NCBI RefSeq assembly: GCF_028069655.1
Contig: NZ_JAMCOS010000001.1
Coordinates: 402,001 to 466,000 of the forward strand
Direction of reading: 5' to 3'
DNA: 64,000 bases
Source: Acidovorax sp. NCPPB 4044
GTDB lineage: Bacteria > Pseudomonadota > Gammaproteobacteria > Burkholderiales > Burkholderiaceae_C
Part shown: positions 1 to 64,000 of the stretch, one piece after another
Layout: every line of letters starts with the position of its first letter
How positions within the stretch are numbered: the first letter of the stretch is position 1
Notes under the pieces: generated by a model
Seen by the model: only the letters and a program-made list of their open reading frames with translations
What the model was told of the DNA's origin: nothing
Database searches by the model: none
Translations under genes and position numbers: made by a program

Positions 1-5
1 CTCCC

Positions 6-623
6 ATGCTGATGGCTGCCGCGCTGGCGGCGGCGGTGTTACCGGCCTCGGCCCAGGCGCCCGCCGCGGCGCAGAAGGCGGGCAAGCCGGATCTGGTGAA
101 GGGCGAGGCCAGCTTCACCGCCGTGTGCGCCGCCTGCCACGCGGCCGACGGCAATTCGGCCATCGTCGCCAACCCCAAGCTGGCGCAGCAGCACCCCGAA
201 TACCTCGTCAAGCAGCTGCAGGAGTTCAAGTCCGGCAAGCGCAACGACCCTGTCATGAAGGGCATCGCCTCCACCCTCTCCGAGGACGACATGCGCAACA
301 TCGCGTACTGGGTGGCGTCCAAGCAGGCCAAGCCCGGCTTCGCCAAGGACAAGGACCTCGTCGCGCTGGGCGAGCGCATCTACCGCGGCGGCATCGCCGA
401 CCGCAACATCGCCGCCTGCGCGGGCTGCCACAGCCCCAACGGCGCCGGCATTCCGGCCCAGTACCCGCGCCTGTCGGGCCAGCACGCCGACTACACGGCC
501 AAGCAGCTCTCCGAGTTCCGCGAAGGCAAGCGCGCCAACAGCGTGCAGATGACCCAGGTGGCGGCCAAGCTCAACGACCGCGAGATCCGCGCCGTCGCCG
601 ACTACATCGCCGGGCTGCGCTGA
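6..623 (+). CDS. Diheme cytochrome c (cytochrome c4 family), 5' end possibly outside window
   Basis: The product is a periplasmic electron carrier with two class I cytochrome c domains. Two CXXCH haem sites are visible: CAACH at residues 41-45 and CAGCH at 138-142. About 205 residues with two tandem domains is the normal size for cytochrome c4. An export signal ending in ASAQA is present, but it lacks the usual positively charged N-region, so the true start may lie before base 1. The cytochrome needs the ResB/CcsB haem-ligation machinery encoded directly downstream. The family call is firm; the electron donor and acceptor are not shown by the sequence. Confidence 0.85.
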   Translation: MLMAAALAAAVLPASAQAPAAAQKAGKPDLVKGEASFTAVCAACHAADGNSAIVANPKLAQQHPEYLVKQLQEFKSGKRNDPVMKGIASTLSEDDMRNIAYWVASKQAKPGFAKDKDLVALGERIYRGGIADRNIAACAGCHSPNGAGIPAQYPRLSGQHADYTAKQLSEFREGKRANSVQMTQVAAKLNDREIRAVADYIAGLR

Positions 624-661
624 ACCCTGCGCCCCTGCGGGAATCCCCGAGGGGCCCGCGC

Positions 662-675
662 TTGACTTGCGTCAA
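662..675. promoter_or_regulatory. FNR/ANR/DNR-like palindrome TTGAC-N4-GTCAA
   Basis: TTGACTTGCGTCAA is a perfect dyad in its outer five bases and resembles the FNR/DNR box (TTGAT-N4-ATCAA). It lies about 40 bp after the cytochrome gene and before a terminator, some 190 bp upstream of resB. Because a terminator separates it from resB, its target is unclear. Confidence 0.35.
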
Positions 676-735
676 AATCCCTCCGGTCGGCCCTGCCGCC
701 CTCCGGAACCAGCCGCCGATAATCACAACCAAGAC

Positions 736-771
736 GGGCGGGCACATCTGAACGGATGGCCCGCCCTTTTT
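736..771 (+). terminator. Intrinsic terminator after the cytochrome c gene
   Basis: GGGCGGGC at 736-743 pairs perfectly with GCCCGCCC at 759-766, with a 15-nt loop, followed at once by TTTTT. It would end transcripts reading through from the cytochrome gene before resB. Confidence 0.75.
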
Positions 772-867
772 GCGTTCAGGCCGCATCGCCGCATTCCGGC
801 GCCGCCTTTCGCCTTGTCTCCCCCTGTCCCTCCACCGCATCCGCCACCGCTTCTCGCCGTTCTGCCC

Positions 868-3045
868 ATGTCCGACACCGCCCCCGGCCACCCGCCCCAG
901 CCCCGCACGTCCCCCGCGCGTGCCGTGGTCGAGCTGCTGTCGTCCATGCGCTTCGCGATCTCGCTGCTCACGGTGATCTGCATCGCCTCGGTGATCGGCA
1001 CGGTGCTCAAGCAGCACGAGCCCGCGGTGAACTACGTGAACCAGTTCGGGCCGTTCTGGGCCGAGCTGTTCCTGGCCATGCGCCTCAATGCGGTCTACAG
1101 CGCCTGGTGGTTCCTGCTGATCCTCGCCTTCCTGGTGACCAGCACCTCGCTGTGCATCGCGCGCAACGGCCCGCGCTACCTGGCCGACCTGCGCAGCTAC
1201 AAGGAGAACATCCGCGAGCAGAGCCTGAAGGCCTTCCACCACCGCGCGCAGTCGGCGCTCGCGGCCGAGGCGCCCGAGGCCGCCGCGCGGCGCATCGGCG
1301 GCCTGCTGGCCGGCGGGGGCTGGAAGGTGCGGCTGCAGCAGCGGGACACCGCGGCCGGCCCCGGCACGGGCTGGATGGTGGCCGCCAAGGCCGGCGCGGC
1401 CAACAAGATCGGCTACATCGCCGCGCACAGCGCCATCGTGCTGATCTGCCTGGGCGGCCTGCTCGACGGCGACCTCATCGTGCGCGCGCAGATGTGGATG
1501 GGCGGCAAGACGCCTTACACCGGCGGCGGGCTCGTGTCCGAGGTGGGCCCCGAGCACCGGCTCTCCGAGCGCAACCCCACCTTCCGCGGCAACCTCTTCG
1601 TGGCCGAGGGCACGCAGTCGGGCACGGCCGTCCTGAACCAGTCCGACGGCGTGCTGCTGCAGGACCTGCCGTTTTCCATCGAGCTGAAGAAATTCATCGT
1701 GGAGCACTACTCCACGGGCATGCCCAAGCTGTTCGCGAGCGAGATCGTCATCCACGACAAGGCCACGGGCGAGGCCACGCCCGCGCGCGTGGAGGTGAAC
1801 CATCCCGCCAGCTACCGCGGCATCGAGATCTACCAGTCGAGCTTCGACGACGGCGGCTCCCGGCTCAAGCTGCGCGCCGTGCCGATGGCGCCGGGCGTGC
1901 AGCCGTTCGACGTGGAAGGCACCGTGGGCGGCTCCACGCGCATCGAGCGCGCGGGCCGCGCCGGTGCCGGCGAGGCCATGGCACTCGAATTCACGGGCCT
2001 GCGCACCATCAACGTCGAGAACTTCAGCGCGGCCGGCGCCGGCGGCTCCGGCGCCGACGTGCGCAAGGTGGACCTGCGCCAGTCCATCGAATCGCGCCTG
2101 GGCGCGGGCAACAAGACCGTCACGCCCAAGGAACTGCGCAACGTGGGCCCGAGCGTCACCTACAAGCTGCGCGACGCCGCGGGCCAGGCGCGCGAATTCC
2201 ACAACTACATGCTGCCCGTGGACACGGGCGACGGCCAGCCGGTGTTCCTGCTCGGCGTGCGCGAGACCCCGGCCGACCCGTTCCGCTTCCTGCGCGTGCC
2301 GGTGGACGACCAGGGCCGCATGGACGGCTTCCTGCGCATGCGCATGGCGCTGGCCGACCCCGCGCTGCGCGAGCAGGCGGTGCGCCGCTACGTGGCCCAG
2401 GCGGTCGACGGCTCCCGGCCCGAGCTGGCCGGGCAGCTCACGCAGTCCACGCTGCGCGCGCTCTCGCTCTTCGCGGGCGCGGGCGATGCGGTGCGCCCGG
2501 CCGGCGCACCGCCGCGCGCGGGCCTGCAGGCCATCTCCGACTTCATGGAAGAGAACGTGCCGGCGGCCGAACGCGAGCGCGCGGGCGAGGTGCTGATCCG
2601 CATCCTGAACGGCGCGCTGTTCGAGATCGCGCAGCTCACGCGCGAGCGCGCCGGCCTCGCGCCGCTGCCGCAGAACGAGGCCACGCGCGCCTTCATGACG
2701 CAGGCCGTGCTCTCGCTGAGCGACGCGCAGGTCTACCCGGCGCCCATGGCGTTCGAGCTGGCCGATTTCACGCAGGTGCAGGCCAGCGTGTTCCAGGTGG
2801 CGCGCGCGCCCGGCAAGAACGTGGTCTACCTGGGCTGCGCCCTGCTGATCCTGGGCGTGTTCGCGATGCTCTACGTGCGCGAGCGCCGCGTCTGGGTGTG
2901 GCTCGTGCCCGCCGGCAGCGGCGGCGCCGCGGCCACGATGGCGCTGTCCACCAACCGCAAGACGATGGATGGCGACCGCGAATTCGCCCAGCTCACCGAG
3001 AAACTCATCGGGGCCCGGCCCCACCATGGAGGCACCACCGCATGA
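868..3045 (+). CDS. resB: Cytochrome c biogenesis protein ResB (System II)
   Basis: This 725-aa membrane protein is the ResB half of the System II cytochrome c synthase, which moves haem to the periplasm and attaches it to apocytochrome CXXCH motifs. Membrane segments are visible at about residues 28-47, 76-96, 180-200 and 651-671, with a large periplasmic domain between the last two, as in the family. I chose ATG 868 because the protein then begins just before the conserved first membrane segment; the open frame runs further upstream but through the terminator region. The stop overlaps the ccsB start (ATGA), so the two are translationally coupled. Confidence 0.92.
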   Translation: MSDTAPGHPPQPRTSPARAVVELLSSMRFAISLLTVICIASVIGTVLKQHEPAVNYVNQFGPFWAELFLAMRLNAVYSAWWFLLILAFLVTSTSLCIARNGPRYLADLRSYKENIREQSLKAFHHRAQSALAAEAPEAAARRIGGLLAGGGWKVRLQQRDTAAGPGTGWMVAAKAGAANKIGYIAAHSAIVLICLGGLLDGDLIVRAQMWMGGKTPYTGGGLVSEVGPEHRLSERNPTFRGNLFVAEGTQSGTAVLNQSDGVLLQDLPFSIELKKFIVEHYSTGMPKLFASEIVIHDKATGEATPARVEVNHPASYRGIEIYQSSFDDGGSRLKLRAVPMAPGVQPFDVEGTVGGSTRIERAGRAGAGEAMALEFTGLRTINVENFSAAGAGGSGADVRKVDLRQSIESRLGAGNKTVTPKELRNVGPSVTYKLRDAAGQAREFHNYMLPVDTGDGQPVFLLGVRETPADPFRFLRVPVDDQGRMDGFLRMRMALADPALREQAVRRYVAQAVDGSRPELAGQLTQSTLRALSLFAGAGDAVRPAGAPPRAGLQAISDFMEENVPAAERERAGEVLIRILNGALFEIAQLTRERAGLAPLPQNEATRAFMTQAVLSLSDAQVYPAPMAFELADFTQVQASVFQVARAPGKNVVYLGCALLILGVFAMLYVRERRVWVWLVPAGSGGAAATMALSTNRKTMDGDREFAQLTEKLIGARPHHGGTTA

Positions 3046-4391
3046 ACACGACGGCGACCACCACCACGACCACCACCATCACCCTGAACGAAGGCTATTT
3101 CGCGCGGCGCAACTGGTTCGACTGGGTGTTCGCGGTCCTCGTGGCCGCGGGCGGTCTCTACGCGCTGCAGCGCTATGGGGCCTTCATGGACGTGTACGAG
3201 AAAGGCATCCTGCTCGGCGCCATCCCGTGCACCGTGTGGCTGGGCTGGTTCTGGCGGCCGCTGCGCGCGCTGATGCTGGTGGTGGCGGCGCTCGCGCTGC
3301 TGGCCATCGGCCTCTACCAGCAGGACGGTGCGGGCAGCCTCGCGCGGGCCGACACCGTGTTCGGGCTCAAATACTTCCTCTCCAGCCAGTCGGCCATCCT
3401 CTGGATGAGCATGCTGTTCTTCATCAGCACGGTGTTCTACTGGCTGGGCATGTTCGCTCGCGGCGAGCGCGGCGCGCTCTCGCTGCTGGGATCGCGCATC
3501 GCCTGGGTGGCGATCGGCATGGCGCTCATCGGCACGCTGGTGCGCTGGTACGAGAGCTACCTGATCGGGCCGGACATCGGCCATATTCCCGTGAGCAACC
3601 TCTACGAGGTGTTCGTGCTCTTTTGCTGGATGACGGCCGCCTTCTACCTCTACTACGAAGAGCAGTACGCGACGCGCGCGCTGGGCGGCTTCGTGATGCT
3701 GGTGGTGAGCGCGGCCGTGGGCTTCCTGCTCTGGTACACCGTGGTGCGCGAGGCCCACGAGATCCAGCCGCTGGTGCCGGCCCTCAAGAGCTGGTGGATG
3801 AAGCTGCACGTGCCGGCCAACTTCATCGGCTACGGCACCTTCGCGCTGGCGGCCATGGTGGCGTTCGCCTACCTCATCAAGCAGCAGGCCGGCGAGACGC
3901 GCTGGTGGAAGCTCGCGCCGCTCTGGATGCTCGGCGTGGTGCTGTGCTTCGAGCCCATCGTGTTCCGCCAGGGCGCCACCGAGAACGGCGGCAGCTACTG
4001 GATGGTGTATTTCGGCATCTCCGCGCTGATCGTCGCGGGCATCCTGCTGGGCCGCCGCCGGATCGCCGAGCGCCTGCCGCCCTTCGAGGTGCTCGACGAC
4101 GTGATGTACAAGGCCATCGCCGTGGGCTTCGCGTTCTTCACCATCGCCACCGTGCTGGGCGCGCTCTGGGCGGCCGAGGCCTGGGGCGGCTACTGGAGCT
4201 GGGACCCCAAGGAGACCTGGGCGCTGATCGTCTGGCTCAACTACGCGGCGTGGCTGCACATGCGGCTCATGAAGGGCCTGCGCGGCACGGTGTCGGCCTG
4301 GTGGGCGCTCGTGGGGCTGGGCGTGACCACCTTCGCGTTCCTGGGCGTGAACATGTGGCTCTCGGGGCTGCACAGCTACGGAACGTTGTAG
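3042..4391 (+). CDS. ccsB: Cytochrome c biogenesis protein CcsB/ResC (System II haem handling)
   Basis: This 449-aa polytopic membrane protein is the partner of ResB. The tryptophan-rich haem-handling signature WGGYWSWDPKETW lies at about residues 382-394 and is diagnostic of the CcsA/CcsB/CcmC/CcmF haem-handling family. The start ATG overlaps the resB stop by 4 bases. The extreme N-terminus is odd: residues 3-12 are almost all threonine, encoded by ACG/ACC triplets, before the membrane-proximal NEGYFARRN. This tract is a triplet repeat, so length changes would not shift the frame. Confidence 0.93.
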   Translation: MNTTATTTTTTTITLNEGYFARRNWFDWVFAVLVAAGGLYALQRYGAFMDVYEKGILLGAIPCTVWLGWFWRPLRALMLVVAALALLAIGLYQQDGAGSLARADTVFGLKYFLSSQSAILWMSMLFFISTVFYWLGMFARGERGALSLLGSRIAWVAIGMALIGTLVRWYESYLIGPDIGHIPVSNLYEVFVLFCWMTAAFYLYYEEQYATRALGGFVMLVVSAAVGFLLWYTVVREAHEIQPLVPALKSWWMKLHVPANFIGYGTFALAAMVAFAYLIKQQAGETRWWKLAPLWMLGVVLCFEPIVFRQGATENGGSYWMVYFGISALIVAGILLGRRRIAERLPPFEVLDDVMYKAIAVGFAFFTIATVLGALWAAEAWGGYWSWDPKETWALIVWLNYAAWLHMRLMKGLRGTVSAWWALVGLGVTTFAFLGVNMWLSGLHSYGTL

Positions 4392-4475
4392 CGGCGGACG
4401 AATCCGTCGGAGGCGAGGGCGCGTATAACCGGGACATCCCCGCAGGCCGCCCCCATCCCCCCGAAGGATTCCTCC

Positions 4476-5474
<999 letters not shown>

Positions 5475-5541
5475 CCACCGGATGCGGCGGGCCGGGATGC
5501 CAGGATCGCTCCTTCCCGGCCAGGCCGCACCGCCCGCCCCC

Positions 5542-6165
5542 ATGAAGAAACTGCTGCTCCACCCCGCCGCCAAGCCGGCCGTCTTCGCGCTGTGCCTGCT
5601 GCCGTTCGCGTGGCTGGTCTACGGCATCGCGGCCGACCGGCTCGGCCCGAACGCCGCCGAGGTGCTCATCCGCTCCACGGGCGACTGGACGCTGCGCGGC
5701 CTGTGCATCGCGCTGGCCGTGACGCCGCTGCGCGTGATGGCCGGCCTGCCGGCGCTGGCGCGCTTCCGCCGCATGCTGGGGCTGTTCGTGTTCTTCTACG
5801 CGGTGCTGCACCTCGTGAGCTACGCGTGGCTCGACATGGAGTTCGACCTGCCCGGTATCGTGCGCGACACCCTGCAGCGGCCCTTCATCCTCGTGGGCAT
5901 GCTGGCGTTCGGCCTGCTGCTGCTGCTGGCTGCCACGTCGTTCAACCGCGCGATCCGCTGGCTGGGCGGCAAGCGCTGGCAGGCGCTGCACCGCGCGGTG
6001 TATGCGGTGGCGGGCCTGGCACTGCTGCACTTCTTCTGGATGCGCGCGGGCAAGAACTTCTTCGGCGAGGTCGCCGTCTATGCGGCGATCCTGGGCGTGC
6101 TGCTGGGCTGGCGCCTGTGGCGGGCGCTGCGGGGCACGCGCCCGGCCCGTTGGGCGGCCCAGTGA
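5542..6165 (+). CDS. msrQ: MsrQ, haem-binding membrane subunit of the MsrPQ system
   Basis: This 207-aa protein has about six membrane segments and belongs to the ferric-reductase-like transmembrane family (YedZ/MsrQ). It binds haem and passes electrons from the quinone pool or a flavin reductase to MsrP. Conserved histidines are visible in AVLHLVSY, QALHRAVY and ALLHFFW. I chose ATG 5542 because the protein then starts with a short basic segment before the first helix; an in-frame upstream start at 5482 would add 20 unlikely residues. The stop is followed without a gap by copy A of the dispersed repeat. Confidence 0.92.
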   Translation: MKKLLLHPAAKPAVFALCLLPFAWLVYGIAADRLGPNAAEVLIRSTGDWTLRGLCIALAVTPLRVMAGLPALARFRRMLGLFVFFYAVLHLVSYAWLDMEFDLPGIVRDTLQRPFILVGMLAFGLLLLLAATSFNRAIRWLGGKRWQALHRAVYAVAGLALLHFFWMRAGKNFFGEVAVYAAILGVLLGWRLWRALRGTRPARWAAQ

Positions 6166-6216
6166 TTTGCTATCTATTTCGTAGCAAACTAATCAGTATT
6201 TGCGGCGGCATGGAGG
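6166..6216 (+). repeat. Dispersed ~50-bp element, copy A
   Basis: The copy starts at the base after the msrQ stop. TTTGCTAT (6166-6173) can pair with GTAGCAAA (6181-6188) across a 7-nt loop. The variable part AATCAGTATT follows, and the conserved tail GCGGCGGCATGGAG ends the unit. Six further copies occur at 7246, 24846, 32547, 41405, 47905 and 57044. Confidence 0.8.
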
Positions 6217-6290
6217 CGAAAAGACGGGTTGGGTGATATCCAGTCGAATGCTTTCCGGATGGGGGCACGACCCTTTGCCGGGCGCGATCT

Positions 6291-6698
6291 TCAGGGCCTG
6301 GTGTTGGGGCAGCCCGGTATCTGCGCCGCTTCCGTGCACTCCGATGGGATGTTTTCAAAGACGACCCCCGGGCTGACATAGACCTTGTTGGCTTGCACGG
6401 GCGGGTCGAGTTGCCAGTCGATTCCGCTGCCGCCTGAAAGATCAACCACCTTGCTTTCCCCAAGCAACTCTTTGGGGTCCACCCGGTACAGGCGGACGAT
6501 GGCTGGATCCCTCTGGTCGTAATGCACGATGCGCTGCCACAGCGATGCGTCGTAGATCTCCAGCCGATAGACGTAGTGGGGGCTGTTGTAGGTCATGAAA
6601 AGCGCTGGCCTGGTCGCATACCAGCCCAGCACCACGCAGGCATTCAATGCCAGGCACCAGACGATGCAGGGCACGTTCTTGAGATCGGACAGTTTCAT
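6291..6698 (-). CDS. Small membrane-anchored hypothetical protein
   Basis: I do not recognise this 135-aa product. It starts MKLSDLKN, followed by one hydrophobic segment (about residues 9-30) that would act as a signal anchor or signal peptide. The rest is a soluble, probably periplasmic, domain rich in Tyr, Asp and Pro, with two cysteines near the C-terminus that could pair. The ATG at 6698 overlaps the stop of the upstream fragment (TGATG), so the two were one transcription unit. The base composition is lower in G+C than the neighbours, suggesting an acquired patch. Small proteins of this kind often accompany type VI secretion-associated DUF6402 genes; that link is an inference. Confidence 0.6.
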   Translation of the reverse strand: MKLSDLKNVPCIVWCLALNACVVLGWYATRPALFMTYNSPHYVYRLEIYDASLWQRIVHYDQRDPAIVRLYRVDPKELLGESKVVDLSGGSGIDWQLDPPVQANKVYVSPGVVFENIPSECTEAAQIPGCPNTRP

Positions 6699-7075
6699 CA
6701 CCACTCCAACTTGATCGGAAAAGGAAGGCGCACGCGGTGTACGTCGGAGACGACCATGAAATCCCCGCCCCGGCCATGCAACGCACGCCATTGCCTGAAA
6801 TGCCGGTTCTGCACCAGATAGCTCTGGTGGCTTGCCTCGGCGGCATCGGCGTACATCCACTGCTCATCGATGGGGATGTCCAGGGCGGACCGGGGTGTGC
6901 GCTTCACGCCACGCGGTCCCCAGAAGCCCAGCGGCTGCGATAGAAAGGAATCGTCGTTGAAGTCGTAGGCGTCGCGCAGGTGGAAGGCCAACTCGTCGAT
7001 GGCGATGGCGATGGCGGCCCTGTATCTTTTCGGGTTCCGCGCGCGTGCGCTCCCTGTCCACGTGGACGATATCGT
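6698..7075 (-). pseudogene. 5'-truncated gene, possible DUF6402 C-terminal fragment
   Basis: The open frame runs from a stop at about 7078 to the stop at 6698 with no convincing start; the first candidate is TTG at 6991. The readable protein contains YDFNDDSFLSQPLGFWG and later GRGGDFMVVSDVHRV, which look like the C-terminal part of a larger conserved protein; I recall similar motifs in DUF6402, a type VI secretion-associated family, but could not check. The expected N-terminal two thirds is missing. A triple GGCGAT repeat (about 6998-7015) marks the region where the frame loses similarity. The reading frame beside it (NDIVHVDRERTRAEPEKIQ) may be the displaced continuation, which would indicate a frameshift. 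Confidence 0.5.
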
Positions 7076-7245
7076 TCACTCGCCTCTCCCCCCCGCTTGG
7101 GTCTCTTCGTTTTTACGGGACCGGATTCTGACGGGAAAAGCGGCGAGGGAGGGGAGAAGTCACGGTTCTTTGGTGACTTTGGGTAACGTTTGGATGGATG
7201 GGCGGGCACCTGCGGCGAACCCTGCCGTGGCGGAGGTTATGCTGA

Positions 7246-7295
7246 TTGCTATATTTTTAATAGCAAACTATTCAATGAAACCGGCGGCATGGAGG
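7246..7295 (+). repeat. Dispersed ~50-bp element, copy B
   Basis: TTGCTAT (7246-7252) pairs with ATAGCAA (7260-7266) across an AT-only loop. It is followed by ACTATTCAATG and the tail CCGGCGGCATGGAGG. It lies 16 bp beyond the stop of the minus-strand ODP gene. With copy A (same orientation) it brackets the small accessory patch at 6217-7245. Confidence 0.85.
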
Positions 7296-7311
7296 CCGAA
7301 ACACCTGAAGT

Positions 7312-8148
7312 TCAGCTGCGCACGGCCTGCAGCGCCGGCCGCACCTGCCGGGTGGCCGGATCGATGATCGCCGTGGGCAGCTGGTAGGCCCGGTCGTCGA
7401 ACAGGTCGATGCCGCACTGCAGGTTCTCGATCCAGTCCAGGAAATCGCCGATGGCCTTCTTGCCCAGGATGGGCGAGCCGTGCTGCGGCACCAGCATGGC
7501 GATGTCGAGCTGCCGCGCCATGCGCGTCCACAGGCGCAGGATCTTGTTGGAGACCATGTAGCGGCGGTGGAAGCCTTCCATGAGCGGGATGTGCGGGGCC
7601 AGTTCGGTGACGGGCTCGCGCGCCTTCGCTCCGGAGGTGAGCGACACCGCCAGATCGCCGGTGAACAGGATCTTGCTCACCGGGTCGTAGAAGTGGAAGT
7701 TGCCCTCCGAGTGCATGAAGTGCGCCGGCAGCAGCACCAGCTCGTTGCGGCCCAGTGGCAGGTGGCCGCCGGCATCGGGCACGCCGATCACGCGGTTCTC
7801 GGTCTTGCCCACCTTGGTGAAGTGGGGCGCGAAGCGCTCCCAGACGCGCGAGATCACCAGCGTGGCCTTGGTGCTGGTCATCCACCGGTCGAGCGACGCG
7901 ATGATGTCCGGGTCTGCGTGCGAGGCGATCAGGTAGGAGAGCTTGTGCGGGGCGAAGTGCTTGCTCATGCCCATGAACAGCTCGTTGAAGGCGAGGTTGC
8001 CGCCCGGGTCGATGATCGCGCCCGTGTCCCCGTCCACGATGAGGAACTGATTGGCCTGCACCGCCTGTCCGTCCTCTTCGATGAGGTCGGAGAACATCAG
8101 GCAGGCGTGGTGCTTGTCTCGATAGAGTTCCAGGGGTTCCGATGCCAT
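7312..8148 (-). CDS. ODP-type (oxygen-binding di-iron) metallo-beta-lactamase-fold protein
   Basis: The 278-aa product has the metallo-beta-lactamase fold of the ODP/flavodiiron group, in which a di-iron centre binds oxygen. Likely metal ligands are His and Asp in SHADPDI, His in HFMHSEGNF, Asp in FTGDLAV and His in VPQHGS. The HxDPD version of the first motif fits ODP proteins better than hydrolases or flavodiiron NO reductases. There is no flavodoxin domain, so it is not a complete flavodiiron protein. It could be an oxygen sensor or scavenger. It stands alone on its strand. An FNR/ANR box is centred about 60 bp upstream of the start, which points to control by oxygen. Confidence 0.8.
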   Translation of the reverse strand: MASEPLELYRDKHHACLMFSDLIEEDGQAVQANQFLIVDGDTGAIIDPGGNLAFNELFMGMSKHFAPHKLSYLIASHADPDIIASLDRWMTSTKATLVISRVWERFAPHFTKVGKTENRVIGVPDAGGHLPLGRNELVLLPAHFMHSEGNFHFYDPVSKILFTGDLAVSLTSGAKAREPVTELAPHIPLMEGFHRRYMVSNKILRLWTRMARQLDIAMLVPQHGSPILGKKAIGDFLDWIENLQCGIDLFDDRAYQLPTAIIDPATRQVRPALQAVRS

Positions 8149-8199
8149 AGCGTTCCACGTGTCATGAAACGGTCAATGTACGGACATCGGCCCGCCGGG

Positions 8200-8219
8200 C
8201 GCTTGATGCGCATCAAGCG
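8200..8219 (-). promoter_or_regulatory. FNR/ANR binding site upstream of the ODP gene
   Basis: The 20-bp sequence is a perfect palindrome and contains TTGATGCGCATCAA (8203-8216), an exact match to the FNR/ANR consensus TTGAT-N4-ATCAA. On the minus strand TACATT at 8180-8175 is a plausible -10. A start near 8168 would put the dyad centre close to -41.5, the geometry of a class II FNR promoter, leaving a leader of about 20 nt before ATG 8148. The promoter reading is inference. Confidence 0.75.
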
Positions 8220-8224
8220 AATGG

Positions 8225-9508
8225 TCAGCCGGGCAGCGTCTCGTGGCGGAACGTGTCCTCGAGCGGCTCGCGCGCACGGATGAGGTGGGCCCGGTCGCCG
8301 TCCACCAGCACCTCGGCGGGGCGGGCGCGCGTGTTGTAGTTGCTGCCCATGGAGCTGCAATAGGCACCGGCCGAAAGCACGGCCAGCCGGTCGCCGGCCT
8401 GCACGGCCAGCGTGCGGTCGCGCCCGATCCAGTCGCCGCTCTCGCAGACGGGTCCGACCACGTCGTACACCGCGGAGGCAGCGCCGGCGGCCGGCGCACC
8501 CACCGGCACGATCGCGTGGAAGGCCTGGTACATCGCGGGACGGGGCAGGTCGTTCATCGCGGCATCGACGATGCAGAAGTTCTTCTGCTCGCCGGGCTTC
8601 ACGTAGAGCACCTCGGTGAGGCACACGCCGGCATTGCCGACCAGCGAGCGGCCGGGCTCGATCATGAACTGCCGGTCGCCGTAGCCGCGCGCATCCAGGC
8701 GCTCGAACAGCTGCGTCCACAGCGCATCCGCCGCGGGCGGGGTGTCGCCGTTGTAGTTGATGCCCAGGCCGCCGCCGAAATCGATGTGGTGGATCGGGAT
8801 GCCGGCGGTCTCGATCTGGCCGACCAGGTCCAGCATGCGGTCCACCGCGTCGAGGTAGGGCGTGGCTTCGGTGATCTGGGAGCCGATGTGGCAATCGATG
8901 CCCGCCACCTGCAGCCCGGGCAGGGTGGCGGCGCGCTGGTAGGTGGCCACCGTGCGCTCGTGCGCCACGCCGAACTTGTTGCCCTTGAGCCCGGTGGAGA
9001 TGTAGGGGTGGGTCTTCGGATCGACGTTCGGGTTCACGCGGATGCTGATCGGCGCGCGCCGGCCACAGGCCACGGCCACGTCGCTCAGCACCTCGAGTTC
9101 GGGCTCGCTCTCCACGTTGAAGCAGCCGATGCCGGCCTCCAGCGCCTCGCGCATCTCCTGGCGCGTCTTGCCCACGCCGGAGAAGATGATCTTGCCGGGA
9201 TCGCCGCCGGCCGCCAGCACGCGGCGCAGTTCGCCGCCGGAGACGATGTCGAAGCCGCAGCCTGCACGGGCGAAGAGCTGCAGCACGGCCAGCGAAGAGT
9301 TCGCCTTCATCGCGTAGCAGATCTGCACCTTGCGCCCCGCGAACCCGCGCTGGTAGGCCGCCAGCGCCGCGAGCATCGATGCCTTCGAATAGACATACAG
9401 CGGCGTGCCATGCGCCTGGGCCAGGTCCGCGGCACGCACGGATTCGATGGAGAGGTCGTCGCCCTGGTAGGCGATGTGGGGGTGGCCGGGCAGTGCGGTC
9501 AGCGTCAT
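8225..9508 (-). CDS. lysA: Diaminopimelate decarboxylase LysA
   Basis: LysA makes L-lysine from meso-diaminopimelate with pyridoxal phosphate. The 427-aa protein shows the PLP lysine in YAMKANSSLAV (Lys68), the glycine loop HIDFGGGLG, the substrate-binding HIGSQ and EPGRSLVGNAG, and the catalytic cysteine region GPVCESGD. I chose ATG 9508 because it gives the usual family length and overlaps the lptM stop by 4 bases (ATGA). The pair lptM-lysA, with cyaY divergent, is a standard gamma/beta-proteobacterial arrangement. Confidence 0.97.
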   Translation of the reverse strand: MTLTALPGHPHIAYQGDDLSIESVRAADLAQAHGTPLYVYSKASMLAALAAYQRGFAGRKVQICYAMKANSSLAVLQLFARAGCGFDIVSGGELRRVLAAGGDPGKIIFSGVGKTRQEMREALEAGIGCFNVESEPELEVLSDVAVACGRRAPISIRVNPNVDPKTHPYISTGLKGNKFGVAHERTVATYQRAATLPGLQVAGIDCHIGSQITEATPYLDAVDRMLDLVGQIETAGIPIHHIDFGGGLGINYNGDTPPAADALWTQLFERLDARGYGDRQFMIEPGRSLVGNAGVCLTEVLYVKPGEQKNFCIVDAAMNDLPRPAMYQAFHAIVPVGAPAAGAASAVYDVVGPVCESGDWIGRDRTLAVQAGDRLAVLSAGAYCSSMGSNYNTRARPAEVLVDGDRAHLIRAREPLEDTFRHETLPG

Positions 9509-9789
9509 GGGGTGGTGGAGGCAGGGGACGACGCGGGCGTCGAAGCGGGGGACGAGGGGACAGAGGCGGCGGGCAGGGCAGGCGACGGTGCCAGCACCGG
9601 TGCCGCAATGGGGGCCGGCGTGGGCGCGTCGCGCATCGGATCGAGCGTCTGCGGCAGCGTGGCACGCTGGGTCGCGGCCGGATCGGACGGCAGGTAGAGC
9701 GGACCACGTTGTCCGCAGCCCGTCAGGGCGGCAACCGCACCGGCAGCAAGGACGCACGTGCTGACTAGAATTTGCGAAGCTCTCAACAT
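9505..9789 (-). CDS. lptM: LptM-like small lipoprotein (YifL family)
   Basis: This 94-aa protein has a lipoprotein signal with lipobox LTGC, and the mature part begins [10 protein letters not shown], the hallmark of LptM, which helps the LptDE lipopolysaccharide translocon to mature in the outer membrane. The remainder is a Pro/Ala/Ser-rich tail of low complexity, longer than in E. coli. ATG 9789 is 18 bp from the divergent cyaY start, so the two share a short promoter region. Coupled by a 4-base overlap to lysA. Confidence 0.88.
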
Positions 9790-9807
9790 CCGCAAATTGT
9801 AGAAGTA

Positions 9808-10140
9808 ATGACCGATCAAGAATTCCTGGACCAGGCCGAACAACTGCTGCTGGCGGTGGAGCAGGGCTGCGACCGCATCAACGACACCACCGATGCGGAC
9901 CTCGACGCCCAGCGCTCGGGCGGCATGGTGACCATCGTCTTTTCCAACCGCAGCCAGATCGTCATCAACTGGCAGAAGCCCCTGCACGAGATCTGGATGG
10001 CCGCGCAGTCGGGCGGCTACCACTACCGCTTCGACGGCAGCGCCTGGATGGACACCAAAGGGGCGGGCGAATTCTTTGCGGCGCTGAGCGACAACGCCTC
10101 GCACCAATCGGGCATGCCGCTCGCTTTCGCGGCCGCCTGA
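9808..10140 (+). CDS. cyaY: Frataxin-like iron-sulfur assembly protein CyaY
   Basis: The 110-aa product matches bacterial frataxin, which binds iron and modulates the IscS/IscU iron-sulfur cluster machinery in the cytoplasm. Acidic residues are concentrated in the first helix ([15 protein letters not shown] onward), and the beta-sheet carries the conserved [19 protein letters not shown] region. ATG 9808 gives the family length; an in-frame start at 9772 would run into the divergent lptM start. It is divergent from lptM-lysA and convergent with mrcA. Confidence 0.95.
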
Positions 10141-10156
10141 TCCGGATCGCCCCAAG

Positions 10157-10190
10157 AAAAAAGGCACCGCGGCGGGCGCCGCAGTGCCTT
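10157..10190 (-). terminator. Intrinsic terminator of mrcA
   Basis: On the minus strand AAGGCACTGCGGCG can fold on CGCCGCGGTGCCTT with one mismatch, and the hairpin is followed by six T. It lies 35 bp past the mrcA stop, in the gap between the convergent cyaY and mrcA genes. Confidence 0.75.
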
Positions 10191-10224
10191 CGGATCGCCA
10201 CCCCCGGCGGGGGGGGCAGCGAGG

Positions 10225-12615
10225 TCAGTTGCGGAAGAGGTCCAGGATGCGGTTGCGCTCTTCCACGGGCGGCGGCGCCTGCGGCGCGGCGCCCGGCACC
10301 GCTGCCGGATGGTCTTCCATGCCGACGCTGGCCACCCCGGCATTGCGCGCGTATTCCTCGTAGAACCACTCGCCGCCCACGTTCACCACGCCGGGCGGCA
10401 CGGTGGGTTCGGCCACGGGCACGCCCTTCAGCGCGCGTTCCATGAAGCTGATCCAGATCGGCAGGCTGAGGCCGCCCCCGGTTTCGCGGCTGCCGAGGTT
10501 GCGCGGCGTGTCGTAGCCGATCCACGTCACGGCCGCGACGGTGGGCTGGAAGCCCGCGAACCAGGCATCCACGGCATCGTTGGTGGTGCCGGTCTTGCCG
10601 TAGATATCGGGGCGCTTGAGCGTCGCCTGGGCGCGCGCCGCCGTGCCAGAGCGTGTCACTTCCTGCAGCAGGCTGTTCATCACGAAGGCGTTGCGCGGCT
10701 CGATGGCCCGCGCGTTGTCGGCCGTGGCGGGCGGCTGGAAGTCCGACAGGATCCGGCCCTTGTGGTCCGTCACGCGGCTGATGAGGTACGGATTCACGCG
10801 GTATCCGCCATTGGCGAACACCGAATAGGCCGACACCATCTGCATCGGCGTCACCGACCCGGCTCCGAGCGCCATCGTGAGGTAGGCCGGGTGCTTGTCC
10901 GCGTCGAAGCCGAACTTCGTGATCCATTCCTGCCCCGTCTTCGGTCCCACCGCCTGCAGGATGCGAATGGACACGACGTTCTTCGACTTGGCGAGCGCGG
11001 TGCGCAGCGTCATCGGGCCGTCGTACTTGCCGTCGTAGTTCTTGGGCTCCCACGGCTGGCCGCCCGTCGTGCCGGCGCTGAAGAAGAGCGGGGCATCGTT
11101 CACCACCGTGGCCGGGGTGAAGCCCTTCTCGAGCGCCGCGGAGTAGATGAACGGCTTGAAGCTCGAACCCGGCTGGCGCCAGGCCTGGGTGACGTGGTTG
11201 AACTTGTTCTTGTCGAAATCGAAGCCGCCCACCAGCGCCTTGACGGCACCCGAGCGCGGATCGACGGCCACGAAGGCGCCTTCGACTTCCGGCAACTGGG
11301 TGATGTCCCAGGTCTTCTTGGGCGTCTGGATGATGCGGATCACCGCACCGCGCCGGATCTTGATGTTGGGCGGGGCCTTGTCGCTGAGGCCGGACTGCGC
11401 GGGCTTCAGGCCGTCGCCCGTGATCTCGATGGGCTCGCCATTGGCGCGCGCCGCCACGATCTTCTTGGGCGTCGCCTCCAGCACCACGGCCGACAGCACA
11501 TCGCCGTTGTCCGGATGGGCGGCCAGGGTGTCGTCGATCACGTCCTCGGCTTCCTGGGCATTGGTGGGCAGGGCGACGAACTTCTCGGGGCCGCGGTAGT
11601 GCTGGCGGCGCTCGTAATCCATGATGCCCTTGCGCAGGGCCTGGTAGGCGGCTTCCTGGTCCCCTGCATTCAGCGTGGTGTAGACATTCAGGCCGCGGGT
11701 GTAGGCATCGTTTCCGTACTGCGCGAAGATCAGCTGGCGCGCCATTTCGGCCACGTACTCCGCATGGATGCGGGTGTTGTCCGGGCCGCCCGGGCGGATT
11801 TTCAGGTCTTCCTGCTTGGCGGCGGCGGCTTCTTCCGCGGTGATGAATCCGTTTTCGACCATGCGGTCGATGATGTAGAGCTGCCGTACCCGGGCCCGCT
11901 TGGGGTTGCTGATCGGGTTGTAGGCCGAAGGGGCCTTGGGCAGGCCCGCCAGCATGGCGGCTTCTGCAATGCTGATGGATTTCAGCGGCTTGCCGAAATA
12001 AGCTTCGGACGCGGCGGCAAAACCATATGCCCTATTTCCCAGATAAATCTGGTTCATGTAAATCTCGAGAATCTGATTCTTGGTCAACAGATGCTCGAGT
12101 TTGAATGTTAGTAATATTTCGTAAATCTTTCGCGTAATTGTTTTCTCCGACGAAAGATAAACATTGCGAGCCACCTGCATCGTGATAGTGGAAGCACCCT
12201 GGCTTTTCACCCGGCCCAGGTTTGCGAGAGCCGCCCGCACCATGCCCTTGTAATCCACGCCCCCGTGCTGGAAGAACCGCGCGTCCTCGATGGCCAGCAC
12301 GGCATTGGTCATGACCTTCGGGATTTCCTGGATGGGCGTCAGGTTGCGGCGCTCCTCGCCGAATTCGCCCAGCAGGGCGCCTTCCACGGAATACACCCGC
12401 AAAGGCAGCTTGGGCCGGTAATCGGCGAGGTCCGAGATGTCCGGCAGGTTGGGATACGCCACTGCGAGCGCAACGGCGATGGCCAGGCCCAGGCCCAGCG
12501 CTCCTGCAGCGGCGATCCCGAACAGCCAGGCAAAGCTCTTGATCAGCCAGCGAAGCCACGTCGGCCGGGAGGGGGTGGCCCGCGGCGCGGTCTTGTCGGG
12601 AGGGGAGGGTGGCAT
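10225..12615 (-). CDS. mrcA: Penicillin-binding protein 1A, bifunctional transglycosylase/transpeptidase
   Basis: This 796-aa class A penicillin-binding protein polymerises and cross-links peptidoglycan. It has one N-terminal membrane anchor (about residues 27-55), then a GT51 domain with EDARFFQHGGVD (catalytic Glu) and KSQGASTITMQVARN. The transpeptidase domain has SSFKPF (the SxxK serine), SKN and KTGTTNDAVDAW. A stretch of about 150 bp at 12025-12175 is markedly A/T-rich and uses codons otherwise rare in this window, although the protein there keeps the normal GT51 sequence. Divergent from pilM, the standard neighbour in Proteobacteria. Confidence 0.96.
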   Translation of the reverse strand: MPPSPPDKTAPRATPSRPTWLRWLIKSFAWLFGIAAAGALGLGLAIAVALAVAYPNLPDISDLADYRPKLPLRVYSVEGALLGEFGEERRNLTPIQEIPKVMTNAVLAIEDARFFQHGGVDYKGMVRAALANLGRVKSQGASTITMQVARNVYLSSEKTITRKIYEILLTFKLEHLLTKNQILEIYMNQIYLGNRAYGFAAASEAYFGKPLKSISIAEAAMLAGLPKAPSAYNPISNPKRARVRQLYIIDRMVENGFITAEEAAAAKQEDLKIRPGGPDNTRIHAEYVAEMARQLIFAQYGNDAYTRGLNVYTTLNAGDQEAAYQALRKGIMDYERRQHYRGPEKFVALPTNAQEAEDVIDDTLAAHPDNGDVLSAVVLEATPKKIVAARANGEPIEITGDGLKPAQSGLSDKAPPNIKIRRGAVIRIIQTPKKTWDITQLPEVEGAFVAVDPRSGAVKALVGGFDFDKNKFNHVTQAWRQPGSSFKPFIYSAALEKGFTPATVVNDAPLFFSAGTTGGQPWEPKNYDGKYDGPMTLRTALAKSKNVVSIRILQAVGPKTGQEWITKFGFDADKHPAYLTMALGAGSVTPMQMVSAYSVFANGGYRVNPYLISRVTDHKGRILSDFQPPATADNARAIEPRNAFVMNSLLQEVTRSGTAARAQATLKRPDIYGKTGTTNDAVDAWFAGFQPTVAAVTWIGYDTPRNLGSRETGGGLSLPIWISFMERALKGVPVAEPTVPPGVVNVGGEWFYEEYARNAGVASVGMEDHPAAVPGAAPQAPPPVEERNRILDLFRN

Positions 12616-12669
12616 ATCGGTCCAGTGGAATCAACCGGGCATTATAAAAAATCGCCCATGGCGCGGCGT

Positions 12670-12695
12670 TTCCGCACGCTTACCGCTGTGCGGAA
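12670..12695. promoter_or_regulatory. Palindrome in the mrcA-pilM divergent promoter region
   Basis: TTCCGCAC (12670-12677) and GTGCGGAA (12688-12695) are perfect inverted repeats 10 bp apart. They lie 55 bp upstream of mrcA and nearly 200 bp upstream of pilM, so they could be an operator or a leader hairpin for mrcA. The remaining 190 bp before pilM is A/T-rich and probably holds the pil operon promoter, but I cannot place its boxes with confidence. Confidence 0.4.
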
Positions 12696-12887
12696 GGGGC
12701 GCGTTTGCGCTCTTGGGCAGCGCCCCTGGATAACCTCTGCGGCCGCCGTGAATTCCGTCTGCTTTTGACAACGCAGCGCTGGTTACAGCGGGGTAAAACA
12801 CTTTGCCGCCCTACAACCTTACTGCTAGCATTCATGTGAAGTGTTAAGTTTTGTTGCGTCAATAAAGCGAGTTACAGGGGGCCAATC

Positions 12888-13967
12888 TTGATCTCTTTGG
12901 GATCTTTGTTCAGTCGCCAGGCTGCGCCACTGCTGGGCATCGACATCAGTTCTTCCAGCGTCAAGCTCGTGGAACTGGGGCGCGACAAGGCAGGGGGGCT
13001 GGTGCTGGAACGTTGCGCTATCGAGCCCCTGGAACGGGGCTGGATCAGCGACGGCAACATCGAGAAGTTCGATGAGGTCGCCGAGGCCTTGCGCCGGCTT
13101 GTGAAGAAAAGCGGCACACGCACGAAGAACGTGGCGCTGGCATTGCCGGCTTCCGCGGTCATCACCAAGCGAATCACCTTGCCGGGCGGCATGTCCGAGC
13201 AGGAACTCGAGGTGCAGGTCGAATCCGAGGCCAACCAGTACATCCCGTTCTCGCTGGACGAGGTGAGCCTGGATTTCTGCGTCATCGGCCCGAGCAAGAA
13301 CGCCCCGGGCGATGTGGATGTGCTCATCGCTGCATCGCGACGCGAGAAGGTGCAGGACCGGCAGGGGTTGGCCGAAGCCGCAGGGCTGAAGCCGGTGGTC
13401 GTCGACATCGAATCGCACGCCTCGCGCCTGGCAGCCGGCCGGCTCATCGAAGCCTTGCCCAACCAGGGCGCGGATGCCCTGGTGGCGTTGTTCGAAGTGG
13501 GGGCCCTAACCACGAGCATGCAGGTCATCCGCAACGACGAAGTCCTGTACGACCGGGACCAGGCGTTCGGCGGTGCACAGCTGACCCAGCTCATCGTCCG
13601 GCAATACGGTTTTTCCGCGGAAGAGGCGGAGAGCAAGAAGCGCAACGGAGACCTGCCCGAGGACTACCAGTCTGCGGTACTGCGGCCGTTCGTGGAAAGC
13701 ATGGCTCAGGAAATCGGGCGGGCATTGCAGTTCTTCTTCACCAGTACACCCTACAACCGGGTGGATCACATCATGCTTGCGGGAGGGTCGGCACCATTGC
13801 CTGGCCTGACGGAGGCGGTCACCCAGCATTCGGGGTGTGCCTGCACGGCCGTCAATCCCTTTGAAGGCATGGAGATCGGAAGTTCCGTCCGTCTCAAGAA
13901 GATGGTGCGTGAAGCGCCGTCCTACCTCACCTCGTGTGGGCTCGCCATGCGGAGGTTCCTCCAGTGA
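12888..13967 (+). CDS. pilM: Type IV pilus inner-membrane platform protein PilM (actin-like)
   Basis: PilM is the cytoplasmic, actin-like ATP-binding protein that docks onto the PilN N-terminus in the pilus alignment complex. The 359-aa product begins MISLGSLFSR and has the phosphate-binding GIDISSSSVKLVEL and the LAGGSAPLPGL motif of the fold. The start is TTG at 12888; the next ATG would remove the actin phosphate-1 loop, so TTG is preferred. It is the first gene of pilMNOPQ, whose members overlap by 4 bases each. Confidence 0.93.
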   Translation: MISLGSLFSRQAAPLLGIDISSSSVKLVELGRDKAGGLVLERCAIEPLERGWISDGNIEKFDEVAEALRRLVKKSGTRTKNVALALPASAVITKRITLPGGMSEQELEVQVESEANQYIPFSLDEVSLDFCVIGPSKNAPGDVDVLIAASRREKVQDRQGLAEAAGLKPVVVDIESHASRLAAGRLIEALPNQGADALVALFEVGALTTSMQVIRNDEVLYDRDQAFGGAQLTQLIVRQYGFSAEEAESKKRNGDLPEDYQSAVLRPFVESMAQEIGRALQFFFTSTPYNRVDHIMLAGGSAPLPGLTEAVTQHSGCACTAVNPFEGMEIGSSVRLKKMVREAPSYLTSCGLAMRRFLQ

Positions 13968-14590
13968 TTCTCATCAACCTGCTGCCCCATCGCGAGGCAG
14001 CCCGAAAGCGCCGGAAGGAAGCCTTCCAGGCGACGATGTTCGCGTCGTTCCTGATCGGCCTTGCCATCGCTGCAGGCATCTACTGGTGGTACCAGATGAT
14101 GATCAGCGAGCAGCAGGGGCGCAACAGCTTCCTGCAGTCCGAGATCAAGGTTCTTGAAAGCCAGATCAAGGAAATCGCCACCATCGAGGAAGAAATCGCC
14201 GCGCTGCGCGCGCGCCAGAAGGCGGTGGAGGATCTCCAGTCCGATCGCAATCTGCCGGTCCACCTTCTGACGGAACTGGTCCAGCAACTGCCGGACGGGG
14301 TCTACATCACCAGCCTCAAGCAGGCGGACCAGGTCATCACCATGCAGGGCATGGCGCAATCGAACGAGCGCGTCTCCGAAATGCTGCGCAACCTGGCCGA
14401 GAACACCCCGTGGTTCTCCAAGCCCGAGCTGGTCGAGATCGTGGCGGCCAACGTGGCATTGACGCCCCGGGACCAGCGCCGTGTGGCTTCGTTCAATTTG
14501 CGCTTCCGCCTCATGCGGACCAGCGAAGCGCAAAAGGCCATGGACGGTGCCAGCGCACCCCACGGCGCACCGCGCGCGGCAGGGGGATGA
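13964..14590 (+). CDS. pilN: Type IV pilus assembly protein PilN
   Basis: This 208-aa bitopic protein begins with the conserved INLLPHRE motif, which PilM binds. One membrane helix follows at about residues 24-45, then a periplasmic coiled coil and a small ferredoxin-like domain that pairs with PilO. The start is GTG 13964, overlapping the pilM stop (GTGA); it is the only position that keeps INLLPHRE at the N-terminus. The C-terminal tail is Ala/Gly-rich. Confidence 0.93.
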   Translation: MILINLLPHREAARKRRKEAFQATMFASFLIGLAIAAGIYWWYQMMISEQQGRNSFLQSEIKVLESQIKEIATIEEEIAALRARQKAVEDLQSDRNLPVHLLTELVQQLPDGVYITSLKQADQVITMQGMAQSNERVSEMLRNLAENTPWFSKPELVEIVAANVALTPRDQRRVASFNLRFRLMRTSEAQKAMDGASAPHGAPRAAGG

Positions 14591-15273
14591 GCATGGCAAG
14601 CAGAAAAAAGACATCCGTTGACTTCGCCGCACTGCAGGGAAATCTGCAGCGGCAATTCCAGAATCTCGACGCCAAGGATCCCTCTCTCTGGCCGCCGGTG
14701 CCCAAGCTGTTGCTGTGCGTGGTGATTGCCGCGGGTGTCGCAGCGTTTCTCTGGTTCTTCAAGATCAGCGAATACCAGGACGAACTGGAGTCCGAGCGCA
14801 GCAAGGAAGTGGCCCTGCGCGAGGATTACCAGAAGAAGCTGACCAAGGCCGTGAGCCTCGATGCGCTCAAGAAGCAGCGCGAGCAGGTGCAGCAGTACGT
14901 GATCCAGCTGGAAAAGCAACTGCCGAGCAAGGCCGAGATGGCCGCGCTGCTGTCCGACATCAACCAGGCGGGCCTTGGCCGCAGCCTGCAGTTCGAGTTG
15001 TTCCGTCCGGGTCAGGTGGTCGCGAGGGATTACTACGCGGAGTTGCCGATTGCCATCCGGGTGACCGGCCGGTACCACGACATCGGAGCGTTCGCATCGG
15101 ATGTCGCCAACCTCTCGCGCATCGTGACGCTGAACAACATCTCGCTGTCGCCGTCTGGCGCCAAGGATGCAGCGGCCGGCACGCTCTCCATGGAGGCCAC
15201 GGCACGGACGTTCCGATATCTCGATCCTGAGGAAATTCAGGCCCAACGCCAAGCTGCCGGAGCGAAGAAATGA
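14587..15273 (+). CDS. pilO: Type IV pilus assembly protein PilO
   Basis: PilO is the inner-membrane partner of PilN; the heterodimer links the cytoplasmic platform to PilP and the secretin. The 228-aa protein has a short cytoplasmic N-terminus, a membrane helix near residues 38-57, a heptad-rich coiled coil (KKLTKAVSLDALKKQREQ region) and a C-terminal domain with FELFRPG. ATG 14587 overlaps the pilN stop; the second ATG at 14593 is also possible and would change only two residues. Confidence 0.92.
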   Translation: MSMASRKKTSVDFAALQGNLQRQFQNLDAKDPSLWPPVPKLLLCVVIAAGVAAFLWFFKISEYQDELESERSKEVALREDYQKKLTKAVSLDALKKQREQVQQYVIQLEKQLPSKAEMAALLSDINQAGLGRSLQFELFRPGQVVARDYYAELPIAIRVTGRYHDIGAFASDVANLSRIVTLNNISLSPSGAKDAAAGTLSMEATARTFRYLDPEEIQAQRQAAGAKK

Positions 15274-15815
15274 AGCGGCATCTTGTGTATGGCTTCGCGA
15301 TGCTGGCTGCGCTGGCGCTCCAGGGCTGCGGCTCGTCGAACGAGGATGAATTGCGCGAATGGATGTCCGGGCTGCGCGCCACGACCAAGCCGCGCATCAC
15401 GCCCCTGAGCGAGCCCAAAAAATTCCAGCCCGAGAACTACAGGGCCGAAGGGGCGACCGATCCCTTCAATCCACTCAAGCTGACCCAGGCCCTGCGACGG
15501 GACTCCGTGCAGGTGGCGGCCAACGCGACATTGATTGCTCCTGAAATGTCGCGCCGCAAGGAACCGCTGGAAGCCTTCCCGCTGGACACCATGTCCATGG
15601 TGGGGAGCCTGAACAAGGGCGGCGCTCTGACGGCGTTGCTGAGGGTGGACAACCTGATCTATCAGGTACGGGCGGGCAATTACCTGGGGCAGAACTACGG
15701 AAAGATCACGCAGATCACCGAGACGGCCATCCAGGTGCGTGAAATTGTTCAGGATGCAACGGGCGACTGGATAGAGCGTCCTGTGACGCTGGATCTCCAA
15801 GAGGGGAAGAAATGA
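15270..15815 (+). CDS. pilP: Type IV pilus lipoprotein PilP
   Basis: The 181-aa product is the inner-membrane lipoprotein that connects PilNO to the secretin PilQ. The signal ends in a lipobox (LQGC, Cys at residue 20). The C-terminal half is the beta-sandwich HR domain, with VGSLNKGG, ALLRVDNLIYQVRAGNYLGQN and the final ERPVTLDLQEGKK. Start and stop both overlap neighbours by 4 bases (pilO and pilQ). Confidence 0.93.
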   Translation: MKRHLVYGFAMLAALALQGCGSSNEDELREWMSGLRATTKPRITPLSEPKKFQPENYRAEGATDPFNPLKLTQALRRDSVQVAANATLIAPEMSRRKEPLEAFPLDTMSMVGSLNKGGALTALLRVDNLIYQVRAGNYLGQNYGKITQITETAIQVREIVQDATGDWIERPVTLDLQEGKK

Positions 15816-17950
15816 TTCAAACGAAATGGTTCGGTTTTCGTTGCCGAGCGGCACTGGTCGCCGCGGCGGCAACGTTGTGCAGCACCTGGGTCCATGCACA
15901 GGCAGCGATCGAGTCCGTGCGCGGCGTCATGCAGGGCGGCACGGAACTCGTGCGCATCGAGCTCTCGCAGCCGCTCAGCACGCTGCCCTCCGGATTCGCC
16001 ATCCAGGCTCCCGCGCGGATCGCGCTCGATTTCCCCAACACCACCAACGGCACCGGCCAGTCCCTCGTCGAGGTGAACCAAGGCAACCTGAAGTCGGTGA
16101 ACATCGTCCAGGCCGGGGACCGTTCGCGCGTGGTGCTCAATCTGAAGCAACCCACTTCCTACAAGGCGGAAATCCAGGGCTCTGCGCTGCTGGTGTCGCT
16201 GGATCCCGCATCCACGGGCACCGTGGCCCAAGCCGTGGCCCCCGTGGCGTTTGCCGAAAGCAGGAACACCGATGTGCTTCCTCTGCGGGACGTGGACTTC
16301 CGGCGTGCCACCGACGGCGCGGGCCGCATCATCGTGGGCCTGGCCAACAACCAGGTGGGCGTCGACCTGCGCAAGCAGGGCAACAACCTGACGGTGGAGT
16401 TCCTCAAGTCCTCCTTGCCCGAAGGGCTGCGCCGCCGCCTGGACGTCACCGATTTCGGTACCCCCGTGCGCATCGTGACCACCGCCCAGCAGGGCGAGCG
16501 TGTCCGCATGACGATCGAGCCGATCGGCGAATGGGAACACAGCGCCTACCAGAGCGACAACCAGTTCGTGGTCGAGGTCCGCCAGAAGAAGGTCGACCTG
16601 AACAAGCTGACGCAAGGCCCTGGTTTCAGCGGTGAAAAGCTTTCGCTGAATTTCCAGAACATCGAAGTGCGGTCCTTGCTGCAGGTGATCGCTGACTTCA
16701 CGAACTTCAACATAGTGACGTCCGATACCGTGACCGGCGCACTGACGCTCCGGCTCAAGGATGTTCCGTGGGACCAGGCCCTGCAGATCATCATGGATGC
16801 CAAGGGCCTGGGCATGCGCAAGTCGGGAACGGTCCTGTGGATCGCGCCCAAGGACGAGATCGATGCCCGGACGAAGAAAGACTACGAAGCCGCGCTGGCC
16901 ATCCAGAGGCTGGAGCCCCTGCGGACCCAGGCCTTCCAGCTGAACTATGCCAAGGCTGCCGACATGCTGACGCAACTGGCCAATACCAGTGCGGGGTCCG
17001 GAACGTCCACGCGATTCCTCTCCGAGCGGGGGAGCGCTATCGCCGAGCCGCGCACCAACCAGCTCTTCGTCACGGACACGCCGAGCAAGCTGGAAGAGGT
17101 TCGCCAGTTGCTGCTCACGCTCGATGTGGCGGTCCGGCAGGTCATGATCGAGGCGCGAATCGTCGAAGCACGTGACACCTTCGGCCGTTCGCTGGGCGTG
17201 CGTCTGGGTGGGGCCGATCTGCGCGCCAACCGCGGCGGAGACGGCGGCTACAGCATCGGCGGAAACAACCGCGTCGCCTTCGGGTCGAGCTATGACAATG
17301 CCGTGGCCTCCAGTGGTGCGGGCGGCACGGTGGCCACCACGGGCAGCAGTTCCAATTTCGTGAATCTGCCTGCTTCGCTTTCCACGGGTGGCAGTTTCGG
17401 CAACTTCGCGCTCACGCTCTTCAATTCCGCAGCCAACCGCTTCCTGACGCTGGAGTTGTCGGCCATGGAGGCCGATGGCCAGGGCAAGGTGGTGTCGAGC
17501 CCGCGCCTGATCACCGCCGACCAGACCAAGGCGCTGATCGAGCAGGGGACCGAGTATCCCTATTCGGTGACGGCTCCGAACGGCGCCACCACGGTTGCAT
17601 TCAAGAAGGCCGTCCTGAAGCTGGAGGTCACGCCCCAGATCACGCCCGAGGGCAACATCATTCTTGACCTGGACGTGAACAAGGACAGCAAGGGTGAAAC
17701 GACGACCCAGGGCGTTGCGATCGATACGAACCATATCAAGACCCAGGTTCTTGTGGAAAATGGCGGCACCGTGGTGATCGGCGGGATTTTCCGGTTGGAA
17801 GAGACCAACCAGGAAAACAAGGTTCCCTTGCTGGGCGATGTCCCCGTGGTTGGGAATCTTTTCAAAAATAGGACCAAGGAATCCACCAAGCGTGAAATGC
17901 TGGTGTTTATCACCCCGAAAGTCATTTCGGACAAAGGTCCAGTTCGTTAA
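15812..17950 (+). CDS. pilQ: Type IV pilus outer-membrane secretin PilQ
   Basis: PilQ forms the outer-membrane channel for the pilus. The 712-aa protein has a signal peptide ending near WVHAQA, N-terminal AMIN domains that bind peptidoglycan, an N0/STN-type domain, and a C-terminal secretin domain. Characteristic segments are LNFQNIEVRSLLQVIADF, VPWDQALQIIMDAKGLG, GTEYPYSVTAPNG and VPLLGDVPVVGNLFKNR. Length and domain order fit beta-proteobacterial PilQ. The gap to the next gene is 20 bp, so transcription probably continues. Confidence 0.96.
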   Translation: MIQTKWFGFRCRAALVAAAATLCSTWVHAQAAIESVRGVMQGGTELVRIELSQPLSTLPSGFAIQAPARIALDFPNTTNGTGQSLVEVNQGNLKSVNIVQAGDRSRVVLNLKQPTSYKAEIQGSALLVSLDPASTGTVAQAVAPVAFAESRNTDVLPLRDVDFRRATDGAGRIIVGLANNQVGVDLRKQGNNLTVEFLKSSLPEGLRRRLDVTDFGTPVRIVTTAQQGERVRMTIEPIGEWEHSAYQSDNQFVVEVRQKKVDLNKLTQGPGFSGEKLSLNFQNIEVRSLLQVIADFTNFNIVTSDTVTGALTLRLKDVPWDQALQIIMDAKGLGMRKSGTVLWIAPKDEIDARTKKDYEAALAIQRLEPLRTQAFQLNYAKAADMLTQLANTSAGSGTSTRFLSERGSAIAEPRTNQLFVTDTPSKLEEVRQLLLTLDVAVRQVMIEARIVEARDTFGRSLGVRLGGADLRANRGGDGGYSIGGNNRVAFGSSYDNAVASSGAGGTVATTGSSSNFVNLPASLSTGGSFGNFALTLFNSAANRFLTLELSAMEADGQGKVVSSPRLITADQTKALIEQGTEYPYSVTAPNGATTVAFKKAVLKLEVTPQITPEGNIILDLDVNKDSKGETTTQGVAIDTNHIKTQVLVENGGTVVIGGIFRLEETNQENKVPLLGDVPVVGNLFKNRTKESTKREMLVFITPKVISDKGPVR

Positions 17951-17970
17951 AAATCAACTTGGGTGACAGA

Positions 17971-19818
17971 ATGAAATCATTGATCAAGGCCATCGCGTTA
18001 TCGCTGGCCGCCACGCTCGTGGCGTGTGGTGGGGGTGGGGGAAGTGCCGGAGGCACCGACACGGGCGGCACGACGACGCCAGCGGTTGCATCCATCGAGG
18101 TCCTGACATCGGCCACGGGGTTGGCCTCTGCGGACACGACCGGTGTCACCGTCACCGCTGTGGTGAAGGATGCCTCCAACAATTCGATCGCTTCCAAGGC
18201 CGTGTCCTTCAGCGCGAGCAGTGGCACGCTGACCAGCGTCGCGGCCTCGACAGGCACCGACGGGCGCGCCACGGCCGTGCTGACCGCAGGCAATGACCGC
18301 TCCAACCGCGACATCGTCGTCACGGTGACTTCCGGCTCCATCACCCAGAAGGCCACGATTCCCGTCACAGGCACTACGCTGACGGCTTCCGGCTCGACGT
18401 CCCTCCTGACCGGTGCATCCACCAGTTTCGCCGTCAGCCTCCGCGACAGCAGCGGCGTGGCGATCTCGGGCGCTGCGGTGACAGCGTCCTCGTCCCTGGG
18501 CAATGCCATCACGGCCAGCAGCACGAATACCGATGGCAATGGCTCGGTCACGCTGGCCTACGCTGCCACGCGCAGCGGCACGGACACGTTGACGATCCAG
18601 GGTGCAGGCGCCTCGCAGGCCCTCACCGTGAACGTCAGCAGCGTGAATTTCGCGTTCACGTCGCCGTCCGCCAACACGGAAGTGGAAGTCAACAGCAGCC
18701 GTGCCGTGACGGTGCGGTACCTGTCCGGCGGCGTCGGCGTGGCCGGCAAGGCCGTGTCGTTCGGTACCACCCGCGGCACAGTCTCGCCTGCTCAGGCAGT
18801 GACGGATGCCAATGGCACGGCCACCGTGCAGGTGACTTCGCCGTCCGTCGGCGTGGCGACCGTGAGTGCCCGTGTGGACGACAGCGCGATCACCACCTTG
18901 CCTGTGAGCTTCGTGGCCTCGACGCCCGCGACCCTGGTGCTGCAGACCTCCTCGGCAGCCCTGGCTCCCAACAGCCCCGGCAGCTCGACCAACCAGGTGC
19001 AACTGCGCGCCACGGTGCGCGATGCCGCCGGCAATGCCGTCAAGGGCAAGACCGTCTTCTTTACGGCGGTGCAGGATCTGAGCGGTGGCTCCATCAAGAC
19101 GGGCACCGCCGTGACGGACGCCAACGGCCTGGCCACCGACGTGTTCGTGTCGGGCGCCACGTCGACGGCCGCCAATGGTGTGCAGATCCGGGCCACGGTG
19201 GCCAACACCGCGATCAGCGCCGTCTCGTCCCTGACGGTGAGCAGCCAGGCGCTCTTCATCTCGATTGCTGCGAACAACACCATCGAAAAGCAGACCACCA
19301 CGTACCGCAAGACCTTCTCCGTGCAGGTCACGGACGCCAATGGCGCACCGGTGGCCAACCAGAACGTCACGCTGTCGTACTGGGCTCCTGTCTTCGGCAA
19401 GGGCACCATGGATTTCGATGGGGTCAACGGCGTCTGGACGAACGGCAACACGGCCACGCTCACCCGCTCGGTCGGCTGCCTGAACGAAGACACCAATCGC
19501 AATGGCATTCTGGACACGGGTGAAGACCGTGATGGAAACGGCCGCCTGAGCCCGGGCCTGCCCGCGGCAATCGCACCGGCATCGGTGACGACGGATGCGG
19601 TCGGCGCTGCCACCTTCACACTGACCTACGGCCAGCAATACGCCAACTGGATCCTGTTCGAACTGGCCGCCAAGGCGGTGGTCGCGGGCACGGAATCCAG
19701 CTCTTTCTTCAATTTCAGCGCCTCTGCCAGCGCGGACGACATGACCAGTGCAACGGTGCCCCCGGCATCGCGCGTCAGCCCCTTCGGCACGGCCCTCAAT
19801 TGCGCGGACCCCAGCTGA
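17971..19818 (+). CDS. Ig-like (Big-1) repeat lipoprotein downstream of pilQ
   Basis: The 615-aa product has a lipoprotein signal with lipobox LVAC followed by a Gly-rich linker, then about five bacterial Ig-like domains of invasin/Big-1 type, each ending in a TDANG- or TDGNG-type turn (for example VTDANGTATVQV). Near residues 505-530 there is an Asp/Asn-rich stretch, DTNRNGILDTGEDRDGNGRL, that resembles paired EF-hand/dockerin calcium loops. I chose ATG 17971; a TTG 12 bp upstream would weaken the signal. It should be surface-exposed or periplasmic and could be an adhesin or a pilus accessory factor. The function is not known to me. Confidence 0.8.
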   Translation: MKSLIKAIALSLAATLVACGGGGGSAGGTDTGGTTTPAVASIEVLTSATGLASADTTGVTVTAVVKDASNNSIASKAVSFSASSGTLTSVAASTGTDGRATAVLTAGNDRSNRDIVVTVTSGSITQKATIPVTGTTLTASGSTSLLTGASTSFAVSLRDSSGVAISGAAVTASSSLGNAITASSTNTDGNGSVTLAYAATRSGTDTLTIQGAGASQALTVNVSSVNFAFTSPSANTEVEVNSSRAVTVRYLSGGVGVAGKAVSFGTTRGTVSPAQAVTDANGTATVQVTSPSVGVATVSARVDDSAITTLPVSFVASTPATLVLQTSSAALAPNSPGSSTNQVQLRATVRDAAGNAVKGKTVFFTAVQDLSGGSIKTGTAVTDANGLATDVFVSGATSTAANGVQIRATVANTAISAVSSLTVSSQALFISIAANNTIEKQTTTYRKTFSVQVTDANGAPVANQNVTLSYWAPVFGKGTMDFDGVNGVWTNGNTATLTRSVGCLNEDTNRNGILDTGEDRDGNGRLSPGLPAAIAPASVTTDAVGAATFTLTYGQQYANWILFELAAKAVVAGTESSSFFNFSASASADDMTSATVPPASRVSPFGTALNCADPS

Positions 19819-20348
19819 GCATCCACCTCATCGGCCTTCCAGGCTCGGGCAAATCCACCGTCGGGCGCCAGTTGGCCCGGCGGCTGGGGTTGCCCTTCAT
19901 CGATTCGGACCACGTGATCGAGCAGCGCATCGGCGGCTCGATCCGTGGTTTTTTCGATCGTGAGGGGGAATCCGCCTTCAGGGATCTGGAGGAGGAGATC
20001 ATCCGCGAGCTGACGGAGGCGAAAGAGGCGCGCGTGCTCGCGACAGGCGGGGGCGCGGTGATCCGCCCGGCCAACCGCGCTCGCCTGCGCGAGCGGGGCA
20101 CGGTGGTGTACCTGAATGCATCGCCCGAGGAAATCTTCCGCCATATCCGCCACGACCAGACCCGGCCGCTGCTGCAGGTGGCCTCGCCACTCGACCGGTT
20201 GCGCGAATTGCAGCGCGAGCGGGATCCGCTGTACCGGGAAACGGCGCATTTCGTGGTGTCTCCGGGGCGCGGCAAGAACGTCGCAGCGCTGGTGCAGCAC
20301 ATTGCCATGCAGATAGAACTGGCCGGGCCGCCACCCCTGGCGCCTTGA
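19800..20348 (+). CDS. aroK: Shikimate kinase
   Basis: AroK phosphorylates shikimate in the chorismate pathway. The 182-aa protein has the P-loop GLPGSGKST, the shikimate-binding DSDHVIE and [21 protein letters not shown], and the lid RHDQTRPLL with the ERDPLY motif. The start appears to be TTG 19800, overlapping the previous gene by 19 bp; no ATG lies before the P-loop. It is followed by aroB, the usual partner in this position, after 271 bp. Confidence 0.93.
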
Positions 20349-20619
20349 GGCCAGAGCCCAGCCCCCCGGGGGCCTTGCAGCCGGGCGGCTTGGCCGCTTG
20401 GCCGCGCCGCAATCGGAGCCAGTCTTGCAAGACGGCGGGCACATGCTGCGCCCTCCCGCCAACGCACCGACGGTCCTCCAAGGCCGCACCATGTACTGCA
20501 CGCCCTCCGGCGCACAGGACCCAGCAGCACGAACAAACGCGCCGGAGCCGTGGCGCACCATGCCCTCCCCGGCAGGCCGGCTGCGGTGCGCGCAGCGGAA
20601 GCCGATAGACTCCGGGGCC
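20349..20619. other. Intergenic region between aroK and aroB
   Basis: No gene is supported here, although the aroB frame stays open upstream. Two small palindromes are visible: CCCCCGGGGG near 20363 and GTCTTGCAAGAC at 20422-20433. No T-run follows either, so they are not obvious terminators. Confidence 0.4.
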
Positions 20620-21846
20620 ATGACTGCCGACGCCCCCCTTGCTCGCGATACCGACCGGTCCCCACGGTCGTCGCCTTCGTCCTCCAGCGGATCTGCCACC
20701 TCCCTCTCGACGGAACGCGGTTGGCCGCCGGGCCGCGGCGATGGGCACGTGCCGCCGTCGCGCGTGGAAATTCCGCTGGGTGACCGGAGCTACGGCATCG
20801 AGATCGGCGCGGGCCTGCTGGACGAGGCGGGCATCTATGCGGCGTGCCCCAAGGCCGCCTGTGCGCTCATCGTAACCAACGAGACCGTGGCGCCGCTGTA
20901 TGCCGAGCGTCTGCGCCAGGCCATCGCCCCCCGCTATTCCGAGGTGTTCATCGTCTCCTTGCCGGACGGCGAGGAGCACAAGGACTGGCAGACGCTGAAC
21001 CGCATCTTCGATGCGCTGCTGTCCCATGGCTGTGACCGCAAGACCGTGCTGTTCGCGCTGGGCGGCGGCGTCGTGGGCGACATGACCGGCTTCGCGGCGG
21101 CAAGCTACATGCGCGGCGTGCCCTTCGTGCAGGTACCGACGACGCTGCTCGCGCAGGTGGATTCGTCGGTGGGCGGCAAGACGGCGATCAACCATCCGCT
21201 CGGCAAGAACATGATCGGTGCGTTCTACCAGCCGCAATTGGTGGTGTGCGACCTGTCCACGCTGTCCACGCTGCCCGCGCGCGAACTGAGCGCGGGGCTG
21301 GCGGAAGTGATCAAGTACGGGCCGATCGCCGACATGGAGTTCATGGCATGGCTCGAAGACCACGTCGATGCCCTGCGGGCCGGCGACCACGCGGCGCTCG
21401 CGCACGCCGTGCGGCGCAGCTGCGAGATCAAGGCCTGGGTGGTGGGGCAGGACGAGCGCGAAGCCGGCCTGCGGGCCATCCTGAACTTCGGCCACACTTT
21501 CGGCCACGCCATCGAGGCCGGCATGGGGTATGGCGTGTGGCTGCACGGCGAGGGCGTGGGTGCCGGCATGGTGATGGCGGCCGAACTATCGCACCGGCTG
21601 GGGCTTGTGGACGCGGTTTTCGTGGAGCGCCTGCGCGCCCTCATCGTGCGCGCCGGGCTGCCGGTGCGCGGTGCCGTGATCGACCCCTCGGACAACGCCG
21701 GCCGCTACCTCGAACTCATGCGCCTGGACAAGAAATCCGAAGGCGGCGAGATCCGCTTCGTGGTCATCGATGGCCCGGGGCGTGCCTCCATGCGCCCGGC
21801 GCCCGATGCGCTGGTGCGCGAGGTCGTCGACGCCTGCTGCGCCTGA
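20620..21846 (+). CDS. aroB: 3-Dehydroquinate synthase
   Basis: AroB converts DAHP to 3-dehydroquinate using NAD and a metal ion. The NAD-binding glycine run [11 protein letters not shown], the [19 protein letters not shown] segment and the metal ligands in the [19 protein letters not shown] and [10 protein letters not shown] motifs are all present. The 408-aa form starting at ATG 20620 carries an N-terminal extension of about 45 residues, Ser/Arg/Pro-rich and not part of the fold (which starts at about [13 protein letters not shown]). The real start may therefore be further in, but no better start codon with a ribosome-binding site stands out. Confidence 0.95.
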
Positions 21847-21864
21847 GCGACCCGGACCGCCACG

Positions 21865-23133
21865 GTGCAGCCAGAACCCTCCTTCGTCCCGGGCGCCCGC
21901 GCGGGCAGCGCGCCGCAGCCGCCGCAAGGGCAGGGGAGCACGCCGGCCTGCGTGCCGCTGCTGGCGCCGTATGCCTGCGACCCGGCCCTGACGCGCGGGC
22001 GCAGGCATCCGCAGTCGCTCGCGCCCACGCGCACCGAATACCAGCGCGACCGCGACCGCATCGTGCACTCGACGGCGTTCCGACGGCTGGTCTACAAGAC
22101 GCAGGTGTTCCTCAACCATGAGGGCGACCTGTTCCGCACCCGGCTCACGCATTCGCTGGAAGTGGCGCAGCTGGGGCGGTCCATCGCGCGTTCGCTGCGC
22201 ATCAACGAGGACCTGGTCGAGGCCGTCTCGCTCGCGCACGACCTGGGCCACACGCCGTTCGGCCATGCGGGGCAGGATGCGCTGCACGAGTGCATGGCGC
22301 AGCAGGGCGGCTTCGAGCACAACCTGCAGAGCCTGCGCGTGGTCGATGCGCTGGAAGAGCGCTACCCGGACTACGACGGCCTGAACCTGACCTTCGAGAC
22401 GCGCGAGGGCATCCTCAAGCACTGCTCCCGCGCAAACGCCGAGCGCCTGGAGGCTCAGGAGCCCGGCGGCGTCGGCGCGCGCTTCCTGCTCCGGCAGCAG
22501 CCGGGCCTGGAGGCGCAGCTCTGCAACCTGGCCGACGAGATCGCCTACAACGCCCACGACATCGACGACGGCGTGCGCTCCGGGCTGATCACGCTGGCGC
22601 AGTTGCGGGACCTGCCGCTCTTCGACCGCTTCCGTGCCGATGCCGAGCGCGACCATCCGCACCTGGGCGGGCCGCAGGCGCAGCGCCGGCTGCTGCACGA
22701 GGCCATCCGCCGCATGCTGAGTGCGCAGGTCTACGACGTGATCGATGCCACCGGGGCCGCCATCGCGGAGGCGGCGCCGCGCACCGTGGACGACGTGCGC
22801 CGCCTGCCGCCGCTGGTGGGTTTCAGCGCCTCCATGCGGGAGCAGTCGCAGGCGCTCAAGCGCTTTCTGTTCCAGAACCTGTACCGGCACCCGCAGGTCA
22901 TGGAGACCACGGGCCTGGCCAAGCAGGTGGTGCGCGAGCTGTTCGAGATCTACGCCGCACGGCCAGCCGAGATGAAGCACCGCTTCGCGGACCGCGCGGC
23001 CGCGGCGCTGGAGGGCGGTGCGTCCGGCGCCTTGCCGCATGCGCGCACCGTGGCCGATTTCATCGCAGGCATGACCGACCGGTTCGCGGTGCGCGAGCAC
23101 GAGCGGCTCACGGGCGTGCGCCTGCTGGCCTGA
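21865..23133 (+). CDS. dgt: dGTPase-like deoxynucleoside triphosphohydrolase (HD family)
   Basis: The enzyme hydrolyses dNTPs to the deoxynucleoside and triphosphate. The 422-aa product has the HD-domain metal ligands in TRLTHSLEVAQ and AHDLGHTPFGHAG, and LADEIAYNAHDIDDG. It belongs to the shorter, type 2 dGTPase-like group. The start is GTG 21865, 18 bp after aroB; the first 50 or so residues are low-complexity and an internal GTG could be used instead. It is placed directly after aroKB, as in many Burkholderiales. Confidence 0.92.
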   Translation: MQPEPSFVPGARAGSAPQPPQGQGSTPACVPLLAPYACDPALTRGRRHPQSLAPTRTEYQRDRDRIVHSTAFRRLVYKTQVFLNHEGDLFRTRLTHSLEVAQLGRSIARSLRINEDLVEAVSLAHDLGHTPFGHAGQDALHECMAQQGGFEHNLQSLRVVDALEERYPDYDGLNLTFETREGILKHCSRANAERLEAQEPGGVGARFLLRQQPGLEAQLCNLADEIAYNAHDIDDGVRSGLITLAQLRDLPLFDRFRADAERDHPHLGGPQAQRRLLHEAIRRMLSAQVYDVIDATGAAIAEAAPRTVDDVRRLPPLVGFSASMREQSQALKRFLFQNLYRHPQVMETTGLAKQVVRELFEIYAARPAEMKHRFADRAAAALEGGASGALPHARTVADFIAGMTDRFAVREHERLTGVRLLA

Positions 23134-23156
23134 CGGCGGGTGGGCGGAGGGCCGGC

Positions 23157-23192
23157 GGCCAGCGCGGCCCGGGCGGCCAGCGCGGCCCGGGC
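23157..23192 (+). repeat. Tandem 18-bp duplication downstream of dgt
   Basis: The 18-nt unit GGCCAGCGCGGCCCGGGC occurs twice without a gap (23157-23174 and 23175-23192). It lies in the noncoding gap between dgt and the DUF1415 gene. No function is apparent. Confidence 0.7.
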
Positions 23193-23277
23193 TGCCGGCT
23201 GGCCGCCGTTTGCCCGGGGACAAGGCCTGCCGGCGGCCCCGCCGATAAAATCGCGGCTTCCCCCCCAGAAAGACCCC

Positions 23278-23910
23278 ATGAGCGAATCCCCTGCCGGCGC
23301 AGTGCCGCCTGCCGCCAATGCCTGCGCGTCCGTGCACCAGACCGTGATCGAGGACATGGTGCGCTGGCTGGAGCGTGCCGTCATCGGCCTGAACCTATGC
23401 CCCTTCGCCAAGGCCGTCCATGTGAAGGAGCAGATCCATTACGTGGTGAGCGATGCCACCGACGCGCGCGGCCTGATCGAAGACCTGCAGCGCGAGCTGG
23501 AGGCGCTGGCCGAAGCCTCGCCCGAACGGCGCGACACCACGTTGCTCATGGCGCCGGGCTGCATGGAGGATTTCCTCGATTTCAACGACTTCCTGGGGCT
23601 GGCCGACGATCTGGTGGAGGCGATGGACCTGGGCGGCATCCTGCAGGTGGCCTCGTTCCACCCGCGCTTCCAGTTCGCGGACACCGCGGTGGACGACGTG
23701 GGCAACGCCACCAACCGCGCGCCGTACCCCACGCTGCACCTGCTGCGCGAGGAAAGCATCGACCGCGCCGTGGAAGCCTTTCCCGAGGCCGAGGCGATCT
23801 TCGAGAAGAACATCGAGATGCTCGAAGCACTGGGCGCCGAGGGCTGGGCCGCGCTGGACGTGGGCCCGCGCTGCCCCGTCGCGCACGGCGCTGCCGGGGG
23901 CGGAGCGTGA
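23278..23910 (+). CDS. DUF1415 family protein
   Basis: The 210-aa product is cytoplasmic, with no signal peptide or membrane segment. The characteristic start of the family is seen in VIGLNLCPFAKAVHV, and a second conserved block is HPRFQFADTAVDDVGNATNRAPYP. The family is widespread in Proteobacteria and its biochemical role is not established. ATG 23278 is the natural start. The stop overlaps the GTG of the following methyltransferase gene (GTGA), indicating coupled expression. Confidence 0.85.
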   Translation: MSESPAGAVPPAANACASVHQTVIEDMVRWLERAVIGLNLCPFAKAVHVKEQIHYVVSDATDARGLIEDLQRELEALAEASPERRDTTLLMAPGCMEDFLDFNDFLGLADDLVEAMDLGGILQVASFHPRFQFADTAVDDVGNATNRAPYPTLHLLREESIDRAVEAFPEAEAIFEKNIEMLEALGAEGWAALDVGPRCPVAHGAAGGGA

Positions 23911-24839
23911 AGCCCGCGCGCGCCCCCAAGTCAGTCCCCCGCGCCGGTGCGCAGGCCCCGGCTGCCGACGCGCAGGTGATGCAGGAACTGCGCCCGGGCC
24001 AGTCGGTGGAACTGCTCAAGGAGCTGCACATCCTCACGCGCGATGGCCGGCTCAACCAGGACTCGCGGCGCAAGCTCAAGCAGGTCTACCACCTGTTCCA
24101 GTTCATCGAGCCGCTGCTGCGCGAGTTCGCCCAGGACGGGCAGGCGCCCACGCTGGCCGACCACGGTGCGGGCAAGTCGTACCTGGGCTTCATCCTCTAC
24201 GACCTGTTCTTCCGCGAGCTGGGCCGCGGGCACATCTACGGCATCGAGACGCGGGCCGAGCTGGTGGCGCGGTCGGAGGCGCTGGCGCAGCGGCTGGGTT
24301 TCGACCGCATGGCCTTCCTGCACCTGACCGTGGCGGAATCGACCGCCGCCGCGGCGCTGCCCGCACGCTTCGACGTGGTCACGGCGCTGCACGCCTGCGA
24401 TACCGCGACGGACGATGCCATCGCCTTCGGGCTGGCGAAGCAGGCGCGCGCCATGGTGATCGTGCCGTGCTGCCAGGCCGAAGTGGCCGCCTGCCTGCGC
24501 CAGAACAAGGCGCTGGCGCTCGCGCGCACGCCGCTGGCCGAACTGTGGCGCCACCCGCTGCACACGCGCGAGCTGGGCAGCCAGCTCACCAACGTCCTGC
24601 GCTGCCTCTACCTGGAAGCCAGCGGCTACCAGGTGACGGTGACCGAGCTGGTCGGCTGGGAGCACAGCATGAAGAACGAGCTGATCGTCGCGCGCCACAC
24701 CGGCCAGCGCAAGCGCAGCGCGGCCGAGCGGCTGCGCGCCATCCTGGCGGAATTCGGCCTGGAGCAGGAGCTGGCGGCGCGGTTCCCGCTGACGGCCGCC
24801 CCGGTTCCTTCCGGGGCGGTGGCGCAAGAGTCTGCATGA
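23907..24839 (+). CDS. SAM-dependent methyltransferase (Methyltransf_32/METTL25-TRM13-like)
   Basis: The 310-aa protein contains the SAM-binding motif LADHGAGKSYLGF, an acidic motif after it (YGIETRAELV), and TALHACDTATDDAIAFG followed by VIVPCCQAEV. This pattern resembles the Methyltransf_32 group related to TRM13 and METTL25. An RNA substrate is possible but not demonstrated by the sequence. The start is GTG 23907, overlapping the DUF1415 stop. Seven bases after the stop begins copy C of the dispersed repeat. Confidence 0.75.
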   Translation: MKPARAPKSVPRAGAQAPAADAQVMQELRPGQSVELLKELHILTRDGRLNQDSRRKLKQVYHLFQFIEPLLREFAQDGQAPTLADHGAGKSYLGFILYDLFFRELGRGHIYGIETRAELVARSEALAQRLGFDRMAFLHLTVAESTAAAALPARFDVVTALHACDTATDDAIAFGLAKQARAMVIVPCCQAEVAACLRQNKALALARTPLAELWRHPLHTRELGSQLTNVLRCLYLEASGYQVTVTELVGWEHSMKNELIVARHTGQRKRSAAERLRAILAEFGLEQELAARFPLTAAPVPSGAVAQESA

Positions 24840-24845
24840 AATATG

Positions 24846-24895
24846 CTCCATGCCGCCGGATCCATTGAATAGTTTGCTATAAAAATCATAGTAAA
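24846..24895 (-). repeat. Dispersed ~50-bp element, copy C
   Basis: Read on the minus strand: TTTACTAT, loop, ATAGCAAACTATTCAATG, GAT, CCGGCGGCATGGAGC. The stem has one A-C mismatch. The G/C-rich tail faces the methyltransferase stop and the hairpin faces the REP-associated transposase gene, which starts about 200 bp away. Confidence 0.85.
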
Positions 24896-25096
24896 TGAAC
24901 CGGGGCTCGCAGGCGGCGCACCGTGGGCGCCCCGGGGTGGCGGGCAGCACCCGGCGAGGCGGTCGCGGCCGGGTGCCATGACGCAGGCCGTGCGCGCGGT
25001 GCGGTCCGTCGCGGCGAGGGCGCCGGAAGGGGCCGGCCGAGCGCTCTAAGATCGCGCTCCACGCTGCTGCCTTCGCCTATTGCCCGCTCGCTCGCC

Positions 25097-25798
25097 ATGG
25101 CCCGCCTTCCCCGCCTGACCCTGCCCGGGTACCCTCACCACGTCATCCACCGCGGCAACAACCGCCAGGTGGTGTTCGTGGACCGGCAGGACCGCGAGGC
25201 CCTGCTGGACCTGTTGGCGGAGCAGTCCCGCGCCTGCGGGGTCGCCATCCATGCCTATGTGCTGATGGACAACCATTTCCACCTGCTGGCCACGCCGCGC
25301 ACCGCGGAAGGCCTGCCGTTGCTGATGCAGGCCGTCGGGCGCAGCTACGTGCGGGCCTTCAACCAGCGCCACGGGCGCAGCGGCACGCTGTGGGAGGGGC
25401 GCTACCGCTCCACGGTGCTGGAGGCCGAACGGTACCTGCTGGCCTGCATGGCCTACATCGATCTCAATCCCGTGCGGGCCGGGCTGGTGGCCCAGCCGGA
25501 GGACTACCCCTGGTCCAGCCACGCCCACGCGCTGGGCCTGCGGGCGGACCGGGTGGTGACGCCGCACGCGCTCTACTGGGCGCTGGGCAATACACCGTTC
25601 GCGCGCGAGGCCGCCTATGCGGCCCTGGTGCAGGCCGGGCTGGCGGCGTCGGAGCAGGGACGCATTACCGAGGCGACGCTGGCGGGCTGGGCGCTGGGAA
25701 GCGATCCGTTCGCCACCGCGCTGCAAGCGCAGACCGCGCGAAGGGTGACCAAGGCCCGCGCAGGGCGCCCCCGCAAGAGCGACGACGGCTCTCCCTGA
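25097..25798 (+). mobile_element. REP-associated tyrosine transposase (RAYT, Y1_Tnp/IS200-like)
   Basis: The 233-aa product belongs to the single-gene Y1 transposase family that moves or maintains REP-type repeats. The HUH motif is seen in DNHFHLL (about residues 55-61), and the catalytic tyrosine is probably in GRSYVRAFNQRHGRSGTLWEGRY. The domain ends with the family-typical DLNPVRAGLV and YPWSS. ATG 25097 fits the family start MARLPRLTLPGYPHHVIHRG. The gene is complete and has no partner such as tnpB. Copy C of the dispersed element lies upstream, and two near-identical 15-bp direct repeats lie downstream. Confidence 0.88.
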
Positions 25799-25842
25799 AG
25801 GCGACGTGAGTTACGAAGGGATGAAAACATCCTTTTTTGATA

Positions 25843-25906
25843 TGTCCCTAATTAAAAGAAAAACGAATGTTGCATAAATAAAATCAGTATCTGACCCCAA
25901 TTAAAA
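25843..25906 (+). repeat. Paired direct repeats downstream of the RAYT gene
   Basis: TGTCCCTAATTAAAA (25843-25857) and TGACCCCAATTAAAA (25892-25906) match at 13 of 15 positions, 49 bp apart, in an A/T-rich stretch unlike its surroundings. Sequences of this type commonly flank solitary Y1 transposases in beta-proteobacteria, so they may be transposase recognition sites. They end 70 bp before gltB. Confidence 0.55.
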
Positions 25907-25975
25907 TACTTGATGTGCATAACGTCATGCACTACGCTCGGGCTCCCTGCGACCAATTTCCCCGAGGAGAGCGCC

Positions 25976-30718
<4,743 letters not shown>

Positions 30719-30775
30719 GGCCGCACCACGCACCCCACGCCGACCACGCAACGCACAACGACAGGACACGCAATC

Positions 30776-32260
<1,485 letters not shown>

Positions 32261-32314
32261 AGCGGCCTGCGGGCACAGGCGTCCTGCATGCGGGGCGCTT
32301 GCGCCCAGTGAAAG

Positions 32315-32342
32315 AAAAATGGCGCCCGGAGGCGCCATTTTT
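32315..32342 (+). terminator. Intrinsic terminator after gltD
   Basis: AAAAATGGCGCC and GGCGCCATTTTT are perfect inverted repeats separated by CGGA. The T-run follows the stem on the plus strand and an equivalent run exists on the minus strand, so it can work in both directions. Confidence 0.9.
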
Positions 32343-32381
32343 CTTGGAGGGATGCCGCCGATCAGGGATGGATATGCCCCT

Positions 32382-32530
32382 TGATGCGCATCGCCACCAC
32401 GCGCCCGAGCGGATCATGCGCGAAGGAGCGGCGGCTGCCGTCCGGGCGCGCCTCCTGCGCCATGCGGTTGGCGGCGTCGTAGCCCAAACCAGCCGGTCCG
32501 CGCCGTCGGCCCGCGTCACGGACATGGAGT
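32382..32530 (-). pseudogene. Multiply deleted remnant of an rhs gene
   Basis: The segment repeats, nearly base for base, pieces of the intact rhs gene: 32386-32490 matches about 35513-35620, and the rest corresponds to short blocks near 35657-35672, 35768-35793 and 35818-35838. The pieces are in order but the sequence between them is missing, and the joints fall at short shared words such as GGCGTCGTAG and CGCCGTCG. It encodes parts of the YD-repeat region and no open frame of meaningful length. Confidence 0.8.
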
Positions 32531-32546
32531 TGGCATTGAAATCGGC

Positions 32547-32580
32547 CTCATGCCGCCGGATTCATTGAATAGTTTGCTAT
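32547..32580 (-). repeat. Dispersed element, copy D (half unit)
   Basis: On the minus strand this reads ATAGCAAACTATTCAATG, AAT, then CCGGCGGCATGAGG. The left arm of the hairpin is missing: the sequence stops matching at 32581. The truncation lies on the side of the Rhs immunity gene. Copy E, in the opposite orientation, closes the other side of the rhs-vgrG cassette. Confidence 0.75.
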
Positions 32581-32614
32581 TGATTCAGGAGTGAAAAAGG
32601 TGTGCAACAACGCT

Positions 32615-33214
32615 TCAGCCGGGCTTGGAAGTGAGATAGGCCATGGTGTTGTTGGTGAGGTAGAGGCCATCCAGCCGGTCGAATCGGGCGATGGCATCGG
32701 GCCAGGCGATGAACTTGGCGTGCGGCTTAGGACTTACCACGCCTGCTTCTAGGTTGGTGATGGGGTAGAGCTTTCTTCCGTGCTTCTTGCATATATTCCA
32801 GACTGCCTTGACAAAAGCATCAGTCTCAGGATTTTTCACACTGTCATAAGAAGCCATCAGGGTGCCATTGCGAAGACCTCCAGGAATATATTCTGCTTTA
32901 GATGAGTGCAGATACTTCACTATTCCATTTCCGATGGTTCCGCCGTGATAAATGCCTGAGCTTCCTATTTCCTTTATCAGATTATTTGAATAAAAATCGA
33001 GAGTGATGATTTTCCCGCTCACAATGGCAACAGAGGAGTTTGCAGCGCTATAGCACTCATCAACAGAGTTCTTTACTACCGGAGAAGCGGATTTCCAAGC
33101 GTAGTTATCGATGAAATAAAGCTCATCAATCTCTTTTTTCAATAGCGCCGAGAACTCTGCTTCGTCTGCGCGCGTCATGAACAACTCGATGGAAAGAATC
33201 TTCTGGCTAGACAT
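32615..33214 (-). CDS. Probable immunity protein to the adjacent Rhs toxin
   Basis: I do not recognise the family of this 199-aa protein. It has no signal peptide or membrane helix, so it should act in the cytoplasm. Its gene begins 2 bp after the rhs stop, which is the position of Rhs immunity genes, and its base composition is much lower in G+C than the flanking DNA, as is usual for exchanged toxin-immunity tips. The N-terminal half is acidic (DEAEFSALLKKEIDELYFIDNY), which would suit binding to a basic nuclease. The call rests on position and composition, not on homology. Confidence 0.7.
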   Translation of the reverse strand: MSSQKILSIELFMTRADEAEFSALLKKEIDELYFIDNYAWKSASPVVKNSVDECYSAANSSVAIVSGKIITLDFYSNNLIKEIGSSGIYHGGTIGNGIVKYLHSSKAEYIPGGLRNGTLMASYDSVKNPETDAFVKAVWNICKKHGRKLYPITNLEAGVVSPKPHAKFIAWPDAIARFDRLDGLYLTNNTMAYLTSKPG

Positions 33215-33216
33215 AT

Positions 33217-36200
33217 TTACCTTGTTGTGACGGTTCCGGAAGTCATGGTGGAAGTATCCAGTGTTCCTGCGGCAGGAATACTTCCCTTCGGGACGGTGAT
33301 AACAACCGCATTAGGATTCTGCTGGGTAATGCGCACAGCATTATTCCATTCACGCTGACTCATCCCATTGACACTGCCTTTGTCCACGGTCTGTACGTAG
33401 ACAGTTCGACCCTGGGCGTCTGTGAATGTCATATCGGTGTAGGAAGCACCTTTGCGTCCGCCATTGAGAGGGGGAAGATAAGTTTCTGGAAGTTCGGCTC
33501 CCGTTACCACGTCACGCCCGCCCTGCGAATGGTTGTATGTGGGGTTATCGACTTGAAACTGATCCCGCACTTGATCCATATGCCCCTTGGTCGCGGCATT
33601 CCCCCGTCGGCACCACCCCAGCGGATCGGTCCAGGTCATCGGATTGAACGCATATTGGTGGAGATTCACCCCGCCGGCCAGCCCGATGGGGTCGGGCGTG
33701 GTGAAGGCCCCCAGGTCGGGGTCGTAGTACCGGAAGGTGTTGTAGTGCAGCCCGGTTTCGCGGTCCAGGTACTGGCCCTGCATGCGCAGGTTCTGCGGTA
33801 GCGGCACGGCGACGGATTGCGAGCGGATGCCCGTTTCCGCGACGGGCGCATCCACCGGCCGGCCTGCCGCATCGAACGCCTGCCATTCCTCGGCGACGGC
33901 GCTGCCCCAGACGCGGTACTGCGCCCGCCAGACGAGGTGGCCGTCGCGGTCGCTCATTTCCTCGGGCAGGCCGTTGGGCTGGAGGTGGAAGTAGTAGATG
34001 CGCGCCGGGGGTTGCGATGGGTCGGCGGCAGAAGCTTTGGCGCTCACCGGCTGCTCCGGCTCCTGTGCTGCCTCCCGCTGCGCCAGCCAGCGCGCGGTCG
34101 CACCCACCGGGCCCGCCACGGCATGGTGCGCATCGCTCGCGTCCCCGTTGGTGACGGGGATGGAGCGCACCTTGCCCGCCGCCGGGTCGGCATTCGGATC
34201 CTCCCCCACCAGCGCGAGCGCCGCCGCCGGGTGTTCGGGCTCCAGGGCGCCGGCCCCGTCGATGCGCGCCAGCGGCCGGTAGCCCCCCGGCTCGTACACG
34301 TAGGTGCTGGTGTTCGCGCCCCGGCCTTCCTGCAGGAGCCGCAGGCCTTCCCACACGAAGCGCGTCGCGCCGAAGTCGTCCTCCTTGGCGGTGCGCCGGC
34401 CCAGGGCGTCGTAGCGGTAGCGGAACACCTGCCGGATGGGCTCGCCGTCGCGGCCCGCGCGGATCACCGAGGCATGGGTCATGCGATGCAGTGCGTCGTA
34501 GCGGCAGTGCAGTTCGGTGTGCGCGCCGATGCGCTTGCGCACCAGCCGGCCGAAGCCGTCGTAGTCGAAGCGCCTGTCCTGCAGCACCTTCACGCGGTTG
34601 TGGCGCACCCAGCCCCGGCTGCTGCCCTCGGCGCCTTGCCCACCTTGGGACACGGGCGCATCCAGCCGGTTGCCGGCGGGGTCGTAGTGGAAGACCTCGT
34701 GCAGCGCCTGCCGCAGCGCGGGCGATGCCGTGCCAGCGCTCCCCAGGGCCTGCAGCGTGGCCGAGAGCACATGGCCGGCCGGGTCGTAGCGGTAGCGGGT
34801 CTCGCCGTTGCGGCTGTGGCGCGTGCGCGCCAGCTCGCCCGAGGCGTCGTAGTCCCATTGCTTGCGCAGGCCGTCCGATGCACTGGCGCCCCACGGCATG
34901 GATGCGCCGTCGTCCACCCGCCCCGCCCAGTCGCTCGACACGCGCAGGCCCGCCGACTGGGTCCACTGCGCGCGCTGCCGGCCCAGCGGGTCGTAGGCCC
35001 AGCGGCTCGCCCAGCGCCCCTGGGTGCGTAGCACCTCGCGGTGCAGGTCGTCCCGTTCGATGTCAGCCACCACGACGCCGTCCAGGCTGATCTGGTGGAC
35101 ATGGCCACTGCCGTAATGCAACTGGCGCAACACGCGCCCGTCCGGCAGTTCGGTGGACAGGCGGTTGCCCAGCGGGTCGTGCGTGTGGCGCAGCGTGGTG
35201 TGCGTGCCCGCATCGGTGTCCCGCGCAGACTCCGAGACGAGGTCGCCCAGCGCGCTGTAGCCGAACTCCAGCACCTGAGCGGGCGACCGGGTTTCGCCGT
35301 CGAGCGTCTGCGCCTGGACGATCCGGTTCATGCGGTCGTAGGCGAAGCGGTGCGCGATGCGGTCGTGCGGCGAGGGCGAGCGCACCAGCGCCTGCACGCG
35401 CTTGTCCACGAGGCGGCCGATGGCGTCGCGCTCGTAGGCGGTCTGGATCGGCGCGGCCGGCGCGTGGCCGGCAATGGATTGCTCGATCACGTCGTCCTCG
35501 CCGGGGTCTTCGCGCATCGCCACCACGCGCCCGAGCGGATCGTGCGCGAAGGAGCGGCGGCTGCCGTCCGGGCGCGCCTCCTGCGCCATGCGGTTGGCCG
35601 CGTCGTAGGCGAAGCGGTAGGTGGCGCCGTTCTCGCCGACGAGGCTGGCGAGGCGGTGGGCGGCGTCGTAGCCCAGGTGGACGGCGCCGCCGCCGGGATA
35701 CTGCAGGGCCAGCAGCTTGCCGTGGATGTCGTAGCGGTAGTGCGTGAGCCGGTGGCCGGAGTCGCCCGCCCAAACCAGCCGGTCCGCGCCGTCGTAGCCG
35801 TAGCGCTGCGCCGAGCCGTCGGCCCGCGTCACGGACAGCAGGCGGCCGAGCGCATCGTGCACGTAGCGCGTGGTCTGCCCCAGCGCATCCGTGCGCGATC
35901 TCAGGAACCCGTGGGCGTCGTACTCGAAGCGCGTGGCCTTGCCCGAGCAGTCGGTGTGGCGCACCAGCAGGGCGCGTTCGTCCCAGGCCCACTGCTGGCG
36001 GCCGCCGTTCGCGTCGATGGTGACGACGGGCAGGCCGCGCGGGCCGTGCAGCGTGGATTCGCGCCAGCGCGCCTCGCCCTCATCGCCCGGGATATGGGGC
36101 GGCGCGCCTGGCTCCAGCGGCGGGCCGAGCACTTCCGTGCGGTTGCCGCGGTCGTCGTAGGCGTAGTGCCAGCGGGTGCCGTCCACGGCGGTGGCCGCGC

Positions 36201-38067
36201 GCACGCGCTGCAGGCGCTCGTGCCAGTCCAGCCGGGCGGTCTGGCCCAGCGGGTCGGTGGCGCCGGTCAGGTTGCCCAGGCGGTCGTAGGCGAAGGTGAA
36301 GCGGGTGCCGTCCGCGCGGGTCCAGGCCAGCAGTTGCCACAGGCCGTTCCACTCCATGCGCTGCACCTGCCCCAGCGGGTCCTCGATGCGCGTGACGTTC
36401 TGGTCCGCGTCGTGGTCGAAGAGCTGCACGCGCCCGAGGTGGTCGGTGACGCGCGTGCGCCGGTCGCCGGGCCGCTCGCCGGGCAGGCCGTATTCGAAGG
36501 TCCAGGCGGTGGCGGGCAGGCCCGGGGCCGCGTCCTCCAGCCAGTGGTGCACCACGCGGCCTGCGGGGCCGGGCCGGTCCCAGCGGTAGCGGGCCACGAG
36601 CCCGCTGGCGAAGGTCTGCGCGACGAGGGTGGTGCCTTCCCAATCGAAGCGCCGCACGCAGCGGCCCAGGCGGTCGATGACCTGTGCGAGCTGGCCGTGG
36701 CCGTCGTAGCGGTATTCGACCAGCGTGCCGGCCGGGCCGCCCGCGGTGAGATCGACCCGCACGAGGCGCAGCCCGCCGGATTGCGCCTGGGCATACCGCA
36801 GCGCGAGCCGGTGGCCCGCGCTGTCGGTCACGTGCCGCACCACGCCGTCGGCATCGCGGTGGAAGTCGATGGTGTTGCCGTTGAAATCCGCCCATTGCAG
36901 CAGGCCGAGGCGCTCGCCGTCGCTGTCGCCGGTGCGCTGGCCGAAGCAGTAGATCCAGCCCATGGCGGGCATGCCGATGAAGTAGGCGCCGTTCTCCCCG
37001 CGGCTCAACTGCAGGCCCTCGGGCACGCTGAACATCTGGCCGCCGGAGGGCAGGTCGTCGAAGGGGATGTCGCGGCCTGCTTCGTCGATGAAGTGCGCCT
37101 TGCCGCCCTCGAAGACCAGCTCCACGCCGAAAGGCAGGCTCCAGCCTGTGCCCAGCGCACCCGTGCGCGCATCGCAGGACGCATAGGTGCGGCGCCACAC
37201 GATGGGCAACACACCGGGCAGGCTGAAGTCGGTGTCGTCGTCGCCCAGCAGCACCTTGGCACCGGTCACCACGTGCACCGGCTTGCCTTGCAGGAAGTTG
37301 CCCAGGCCCGTGCCCGCCCCATCGCCCCAGCGGGTTGCCGTGGAATGCCCGCCGTCGAAGGACGGCATGATCTCGCCCATGACCTTCGCGCCCGCCACGC
37401 CGGTGAGCACCGCCATGCCGAAGCACTTGACGCCGGCCTTGAGCGCGCCGGTGGCGCCGCCGAGGATGCCGGCCCAGAAGCGCGCCTTGCTGGCGAAATC
37501 GCGGTCGGACTGCGGCACTTCGCGCACGCGGAAGTTCGCGATGGGAACCGACTCGCCGCCGATGAAGACGTCGTCCGAGCCCTTGCTGATCTTGGCCTCG
37601 CAATCCACGCAGTCGCCTTCGCGCGCGGCGCGGTAGCTGTCGATGAAGACGTTTTCGCTGCCGAAGATCACCAGGCTGGGCGGCATGCTGTGCTTGGCGC
37701 ACTCGGCCACGTCCAGGCCGGTTCGGATGGCCGGCTGGCCGTTGATGAACACGGTGGCCGATCCGGTGGCGGTGAGCGTGCCGCAGTCGGAGCTGAAACT
37801 TCGCCCGAAGGCCTCGCCGAAGGATTGGACGAAGTCGCCCACCAGCGAGAAAGCGTGCGCGACGACGAATGACGCCAGGGCCACCCCTATGCCGATGGCG
37901 ATCCCCGCCGCCGTGCCCAGGCCGGGGCATGCGATCGTTCCTACTACGGCGCCGATCGCCACGGCGGCGCCGAACTCGATGCCCACGGCCGCAGCAGCAC
38001 CGGCCGCGTGCCCCTCGCGGGCATAGGTATGGGAGATCGGATCGTGCAGTCTGGCGGCCTTGGGCAT
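33217..38067 (-). CDS. Type VI secretion Rhs effector with prePAAR motif and variable C-terminal toxin
   Basis: This 1616-aa protein is a polymorphic toxin delivered by a type VI secretion spike. It starts with the prePAAR motif AARLHDPISH (residues 4-13), then a hydrophobic hairpin (about 22-85) and a PAAR domain that caps VgrG. A DUF6531 region and many YD/Rhs repeats form the shell. The core ends with DPIGLAGG and TDPLGW near residue 1485. The last 131 residues are the exchangeable toxin; I do not recognise it, but the spacing of GGRKGASYTDMTFTD and VQTVDKG resembles a restriction-endonuclease-like core, so a DNase is a guess. G+C drops sharply after DPLGW. The Eag chaperone upstream should bind the hydrophobic hairpin. 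Confidence 0.9.
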   Translation of the reverse strand: MPKAARLHDPISHTYAREGHAAGAAAAVGIEFGAAVAIGAVVGTIACPGLGTAAGIAIGIGVALASFVVAHAFSLVGDFVQSFGEAFGRSFSSDCGTLTATGSATVFINGQPAIRTGLDVAECAKHSMPPSLVIFGSENVFIDSYRAAREGDCVDCEAKISKGSDDVFIGGESVPIANFRVREVPQSDRDFASKARFWAGILGGATGALKAGVKCFGMAVLTGVAGAKVMGEIMPSFDGGHSTATRWGDGAGTGLGNFLQGKPVHVVTGAKVLLGDDDTDFSLPGVLPIVWRRTYASCDARTGALGTGWSLPFGVELVFEGGKAHFIDEAGRDIPFDDLPSGGQMFSVPEGLQLSRGENGAYFIGMPAMGWIYCFGQRTGDSDGERLGLLQWADFNGNTIDFHRDADGVVRHVTDSAGHRLALRYAQAQSGGLRLVRVDLTAGGPAGTLVEYRYDGHGQLAQVIDRLGRCVRRFDWEGTTLVAQTFASGLVARYRWDRPGPAGRVVHHWLEDAAPGLPATAWTFEYGLPGERPGDRRTRVTDHLGRVQLFDHDADQNVTRIEDPLGQVQRMEWNGLWQLLAWTRADGTRFTFAYDRLGNLTGATDPLGQTARLDWHERLQRVRAATAVDGTRWHYAYDDRGNRTEVLGPPLEPGAPPHIPGDEGEARWRESTLHGPRGLPVVTIDANGGRQQWAWDERALLVRHTDCSGKATRFEYDAHGFLRSRTDALGQTTRYVHDALGRLLSVTRADGSAQRYGYDGADRLVWAGDSGHRLTHYRYDIHGKLLALQYPGGGAVHLGYDAAHRLASLVGENGATYRFAYDAANRMAQEARPDGSRRSFAHDPLGRVVAMREDPGEDDVIEQSIAGHAPAAPIQTAYERDAIGRLVDKRVQALVRSPSPHDRIAHRFAYDRMNRIVQAQTLDGETRSPAQVLEFGYSALGDLVSESARDTDAGTHTTLRHTHDPLGNRLSTELPDGRVLRQLHYGSGHVHQISLDGVVVADIERDDLHREVLRTQGRWASRWAYDPLGRQRAQWTQSAGLRVSSDWAGRVDDGASMPWGASASDGLRKQWDYDASGELARTRHSRNGETRYRYDPAGHVLSATLQALGSAGTASPALRQALHEVFHYDPAGNRLDAPVSQGGQGAEGSSRGWVRHNRVKVLQDRRFDYDGFGRLVRKRIGAHTELHCRYDALHRMTHASVIRAGRDGEPIRQVFRYRYDALGRRTAKEDDFGATRFVWEGLRLLQEGRGANTSTYVYEPGGYRPLARIDGAGALEPEHPAAALALVGEDPNADPAAGKVRSIPVTNGDASDAHHAVAGPVGATARWLAQREAAQEPEQPVSAKASAADPSQPPARIYYFHLQPNGLPEEMSDRDGHLVWRAQYRVWGSAVAEEWQAFDAAGRPVDAPVAETGIRSQSVAVPLPQNLRMQGQYLDRETGLHYNTFRYYDPDLGAFTTPDPIGLAGGVNLHQYAFNPMTWTDPLGWCRRGNAATKGHMDQVRDQFQVDNPTYNHSQGGRDVVTGAELPETYLPPLNGGRKGASYTDMTFTDAQGRTVYVQTVDKGSVNGMSQREWNNAVRITQQNPNAVVITVPKGSIPAAGTLDTSTMTSGTVTTR

Positions 38068-38124
38068 GGCGTGGAGCGGGTGAAGCGGGAAATCGGTACG
38101 GACGAGCGGTGTTTGGCCAGAGGC

Positions 38125-38583
38125 TCAGGCGCGCAGGCGCAGGCTGTGCAGGACGGAGGCCCAGTGCGCGAGGTGTACGTCTTTCCACGGCCCGGCATGG
38201 GTGCCGGTCACCACCAGTGCGCGGCGCCCTGGCATCTCCGCGAGCACGACCTTCTGGTGGATGGGGTGGCCCTGCTTGGTGTAGGTGACATAGGCACCCG
38301 CGGCGTTGTGCGCCCCGCCGGAAGAGGGTGCGCCGGGCGGCGCATTCAACGGCAGATAGGTCGTGCCGAATTCCAGTTCCCTGAACTGCTTGCCCGAGGT
38401 GGCCAGCGCCTTGACCTGCTCGCGCAGCAGTTGCTCGACACTTCCGCCCTCATCGAAGTAGTCGCGCGTGATGACCACGCTGAAAGGCAGGGCCGGATCG
38501 CCGAAGACCAGCACGTTCACGCTGCGGTCGATGAAGCTGCCCTCGGGCAGGTCGAAGGTGGCTTCCTGGAGGTGGTACTGCAT
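38125..38583 (-). CDS. Eag-type (DcrB/DUF1795) T6SS effector chaperone
   Basis: The 152-aa product has the DcrB/DUF1795 fold used by Eag chaperones, which shield the membrane segments of prePAAR effectors before secretion. It reads MQYHLQEATFDLPEG followed by DRSVNVLVFG and ends KDVHLAHWASVLHSLRL, as in the family. I chose ATG 38583; a TTG 18 bp earlier is less likely. It lies between vgrG (31 bp) and rhs (57 bp), exactly where an Eag chaperone for the prePAAR-containing Rhs is expected. Confidence 0.85.
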   Translation of the reverse strand: MQYHLQEATFDLPEGSFIDRSVNVLVFGDPALPFSVVITRDYFDEGGSVEQLLREQVKALATSGKQFRELEFGTTYLPLNAPPGAPSSGGAHNAAGAYVTYTKQGHPIHQKVVLAEMPGRRALVVTGTHAGPWKDVHLAHWASVLHSLRLRA

Positions 38584-38614
38584 GGATCGTTCCGCGGCCA
38601 AAGCCGCGGGAGGG

Positions 38615-41149
38615 TCAGTTAATGTTGACGGGCTTGCCCAGCACGGTGAGCACGTCCGAGAGTTCGATGAGCCCGTTCTTGCCGCGGATCTCCACCTTGC
38701 CGTCGCTGGTGAGGGTGATGGAAGCGCCCTCGCCCGCGGTGAGCGTGACCGTGGCCCCGGCCTGCAGGCGGATGTGCTGGCCCGCCTTGACGAGCACCGA
38801 GTCGTCGGTGGCCTGCAGGTTGACGTTCTGCTGGCCCACGACGGTGGCGGTGTCGGTGCGCGAGGCCAGGGTCGCGTTCTGCTGGGCCGTGAGGTTCAGG
38901 TGACCCGTCTGCGCGTCGGTGGCGATGTCGCCCGCGCCCACGGTGGTGCGCTGCCCGCCTTCGGAGACGTGCGTCAGCATGCCGGCCTTGGCGAGCTGAG
39001 TGAGCTGCGCGCCGCTGGAGACGGTGATGTGCTGCGTGGCGTGCATCGACGCGCTCTGTCCCGAGCTGATGACGATGGGCTTGGGGCTGACCATCGTGTG
39101 GCCCTGCGGGCTCACGATGGAGACGATGGGCTGCGTGATGTCGCGCGAGAGTTCGCGCAGCGCCTGCGACTGCGGCATGGCCGGATCGGTGTCGGACGGC
39201 AGGGCCGCTTCCGGCGCACCGCCGCCGCTGCCCCCACCGCCCTGGAAGGCCGAGAGCGCGGCCGCCGCCTTCGACAGCGTCGCCGACGCGGCCTGGCCGC
39301 CCGTCATGGCCGCGACGCCGGCGCCCAATTCCATCATGTGCGAGGTCTTGAGCGAGTTGAGCGCGCCGATGTTCGCGTCCAGCGCCTGCGCCGCCTGAGC
39401 GGCTTGCTGCATGAGCGAAGCCGTGCCGGCGAGCCCCGCGCCCAGTTGGTCGAAGCCATCGGGGTTGTTCACCGAGACCAGGGAAGTGAAGTCCTGCGGA
39501 TAGGTGGTGATCAGGAGGCCCTTGTCCGCGCGGATCGAGCCCCACAGGTCCGTGCGCAGCTCGAAGCCGTAGCCGCGCTGCGAGCCCGAGCCCTGGTGCA
39601 TCAGGTACCCCATGTTCAGGTACGTGTTGCCGTAGGTGTTGGACAGCTCCAGGTGCTCCATGCCCTTCTTGTCCTCGAAGCGCAGCATGCTCGCGCCACC
39701 GCCGCCCTTGCTCCAGTGCGTGAGCGTGCCCGACTGCGTCTTGTGGTCGGGCAGCTTCCACGGCGGCATCTGGTCGGCGTTGTACACCCGCCCCGTGATG
39801 AGCGGGTAGTCCGGGTCCCCATTGAGGAAGTCCACCACCACTTCCTGCCCGATGCGCGGCAGGTAGATGCTGCCGTAGTTCTGCCCCGCCCAGCCCTGCG
39901 AGACGCGGATCCAGCAGCTCGACTGCTCGTCGAACCTGCCCTCCCGGTCCCAGTGGAACTGCACCTTCACCCGCCCGTACTGGTCCGGCCAGATCTCCTC
40001 GCCCGGCGGGCCCACGACCACCGCCGTCTGCGGGCCCGTGGTCTTCGGTTTGGGCGTCACCCGCTCGGGCGTGTACGGCACGCTCGTGGGCTGCGCCTGC
40101 AGCACGAAGCGCTGGAAGGAGCCTTCCTCCTGCTCGCTGCCCGCCTCCCCGGGCACCGCCGCGCTCGCCCGCGGGTTCTCCCGGAAGTGGTACTCCACCG
40201 CCGTGAGCAGGTAGGGCTGGTTCTGGTCCCCGCGCGGGTAGTTCTCCAGCGTGAACGTGTAGCCCGGCGCCAGCGCCCGGTGGCGCGACTCCCCACGCAC
40301 CGTGCTGCGCCCCGAGAGGTTGCCCTGCAGCCGCACCCGCGCGTACGCCTCCCCGTCGCCGAATTCCGTGTACCCGCCCGGCCACTCGTAGGTCTCGTGC
40401 GCGTCGTGGCTGTGCCCCGGCGGCATCTGCCGCATGTTCGCCAGGTCCGCACGGGGCTTCTTGAAGTCGTAGTCGTCGTTGTAGTACCGCCCCGACTTGA
40501 TCTCCTCGAAGAGCTCCCACGCGTGGATGTTCTCCCGGTCCGCCGCCGCCGCCTTCTCCGGCGGATAGAACGGGATCACCGCCGCCCCCGCCAGCGGCTC
40601 GTGCGAGGCCACGATGTCATCGGCCAGCGTCAGCGTGTGCTGCCCCGCACTGTGCTGGTGGTAGTAATAGATCCCCTCGTGCTCCATCAGCCGCGAGACG
40701 AACTGCAGGTCGCTCTCCCCATATTGCACGCAGTAATCCCACGTGCGGTAGCTGCGGCTGAGTTTCTTGTCCAGCGGATAGCCGTAGACCCCCAGTACCT
40801 CCTCGATGATCTGCGGCACGCTCTTGTTCTGGAATATCCGGAAGTCGCTCTTGCGCGACGCCAGCCACACCCACGGCTGCAGCCTCAGCCGGTACGAGTA
40901 GTACCGGTGGTCCTGCCCCTGCATCCCGAACCGCGTCACGATCCCGTCGATGTAGCGCCGCCCACCGCCCTCCGTCTCCACCACCACCGTCGCGTTCTTG
41001 CCCAAAAGCGCCTTCGGATCCACCTCCCGGCTCTCGCTTTGCAGGTCGATGTCCAGGCTGTACACCTCGCTCAGCCCCTCCCGGCCCCGCATCTCCCGGA
41101 AATGCAGCGATTCCCCTACCGGCGTTTTTATGGTGACTCGACGTGTCAT
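38615..41149 (-). CDS. vgrG: Type VI secretion spike protein VgrG (TssI)
   Basis: The 844-aa protein has the gp27/gp5-like VgrG core (QSESREVDPKALLGKNATV, EHEGIYYYHQH, GPPGEEIWPDQYGRVKVQF) followed by DUF2345 and a beta-helical tail. The Gly-rich stretch at about residues 645-655 links the spike to the C-terminal region. It forms the tip that carries the PAAR-Rhs effector. No tss structural genes are in the window, so this is an orphan vgrG-effector cassette that must use a secretion apparatus encoded elsewhere. Start ATG 41149. Confidence 0.95.
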   Translation of the reverse strand: MTRRVTIKTPVGESLHFREMRGREGLSEVYSLDIDLQSESREVDPKALLGKNATVVVETEGGGRRYIDGIVTRFGMQGQDHRYYSYRLRLQPWVWLASRKSDFRIFQNKSVPQIIEEVLGVYGYPLDKKLSRSYRTWDYCVQYGESDLQFVSRLMEHEGIYYYHQHSAGQHTLTLADDIVASHEPLAGAAVIPFYPPEKAAAADRENIHAWELFEEIKSGRYYNDDYDFKKPRADLANMRQMPPGHSHDAHETYEWPGGYTEFGDGEAYARVRLQGNLSGRSTVRGESRHRALAPGYTFTLENYPRGDQNQPYLLTAVEYHFRENPRASAAVPGEAGSEQEEGSFQRFVLQAQPTSVPYTPERVTPKPKTTGPQTAVVVGPPGEEIWPDQYGRVKVQFHWDREGRFDEQSSCWIRVSQGWAGQNYGSIYLPRIGQEVVVDFLNGDPDYPLITGRVYNADQMPPWKLPDHKTQSGTLTHWSKGGGGASMLRFEDKKGMEHLELSNTYGNTYLNMGYLMHQGSGSQRGYGFELRTDLWGSIRADKGLLITTYPQDFTSLVSVNNPDGFDQLGAGLAGTASLMQQAAQAAQALDANIGALNSLKTSHMMELGAGVAAMTGGQAASATLSKAAAALSAFQGGGGSGGGAPEAALPSDTDPAMPQSQALRELSRDITQPIVSIVSPQGHTMVSPKPIVISSGQSASMHATQHITVSSGAQLTQLAKAGMLTHVSEGGQRTTVGAGDIATDAQTGHLNLTAQQNATLASRTDTATVVGQQNVNLQATDDSVLVKAGQHIRLQAGATVTLTAGEGASITLTSDGKVEIRGKNGLIELSDVLTVLGKPVNIN

Positions 41150-41404
41150 CTTTGGTGGTCGACGTGCAGTGAAGGCTGCACGCTCGGATCTGAATGGGCC
41201 GGGATGATAGGGCGGCGCCTGGATGTCGAAGGAAAAAACGAAAGGGAAGTTGTTTCCTATAGTTTTTTGTTATAGGCGCTCAAAATATCCAATGCCTTGT
41301 CTTGGGGTGTGTGCAAGGTGTTCGCCCGCGCCCACCCGATCTTTCCCATGCCTTCTCCGGCAGGTTGCCGCTCTCGCGTCGTCCGCTCCAGATTGCAAAC
41401 ATGA
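41150..41404. promoter_or_regulatory. Upstream region of the vgrG cassette
   Basis: No gene is supported. The region is more A/T-rich than its surroundings and must contain the minus-strand promoter for vgrG-eag-rhs-immunity. CCTATA (41256-41261) and TATAGG (41271-41276) form a small inverted repeat around a T-rich loop. I cannot assign -35/-10 boxes with confidence. Confidence 0.4.
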
Positions 41405-41453
41405 TTGCTATAAGAGTATGAGCAAACTATTCAATGTTTGCGGCGGCATGGAG
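41405..41453 (+). repeat. Dispersed ~50-bp element, copy E
   Basis: TTGCT (41405-41409) pairs with AGCAA across a 12-nt loop; then come ACTATTCAATG and GCGGCGGCATGGAG. The end of the unit is part of a perfect 25-nt palindrome (41446-41470, arms GCATGGAGCCGA and TCGGCTCCATGC), so a second, stronger hairpin is attached to this copy. Confidence 0.85.
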
Positions 41454-41505
41454 CCGATTCGGCTCCATGCCTTGCTGCGGGCCGCTTCTCTTTCTTTCTT
41501 CTCCC

Positions 41506-43686
41506 TCAGAACTTGTACTGCAGGCCCAGCGTGACCTGGCGCGGGCTGCCCGGCATCACCCAGACGCGGTTGTAGGCGCTGTGGTAGTAGGTCTTGTCGA
41601 ACAGGTTGTCCACGTCGAGCGAGACGCGCAGGCGCCGGTCCACGTTCCAGTAGGCCGTGAGCTTGGCGATGGTGTAGGCCGGCAGGCGCGGCTCGCCGGT
41701 GTCGCCGCGGCGCTCGCCCACGTGGGTGACGCCCGCGCCCACGCCCAGCAGGCCGCCGCCGGGGGCCGCGCGTTCGTGCGTGACGAAGGCGCTGGCGCTC
41801 TGGCGCGCGAACTGGGTGATCTGCGGGTCGGCGTCCAGGTAGGTGTAGCTCAGCGCGACACGCCAGCCCGGGGCCACCCAGCCGGCCAGTTCGGCCTCCA
41901 GGCCCTTGTTGCGCACCGTGCCGGGCAGGGGCACGAGGTGCACGCCGTCGTCGTCCCAGGTGGCCATGTTGCGCTTGCGGATGTCGAACACCGCCACGTT
42001 GCCGCCCAGGCGCTGGTCGGCGCTCTCCCACTTCACGCCGGCCTCGCGCGCGGTGCCGATCTCGGGCGCGATGGGCTGGCCCGAGGCCGTGGTCTGCGCC
42101 TGCGCGCGGAAGGACTTGCCCACGCTGGCATAGACGGCGAGGTTGGGCTGCGCGAGCCAGGTGAGTCCCAGCCGCGGCGAGGTGGCGCTGGGCTCCTGGC
42201 GGGTGATGCCGCCGCCGCTGCGCTCGTCGATCTCGCCGCGGTAGCGGTCGTGCCGCAGGCCGGCCAGCAGCTTCCACTGCGGCGTGAGCGCGATCTGGTC
42301 CTGCACGTAGAAGGCGGTGGTGCGGTCGTCCACCGTGCGGTCGATGGCCGCGGCGGTGAGGGCCGGGCGCTGCGCGGCGCCGTAGACCGGGTCGAACACG
42401 CCGATGCCGTAGGCGAAGCGGCCGCCGCCGGCCTGGGTCATCATGGTCTGGTCCATGCGGAAGCGCGACACCTCCGCGCCCACCAGCAGTTCGTGGCGCA
42501 GCGCACCCGTGGCGAAGCGGCCGTTCAGGTCGACCTGCACCGTGGTGTCGTTGGAGCGGAAGTCGCGGTCGATGAGGCGGCGGCACAGCCAGCCGCTCGC
42601 CTCCACCGAGGTCTGGCAGGGCGCGGGCCCGTACTGGTGCGGCTCGCTCGCGAGGCCGGAGAGCGTGCCGCGCTTGTACTGCAGGCCCGCGCGCAGGTTC
42701 CAGTCGGCCGAGAGCGCCTGCTCTAGGAAGAACTGGTGCGTCTGGTTGTCCACGGTGATGTCGCCGTCGCGCGGCTCGCCGTAGAAGCGCGAGGTGGGCA
42801 CCGCGCCCAGCCGGCCGTTGACCGACACCACGCCGCGGTCCAGCGGCGCGCGCTGGCGCAGCCATTCGCCGTCGTAGCGCAGCACGGTGTCGGGAGCGAG
42901 CTTCCAGGTGAAGGCCGGTGCGACCAGTTCACGGCGGCTGCGCACGAAGTCGCGGAAGCTGTCCTTGTCTTCCACCGACACGTTGAGGCGGTAGGCCAGG
43001 CGCGCGGGCTCGCCCTCGCTGCCGCCGATGGGGCCGGTGGTGTCCAGCGCCAAGCGCCTGGCATCGTGGCTGCCGTAGTAGGCCTCCACCGAATGCGCGG
43101 CGCGCCAGAGCGGGGCCTTGGTGACCACGTTCACCGTGCCGCCGGGCTCGCTGTTGCCGTAGAGCGCGCCCATCGTGCCCTTGAGGAATTCGAAGCGCTC
43201 CACGTTGGCGGTGTCGCGCGGGGCATTGAAGCCGCGGTTGGCCGGCATGCCGTTGCGCAAAAGGCCCATGCCCATGTCCTCGTGGCCCACGAAGCCGCGC
43301 ATGGCGATGTTGTCCCAGGTGCCGCCGAAGTTGTTCTGGCGCGAGACGCCGGCCACGTAGTCGAGCACGTCGTCCAGGCGCAGCGCGCCCAGGTCGTCCA
43401 CGAACTGGCGCGTGACCACGCGCACGGCCTGCGGCACTTCGAGGGCCGGGGTCTCGGTCCTGGTGGCGCCCTCGGATTCCTGGGCGTGGTACTGGCCGGA
43501 CTGCTGGCGGCCCACCACCTCGGTGGCGGGCAACTGGGCTTCGGGTGCGGCAGGGGCGGGCGCCTGGGCCTGGGCCTGCGAGGCCGCGATGGCCTGCACC
43601 AGGGACGCGAGGCCCGCGGCGACGAGCCGGCGGCGGCGCGCGGCGCGCGATGGGTGGCGGAAACATGCGGGGCGCGTGCACGGCAT
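41506..43686 (-). CDS. TonB-dependent siderophore receptor without STN domain
   Basis: This 726-aa outer-membrane protein imports a ferric siderophore using TonB energy. A signal peptide (ending near SQAQAQA) is followed by a TonB-box/plug region with LDYVAGVSRQNNFGGTWDN and RFEFLKGTMGALYGNSEPGG, and a 22-strand barrel that ends in the usual aromatic residue (LQYKF). I chose ATG 43686 because GAGGAGA lies in front of it. The plug is about as similar to the next receptor as a recent duplicate would be, but the N-terminal signalling domain is absent. A hairpin in the leader overlaps the ribosome-binding site. Confidence 0.9.
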   Translation of the reverse strand: MPCTRPACFRHPSRAARRRRLVAAGLASLVQAIAASQAQAQAPAPAAPEAQLPATEVVGRQQSGQYHAQESEGATRTETPALEVPQAVRVVTRQFVDDLGALRLDDVLDYVAGVSRQNNFGGTWDNIAMRGFVGHEDMGMGLLRNGMPANRGFNAPRDTANVERFEFLKGTMGALYGNSEPGGTVNVVTKAPLWRAAHSVEAYYGSHDARRLALDTTGPIGGSEGEPARLAYRLNVSVEDKDSFRDFVRSRRELVAPAFTWKLAPDTVLRYDGEWLRQRAPLDRGVVSVNGRLGAVPTSRFYGEPRDGDITVDNQTHQFFLEQALSADWNLRAGLQYKRGTLSGLASEPHQYGPAPCQTSVEASGWLCRRLIDRDFRSNDTTVQVDLNGRFATGALRHELLVGAEVSRFRMDQTMMTQAGGGRFAYGIGVFDPVYGAAQRPALTAAAIDRTVDDRTTAFYVQDQIALTPQWKLLAGLRHDRYRGEIDERSGGGITRQEPSATSPRLGLTWLAQPNLAVYASVGKSFRAQAQTTASGQPIAPEIGTAREAGVKWESADQRLGGNVAVFDIRKRNMATWDDDGVHLVPLPGTVRNKGLEAELAGWVAPGWRVALSYTYLDADPQITQFARQSASAFVTHERAAPGGGLLGVGAGVTHVGERRGDTGEPRLPAYTIAKLTAYWNVDRRLRVSLDVDNLFDKTYYHSAYNRVWVMPGSPRQVTLGLQYKF

Positions 43687-43695
43687 GGCGGTTCT

Positions 43696-43735
43696 CCTCT
43701 CGAAGTTGGAATGGACGGCGTTGGATTTCGAGAGG
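43696..43735 (-). promoter_or_regulatory. Leader hairpin overlapping the RBS of the STN-less receptor gene
   Basis: CCTCTCGAA and TTCGAGAGG are perfect 9-bp inverted repeats 22 bp apart. In the minus-strand transcript the second arm (TTCGAGAGG) runs into GAGAGGAG, the ribosome-binding site of the receptor, only about 10 nt before the ATG. Folding would partly hide the site. Confidence 0.5.
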
Positions 43736-43787
43736 GAGGACACGCGGCGCGGGCCGCAGGGGACAGGCCTTCAGCGGCTTTTGTGTA

Positions 43788-46175
43788 TCAAAATGTGTGC
43801 CGCAGCGTGACCGATGCGCTGCGCGGCGCGCCCGGCGTGATCCAGACCGTGTGGTAGGCGCTTGCGTAGTAGCGCCGGTCGAAGAGGTTGTCCACCTGCA
43901 GCGAGAGCCGCCAGCCGCGCGCCGCCTGCCACTGCGCGACCAGGCGGGCGGTGGTGTAGGCCGGCAGGCGCGGCGAGCCGGCGTCGCCTGTGCGCTCGCC
44001 CACGTGCGTGAGGCCCAGGCCCGCCGAGGCCCCGCCGCCTTCGTCCAGCGCCCATTCGCGCACCAGCAGCACGCTGCCGCTGGCGCGCGGGAACTGCGGC
44101 AGCGATTCGCGCAGCCAGGCGGCGCCGGCCACGATGCGCCAGGACGCAGAGAGCCGGCCGCTCAGTTCGGCTTCCAGCCCGCGGCTGCGCACGCGGCCGG
44201 CAGCGAGGCTGTGGTCGGTGTGCTGCGGATCGACCACCAGCACGTTGCGCTTGGCGATGTCGAAGAGCGCCAGCGCGGCGGATAGCCGGCCCTGCTCCGG
44301 CTGCCACTTCACCCCCACCTCGCGGGCGCTGCCCCGCTCCGGGCGGAACGAGGCGCCGGCCGCGTCCACGCCGATGTTGGGCCGCAGCGAGGCGCCCGCG
44401 CTGGCGTACACGGCCCAGCCCGGGCGCGGCAGCCAGGTGATGCCGCCGCGCGGCGACCAGGCGCTCTGCGACTGCCGCTGCGCGGTGGCGGCGACGCGGT
44501 TGTCCACCGCCTGCCGGAAGCTGTCGTGGCGCACGCCCAGCAGCAGGCGCCAGCGTGGCGCGAGCGTGACCTGGTCCTGCAGGTACAGGCCCCGCCCGGA
44601 CTGCCGCTCGCGCGTGGACTGCAGGGTGTCGGTGGTGGCCGGCAGCACGCTGCGGTAGGCGGGGTTGCGCACGTCGATGCCGTAGTCGCGCCAGCCGCTT
44701 TCCGGGTTGCGCAGCAGCAGCTGATCCATGTCGAAGGTGAAGGCTTCCGCGCCCAGCAGCAGCGCGTGCGCGCGCCCGCCGCCATCGGTGAACTGCCCCC
44801 GCAGGTCGGCCTGCGCGGAGAGGTCGGTGGAGACGAAGTCGCGCCAGCGCCGCTGCCGCCAGAGCCAGCCGGTGGCGTCCAGGTCGGCCAGCGCCTCGCC
44901 GTAGCCGTGCCCGTAGGTGGTGAAGCCGCGCATGGTGCCGCGCCGCGCCATCGCGCCGGCATGCAGCTGCCAGGCGGGGGAGAGATCGTGGCTCAGCAGC
45001 CATTGGTGGGTCTGGTTGACCATGGCGAGGTCGCCGTCGCCGGGCTCGCCGAAGAACCGCGTGTCCGGCACGGTGCCGGGCACGCCGCCGATGGCGACCA
45101 CGCCGCGGTCCAGCGGCGCGCGCTGGCGCAGCCACTCGCCGTCGTAGCGCAGCGTGGTGCCCGGCGCGGGCTTCCACGTGAACGTGGGCGCGAGCATCTC
45201 GCGGCGCGTGCGCACGTGCTCGCGGAAGCTGCCGCGGTCTTCCGCCACGGCGATCAGCCCCCAGGCCAGGCGCGGGGGCTGCGCGTCGGCGCCGGTGTCC
45301 GAAGAAGCGCTGAACGGCCCGCCCAGCTCCAGCACGCCGCGCCGGCCCCGGTGCTGCGACAGCGTCCATTCGGCGGCGCGCACGGGCTCCCAGGGCGCCG
45401 CGCGGGTCACGCTGTCCAGCGTGCCGCCGGGCTCGGAAAAGCCGTAGAGCGCGGCCACCGGCCCGCGCAGGAATTCGAAGCGCTCCACGTTGGCGGTATC
45501 GCGCGGCGCATTGAAGCCGCGGTTGGCCTGCATGCCGTTGCGCAGCAGGCTCATGCCCGTGTCCTCGTGGCCCGCGAAGCCGCGCAGCGCGATGTTGTCC
45601 CAGGTGCCGCCGAAATCGTTCTGCCGCGAAACGCCGGGCACGTAGTCGATCACCTGGTCGAGCCGCGTCGCGCCCAGCGTGCCCAGGGTGTCGCGGTCGA
45701 TGGTGGAGAGCGCCTGCGGCACGGCGAGCGGCGGCCCGGGCATGCGCGTGGCCGAGGGCGCCGGGGCCGCGGCATCGGTAGGCACCGTGCCGGCTGCGCC
45801 GTCCGCATCGCGCCGTGCCGCCACGCGCACCTCGGGCTGCACGGTGGCCTCGGGGCCGGGCAGGGGCGGGGCCGCGCGCCGCAGCGCGAACAACCCCGGG
45901 GAGACTTCCTCGGCCACCCAGCCCGTGCCGCGCAGCAACTGCTGCAGCGCCTGCGCCGCGGTGGCGGCCCCCGTGACCGGCCGCCCGGCCAGGTCCTGCG
46001 GCAGCGTGCCGTCGGCCTGGAGGGTGATGCCCGCGCGCGCCGCGAGGGCGGCGAGCTGTTCCACGAGCGGGCCGGCGGGCAGGTCGAAGGCGGGGCCCCG
46101 CGCCGCGCCCGGGCCCGCCGCGAACGCCAGCGCCGCCGCCAGTGCCGCGGTGTGCCAGGCCCGGCGAGCGGGCAT
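43788..46175 (-). CDS. TonB-dependent siderophore receptor with STN signalling domain (FecA-like)
   Basis: This 795-aa receptor carries an N-terminal STN (secretin/TonB N-terminal) domain at about residues 28-98 (FDLPAGPLVEQLAALAARAG onward), the part that contacts FecR when the siderophore is bound. The plug contains VPGVSRQNDFGGTWDN and the barrel ends HTF. I chose ATG 46175, which gives a normal signal peptide; the longer frame upstream overlaps fecR. It follows fecI and fecR on the same strand, 22 bp after fecR, forming a complete cell-surface signalling set. The siderophore is not identifiable from sequence. Confidence 0.9.
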   Translation of the reverse strand: MPARRAWHTAALAAALAFAAGPGAARGPAFDLPAGPLVEQLAALAARAGITLQADGTLPQDLAGRPVTGAATAAQALQQLLRGTGWVAEEVSPGLFALRRAAPPLPGPEATVQPEVRVAARRDADGAAGTVPTDAAAPAPSATRMPGPPLAVPQALSTIDRDTLGTLGATRLDQVIDYVPGVSRQNDFGGTWDNIALRGFAGHEDTGMSLLRNGMQANRGFNAPRDTANVERFEFLRGPVAALYGFSEPGGTLDSVTRAAPWEPVRAAEWTLSQHRGRRGVLELGGPFSASSDTGADAQPPRLAWGLIAVAEDRGSFREHVRTRREMLAPTFTWKPAPGTTLRYDGEWLRQRAPLDRGVVAIGGVPGTVPDTRFFGEPGDGDLAMVNQTHQWLLSHDLSPAWQLHAGAMARRGTMRGFTTYGHGYGEALADLDATGWLWRQRRWRDFVSTDLSAQADLRGQFTDGGGRAHALLLGAEAFTFDMDQLLLRNPESGWRDYGIDVRNPAYRSVLPATTDTLQSTRERQSGRGLYLQDQVTLAPRWRLLLGVRHDSFRQAVDNRVAATAQRQSQSAWSPRGGITWLPRPGWAVYASAGASLRPNIGVDAAGASFRPERGSAREVGVKWQPEQGRLSAALALFDIAKRNVLVVDPQHTDHSLAAGRVRSRGLEAELSGRLSASWRIVAGAAWLRESLPQFPRASGSVLLVREWALDEGGGASAGLGLTHVGERTGDAGSPRLPAYTTARLVAQWQAARGWRLSLQVDNLFDRRYYASAYHTVWITPGAPRSASVTLRHTF

Positions 46176-46197
46176 GCAGTGGGCCGCAGGCACGGGC

Positions 46198-47211
46198 TCA
46201 GGCTCCGTCTGCCGGGACCACCCGCGCCCAGTAGCGCGTACGCCAGACCACGCGCACCGGCAGCGAGCGGGGCAGGGCGTCGATGACCGCATCGCCCTGG
46301 TCGAGCTGGAAGGCGCCCGTGATGCGCAGGCCCGCCACGGCCGGATCGCATTGCAGCCAGCCGTGCCGGTGGCGCGCCAGCTCGGCCAGGAAGTCGCCCA
46401 GCGGCTGGCTGCGCGCCACCAGCAGGCCGTCGGCCCAGCGGTCCGCGAACGGATCGGCCGGCCGCGCCGGGCCCCGGTGCGCCGGGCCGAAGACGAGCGC
46501 CTGGCCGGCGTCCACGCGGGCGTCCAGGCCGTCGGCGGTGCGCAGGGCCACGGCGCCGGCCTGCACGGTCACGCGGCAGCCGGCATCGGCACCCTCCAGC
46601 GCGCGCGCCAGGAAGTGCGCGGGCGGCAGCGCGCCTTCCGCAAGCGCCTGCAGCGTGCCTGCGGGCGTGCGCAGCTCCAGCGGCGGCGCCCCGCCGGCCG
46701 CCGCGCCGGCCTGCAGGCGCACTTCGCCGCGCAGCAGTTCCAGGCGGCGCGCCTGCGGGCCGAAGGCGAGCGCCACGGCGGTATCGGTGTTGAGCCACAG
46801 GCGCGAGCCGTCGGGCAGCGTGGCCCACCGGCGCTCGCCCACGCCGGTGCGAAGGTCCGCGGCCCAGGCCGTGCCGGCTTCGCGCCACGCCAGGTGGGCC
46901 AGCGGCAGCGCCAGCGCGATCCCGCCGGCCGCGCGCAGCACGCGGCGGCGCCCCGCGGCGTCGGGCCGGCCCAGCACGGCGCGGGCCAGCGGCGGAGGCA
47001 CCAGGCCCAGTTGCTCCTGCATGCGGCGCGCGCGCTGCCACGCCTGCTCGTTTTCGGGGTGGGCGGCGCGCCAGCGCTCGCACTCGGCATGGTCCTGCGC
47101 GCTGGCGCCGCCCGCGTGCAGGCGCGCCAGCCAGCGCGCGGCTTCGCGCACGGCGGCGCGGCCGGGCGGGGTGCCGGCGGCCGCGCCGCTCAGTCCGCTG
47201 CCAGGATGCAT
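46198..47211 (-). CDS. fecR: FecR-type anti-sigma regulator
   Basis: The 337-aa protein relays receptor occupancy to the ECF sigma factor. A DUF4880 cytoplasmic domain is seen at about residues 18-65 (REAARWLARLHAGG), then one membrane helix near 95-112, and a periplasmic FecR domain with the motif ATLPDGSRLWLNTDT. The C-terminal part resembles the STN-interacting domain. ATG 47211 overlaps the fecI end by 22 bp. Confidence 0.9.
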   Translation of the reverse strand: MHPGSGLSGAAAGTPPGRAAVREAARWLARLHAGGASAQDHAECERWRAAHPENEQAWQRARRMQEQLGLVPPPLARAVLGRPDAAGRRRVLRAAGGIALALPLAHLAWREAGTAWAADLRTGVGERRWATLPDGSRLWLNTDTAVALAFGPQARRLELLRGEVRLQAGAAAGGAPPLELRTPAGTLQALAEGALPPAHFLARALEGADAGCRVTVQAGAVALRTADGLDARVDAGQALVFGPAHRGPARPADPFADRWADGLLVARSQPLGDFLAELARHRHGWLQCDPAVAGLRITGAFQLDQGDAVIDALPRSLPVRVVWRTRYWARVVPADGA

Positions 47212-47801
47212 GCCTCGAACGCCTGCACCATGTAGCGCTTCACGCTGCGCTCGGTCACCCCCAGTTCGGTGGCGATGGCGGCGTAGTCGCGCCCTTCGAG
47301 CTGCGACAGCAGGAAAGCGCGCCGCACGCGGTCCGCCAGCCCGGCCAGGGCCGCGTCCAGGCGGTGCAGCGCCTCGCGCGCGATCGCATGCTGTTCGGCC
47401 GACGGCCAGTCGGCCGGCGGCAGCGAGGCCAGGGCATCGAGCCACGCGCGCTCCAGCGACAGGCGGCGGAAATGGTTGGCCACGAGCCGGCCCGCGATCG
47501 TGGCGAGGAAGGCGCGCGGCTCGCAGGGTGCGGGCGCCTCGGCCGCGCCGCTGCGCAGCCGGTGCGAGAGCAGGCGCAGGAAGGTGTCCTGCGCCAGATC
47601 GGCGGCCTGGTGCGGGCAGCCCAGCCGCCCGCGCAGCCAGCCCTGCAGCCAGCCGTGGTGGTCACCGTAGAGGCGGCCGAGATCCTGCCCGGCAGCGGGC
47701 GCTGGGGCGGCGTCGATCGGAGAGCTCGCGTAAACCACGGTGCAGGCGGGACAACGGGTGAGGGGCAGGGTGCCGGGCTGGGCCGGCGGAGGGCGCGGCA
47801 C
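47190..47801 (-). CDS. fecI: ECF RNA polymerase sigma factor, FecI family
   Basis: This 203-aa sigma factor has region 2 (ADLAQDTFLRLLSHRL) and region 4 (GRDYAAIATELGVTERSVKRYM, helix-turn-helix). It is released by FecR to transcribe the siderophore receptor gene(s). The first 30 residues contain a Cys-x2-Cys pair not typical of FecI, so translation may begin at a later start. A Fur-box-like sequence lies 28-46 bp upstream of the annotated start. Confidence 0.9.
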   Translation of the reverse strand: MPRPPPAQPGTLPLTRCPACTVVYASSPIDAAPAPAAGQDLGRLYGDHHGWLQGWLRGRLGCPHQAADLAQDTFLRLLSHRLRSGAAEAPAPCEPRAFLATIAGRLVANHFRRLSLERAWLDALASLPPADWPSAEQHAIAREALHRLDAALAGLADRVRRAFLLSQLEGRDYAAIATELGVTERSVKRYMVQAFEACILAAD

Positions 47802-47828
47802 CCCGGCCGGACAGGCAACCCATAGAAA

Positions 47829-47847
47829 TGCAAATGACTCGCATTAT
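47829..47847 (-). promoter_or_regulatory. Fur-box-like operator upstream of fecI
   Basis: TGCAAATGACTCGCATTAT resembles the 19-bp Fur consensus GATAATGATAATCATTATC, keeping both ATGA/CATT half-sites (AATG and CATT). The site lies upstream of fecI, the expected place for iron repression of the fecI-fecR-receptor genes. Confidence 0.65.
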
Positions 47848-47904
47848 TCCACGCGACAGTGGGCGTGGGGCCTCCCCCCGCCGTGCGAGCGGTGCAGACC
47901 GTGG

Positions 47905-47955
47905 TTTGCTATCGAATATGTAGCTAAGAATCGAATGGATCCGGCGGCATGGAGG
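47905..47955 (+). repeat. Dispersed ~50-bp element, copy F
   Basis: TTTGCTA pairs with TAGCTAA (one mismatch), followed by GAATCGAATG, GAT and CCGGCGGCATGGAGG. It lies between the divergent fecI and amino-acid transporter genes. The middle of this copy has diverged most. Confidence 0.75.
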
Positions 47956-47983
47956 CCTTTTGGCTTGGATTTCCGCCCTGAGC

Positions 47984-48167
47984 CGCCCGGCGTGCCGGGC
48001 GCGTGCCGTGGGGGGCTCCGGGCGATCGGGGACAATACGCGCTGGTTTCCGACCGCCCGCGCGTGTCCGCCTGCCCTTTCCGCGCAGGCCGCCACGCGCT
48101 GTTTTTTGCCGACCCTTCCCTTTTTTCCCTTGCCTTCGCCGGCCTCCGTGCCGGCTTTTCCACTGCC
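47984..48167 (+). promoter_or_regulatory. Leader of the amino-acid ABC operon with attenuator-like hairpin
   Basis: CGCCCGGC and GCCGGGCG (47984-48001) form one hairpin. A second, GCCGGC-CTCCGT-GCCGGC (48138-48155), is followed by TTTT and ends only 9 nt before the start of the binding-protein gene. No plus-strand gene lies upstream, so this terminator-like structure may act on the operon itself. Confidence 0.4.
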
Positions 48168-48974
48168 ATGAAGAAGATCGCCGCTGTCGTATTGATGTCC
48201 CTGGGTGCCCTGCTTGCCGGTTGCGGCAAGAACGAGAGCGCGCAGCCCGCTGCCGCCGCCGCGCCAGCCACGCCCCCCGCCGCGGTCACGAAGATCGTGA
48301 TCGGCCTGGACGACAACTTCCCGCCCATGGGCTTCCGCGACGAGAAGAACCAGCTCGTGGGCTTCGACATCGACATGGCCCGCGAGGCCTCCAGGCGCAT
48401 GGGCGTGGAAGTGGAGTTCAAGCCCATCGACTGGAGCGCCAAGGAGGCCGAACTCACGGCCAAGCGCGTGGACGCCCTCTGGAACGGGCTGACCATCACC
48501 GAAGAGCGCAAGCAGAACATCGCCTTCACCGCGCCCTACATGGAAAACCACCAGATCATCGTCGTGGCCGCCCAGGCCGCGATCAAGGCCAAGTCGGACC
48601 TGGCTGGCAAGGTCGTCGGTGCGCAGGACGGCAGCAGCGCCGTGGATGCGGTCAAGAAGGAAGACGCCGTCTTCAAGTCGTTCAAGGAATTCAAGACCTT
48701 CGGCGACAACGTGACGGCGCTCATGGACCTCTCCACCGGCCGCCTGGACGCCGTGGTGGTCGATGAGGTGGTGGGCCGCTACTACGTCGCCAAGAAGCCG
48801 CATGACTACGCCGTGCTGGACGAGCATTTCGGCACCGAGGAATACGGCGTGGGCGTGCGCAAGGACGACACCGCGCTGCAGGGCCGCATCGACAAGGCGC
48901 TGGGCGACATGAAGCAGGACGGTGCCGCCGCCACCATCGCCACGCAATGGTTCGGCAAGAACATCATCAAATAA
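48168..48974 (+). CDS. Amino-acid ABC transporter, substrate-binding lipoprotein
   Basis: The 268-aa product has a lipoprotein signal with lipobox LLAGC, so it is tethered to a membrane rather than free in the periplasm. The family 3 solute-binding fold is clear from VIGLDDNFPPMGFRDEKN, GFDIDMAREASRRMG and the ligand-binding IDWSAKEAEL. It probably binds a polar amino acid; the exact ligand is not clear. ATG 48168. Permease and ATPase genes follow on the same strand after an unusual 182-bp gap. Confidence 0.9.
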   Translation: MKKIAAVVLMSLGALLAGCGKNESAQPAAAAAPATPPAAVTKIVIGLDDNFPPMGFRDEKNQLVGFDIDMAREASRRMGVEVEFKPIDWSAKEAELTAKRVDALWNGLTITEERKQNIAFTAPYMENHQIIVVAAQAAIKAKSDLAGKVVGAQDGSSAVDAVKKEDAVFKSFKEFKTFGDNVTALMDLSTGRLDAVVVDEVVGRYYVAKKPHDYAVLDEHFGTEEYGVGVRKDDTALQGRIDKALGDMKQDGAAATIATQWFGKNIIK

Positions 48975-48989
48975 AGGTACAACCCCCTG

Positions 48990-49045
48990 AGCGGCTGCGC
49001 CGCTTCCCCCTTCTCTCGCATCGCTGCACGATGCGGGAAGGGGGA
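48990..49045 (+). repeat. G/C-rich double hairpin inside the amino-acid transporter operon
   Basis: GCGGC-TGC-GCCGC at 48991-49003 is followed by a larger hairpin (49005-49045) whose arms start TCCCCCTTC and end GAAGGGGGA, with CGCATCG/CGATGCG at the top. Similar CCCCCTGAG...AGGGGG units are, from memory, frequent between genes in Comamonadaceae. It separates the binding-protein gene from the permease gene. Confidence 0.55.
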
Positions 49046-49156
49046 CGACGCCAGCGCGCCAGCGCGGCGGGGCGGCCCTTGCGCGGCGTCCGCTGGTCTG
49101 GGCCGCGCCGGTTGCATGCGCTGTGTGCCGTGCAACCACTGAACTGTTCTGACTGC

Positions 49157-49810
49157 ATGGACTACGTTCTTTCACTTCTGTGGCCGCTCGCGCAGGGCGC
49201 GACGGTCACGCTGAAGCTCTTCGTGATCACGCTGGCGCTGGCGGTGCCGCTGGGCCTGGCGCTGGCGCTGGCGCGCGTGTCGCGCTGGGGTGTGCTGTCG
49301 GGCCTGGTCAACGGCTACATCTGGCTCATGCGCGGCACGCCGCTCATGCTGCAGATGCTGTTCATCTACTTCGCGCTGCCGTTCGTGCCGGTGATCGGCG
49401 TGCGGCTGCCGGACTTTCCCGCGGCGGTGGTGGCGTTCGCGCTGAACTACGCGGCCTACTTCGCCGAGATCTTCCGCGCCGGCATCCAGTCGATCGACCG
49501 CGGCCAGTACGAGGCCGCCAAGGTGCTGGGCATGACCTACGGCCAGACCATGCGCCGCATCGTGCTGCCGCAGATGGTGCGCCGCATCCTGCCGCCGATG
49601 AGCAACGAGACCATCACGCTGGTCAAGGACACCTCGCTCATCTACGTGCTGGCGCTCAACGACCTGCTGCGCGCCGCGCGCGGCATCGTGCAGCGCGACT
49701 TCACGACCACGCCCTTCCTCGTGGCCGCCGCCTTCTATCTCGTGATGACCCTGGTGCTCACCTGGGGCTTCCAGCGCCTGGAGCGACGCTATGCACGCCA
49801 CGACGCCTGA
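49157..49810 (+). CDS. Amino-acid ABC transporter, permease (HisM/GlnP type)
   Basis: The 217-aa inner-membrane protein has about five transmembrane helices and the EAA loop EAAKVLGMTYGQTMRRIVLPQ that contacts the ATPase. It is of the single-permease type that forms a homodimer. ATG 49157 gives the typical start directly before the first helix. It overlaps the ATPase gene by 20 bp. Confidence 0.93.
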   Translation: MDYVLSLLWPLAQGATVTLKLFVITLALAVPLGLALALARVSRWGVLSGLVNGYIWLMRGTPLMLQMLFIYFALPFVPVIGVRLPDFPAAVVAFALNYAAYFAEIFRAGIQSIDRGQYEAAKVLGMTYGQTMRRIVLPQMVRRILPPMSNETITLVKDTSLIYVLALNDLLRAARGIVQRDFTTTPFLVAAAFYLVMTLVLTWGFQRLERRYARHDA

Positions 49811-50588
49811 CTTCGGCGCCCCCGGCGCCGCGCCCATGATCGATGCGCGCGGCCTGCACAAGGCCTTCGGCGGCCTGCCGGTGCTGCGCGATGTATCCCT
49901 CACCCTCGGCCGCGGCGAGACCGTGGCCGTGATCGGCCCTTCGGGTTCCGGCAAGAGCACCTTCCTGCGCTGCCTGAACCACCTGGAGACCATCGACCGC
50001 GGCCACATCGCCATCGAGGGCGAGGCGCTGGCCACCACCGATGCCGAGGGCCGCTGCCGCTACGTGCCCGAGGCCGATGTGCGCCGCATCGGCCGCCGCA
50101 TGGGCATGGTGTTCCAGTCGTTCAACCTGTTCCCGCACCTCACGGTGCTGGAGAACGTGATCGAGGCGCCTATGGTGGTCAAGGGCCTCGCGCGCCAGGC
50201 CGCCGTGCCGAACGCGCAGGCGCTGCTCGCCAAGGTGGGCCTGCTGGAGAAGCAGGACAGCTACCCCGCGCGCCTGTCGGGCGGGCAGAAGCAGCGCGTG
50301 GCCATCGCCCGCGCGCTGGCGATGGAGCCGGACATCCTGCTCTTCGACGAGCCCACCTCCGCCCTCGACCCCGAACTGACCGGCGAAGTGCTGCGCACCA
50401 TGCGCGCGCTGGCCCAGGAGCGCATGACCATGCTGGTGGTCACGCACGAGATGGGCTTCGCTCGCGAGGTGGCGAACCGGGTCGTGTTCATGGACCGGGG
50501 CGAGATCATCGAGTCCGCGCCCGCGGCGGAGTTCTTTGCGAGCCCCCGGCATGCGCGAACCCAGGCATTCCTTCGCAGCATGCTGTGA
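49791..50588 (+). CDS. Amino-acid ABC transporter, ATP-binding protein (GlnQ/HisP type)
   Basis: The 265-aa ATPase powers the importer. The Walker A site is GPSGSGKST, the signature LSGGQKQRVAIARAL, Walker B ILLFDEPTSALDP, and the switch histidine lies in VVTHEMGF. An insertion after Walker A (EGRCRYVPEADVRRI) is slightly longer than in GlnQ. It completes the operon. Confidence 0.95.
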   Translation: MHATTPDFGAPGAAPMIDARGLHKAFGGLPVLRDVSLTLGRGETVAVIGPSGSGKSTFLRCLNHLETIDRGHIAIEGEALATTDAEGRCRYVPEADVRRIGRRMGMVFQSFNLFPHLTVLENVIEAPMVVKGLARQAAVPNAQALLAKVGLLEKQDSYPARLSGGQKQRVAIARALAMEPDILLFDEPTSALDPELTGEVLRTMRALAQERMTMLVVTHEMGFAREVANRVVFMDRGEIIESAPAAEFFASPRHARTQAFLRSML

Positions 50589-50653
50589 CATGGCCGCCAC
50601 ACGAGGTGCAAACTGGTCCCGATAATCCAAGCCGCAGCCCGCGCAGCCTGTAG

Positions 50654-50722
50654 GGAGTGCTACTGAAAAAGTAGCGCTCCACGGCCTGTGGCGATAGCAA
50701 ACATCCATGCATGTATGTTTGC
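50654..50722. promoter_or_regulatory. Hairpin and 26-bp palindrome upstream of mlaF
   Basis: GGAGTGCTAC (50654-50663) pairs with GTAGCGCTCC (50671-50680) with one T-G wobble around TGAAAAA. Sixteen bases later comes a 26-bp palindrome (50697-50722), GCAAACAT-C-CATG/CATG-T-ATGTTTGC, with one mismatch per arm. The hairpin could end transcription of the amino-acid ABC operon, and the palindrome could be an operator for mla. Confidence 0.5.
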
Positions 50723-50795
50723 GTTACCATCGCTCGCACGGCAAATGGCCGCACCCGCGACAATCACGCCTTTTCCTGCTTTCCAACCTTTCCGC

Positions 50796-51632
50796 ATGTC
50801 CGAGTCCGCCCCCCTGGTCGAGCTGCGCAACGTCACGTTCTCGTATGGCGAGCGTCCGATCCTGCGCGATCTGTCGCTGACCATCCCGCGCGGGAAGGTC
50901 ACCGCGCTCATGGGCGCATCCGGCGGCGGCAAGACCACCGTGCTGCGCCTCATCGGTGGGCAGCAGATGGCCCAGCAGGGCGAGGTGCTGTTCGACGGCC
51001 AGGACGTGGCGCGCATGGACGCGGCCCAGCTCTACGCCGCGCGGCGCCGCATGGGCATGCTGTTCCAGTTCGGGGCCCTGTTCACCGACATGAGCGTGTT
51101 CGAGAACGTGGCCTTCCCGCTGCGCGAGCACACCGACCTCTCCGAGGCGCTGGTGCGCGACATCGTGCTCATGAAGCTGCAGGCCGTGGGCCTGCGCGGC
51201 GCGCGCGACCTCCTGCCCAGCCAGATCTCCGGCGGCATGGCGCGGCGCGTGGCGCTGGCCCGGGCCATCGCGCTCGACCCCGAGCTGATCCTCTACGACG
51301 AACCCTTCGCGGGGCTGGACCCGATCTCGCTCGGCACGGCCGCGCAGCTGATCCGGCAGCTCAACGACGCCATGGGCCTCACCACGCTCGTGGTCTCGCA
51401 CGACGTGGAGGAAACCTTCCGCGTGGCCGACCACGTGGTCATCCTGGGCCCCGGCGTGGTCGCGGCGCAGGGCACGCCCGACGAGGTGCGCGCCAGCACC
51501 GACCCGCTGGTGCACCAGTTCGTGCACGCGCTGCCCACGGGCCCCGTGCCATTCCACTACCCCGGCCCCACCGTGGCCGACGATTTCGGACCGCTGGGCA
51601 TCGGCAGCGGCACGGGCGGAGGTGCGCGATGA
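50796..51632 (+). CDS. mlaF: Phospholipid ABC transporter ATP-binding protein MlaF
   Basis: MlaF drives the MlaFEDB complex, which moves phospholipids between the inner and outer membrane and keeps the outer leaflet asymmetric. The 278-aa ATPase has Walker A GASGGGKTT, signature ISGGMARRVALARAI, and Walker B LILYDEPFAGLDP; the SGGM variant of the signature is typical for MlaF. ATG 50796 was preferred over an upstream in-frame start that would run through the palindrome. The stop overlaps mlaE (ATGA). Confidence 0.94.
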   Translation: MSESAPLVELRNVTFSYGERPILRDLSLTIPRGKVTALMGASGGGKTTVLRLIGGQQMAQQGEVLFDGQDVARMDAAQLYAARRRMGMLFQFGALFTDMSVFENVAFPLREHTDLSEALVRDIVLMKLQAVGLRGARDLLPSQISGGMARRVALARAIALDPELILYDEPFAGLDPISLGTAAQLIRQLNDAMGLTTLVVSHDVEETFRVADHVVILGPGVVAAQGTPDEVRASTDPLVHQFVHALPTGPVPFHYPGPTVADDFGPLGIGSGTGGGAR

Positions 51633-52411
51633 GCTGGTGGAAACCTTCGGACATCGGCTTCGCCACGCGCCGCGTGCTCGCGGACATCGGCCGCGCCGCG
51701 CGCCTGTTCGCGCGCCTCGTGGGCCTGGCCGGCCCCACCCTGCAGCGCTTCGGCCTGGTGCGCGACCAGCTGCACTTCCTGGGCAACTATTCGCTGTCGA
51801 TCATCGCCGTCTCGGGCCTGTTCGTCGGCTTCGTGCTGGGGCTGCAGGGCTACTATACGCTGCAGCGCTACGGGGCCTCCCAGGCCCTGGGCCTGCTGGT
51901 GGCGCTGTCGCTGGTGCGCGAACTCGGGCCCGTGGTGTCGGCGCTGCTGTTCGCCGGCCGCGCGGGCACCTCGCTCACGGCCGAGATCGGGCTCATGCGC
52001 GCGGGCGAGCAGCTCTCGGCCATGGAAATGATGGCCGTGGACCCGGTGCGCCGCATCCTCGCGCCGCGCTTCTGGGCCGGCGTGATCGCCATGCCGCTGC
52101 TGGCGGCCGTGTTCAGTGCCGTGGGCGTGATCGGCGGCTGGGTGGTCGGCGTGGTCATGCTGGGCGTGGACGGCGGCGCGTTCTGGGGCCAGATGCAGAG
52201 CGGCGTGGACGTGTGGGCCGACGTGGGCAACGGCGTGCTCAAGAGCTTCGTCTTCGGCGTCACGGTGACCTTCGTCGCGCTGCTGCAGGGCTATGTCGCC
52301 AAGCCCACGCCCGAGGGCGTGTCGCGGGCCACCACGCGCACCGTGGTGATGGCCTCGCTCGCGGTGCTGGGGCTGGATTTCCTGCTCACCGCCTGGATGT
52401 TCAGCATCTGA
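51629..52411 (+). CDS. mlaE: Phospholipid ABC transporter permease MlaE
   Basis: The 260-aa MlaE permease has an amphipathic N-terminus and five to six transmembrane helices, with the conserved RELGPVVSALLFAGRAGTSL and EQLSAMEMMAVDPVRRILAPRF coupling region. It pairs with MlaF inside the membrane. Overlaps mlaF by 4 bases; mlaD follows after 53 bp. Confidence 0.95.
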   Translation: MSWWKPSDIGFATRRVLADIGRAARLFARLVGLAGPTLQRFGLVRDQLHFLGNYSLSIIAVSGLFVGFVLGLQGYYTLQRYGASQALGLLVALSLVRELGPVVSALLFAGRAGTSLTAEIGLMRAGEQLSAMEMMAVDPVRRILAPRFWAGVIAMPLLAAVFSAVGVIGGWVVGVVMLGVDGGAFWGQMQSGVDVWADVGNGVLKSFVFGVTVTFVALLQGYVAKPTPEGVSRATTRTVVMASLAVLGLDFLLTAWMFSI

Positions 52412-52464
52412 GCCGCCGCCCACCGGTCCGCACGCAAGAACCCATCAAGAGAGAAACACACACC

Positions 52465-52953
52465 ATGCAGCACTCCAAGAACGATATCTGGGTCGGCCTG
52501 TTCGTCCTGCTGGGCGGCGCGGCCCTGCTCTTCCTCGCCCTGCAGTCGGCCAACCTGCTGCGCGTGCAGTGGCAGACCGGCTACCACGTGACGGCGCTCT
52601 TCGACAACATCGGCGGGCTCAAGCCCCAGGCCGCGGTCCGCAGCGCCGGCGTGGTCGTGGGCCGCGTGAACGCGATCGCCTTCGACGACAAGACCTTCCA
52701 GGCCCAGGTGACGCTGGAGATGGACAAGCGCTACGCCTTCCCCAAGGACAGCTCGCTCAAGATCCTCACCAACGGCCTGCTGGGCGACCAGTACATCGGC
52801 ATCCAGGCGGGTGCCGAGGAAAAGAACCTCACCGAGGGCGACCGCATCACGTCCACGCAGTCCGCCGTGGTGCTGGAGAACCTCATCAGCCAGTTCCTCT
52901 ATGGCAAGGCCGAGGAGGGCGGTGGGGCCTCTTCGGGCGGAGCCAAGAAATGA
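52465..52953 (+). CDS. mlaD: Phospholipid-binding MCE protein MlaD
   Basis: The 162-aa protein has one N-terminal membrane helix (about residues 9-27) and an MCE domain with VTALFDNIGGLKPQAAVRSAGVVVGRV, which forms a hexameric lipid ring on MlaE. The C-terminal tail is Gly-rich and short. ATG 52465; the stop overlaps mlaA by 4 bases. Confidence 0.95.
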   Translation: MQHSKNDIWVGLFVLLGGAALLFLALQSANLLRVQWQTGYHVTALFDNIGGLKPQAAVRSAGVVVGRVNAIAFDDKTFQAQVTLEMDKRYAFPKDSSLKILTNGLLGDQYIGIQAGAEEKNLTEGDRITSTQSAVVLENLISQFLYGKAEEGGGASSGGAKK

Positions 52954-53732
52954 CGACGACAACAATGACCAAGATGCTCCAAGATTTCCGGGCACCGTCC
53001 CTGCGCGGCAGTGCCTGCGCGGTGGCGGCGGCCCTCGTGCTGGCCGGCTGCGCCAGCGGGCCCAACGCCAATCCGCGCGACCCGCTCGAACCCTACAACC
53101 GCGGCATGACGCGGTTCAACGACACGGTCGACGAAATCATCCTGCGGCCCGTCGCCATCGCCTACACGGAGGTGACGCCGCCCCTGGTGCGCACGGGCGT
53201 GAGCAACTTCTTCGCGAACCTGGGCGACCTGTGGTCGTTCGTGAACAACGTGCTGCAGCTGCGCGGCGAGAGCGCGCTCAACAGCATCGCGCGGTTCAAC
53301 GTGAACACCGTGTTCGGCATGGGCGGCGTGTTCGACGTGGCCTCCGAGATGGGCATCGACCGCGCCAAGCAGGACTTCGGCCTCACGCTGGGCCGCTGGG
53401 GCGTGCCGACCGGGCCGTACCTCGTGCTGCCGCTGCTGGGCCCCTCCACGGTGCGCGACACCATCGCGCTGCCGGTCGACAGCAAGGGCAACCTGGTCAC
53501 CTACGTGGACCCGGTGTCCGACCGCAATGCGCTCTATGCGCTCAACATCGTGAACACGCGGGCCAACCTGCTGCGCGCGAGTTCCGTGCTGGACACGGCC
53601 GCGCTCGACAAGTACAGCTTCACGCGCGATGCCTACCTGCAGGTGCGCAACCAGGCGGCCCAGACCGATGCGCGCAGCGAAGAGCGCTACGACCAGGACG
53701 CCGGCAAGCTGCCCGAGGAGCCCGTGCGCTGA
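52950..53732 (+). CDS. mlaA: Outer-membrane lipoprotein MlaA (VacJ family)
   Basis: MlaA removes phospholipids from the outer leaflet of the outer membrane. The 260-aa product has a lipobox (LAGC) and the family blocks DPLEPYNRGMTRFND, NNVLQLRGESALNSIARF and PTGPYLVLPLLGPSTVRD. In beta-proteobacteria mlaA commonly sits inside the mla operon between mlaD and mlaC, as here. ATG 52950 overlaps the mlaD stop. Confidence 0.95.
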   Translation: MTTTTMTKMLQDFRAPSLRGSACAVAAALVLAGCASGPNANPRDPLEPYNRGMTRFNDTVDEIILRPVAIAYTEVTPPLVRTGVSNFFANLGDLWSFVNNVLQLRGESALNSIARFNVNTVFGMGGVFDVASEMGIDRAKQDFGLTLGRWGVPTGPYLVLPLLGPSTVRDTIALPVDSKGNLVTYVDPVSDRNALYALNIVNTRANLLRASSVLDTAALDKYSFTRDAYLQVRNQAAQTDARSEERYDQDAGKLPEEPVR

Positions 53733-53822
53733 GGCGCCCGGCAGGAGTTGCAGTTGCTTGCATCCGGGTACCCGCGAGACGCATGCCCCTGCGGCGCTGC
53801 ACCCAGAATGCATGAATGAACC

Positions 53823-53847
53823 GGTGTGCTCCGTTTCGGAGGGCACC
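53823..53847 (+). promoter_or_regulatory. Hairpin upstream of mlaC
   Basis: GGTGTGCTCCG and CGGAGGGCACC pair with one wobble and one mismatch around TTT. The gap between mlaA and mlaC is 133 bp, much longer than others in the operon, and this hairpin ends 18 bp before the mlaC start. No T-run follows. Confidence 0.35.
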
Positions 53848-53865
53848 ACAGAAAGGAAACGAACC

Positions 53866-54522
53866 ATGACGATGAACCGACGTACCCTGGGCCAGGCGGC
53901 CCTGTGCACCGCCGCGGTGCTGTGGCTGGGCCTGCCGGTCGCCGCCCTGGCGGCCGAAGAGGCGCCGGATGCGCTGGTCAAGCGCCTGTCCACCGATGTG
54001 CTGGAGACGGTGCGCAGCGACAAGAGCATCAAGGCCGGCGACGTGAACAAGATCACCGCGCTGGTCGACAAGACGATCCTGCCGCACGTGAACTTCCGCC
54101 GCATGACCGCCGCGGCCGTCGGTCCGGGCTGGCGCCAGGCCACCCCCAACCAGCAGGCACGCCTGCAGGACGAGTTCAAGACGCTGCTCGTGCGCACCTA
54201 TTCGGGCGCCCTGAGCCAGGTGAACGATCTCTCCATCCAGGTCAAGCCGCTGCGCGCGGGTGCCGACGACAAGGACGTGCTGGTCCGCTCCGAGATCCTG
54301 GGACGCGGCGATCCCATCCAGCTCGACTACCGCCTGGAGAAAACCCCCGGCGACGGCGCCGGCTGGAAGATCTACAACCTCAACGTGATGGGCGTGTGGC
54401 TGGTGGAAACCTACCGCACGCAGTTCGCGCAGGAGATCAACACCAAGGGTGTGGATGGCCTGATCGAATCGCTGGCCGCGCGCAACAAGGCCAACGCCTC
54501 CGGTCCCGGCAAGGCCGGCTGA
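53866..54522 (+). CDS. mlaC: Periplasmic phospholipid carrier MlaC
   Basis: The 218-aa protein has a cleavable signal peptide ending near ALAAEE and the MlaC/Ttg2D fold with TILPHVNFRRMTAAAVGPGWR and FKTLLVRTYSGAL. It carries phospholipids across the periplasm between MlaA and MlaD. ATG 53866 has AAAGGAAA in front of it. Confidence 0.94.
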   Translation: MTMNRRTLGQAALCTAAVLWLGLPVAALAAEEAPDALVKRLSTDVLETVRSDKSIKAGDVNKITALVDKTILPHVNFRRMTAAAVGPGWRQATPNQQARLQDEFKTLLVRTYSGALSQVNDLSIQVKPLRAGADDKDVLVRSEILGRGDPIQLDYRLEKTPGDGAGWKIYNLNVMGVWLVETYRTQFAQEINTKGVDGLIESLAARNKANASGPGKAG

Positions 54523-54548
54523 TCGGCCCGCGCGCGACGACGACCGCC

Positions 54549-54821
54549 ATGCTGGTCCTCCCCACCGAGCTGACCCACCGGCAGGCCGAGGCCTGCCTGC
54601 GCATGCTGCTGCAGGGGCTCAAGGCGCACCGCGACGAGATCCTCGTGGTGGACGCGGCCCCGCTGGTGGATTTCGATTCTTCGGCGCTCGCGGTGCTGCT
54701 CGAATGCCGGCGCGCCGCGCTGCTGGAGAACAAGCGCTTCGAGGTCAAGGGCCTGCCGGACGGCATGGCCAAGCTGGCCGGCCTGTACGGCGTCGGCGAG
54801 TTGCTGCCCACCGCGGCCTGA
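54549..54821 (+). CDS. mlaB: STAS-domain protein MlaB
   Basis: The 90-aa cytoplasmic STAS-domain protein regulates MlaF by binding to it. The conserved segment is DAAPLVDFDSSALAVLLECRR, which contains the DSS motif. It lies 26 bp after mlaC. The short length is normal for MlaB. Confidence 0.88.
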   Translation: MLVLPTELTHRQAEACLRMLLQGLKAHRDEILVVDAAPLVDFDSSALAVLLECRRAALLENKRFEVKGLPDGMAKLAGLYGVGELLPTAA

Positions 54822-54912
54822 TCCGCTGCGCACCCGCGGCAGGGTGCGGCGCAAGGCTGCTCGGGCACCGGCGGGCGCGCCGCGCGCCCAGCCCGTAAAA
54901 TGCCCGGCTCCC

Positions 54913-55890
54913 ATGCCTGCAGTTTCCTTCCAGTCCGTCTCCAAGACCTATTCCACGCCCAAAGGTCCGTTCCAGGCGCTCGACAGCGTGAGCCTGGACA
55001 TCGAGGAGGGCGAGTTCTTCGGCCTCCTCGGGCCGAATGGCGCGGGCAAGACCACCCTGATCAGCATCCTCGCCGGCTTGGCGCGTGCCTCCAGCGGGCG
55101 TGTGCTCGTGCAGGGCCACGACGTGCAGGCCGATTTCGCCGCCGCGCGCCGGCAGCTCGGCATCGTGCCGCAGGAGCTGGTGTTCGATCCGTTCTTCAAC
55201 GTGCGCGAGGCACTGCGCATCCAGTCCGGCTATTTCGGCGTGAAGAACAACGGTGCCTGGATCGACGAGCTGCTGGAGGCCCTCGGGCTGGCCGACAAGG
55301 CCACCGCCAACATGCGCCAGCTCTCGGGCGGCATGAAGCGCCGCGTGCTGGTGGCGCAGGCGCTGGTGCACAAGCCGCCCATCATCGTGCTGGACGAGCC
55401 CACGGCCGGCGTCGATGTGGAACTGCGCCAGACCCTCTGGCACTTCATCGCGCGGCTCAACAAGGCGGGCCATACCGTGCTGCTCACCACCCATTACCTC
55501 GAAGAGGCCGAGGCGCTGTGCCAGCGCATCGCGATGCTCAAGCGCGGCCGGACGATCGCGCTCTCGACCACGTCCGACCTGCTGCATGCGGCGTCCACGA
55601 ACGTGCTGCGCTTCAAGACCGACGACACGCTGCCGCCTTCGCTGGCCGGCACCGCACGCGTCACGGGCCGCGTGGTCCAGATGCCCGCGCAGGACGCCGC
55701 CGAGATCGAGCGCCTGCTGGCCGCGCTGCGCGCCGCGGGCGTGGGCGTGCACGACATCGAGATCCGCAAGGCGGACCTGGAGGACGTGTTCCTCAACCTG
55801 ATGGCCGAGGGCCGCTACCCCGATCCGGCGCATGCGCCGGCACCGGCCGGCGAGCCCGAGGAAACGCCCGAAGGCGGGGTGCGGCTATGA
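54913..55890 (+). CDS. ABC-2 type transporter, ATP-binding protein (YadG-like)
   Basis: This 325-aa ATPase belongs to the ABC-2 exporter group. Walker A is GPNGAGKTT, the signature LSGGMKRRVLVAQAL and Walker B IIVLDEPTAGVD. The C-terminal 60 residues form the extra domain seen in such exporters, with a Pro/Glu/Gly-rich tail. It sits after mlaB, the same place as in many Burkholderiales. The exported substrate is unknown. Confidence 0.9.
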   Translation: MPAVSFQSVSKTYSTPKGPFQALDSVSLDIEEGEFFGLLGPNGAGKTTLISILAGLARASSGRVLVQGHDVQADFAAARRQLGIVPQELVFDPFFNVREALRIQSGYFGVKNNGAWIDELLEALGLADKATANMRQLSGGMKRRVLVAQALVHKPPIIVLDEPTAGVDVELRQTLWHFIARLNKAGHTVLLTTHYLEEAEALCQRIAMLKRGRTIALSTTSDLLHAASTNVLRFKTDDTLPPSLAGTARVTGRVVQMPAQDAAEIERLLAALRAAGVGVHDIEIRKADLEDVFLNLMAEGRYPDPAHAPAPAGEPEETPEGGVRL

Positions 55891-55937
55891 GCGGCAACGA
55901 CGACATGGCCGCGCGCGGCGCGGAGGTGATCCTGTGA
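55887..55937 (+). CDS. 16-codon micro-ORF bridging the two ABC-2 genes
   Basis: An ATG overlaps the ATPase stop (ATGA at 55887-55890) and its own stop overlaps the permease GTG (GTGA at 55934-55937). The peptide would be MSGNDDMAARGAEVIL. Such an arrangement could pass ribosomes from one gene to the next. It may equally be a chance frame, or the remains of a former permease start. Confidence 0.35.
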   Translation: MSGNDDMAARGAEVIL

Positions 55938-56689
55938 ACGGCTGGCAGACCCTGTTCTACAAGGAGGTGCTGCGGTTCTGGAAAGTGAGCTTCCAGACCA
56001 TCGCGGCGCCCGTGCTCACGGCCGTGCTCTACCTGCTGATCTTCGGCCACGTGCTCGAAGACCACGTGAAGGTCTACGACCGCCTGAGCTACACGGCCTT
56101 CCTCGTGCCCGGCCTCGTGATGATGAGCGTGCTGCAGAACGCCTTCGCCAACAGCTCGTCGAGCCTGATCCAGAGCAAGATCATGGGCAACCTCGTGTTC
56201 GTGCTGCTCGCCCCGCTGTCGCACTGGGCCTGGTTCTTCGCGTACGTGGGCTCGTCCGCGCTGCGCGGGCTGGTGGTGGGGCTGGGCGTGTTCATCGCCA
56301 CGCTGGGCTTCGCGCGGCCCGAGTTCGCCGCGCCGCTGTGGATCGCCGCGTTCGCGCTGCTGGGCGCGGCGCTGCTGGCCACGCTGGGGCTCATCGCGGG
56401 GCTGTGGGCCGACAAGTTCGACCAGATGGCGGCCTTCCAGAATTTCATCATCGTGCCCATGACGTTCCTCTCGGGCGTGTTCTATTCCATCCAGTCGCTG
56501 CCGCCGTTCTGGCAGACCGTGAGCCACCTGAACCCGTTCTTCTACATGATCGACGGCTTCCGCTACGGCTTCTTCGGGCAGAGCGACACCTCTCCGTGGC
56601 TGAGCCTGGCCATCGTGGGCGGCGCCTGGCTGGCCGTGAGCGCGCTGGCGGTGCACCTGCTGCGCACGGGCTACAAGATCCGCCATTGA
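55934..56689 (+). CDS. ABC-2 type transporter, permease (YadH-like)
   Basis: The 251-aa inner-membrane protein has six predicted membrane helices and the ABC-2 permease motifs AFLVPGLVMMSVLQNAF and FIIVPMTFLSGVFYSIQSLP. It works with the preceding ATPase. The start is GTG 55934, which gives NGWQTLFYKEVLRFWK as the N-terminal amphipathic helix. Confidence 0.9.
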   Translation: MNGWQTLFYKEVLRFWKVSFQTIAAPVLTAVLYLLIFGHVLEDHVKVYDRLSYTAFLVPGLVMMSVLQNAFANSSSSLIQSKIMGNLVFVLLAPLSHWAWFFAYVGSSALRGLVVGLGVFIATLGFARPEFAAPLWIAAFALLGAALLATLGLIAGLWADKFDQMAAFQNFIIVPMTFLSGVFYSIQSLPPFWQTVSHLNPFFYMIDGFRYGFFGQSDTSPWLSLAIVGGAWLAVSALAVHLLRTGYKIRH

Positions 56690-56781
56690 GCGGACGGCCG
56701 GCAGCCCGTGCGCCCCGCGCGGGCGGCGGGCCGGCCCATCCCGATCCCGACCTCCTCCCCCATTTCCCGCAAAGGCCCTCG

Positions 56782-57030
56782 ATGAACGCAGACCAACTCA
56801 AAGAACTGATCCGTGCGGGCCTGCCCTGCGAACATCTGCAGCTCGAAGGCGACGGGCGCCACTGGTACGCGACCATCGTGTCGGCCGAGTTCGAGGGCAA
56901 GCGCGCCATCCAGCGCCACCAGCGCGTGTACGCCACGCTCGGCAGCCGCATGCAGACCGACGAGGTGCATGCGCTGTCGATGAAGACCTACACCCCCGCC
57001 GAGTGGGCCGCGCTGCCGCAGGAAGACTGA
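56782..57030 (+). CDS. BolA family protein (IbaG/YrbA-like)
   Basis: The 82-aa BolA-family protein is of the short IbaG type, found before murA and after the mla genes in Proteobacteria. Residues RHQRVYATLG carry the expected conserved His and basic patch, and the family ends with HALSMKTYTPAEW. It partners monothiol glutaredoxins for iron-sulfur transfer. Confidence 0.9.
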   Translation: MNADQLKELIRAGLPCEHLQLEGDGRHWYATIVSAEFEGKRAIQRHQRVYATLGSRMQTDEVHALSMKTYTPAEWAALPQED

Positions 57031-57043
57031 AGGCGGCGGCTGG

Positions 57044-57090
57044 TTTGCTCATATTTTGATAGCAAACTTTTCAATGAATCCGGCGGCATA
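57044..57090 (+). repeat. Dispersed ~50-bp element, copy G
   Basis: TTTGCT (57044-57049) pairs with AGCAAA (57061-57066) around an AT-rich loop. CTTTTCAATG, AAT and CCGGCGGCATAAG complete the unit; the final GGAG is replaced by AAG. It lies between the bolA-family gene and murA. Confidence 0.85.
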
Positions 57091-57128
57091 AGCCTTCTTT
57101 CACCCAAAATACAAGGCCAATCCAAGCC

Positions 57129-58438
<1,310 letters not shown>

Positions 58439-58442
<4 letters not shown>

Positions 58443-59098
58443 CGACCAACGACGACGTGATCACACTGGCCCTCTCGAAGGGCCGAATCTTCGAAGAAAC
58501 CCTGCCGCTGCTGGCGGCCGCCGGCATCGAGGTGCTGGAAGACCCCGAGACATCGCGCAAGCTCATCCTGCCCACCAACCGGCCGGAGGTGCGCGTGGTG
58601 CTGGTGCGCGCGAGCGACGTGCCCACCTATGTGCAGTACGGCGGCGCCGACGTCGGCGTGACCGGCAAGGACACGCTCATCGAGCACGGCGGCCAGGGCC
58701 TCTACCAGCCGCTGGACCTCCGGATCGCGCGGTGCCGCGTGAGTGTGGCCGTGCGCAACGATTTCGACTACGCCAGCGCGGTGAAGCGGGGATCGCGGCT
58801 GGACATCGCCACCAAATACACCACCATCGCGCGCGAATTCTTCGCGGCCAAGGGCGTGCACGTGGACATGATCAAGCTCTACGGCAGCATGGAACTGGCC
58901 CCGCTCACCGGTCTGGCCGACGCCATCGTGGACCTGGTCTCCACGGGCAACACGCTGCGCGCCAACGGCCTGGTGGAGGTGGAGCACATCATGGACATCA
59001 GCTCCCACCTGGTCGTGAACCAGGCCGCGCTCAAGCTCAAGCGCGAGCCGCTGCGCCGGATCATCGACGCCTTCGCCGGCGCGATCCGCACCGATTGA
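58439..59098 (+). CDS. hisG: ATP phosphoribosyltransferase, short form
   Basis: HisG catalyses the first step of histidine synthesis. At 219 aa this is the short form, which needs the regulatory subunit HisZ encoded elsewhere. Motifs [29 protein letters not shown] and [18 protein letters not shown] are normal. ATGA overlap with murA. Confidence 0.96.
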
Positions 59099-59126
59099 CC
59101 GACCGACAGATTTCCGGAGATTCACC

Positions 59127-60455
59127 ATGGAATGGACAGCAGCCCCCGCCCGGCTGGCGACGGCCTCCGCCGACTTCGAGGCCGACTTCGCCGCGTGCCT
59201 GCACTGGTCCGCCGAAACCGATGCCGCCATCGAGCAGCGCGTGGCCGACATCCTGGCCGACGTGCAGGCGCGCGGCGATGCGGCCGTGCTGGAGTACACG
59301 GAGCGTTTCGACGGCCTGCCCGCGGATTCCGTGGCGGCGCTGGAGCTTTCGCAGGCCGAGCTGAAGGCCGCCTTCGATGCACTGCCGCCGGTGCAGCGCG
59401 AGGCGCTCCAGGCCGCTGCGCACCGGGTGCGCAAGTACCACGAGGCGCAGAAGAAGGCGAGCGGCGAGAGCTGGAGCTACCGCGACGAGGACGGCACGCT
59501 GCTCGGGCAGAAGGTGACGCCGCTCGACCGCGTGGGCATCTACGTGCCGGGCGGCAAGGCGGCCTACCCGTCGAGCGTGCTCATGAACGCCATCCCGGCG
59601 CACGTGGCCGGCGTGCAGGACATCGTCATGGTCGTGCCCACGCCGCGCGGCGAGAAGAACCCGCTCGTGCTGGCGGCGGCCTACGTGGCCGGCGTGAGCC
59701 GGGCCTTCACCCTCGGCGGCGCGCAGGCCGTGGCCGCGCTGGCCTACGGCACCGCCACGGTGCCGAAGGTGGACAAGATCACCGGCCCGGGCAATGCCTA
59801 TGTGGCCAGCGCCAAGAAGCGGGTGTTCGGCACCGTGGGCATCGACATGATCGCCGGCCCGAGCGAGATCCTCGTGCTGGCCGACGGCACCACGCCGCCC
59901 GACTGGGTGGCCATGGACCTCTTCAGCCAGGCCGAGCACGACGAGCTGGCCCAGTCGATCCTGCTGTGCCCCGATGCGGCCTATATCGACGCCGTGCAGC
60001 GCGAGATCGACCGGTTGCTGCCCACGATGCCGCGCGCGGAGATCATCGCCAAGAGCCTCAGCGGCCGTGGCGCGCTGATCCTCACGCGGGACATGGAAGA
60101 AGCCTGCGCGATCAGCAACCGCATCGCGCCGGAGCACCTGGAGGTGTCGAGCCGCGACCCGCACCGCTGGGAGCCGCTGCTGCGCCACGCGGGCGCGATC
60201 TTCCTGGGGGCCTACACCAGCGAGAGCCTGGGCGACTACTGCGCCGGCCCCAACCACGTGCTGCCCACCAGCGGCACGGCGCGCTTCTCGTCGCCGCTGG
60301 GCGTCTACGACTTCCAGAAGCGCAGCAGCCTCATCGAGGTGAGCGAGCAGGGCGCGCAGACGCTGGGCGCCATCGCCAGCGTGCTGGCGCATGGCGAGGG
60401 CCTGCAGGCGCATGCGCGCGCGGCCGAGATGCGCCTGAAGCAGCCCCGGTCCTGA
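59127..60455 (+). CDS. hisD: Histidinol dehydrogenase
   Basis: HisD performs the last two oxidations of histidine synthesis. The 442-aa protein has the NAD site and the zinc/substrate residues in [27 protein letters not shown] and [15 protein letters not shown], plus the C-terminal [14 protein letters not shown]. It is 28 bp after hisG. The next his gene (hisC) is displaced by 2.4 kb. Confidence 0.97.
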
Positions 60456-60539
60456 GCCGGCGCTGCCTGGATGCCGGGGAATGGGTGCCGAGGCTGGTAT
60501 GGTCCATTGCGAATGCTGGGTTAATCGGAAGAGGTCTGC

Positions 60540-61748
60540 ATGCGACTCACGGACGAACAATTGCTGGAACTGCTGTCCGATCTGGAATCGGACCGGGCAG
60601 AACGGAAGGAGAGCTTCAGGGGGGATGCCCCCGAGAAGGTGCGCCAGGCCGTGTGCGCTTTCGCCAACGACCTGCCGGGCCATGGGCTGCCCGGGGTGGT
60701 ATTCATCGGCGCGAAAGACGGCGACGGCGCTTTGACCGGGCTGGAAATTACCGACCAACTGCTGCTTTCTCTCGCGGACATCCGCTCGGATGGAAACATC
60801 CTGCCTTTTCCCACCATGACCGTGGAAAAGCGGCGCCTGGGAGATAAGGATGTCGTCGTGATGACTGTCATGCCAGCCCAGGCGCCGCCCGTGAAATACA
60901 AAGGGCGTATCTGCATCCGCACCGGGCCTCGGCATGGCGTTGCCAGTGCGCAGGACGAGCGTTTGCTCAACGAACGGCGGCGCCATGGCGATCTGCCGTT
61001 CGATCTGCAGCCGGTATCCTTCGCATCGCTCGCCGACCTGAGCCGCAGCGCGTTCGAGGCCGAATACCTTCCCGGCGCATTCGCTCCGGACGTGCTGGAG
61101 GCCAATCACCGCACTTACGAAGAGCGGTTGAGCGCCTGCCGCATGATCGGCTCCGTCGCATCGCCCTTGCCCACCGTACTGGGCGCCATGGTGATCGGCA
61201 CGCGTCCGCGCGACCTGATCCCTTGCAGCTACGTCCAATTCCTGCGCATCGATGGCGCCGAACTCGACGAGCCCATCGTCGACGAAGCGGAGATCGACGG
61301 ACGCCTGCGCGAAATCGTTACCAGGCTGGACGATAAGCTGCGGGCGCACATCTCCACGCGGGTCGATGTAGCGTCGGGCGATGTGGAGAAACGCACGGCG
61401 GACTACCCGCTGGTCGCGCTTCAGCAATTGCTGCGCAATGCCGTGATGCATCGCACTTACGAAGCTACCCATGCCCCGGTGCGGGTCACCTGGTTCAACG
61501 ACCGCATCGAAATCGTCAGTCCTGGCGGCCCCTATGGGATCGTGAATGCAGGCAACTTCGGGCAACCCGGCATCACCGATTACCGCAATCCGCATCTGGC
61601 CGAAGCCTTGAAGGTGCTGGGCTATGTGCAGCGTTTCGGCGTGGGAATCACCACCGCGCGCAGGCTTCTCGCGGACAACGGCAATCCGCCGCCGGAATTC
61701 GAGGTGAGCGCCACCCATGTGCTGGTCACCGTGCGGAGGTCCGCATGA
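60540..61748 (+). CDS. AlbA_2 domain - GHKL ATPase (RecG-C-like) protein
   Basis: The 402-aa product starts with an AlbA_2 (Schlafen-type nucleic-acid-binding) domain at about residues 18-125 (RKESFRGD, AVCAFANDLPG, VVFIGAKDGDG). The C-terminal third is a HATPase_c_4-like GHKL domain with LLRNAVMHRTYE (N-box) and FNDRIEIVSPGG (G1-type loop). A winged-helix-like end follows (RFGVGITTARRLL). ATG 60540 has GGAAGAGG in front. It overlaps the ParA gene by 4 bases (ATGA), so the two act as a unit. It lies between hisD and hisC, foreign to the his pathway, with less biased codon use. Confidence 0.8.
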   Translation: MRLTDEQLLELLSDLESDRAERKESFRGDAPEKVRQAVCAFANDLPGHGLPGVVFIGAKDGDGALTGLEITDQLLLSLADIRSDGNILPFPTMTVEKRRLGDKDVVVMTVMPAQAPPVKYKGRICIRTGPRHGVASAQDERLLNERRRHGDLPFDLQPVSFASLADLSRSAFEAEYLPGAFAPDVLEANHRTYEERLSACRMIGSVASPLPTVLGAMVIGTRPRDLIPCSYVQFLRIDGAELDEPIVDEAEIDGRLREIVTRLDDKLRAHISTRVDVASGDVEKRTADYPLVALQQLLRNAVMHRTYEATHAPVRVTWFNDRIEIVSPGGPYGIVNAGNFGQPGITDYRNPHLAEALKVLGYVQRFGVGITTARRLLADNGNPPPEFEVSATHVLVTVRRSA

Positions 61749-62758
61749 GCCTGCCTGTCCTCACTTTCTTCAACAACAAGGGGGGCGTGGGCAAGACCTC
61801 GCTGGTCTATCACCTGTCCTCCATGTTCGCCGAGTTGGGGGTGCGTGTTCTAGCGGTTGATCTCGACCCGCAGGCCAACCTCACGGCAGCCTTCCTCGAC
61901 GAAGACCAGTTGGCCGGCCTCTGGGAGGACGAACTGAAGGTTTCCACCATCTACGACAGCGTGAAGCCTTTGCTGGACGTGGGTGATTTCGCTCCGGCAG
62001 ACTATCAAGTCATCCATCCACGTCTGGCGCTGATTCCCGGCGACCTCGGTCTTTCGGGCTTCGAGGATCAACTTTCGGCGACCTGGACCGAGGCGATGGA
62101 CGACAACAACAAGACGCGGCCTTTCCGTATCCTGACAGCCTTCTGGCGCAGTGCGCAGGAAGCCGCGGCACGGTTCGACGCCGGCCTGATCGTCGTCGAT
62201 GTAGGCCCCAACCTGGGGGCCATCAACCGGGCAGCGCTGCTGGGCAGTAACCATGTCGTCGTTCCTCTCGGGGCCGACCTGTTTTCGCTGCAGGGGCTGC
62301 GCAATCTAGGTCCCACGTTGCGGGAATGGCAAAAGGGATGGGAAAAGCGTCGTGCAAGTTGGGAACGACCTACGTTCGATTTGCCTAGCGGGGACATGAA
62401 GCCAGTCGGATATATCGCCATGCGACACGGTGTGCGGCTCACGCGGCCGGTCAAGGCCTACACGCGCTGGTTGAACCAGATCCCAGCGGAGTTCAGGAGA
62501 AGTGTGCTGGGCGAGGACATCGGCAAAAAAATCCTGCCTTCCACCGAACAGGATCCTTACTGTCTGGCGATGCTCAAGAATTACAACAGCCTGATGCCCC
62601 TGGCCCAGGAGGCACGCAAGCCGGTATTTTCCTTGCGTGCAGCGGACGGTGCCATTGGCTCCCATGCCAATGCAGTGCAAAAAGCGCATGGCGACTTCAA
62701 GGTGCTTGCGAAGGAAGTGGCCAAGCGAATCGATCTTGTCCTGCCTGCGGCGCATTGA
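61745..62758 (+). CDS. ParA/MinD-family ATPase
   Basis: The 337-aa protein has the deviant Walker A motif NNKGGVGKTS (residues 10-19), the A' motif VLAVDLDPQANLT and the Walker B region LIVVDVGPNLG. It thus belongs to the ParA group that hydrolyses ATP on DNA or membranes. There is no parB or centromere-like repeat beside it, so plasmid partition is unlikely. The C-terminal part (about residues 200-337) is longer than in plasmid ParA and may hold a specific function. It is the second gene of the cassette after the AlbA_2/GHKL gene. Confidence 0.85.
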   Translation: MSLPVLTFFNNKGGVGKTSLVYHLSSMFAELGVRVLAVDLDPQANLTAAFLDEDQLAGLWEDELKVSTIYDSVKPLLDVGDFAPADYQVIHPRLALIPGDLGLSGFEDQLSATWTEAMDDNNKTRPFRILTAFWRSAQEAAARFDAGLIVVDVGPNLGAINRAALLGSNHVVVPLGADLFSLQGLRNLGPTLREWQKGWEKRRASWERPTFDLPSGDMKPVGYIAMRHGVRLTRPVKAYTRWLNQIPAEFRRSVLGEDIGKKILPSTEQDPYCLAMLKNYNSLMPLAQEARKPVFSLRAADGAIGSHANAVQKAHGDFKVLAKEVAKRIDLVLPAAH

Positions 62759-62826
62759 TGGGCGGTGCCAGCCGTCCCCAGGACGCGAACTCCTTTTTTT
62801 GAAGCGACCCACTGAGAAATCCTGAA

Positions 62827-63936
62827 ATGAACACGATAGACGCCGCATTGCAGCGCATCCGCCCCGACGTCCGTGCCATGCACGCCTACGCGGTGCAGCC
62901 CGCGGCCGGGCTGCTCAAGATGGACGCGATGGAAAACCCTTTCCCGCTGCCCGGGGCACTGCAGGAGGCGCTGGGCCGGCGGCTGGGCGGGCTGGCGCTC
63001 AACCGCTACCCCGGCGCGCGCATGAACGACCTGCGTGATGCCATCGCTGCCCACATCGGCGCGCCGGACGGCAGTGCCCTGGTGCTGGGCAACGGCTCGG
63101 ACGAGCTCATCACGCTGCTGGCGCTGGCCTGCGCGCGCCCCGGCACGGGCGAGCGCGCCACCATGCTGGCGCCGCTGCCCGGCTTCGTGATGTACCCGAT
63201 GAGCGCGCAACTGCAGGGGCTGGACTTCGTCGGCGTGCCGCTCACGCCCGATTTCGAGCTGGACGAGCCCGCCATGCTCGCGGCCGTGGCCACGCACCGG
63301 CCCGCCATCACCTACCTGGCCTACCCCAACAACCCCACGGCCACGCTCTGGGACGAAGGCGCGGTGCAGCGCATCATCGACGCGGTGGGCGCGCAGGGCG
63401 GCATCGTGGTGATGGACGAGGCCTACCAGCCCTTCGCGAGCCGCACCTGGATCGACCGTATGCGCGCCGAGCCCGCCCGCAACGCCCACGTGCTGCTCAT
63501 GCGCACGCTGAGCAAGTTCGGCCTGGCGGGGGTGCGCCTGGGCTACCTCGTCGGCCCGGCCGCGCTGGTCAACGAGATCGAGAAGGTACGCCCGCCCTAC
63601 AACGTGAGCGTGCTCAATGGCGAAGCCGCGCTCTTCGCGCTGGAGCATGCGGAGGTGTTCGCCGCCCAGGCCGCCGAACTGCGCGCCGCGCGCACCCAGC
63701 TCGTGGCCGACCTGCGGGCGCTGCCCGGCATCGTGCGCGTGTGGGACAGCGAGGCCAACATGGTGCTCGTGCGCGTGCCCGACGCGGCCCGCGCCTTCGA
63801 AGGCATGAAGGCCCGCAAGGTTCTCGTCAAGAACGTTTCTACAATGCATCCCTTGCTGGCCAACTGCCTGCGCCTCACGGTGGGCGGCACGGCCGACAAC
63901 GCCCAGATGCTCGGCGCACTCCAGGCTTCCCTATGA
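62827..63936 (+). CDS. hisC: Histidinol-phosphate aminotransferase
   Basis: HisC transfers an amino group to imidazole-acetol phosphate in histidine synthesis. The 369-aa PLP enzyme has YPNNPTATLW, the Asp of VVMDEAYQPF and the PLP lysine in TLSKFGLAGVRLGY. ATG 62827 gives the standard length. It overlaps the next gene (hisB) by 4 bases. Confidence 0.96.
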   Translation: MNTIDAALQRIRPDVRAMHAYAVQPAAGLLKMDAMENPFPLPGALQEALGRRLGGLALNRYPGARMNDLRDAIAAHIGAPDGSALVLGNGSDELITLLALACARPGTGERATMLAPLPGFVMYPMSAQLQGLDFVGVPLTPDFELDEPAMLAAVATHRPAITYLAYPNNPTATLWDEGAVQRIIDAVGAQGGIVVMDEAYQPFASRTWIDRMRAEPARNAHVLLMRTLSKFGLAGVRLGYLVGPAALVNEIEKVRPPYNVSVLNGEAALFALEHAEVFAAQAAELRAARTQLVADLRALPGIVRVWDSEANMVLVRVPDAARAFEGMKARKVLVKNVSTMHPLLANCLRLTVGGTADNAQMLGALQASL

Positions 63937-64000
63937 CCTCCTCCGCACTCGTTCCCTCCACCCCCCTCGAGGGGCCCGATGCCGACCGCATCGCCGAAGT
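63933..64000 (+). CDS. hisB: Start of hisB (imidazoleglycerol-phosphate dehydratase), cut by window end
   Basis: The ATG overlaps the hisC stop and opens a frame reading MTSSALVPSTPLEGPDADR up to the end of the window. The leader of 20-odd residues before the dehydratase fold, the position after hisC and the 4-base overlap fit hisB. The identification is mainly from gene order because no catalytic motif is inside the window. Confidence 0.6.
   Translation, partial: MTSSALVPSTPLEGPDADRIAE

What the first reader, a model, noticed from the sequence alone, without database searches (positions are those of the whole stretch)
6166..57090. A dispersed ~50-bp element with a hairpin and an invariant CCGGCGGCATGGAG tail, seven copies in 64 kb
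Copies lie at 6166, 7246, 24846 (minus), 32547 (minus, half), 41405, 47905 and 57044. The pattern is TTTGCTAT, a short AT-rich loop, ATAGCAAACTATTCAATG, two to four variable bases, then CCGGCGGCATGGAGG. The A/T-rich half is striking in DNA of about 68% G+C. In several copies the stem has base changes that are tolerated or partly compensated (T-G wobbles), while the tail is almost unchanged, so both structure and tail seem to be selected or recently copied. All copies lie between genes, at operon edges, in both orientations. I do not know a named family that matches.
Basis: seen in the sequence. Interest (0 to 1): 0.78.

Follow-up and report, generated by a model that had tools for sequence, protein, structure and literature searches.

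The report
Family-wide dispersed repeat in Comamonadaceae
The seven copies belong to a roughly 70-base DNA repeat present in hundreds of copies in this genome and, in varied forms, in many genera of one bacterial family; it resembles the known REP repeats that a tame transposase spreads, but it differs in build and I found no description of it.

Summary
In detail: seven copies, far above chance. The genome holds about 330-390 copies (336 pattern hits against 7 for the reversed pattern; 92 copies in 1.264 Mb, none in reversed DNA), all aligned without gaps over 82 columns. The organism is a Paracidovorax (Comamonadaceae). Repeats of the same layout match in 61 of 150 family genomes, and in 3 genomes of other families, weakly, in a sample of 200 from the order.

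The constant core is CTA-N9-TAG with a varied, A/T-rich spacer. The 'invariant tail' is this lineage's version.

Against a roughly 95%-identical relative, 14 of 16 own copies are shared in place; their spacers are 91% identical, against 44% between copies within the genome. At three loci a more distant congener carries another body at the same place.

Best explanation: an old REP-like non-autonomous repeat acting as DNA. The only candidate enzyme examined is a RAYT-type transposase encoded in this window. That link is unproven, and three REP features were tested and not met.

The parts
6166..6234 (+). element copy 1 (own type), directly after the stop codon of an MsrQ-like gene
   Evidence: the relative G154 has one copy where the window has copies 1 and 2
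7245..7313 (+). element copy 2; its right flank continues as in the single G154 copy
24827..24895 (-). element copy 3, about 200 bp upstream of the RAYT gene; a profile hit lies within 300 bp upstream of RAYT in 9 of 17 Paracidovorax genomes (two weak, one in the opposite orientation)
32527..32595 (-). element copy 4, with degenerate left arm; next to the 9-kb segment missing at this place in G154
41404..41472 (+). element copy 5; own and G154 sequences are unrelated left of GCTAT and nearly identical from there on
47905..47973 (+). element copy 6; copies at the same place in G154, G150 and G158, with a different body in G158
57044..57112 (+). element copy 7, between bolA and murA; same place with a different body in several congeners, not recognisable in others
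25097..25798 (+). RAYT-type Y1/HUH transposase gene, the only Y1_Tnp hit in the genome; candidate mobilising enzyme (link unproven)
   Evidence: NF047646 82.5 bits, cut-off 80; PF01797 43.2 bits; one hit in the genome; best PDB hit 4er8 TnpArep, E 0.005

Best explanation
It is an old family of dispersed, non-autonomous, REP-like DNA repeats of the Comamonadaceae. Each copy is a module of fixed layout, about 70 bp, with two parts. The first is CTA-N9-TAG (usually GCTAT-N7-ATAGC), whose A/T-rich spacer belongs to the locus. The second is a body of about 33 bp that is fairly uniform within this genome and within G031 but differs between genera and between congeners, followed by a TTT or AAA run. 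Shown: copy number, ungapped layout, family-wide range, lack of arm covariation, intergenic preference and avoidance of divergent gaps, long residence of most copies, and other bodies at the same locus in a congener (three loci). Inferred: copies arose by copying in trans, the own lineage shifted to its present body type after parting from its congeners, and copies persist where they do least harm. The most likely copier is the RAYT-type transposase encoded in this window, usually single-copy in the family; I give that step about 0.35.
For: Copy number: 336 pattern hits against 7 in the control; 92 copies in 1.264 Mb, 0 in reversed DNA at E up to 0.1. Layout: ungapped 82 columns in own and multi-genus sets. 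Range: 61 of 150 family genomes; 3 genomes outside the family with 1-2 hits each in a sample of 200. Placement: 64 of 92 intergenic; divergent gaps 3 against 14.7 expected, p = 1.4e-4; 0 of 47 free copies in divergent gaps in G031. Residence: 14 of 16 own copies shared with G154. Locus-specific spacer: 0.91 between 13 orthologous pairs against 0.44 between own paralogs. RAYT.
Against: No transposition event or target-site duplication was seen. A RAYT match is in 142 of 150 family genomes, an element match in 61 of 150, so RAYT presence does not predict the element. Outside Paracidovorax 4 of 28 RAYT loci have an element within 300 bp, near my rough background of 11% of genes (from the hit density and an assumed gene per kb). 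RAYT here is not flanked by two inverted copies. The RAYT label is only just above cut-off. The body-turnover evidence rests on three loci, and G158 copies from an unselected 40-kb stretch are themselves mixed (35% alike). In tandem gaps the copies are not clearly nearer the stop (27) than the next start (20). Other transposases were not surveyed.
Confidence: 0.6

Rival explanations
1. It is the recognition site of a Comamonadaceae DNA-binding protein (nucleoid-associated or regulatory). The CTA-N9-TAG dyad, A/T spacer and fixed distances reflect protein contacts, and bodies changed as the protein evolved.
For: Half-sites kept without arm covariation: CTA in 80 and TAG in 85 of 92 own copies, 75 and 80 of 85 in G031; ungapped layout across genera; both orientations.
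Against: No dyad of the strict pattern in 40 kb each of congeners G151, G156 and G162. The own body at three loci differs from the congener's as much as unrelated copies do (0.27-0.52), which coordinated point mutation explains poorly. No partner protein was identified.
Confidence: 0.2
2. It is an RNA element in 3' untranslated regions (terminator or processing signal).
For: Median 23 nt to the upstream stop in 47 tandem gaps. Some copies fold well: of 16 folded, 41405 has z -4.9 and L091 z -4.3. Two of 8 terminator-like sites in 41-58 kb touch or adjoin copies 6 and 7.
Against: No arm covariation; both orientations in tandem gaps (30 same, 17 opposite); columns 20-57 fold no better than shuffles in own and G031; the T run is AAA in 19 of 92 copies; terminator-like sites 8 found against 6.0 expected in the 17 kb scanned; no Rfam match.
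Confidence: 0.1
3. It is a site-specific recombination site (cassette or integron-like), because gene-content differences start at element ends.
For: Of 14 colinearity breaks between own and G154, 3 have an edge inside an element.
Against: About 1.4 such edges would be expected if breaks simply fall in intergenic DNA (my estimate, from no call); BLAST extension blurs the edges; no recombinase or cassette array was looked for.
Confidence: 0.1

Closest known systems
REP sequences with RAYT (TnpAREP) and REPtrons
   Same: More than 100 copies per genome, mostly extragenic, both orientations, a RAYT-type gene in the same genome; a TAG motif next to a palindrome-like region.
   Different: No strict GTAG/GTGG head (ATAG in 70, GTAG in 15 of 92 copies); arms do not covary; RAYT not flanked by two inverted copies; a module of about 70 bp with a locus-specific spacer.
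REPINs
   Same: Dispersed, long-lived population in one genome, with RAYT as the presumed copier (PMC8049555, one passage).
   Different: Copies are singlets of fixed layout, not two inverted REPs around a spacer; among 92 copies only two pairs lie within 400 bp, both in direct orientation.
MITEs (including ERIC/RUP-type intergenic repeats; recalled)
   Same: Short, non-coding, dispersed, mostly intergenic.
   Different: No terminal inverted repeats joining the two ends; target-site duplication not shown.
DNA uptake sequences (DUS/USS; recalled)
   Same: Abundant and lineage-specific.
   Different: Much longer conserved unit, lower density, mostly intergenic; no uptake evidence.

Membership tests
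REP / REPtron | GTAG or GTGG tetranucleotide directly 5' of the palindrome (PMC2817692, PMC8266576, passages) | tested here: not met
   The conserved motif is CTA-N9-TAG; of 92 own copies 70 have ATAG and 15 GTAG. An RTAG tag is a resemblance, not a match.
REP / REPtron | palindrome kept by complementary changes (PMC2817692, passage) | tested here: not met
   Arms: 80.3% paired against 80.4% shuffled in 92 own copies; 68.2% against 68.6% in 85 unfiltered G031 copies. The sets agree, but their CTA/TAG columns were fixed or nearly so by how rows were picked. A hairpin at columns 23-52 in other genera shows a weak excess: 65.1% against 62.7%, 13 of 500 shuffles; another register of it does not, 84 of 500.
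REP / REPtron | RAYT gene flanked by two inverted REPs | tested here: not met
   One copy upstream, none downstream of the window RAYT; 13 of 45 RAYT loci have an element within 300 bp, none on both sides.
REP / REPtron | more than 100 copies per genome, extragenic | tested here: met
   (64 of 92 midpoints intergenic)
REP / REPtron | cleavage and copying by RAYT | not testable with these tools
   needs biochemistry
MITE | terminal inverted repeats | tested here: not met
   The only clear dyad is at the left end; the right end is not its complement in the alignments (read by eye).
MITE | target-site duplication | tested here: inconclusive
   Flanks and empty sites seen at a few loci show no clear duplication; too few clean empty sites.
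Rfam families | match at gathering score | tested here: not met
   window; seven loci from other genera
Intrinsic terminator | G+C-rich hairpin plus T run in most copies | tested here: not met
DNA uptake sequence | promotes uptake of own DNA | not testable with these tools
   no assay

The most novel reading that the evidence does not exclude
A two-part dispersed repeat in which each locus keeps its own CTA-N7 spacer while the body 3' of TAG can be overwritten by the lineage's current version: targeted copying into resident sites (a homing REP), possibly by a RAYT that uses CTA as cleavage site and TAG as guide. This would be concerted evolution of hundreds of dispersed 70-bp elements in bacteria.
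Probability: 0.15. Interest if true: 0.75.

Novelty: new variant of a known kind. Interest (0 to 1): 0.5.

Why it matters
It is a repeat family that runs through many genera of a large environmental and plant-associated bacterial family, with several hundred copies in this genome, yet I found no description of it in the searches made. Its split into a locus-specific spacer and a replaceable body makes the open question of how REP-like sequences spread and stay alike testable with many natural sites, and offers a possible substrate for a RAYT-type transposase. It also affects annotation, since copies can supply stop codons or lie in gene ends.

Tried and rejected
Hairpin as a selected structure: rejected for the arms (sets picked by the dyad itself, agree). 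RNAalifold found no consensus structure in A1. RAYT-flanking (REPtron) as proof of mobilisation: only weakly supported. The first scan of 30 RAYT loci with the own-type profile found one clear element; the multi-genus profile raised that to 14 of 45 loci at E 0.05, 13 of them within 300 bp, 9 of these in Paracidovorax. A small stem at columns 45-47/53-55: no covariation. A G031 hairpin drawn by hand: paired as in shuffles, 82.1% against 82.0%. An own-type hairpin drawn by hand: fewer paired cells than shuffles. Ortholog search of 30 G158 loci against the held own DNA: three two-sided pairs with a dyad, one of them close-spaced. Two home-made gene callers picked the wrong strand and were replaced. 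One search printed noise from too loose a pattern.

Rows dropped: A2 uses 22 of the 37 dyads, picked by hand (hisD starts and doubtful ones left out), plus 8 G031 and 8 own copies. A3 uses 40 of the 68 (of 85) G031 copies that fit the dyad pattern. A4 uses 45 of the 58 hits, which had been kept only if at least 6 of the 7 bases CTA/TAGC fitted (5 hisD starts and 8 others dropped). In one search own paralogs were the best 60 of 92 and the G158 copies the best 30 hits of the own-type model, which biases likeness upward; one search repeats this with all 92 and with 7 unselected G158 hits (two of them weak).

Structure prediction, fold search and the last whole-genome search were not used.
Full report
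Observation. The seven copies are present at the stated places. The window is G000:C1:402001-466000 of a 5.32-Mb genome. In that genome GCAAACTATTCAATG with up to 3 mismatches occurs 336 times, and 7 times when read backwards. An iterated profile finds 92 copies in 1.264 Mb of own DNA (29, 29 and 27 in three 400-kb blocks, 7 in the window; 2,500 bases read N) and none in reversed DNA at E up to 0.1; scaled up, that is about 390 copies. The own-type model R1 returned 150 matches, which is its scoring cap.

Anatomy. The 92 copies align over 82 columns without a gap. CTA stands at columns 8-10 in 80 and TAG at 20-22 in 85 of 92; ATAG in 70, GTAG in 15. The 7-base spacer between the half-sites is A/T-rich and varied. 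Columns 58-60 read TTT in 48 and AAA in 19 of 92 copies. In G031, another genus at 49.6% G+C, 85 copies lie in 400 kb, with the same layout and another body, GCTAT-N7-ATAGCTGCTTAGGCAATAAATACGCCGGC; there CTA is kept in 75 and TAG in 80 of 85. In named genera (Giesbergeria, Comamonas, Rhodoferax, Polaromonas, Simplicispira and others) a third form occurs, ATAGCTGCTTGCGCTT...AAGCGCTGCAGGCC. Of 100 dyads found by pattern in 50 named murA loci and the congener tiles, 51 have a TTT or AAA run 33-34 bases after TAGC; the alignments A2 and A4 were partly chosen by dyad or run, so their fixed columns and spacing are not independent evidence.

Structure. The arms 4-11/19-26 are paired in 80.3% of cells against 80.4% in shuffles for own copies and 68.2% against 68.6% in 85 unfiltered G031 copies. 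Pattern-chosen sets agree: 69.1% against 69.1% and 64.4% against 63.3%. This is a conserved sequence dyad, not a helix kept by compensation. A hairpin right after TAG (columns 23-52) has a weak excess in 45 copies of other genera: 65.1% against 62.7%, reached by 13 of 500 shuffles; a second register has less, 84 of 500. Columns 20-57 fold slightly better than shuffles there (mean z -0.53, s.e. 0.19), but not in own (+0.44) or G031 (+0.06). At the bolA-murA site several congeners show different but self-complementary bodies (read by eye).

Placement. Of 92 midpoints 47 are in tandem gaps, 14 in convergent, 3 in divergent and 28 in called genes (11 of the 28 with scores of 50 or more). By bases 10.5 intergenic would be expected; among intergenic copies, divergent gaps are short of copies (3 against 14.7, p = 1.4e-4) and convergent gaps hold a few more (14 against 8.7, p = 0.07). 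In tandem gaps 27 copies are nearer the upstream stop and 20 nearer the next start, so a preference for gene 3' ends rests on the avoidance of divergent gaps. G031: 31 tandem, 16 convergent and 0 divergent among 47 free copies, with 38 of 85 in or partly in called genes. The gene calls are home-made.

Range. In a sample of 200 genomes of the order, 7 have a match, of which 3 lie outside the family, with 1-2 matches each. A profile found nothing in 565 kb of murA loci from other Burkholderiales. Four Comamonadaceae plasmids carry a match to the Giesbergeria form; the own form has none in plasmids and the Giesbergeria form none in phages.

History. In the part of G154 (chained blocks 87-98%, mostly about 95% identical) that could be compared, 14 of 16 own copies are shared at the same places. 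The two others (window 6166 and 32547) lie beside indels. The G154 copy at 75577 corresponds to an own copy listed, in a stretch of own DNA I did not hold. For 13 orthologous pairs the spacer is 91% identical, against 44% between all 92 own copies, and the body 93% against 70%. At three sites shared with the more distant G158 (beside RAYT, bolA-murA, 47905) the bodies are 52%, 33% and 27% identical and the spacers 86%, 71% and 43%. With G150 the bodies at these sites are 76%, 45% and 61% and the spacers 43%, 71% and 57%. Own copies and 7 unselected G158 hits from 40 kb are 37% alike in the body, and those G158 hits 35% among themselves. So own bodies at these loci are no more like the congener's than other pairs are on average, while own copies resemble each other: the own body type has taken over loci that carry another body in the congener. 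The figure of 60% for own-G158 non-orthologs came from copies picked by the own-type model and is biased. Three sites are few, G158 is mixed, and re-insertion or fast divergence is not excluded. Of 17 Paracidovorax genomes, five have no recognisable copy between bolA and murA, and one more has the genes almost abutting.

Breaks. Where own and G154 differ in gene content, 3 of 14 colinearity breaks have an edge in an element. At 41405 the sequences are unrelated left of GCTAT and nearly identical right of it. By my own estimate about 1.4 such edges would be expected in intergenic DNA, so this is only suggestive.

Candidate enzyme. Window 25097-25798 encodes a RAYT-type protein (NF047646, 82.5 bits against a cut-off of 80; PF01797). 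It is the only Y1_Tnp hit in the genome. Its nearest solved structure by sequence is 4er8, TnpArep (E 0.005). Matches occur in 142 of 150 family genomes, a single one in 113 of them, and one in each of the 16 congeners searched. An element lies within 300 bp of RAYT in 13 of 45 loci: 9 of 17 in Paracidovorax (two of them weak, E 0.006-0.007; eight opposite in direction to RAYT, one, G157, in the same direction) and 4 of 28 elsewhere, against a rough background of 11% of genes that I derived from the hit density and an assumed gene per kb. In G031 one lies 33 bp after RAYT. This is compatible with, but does not show, mobilisation by RAYT. CTA and TAG could be cleavage site and guide by analogy with the IS200/IS605 and REP work (PMC8266576, passages read); this is a lead, not a test.

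Known or new. REP definitions come from passages of PMC2817692, PMC8266576 and PMC3733652, and one passage of PMC8049555. PMC2817692 describes RAYTs as always flanked by two inverted REPs and, apart from one transferred case, proposes that they arose after gammaproteobacteria branched off, so by that paper's usage the window gene would not be a typical RAYT. The names Acidovorax and Delftia, and others searched, do not occur in PMC3733652 and PMC6006769; the whole words repeat, repetitive and REP do not occur in PMC2755013. Searches of the paper library showed no description (listings with abstract starts only). The library lacks most subscription journals, so absence from print is not shown. 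Three REP features were tested and not met (tetranucleotide head, covarying palindrome, RAYT flanked on both sides), so I do not file it as a REP; it behaves like one.

Noticed in passing
window 32615-41149: An 8.5-kb gene block between copies 32547 (-) and 41405 (+), in a segment absent at that place in G154, holds a gene that looks like VgrG (read by eye), a DcrB-domain gene (PF08786), a large RHS-type gene (read by eye) and a small unknown gene, like a type VI secretion cargo island.
   Followed up: partly
window 6291-6991: The 1-kb segment between copies 6166 and 7246, absent in G154, encodes a DUF6402 fragment and a protein without a Pfam match.
   Followed up: partly
L133:11932-12013, L140:12043-12124, L146:11995-12076 and others: In other Comamonadaceae genera what looks like the hisD start codon lies inside a GCTATG-N6-TAGC dyad like that of the element; in this window that start (59127) lacks it.
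   Followed up: partly
L132:17540-17621, L133:17619-17700, L176:16286-16367: What looks like one orthologous copy behind the same gene has the same spacer in three genera, hinting at selection on that copy.
   Followed up: no
window 41440-41475: The 41405 copy extends into a strong hairpin GGCATGGAGCCGATTCGGCTCCATGCC (z -4.9), unlike most of the 16 copies folded.
   Followed up: no
window 32386-32487 and 35512-35613: A 102-bp direct repeat, 96% identical; one copy lies inside the called RHS-type gene 33217-38067 and the other about 130 bp before the called gene at 32615, perhaps a displaced fragment of that gene.
   Followed up: no
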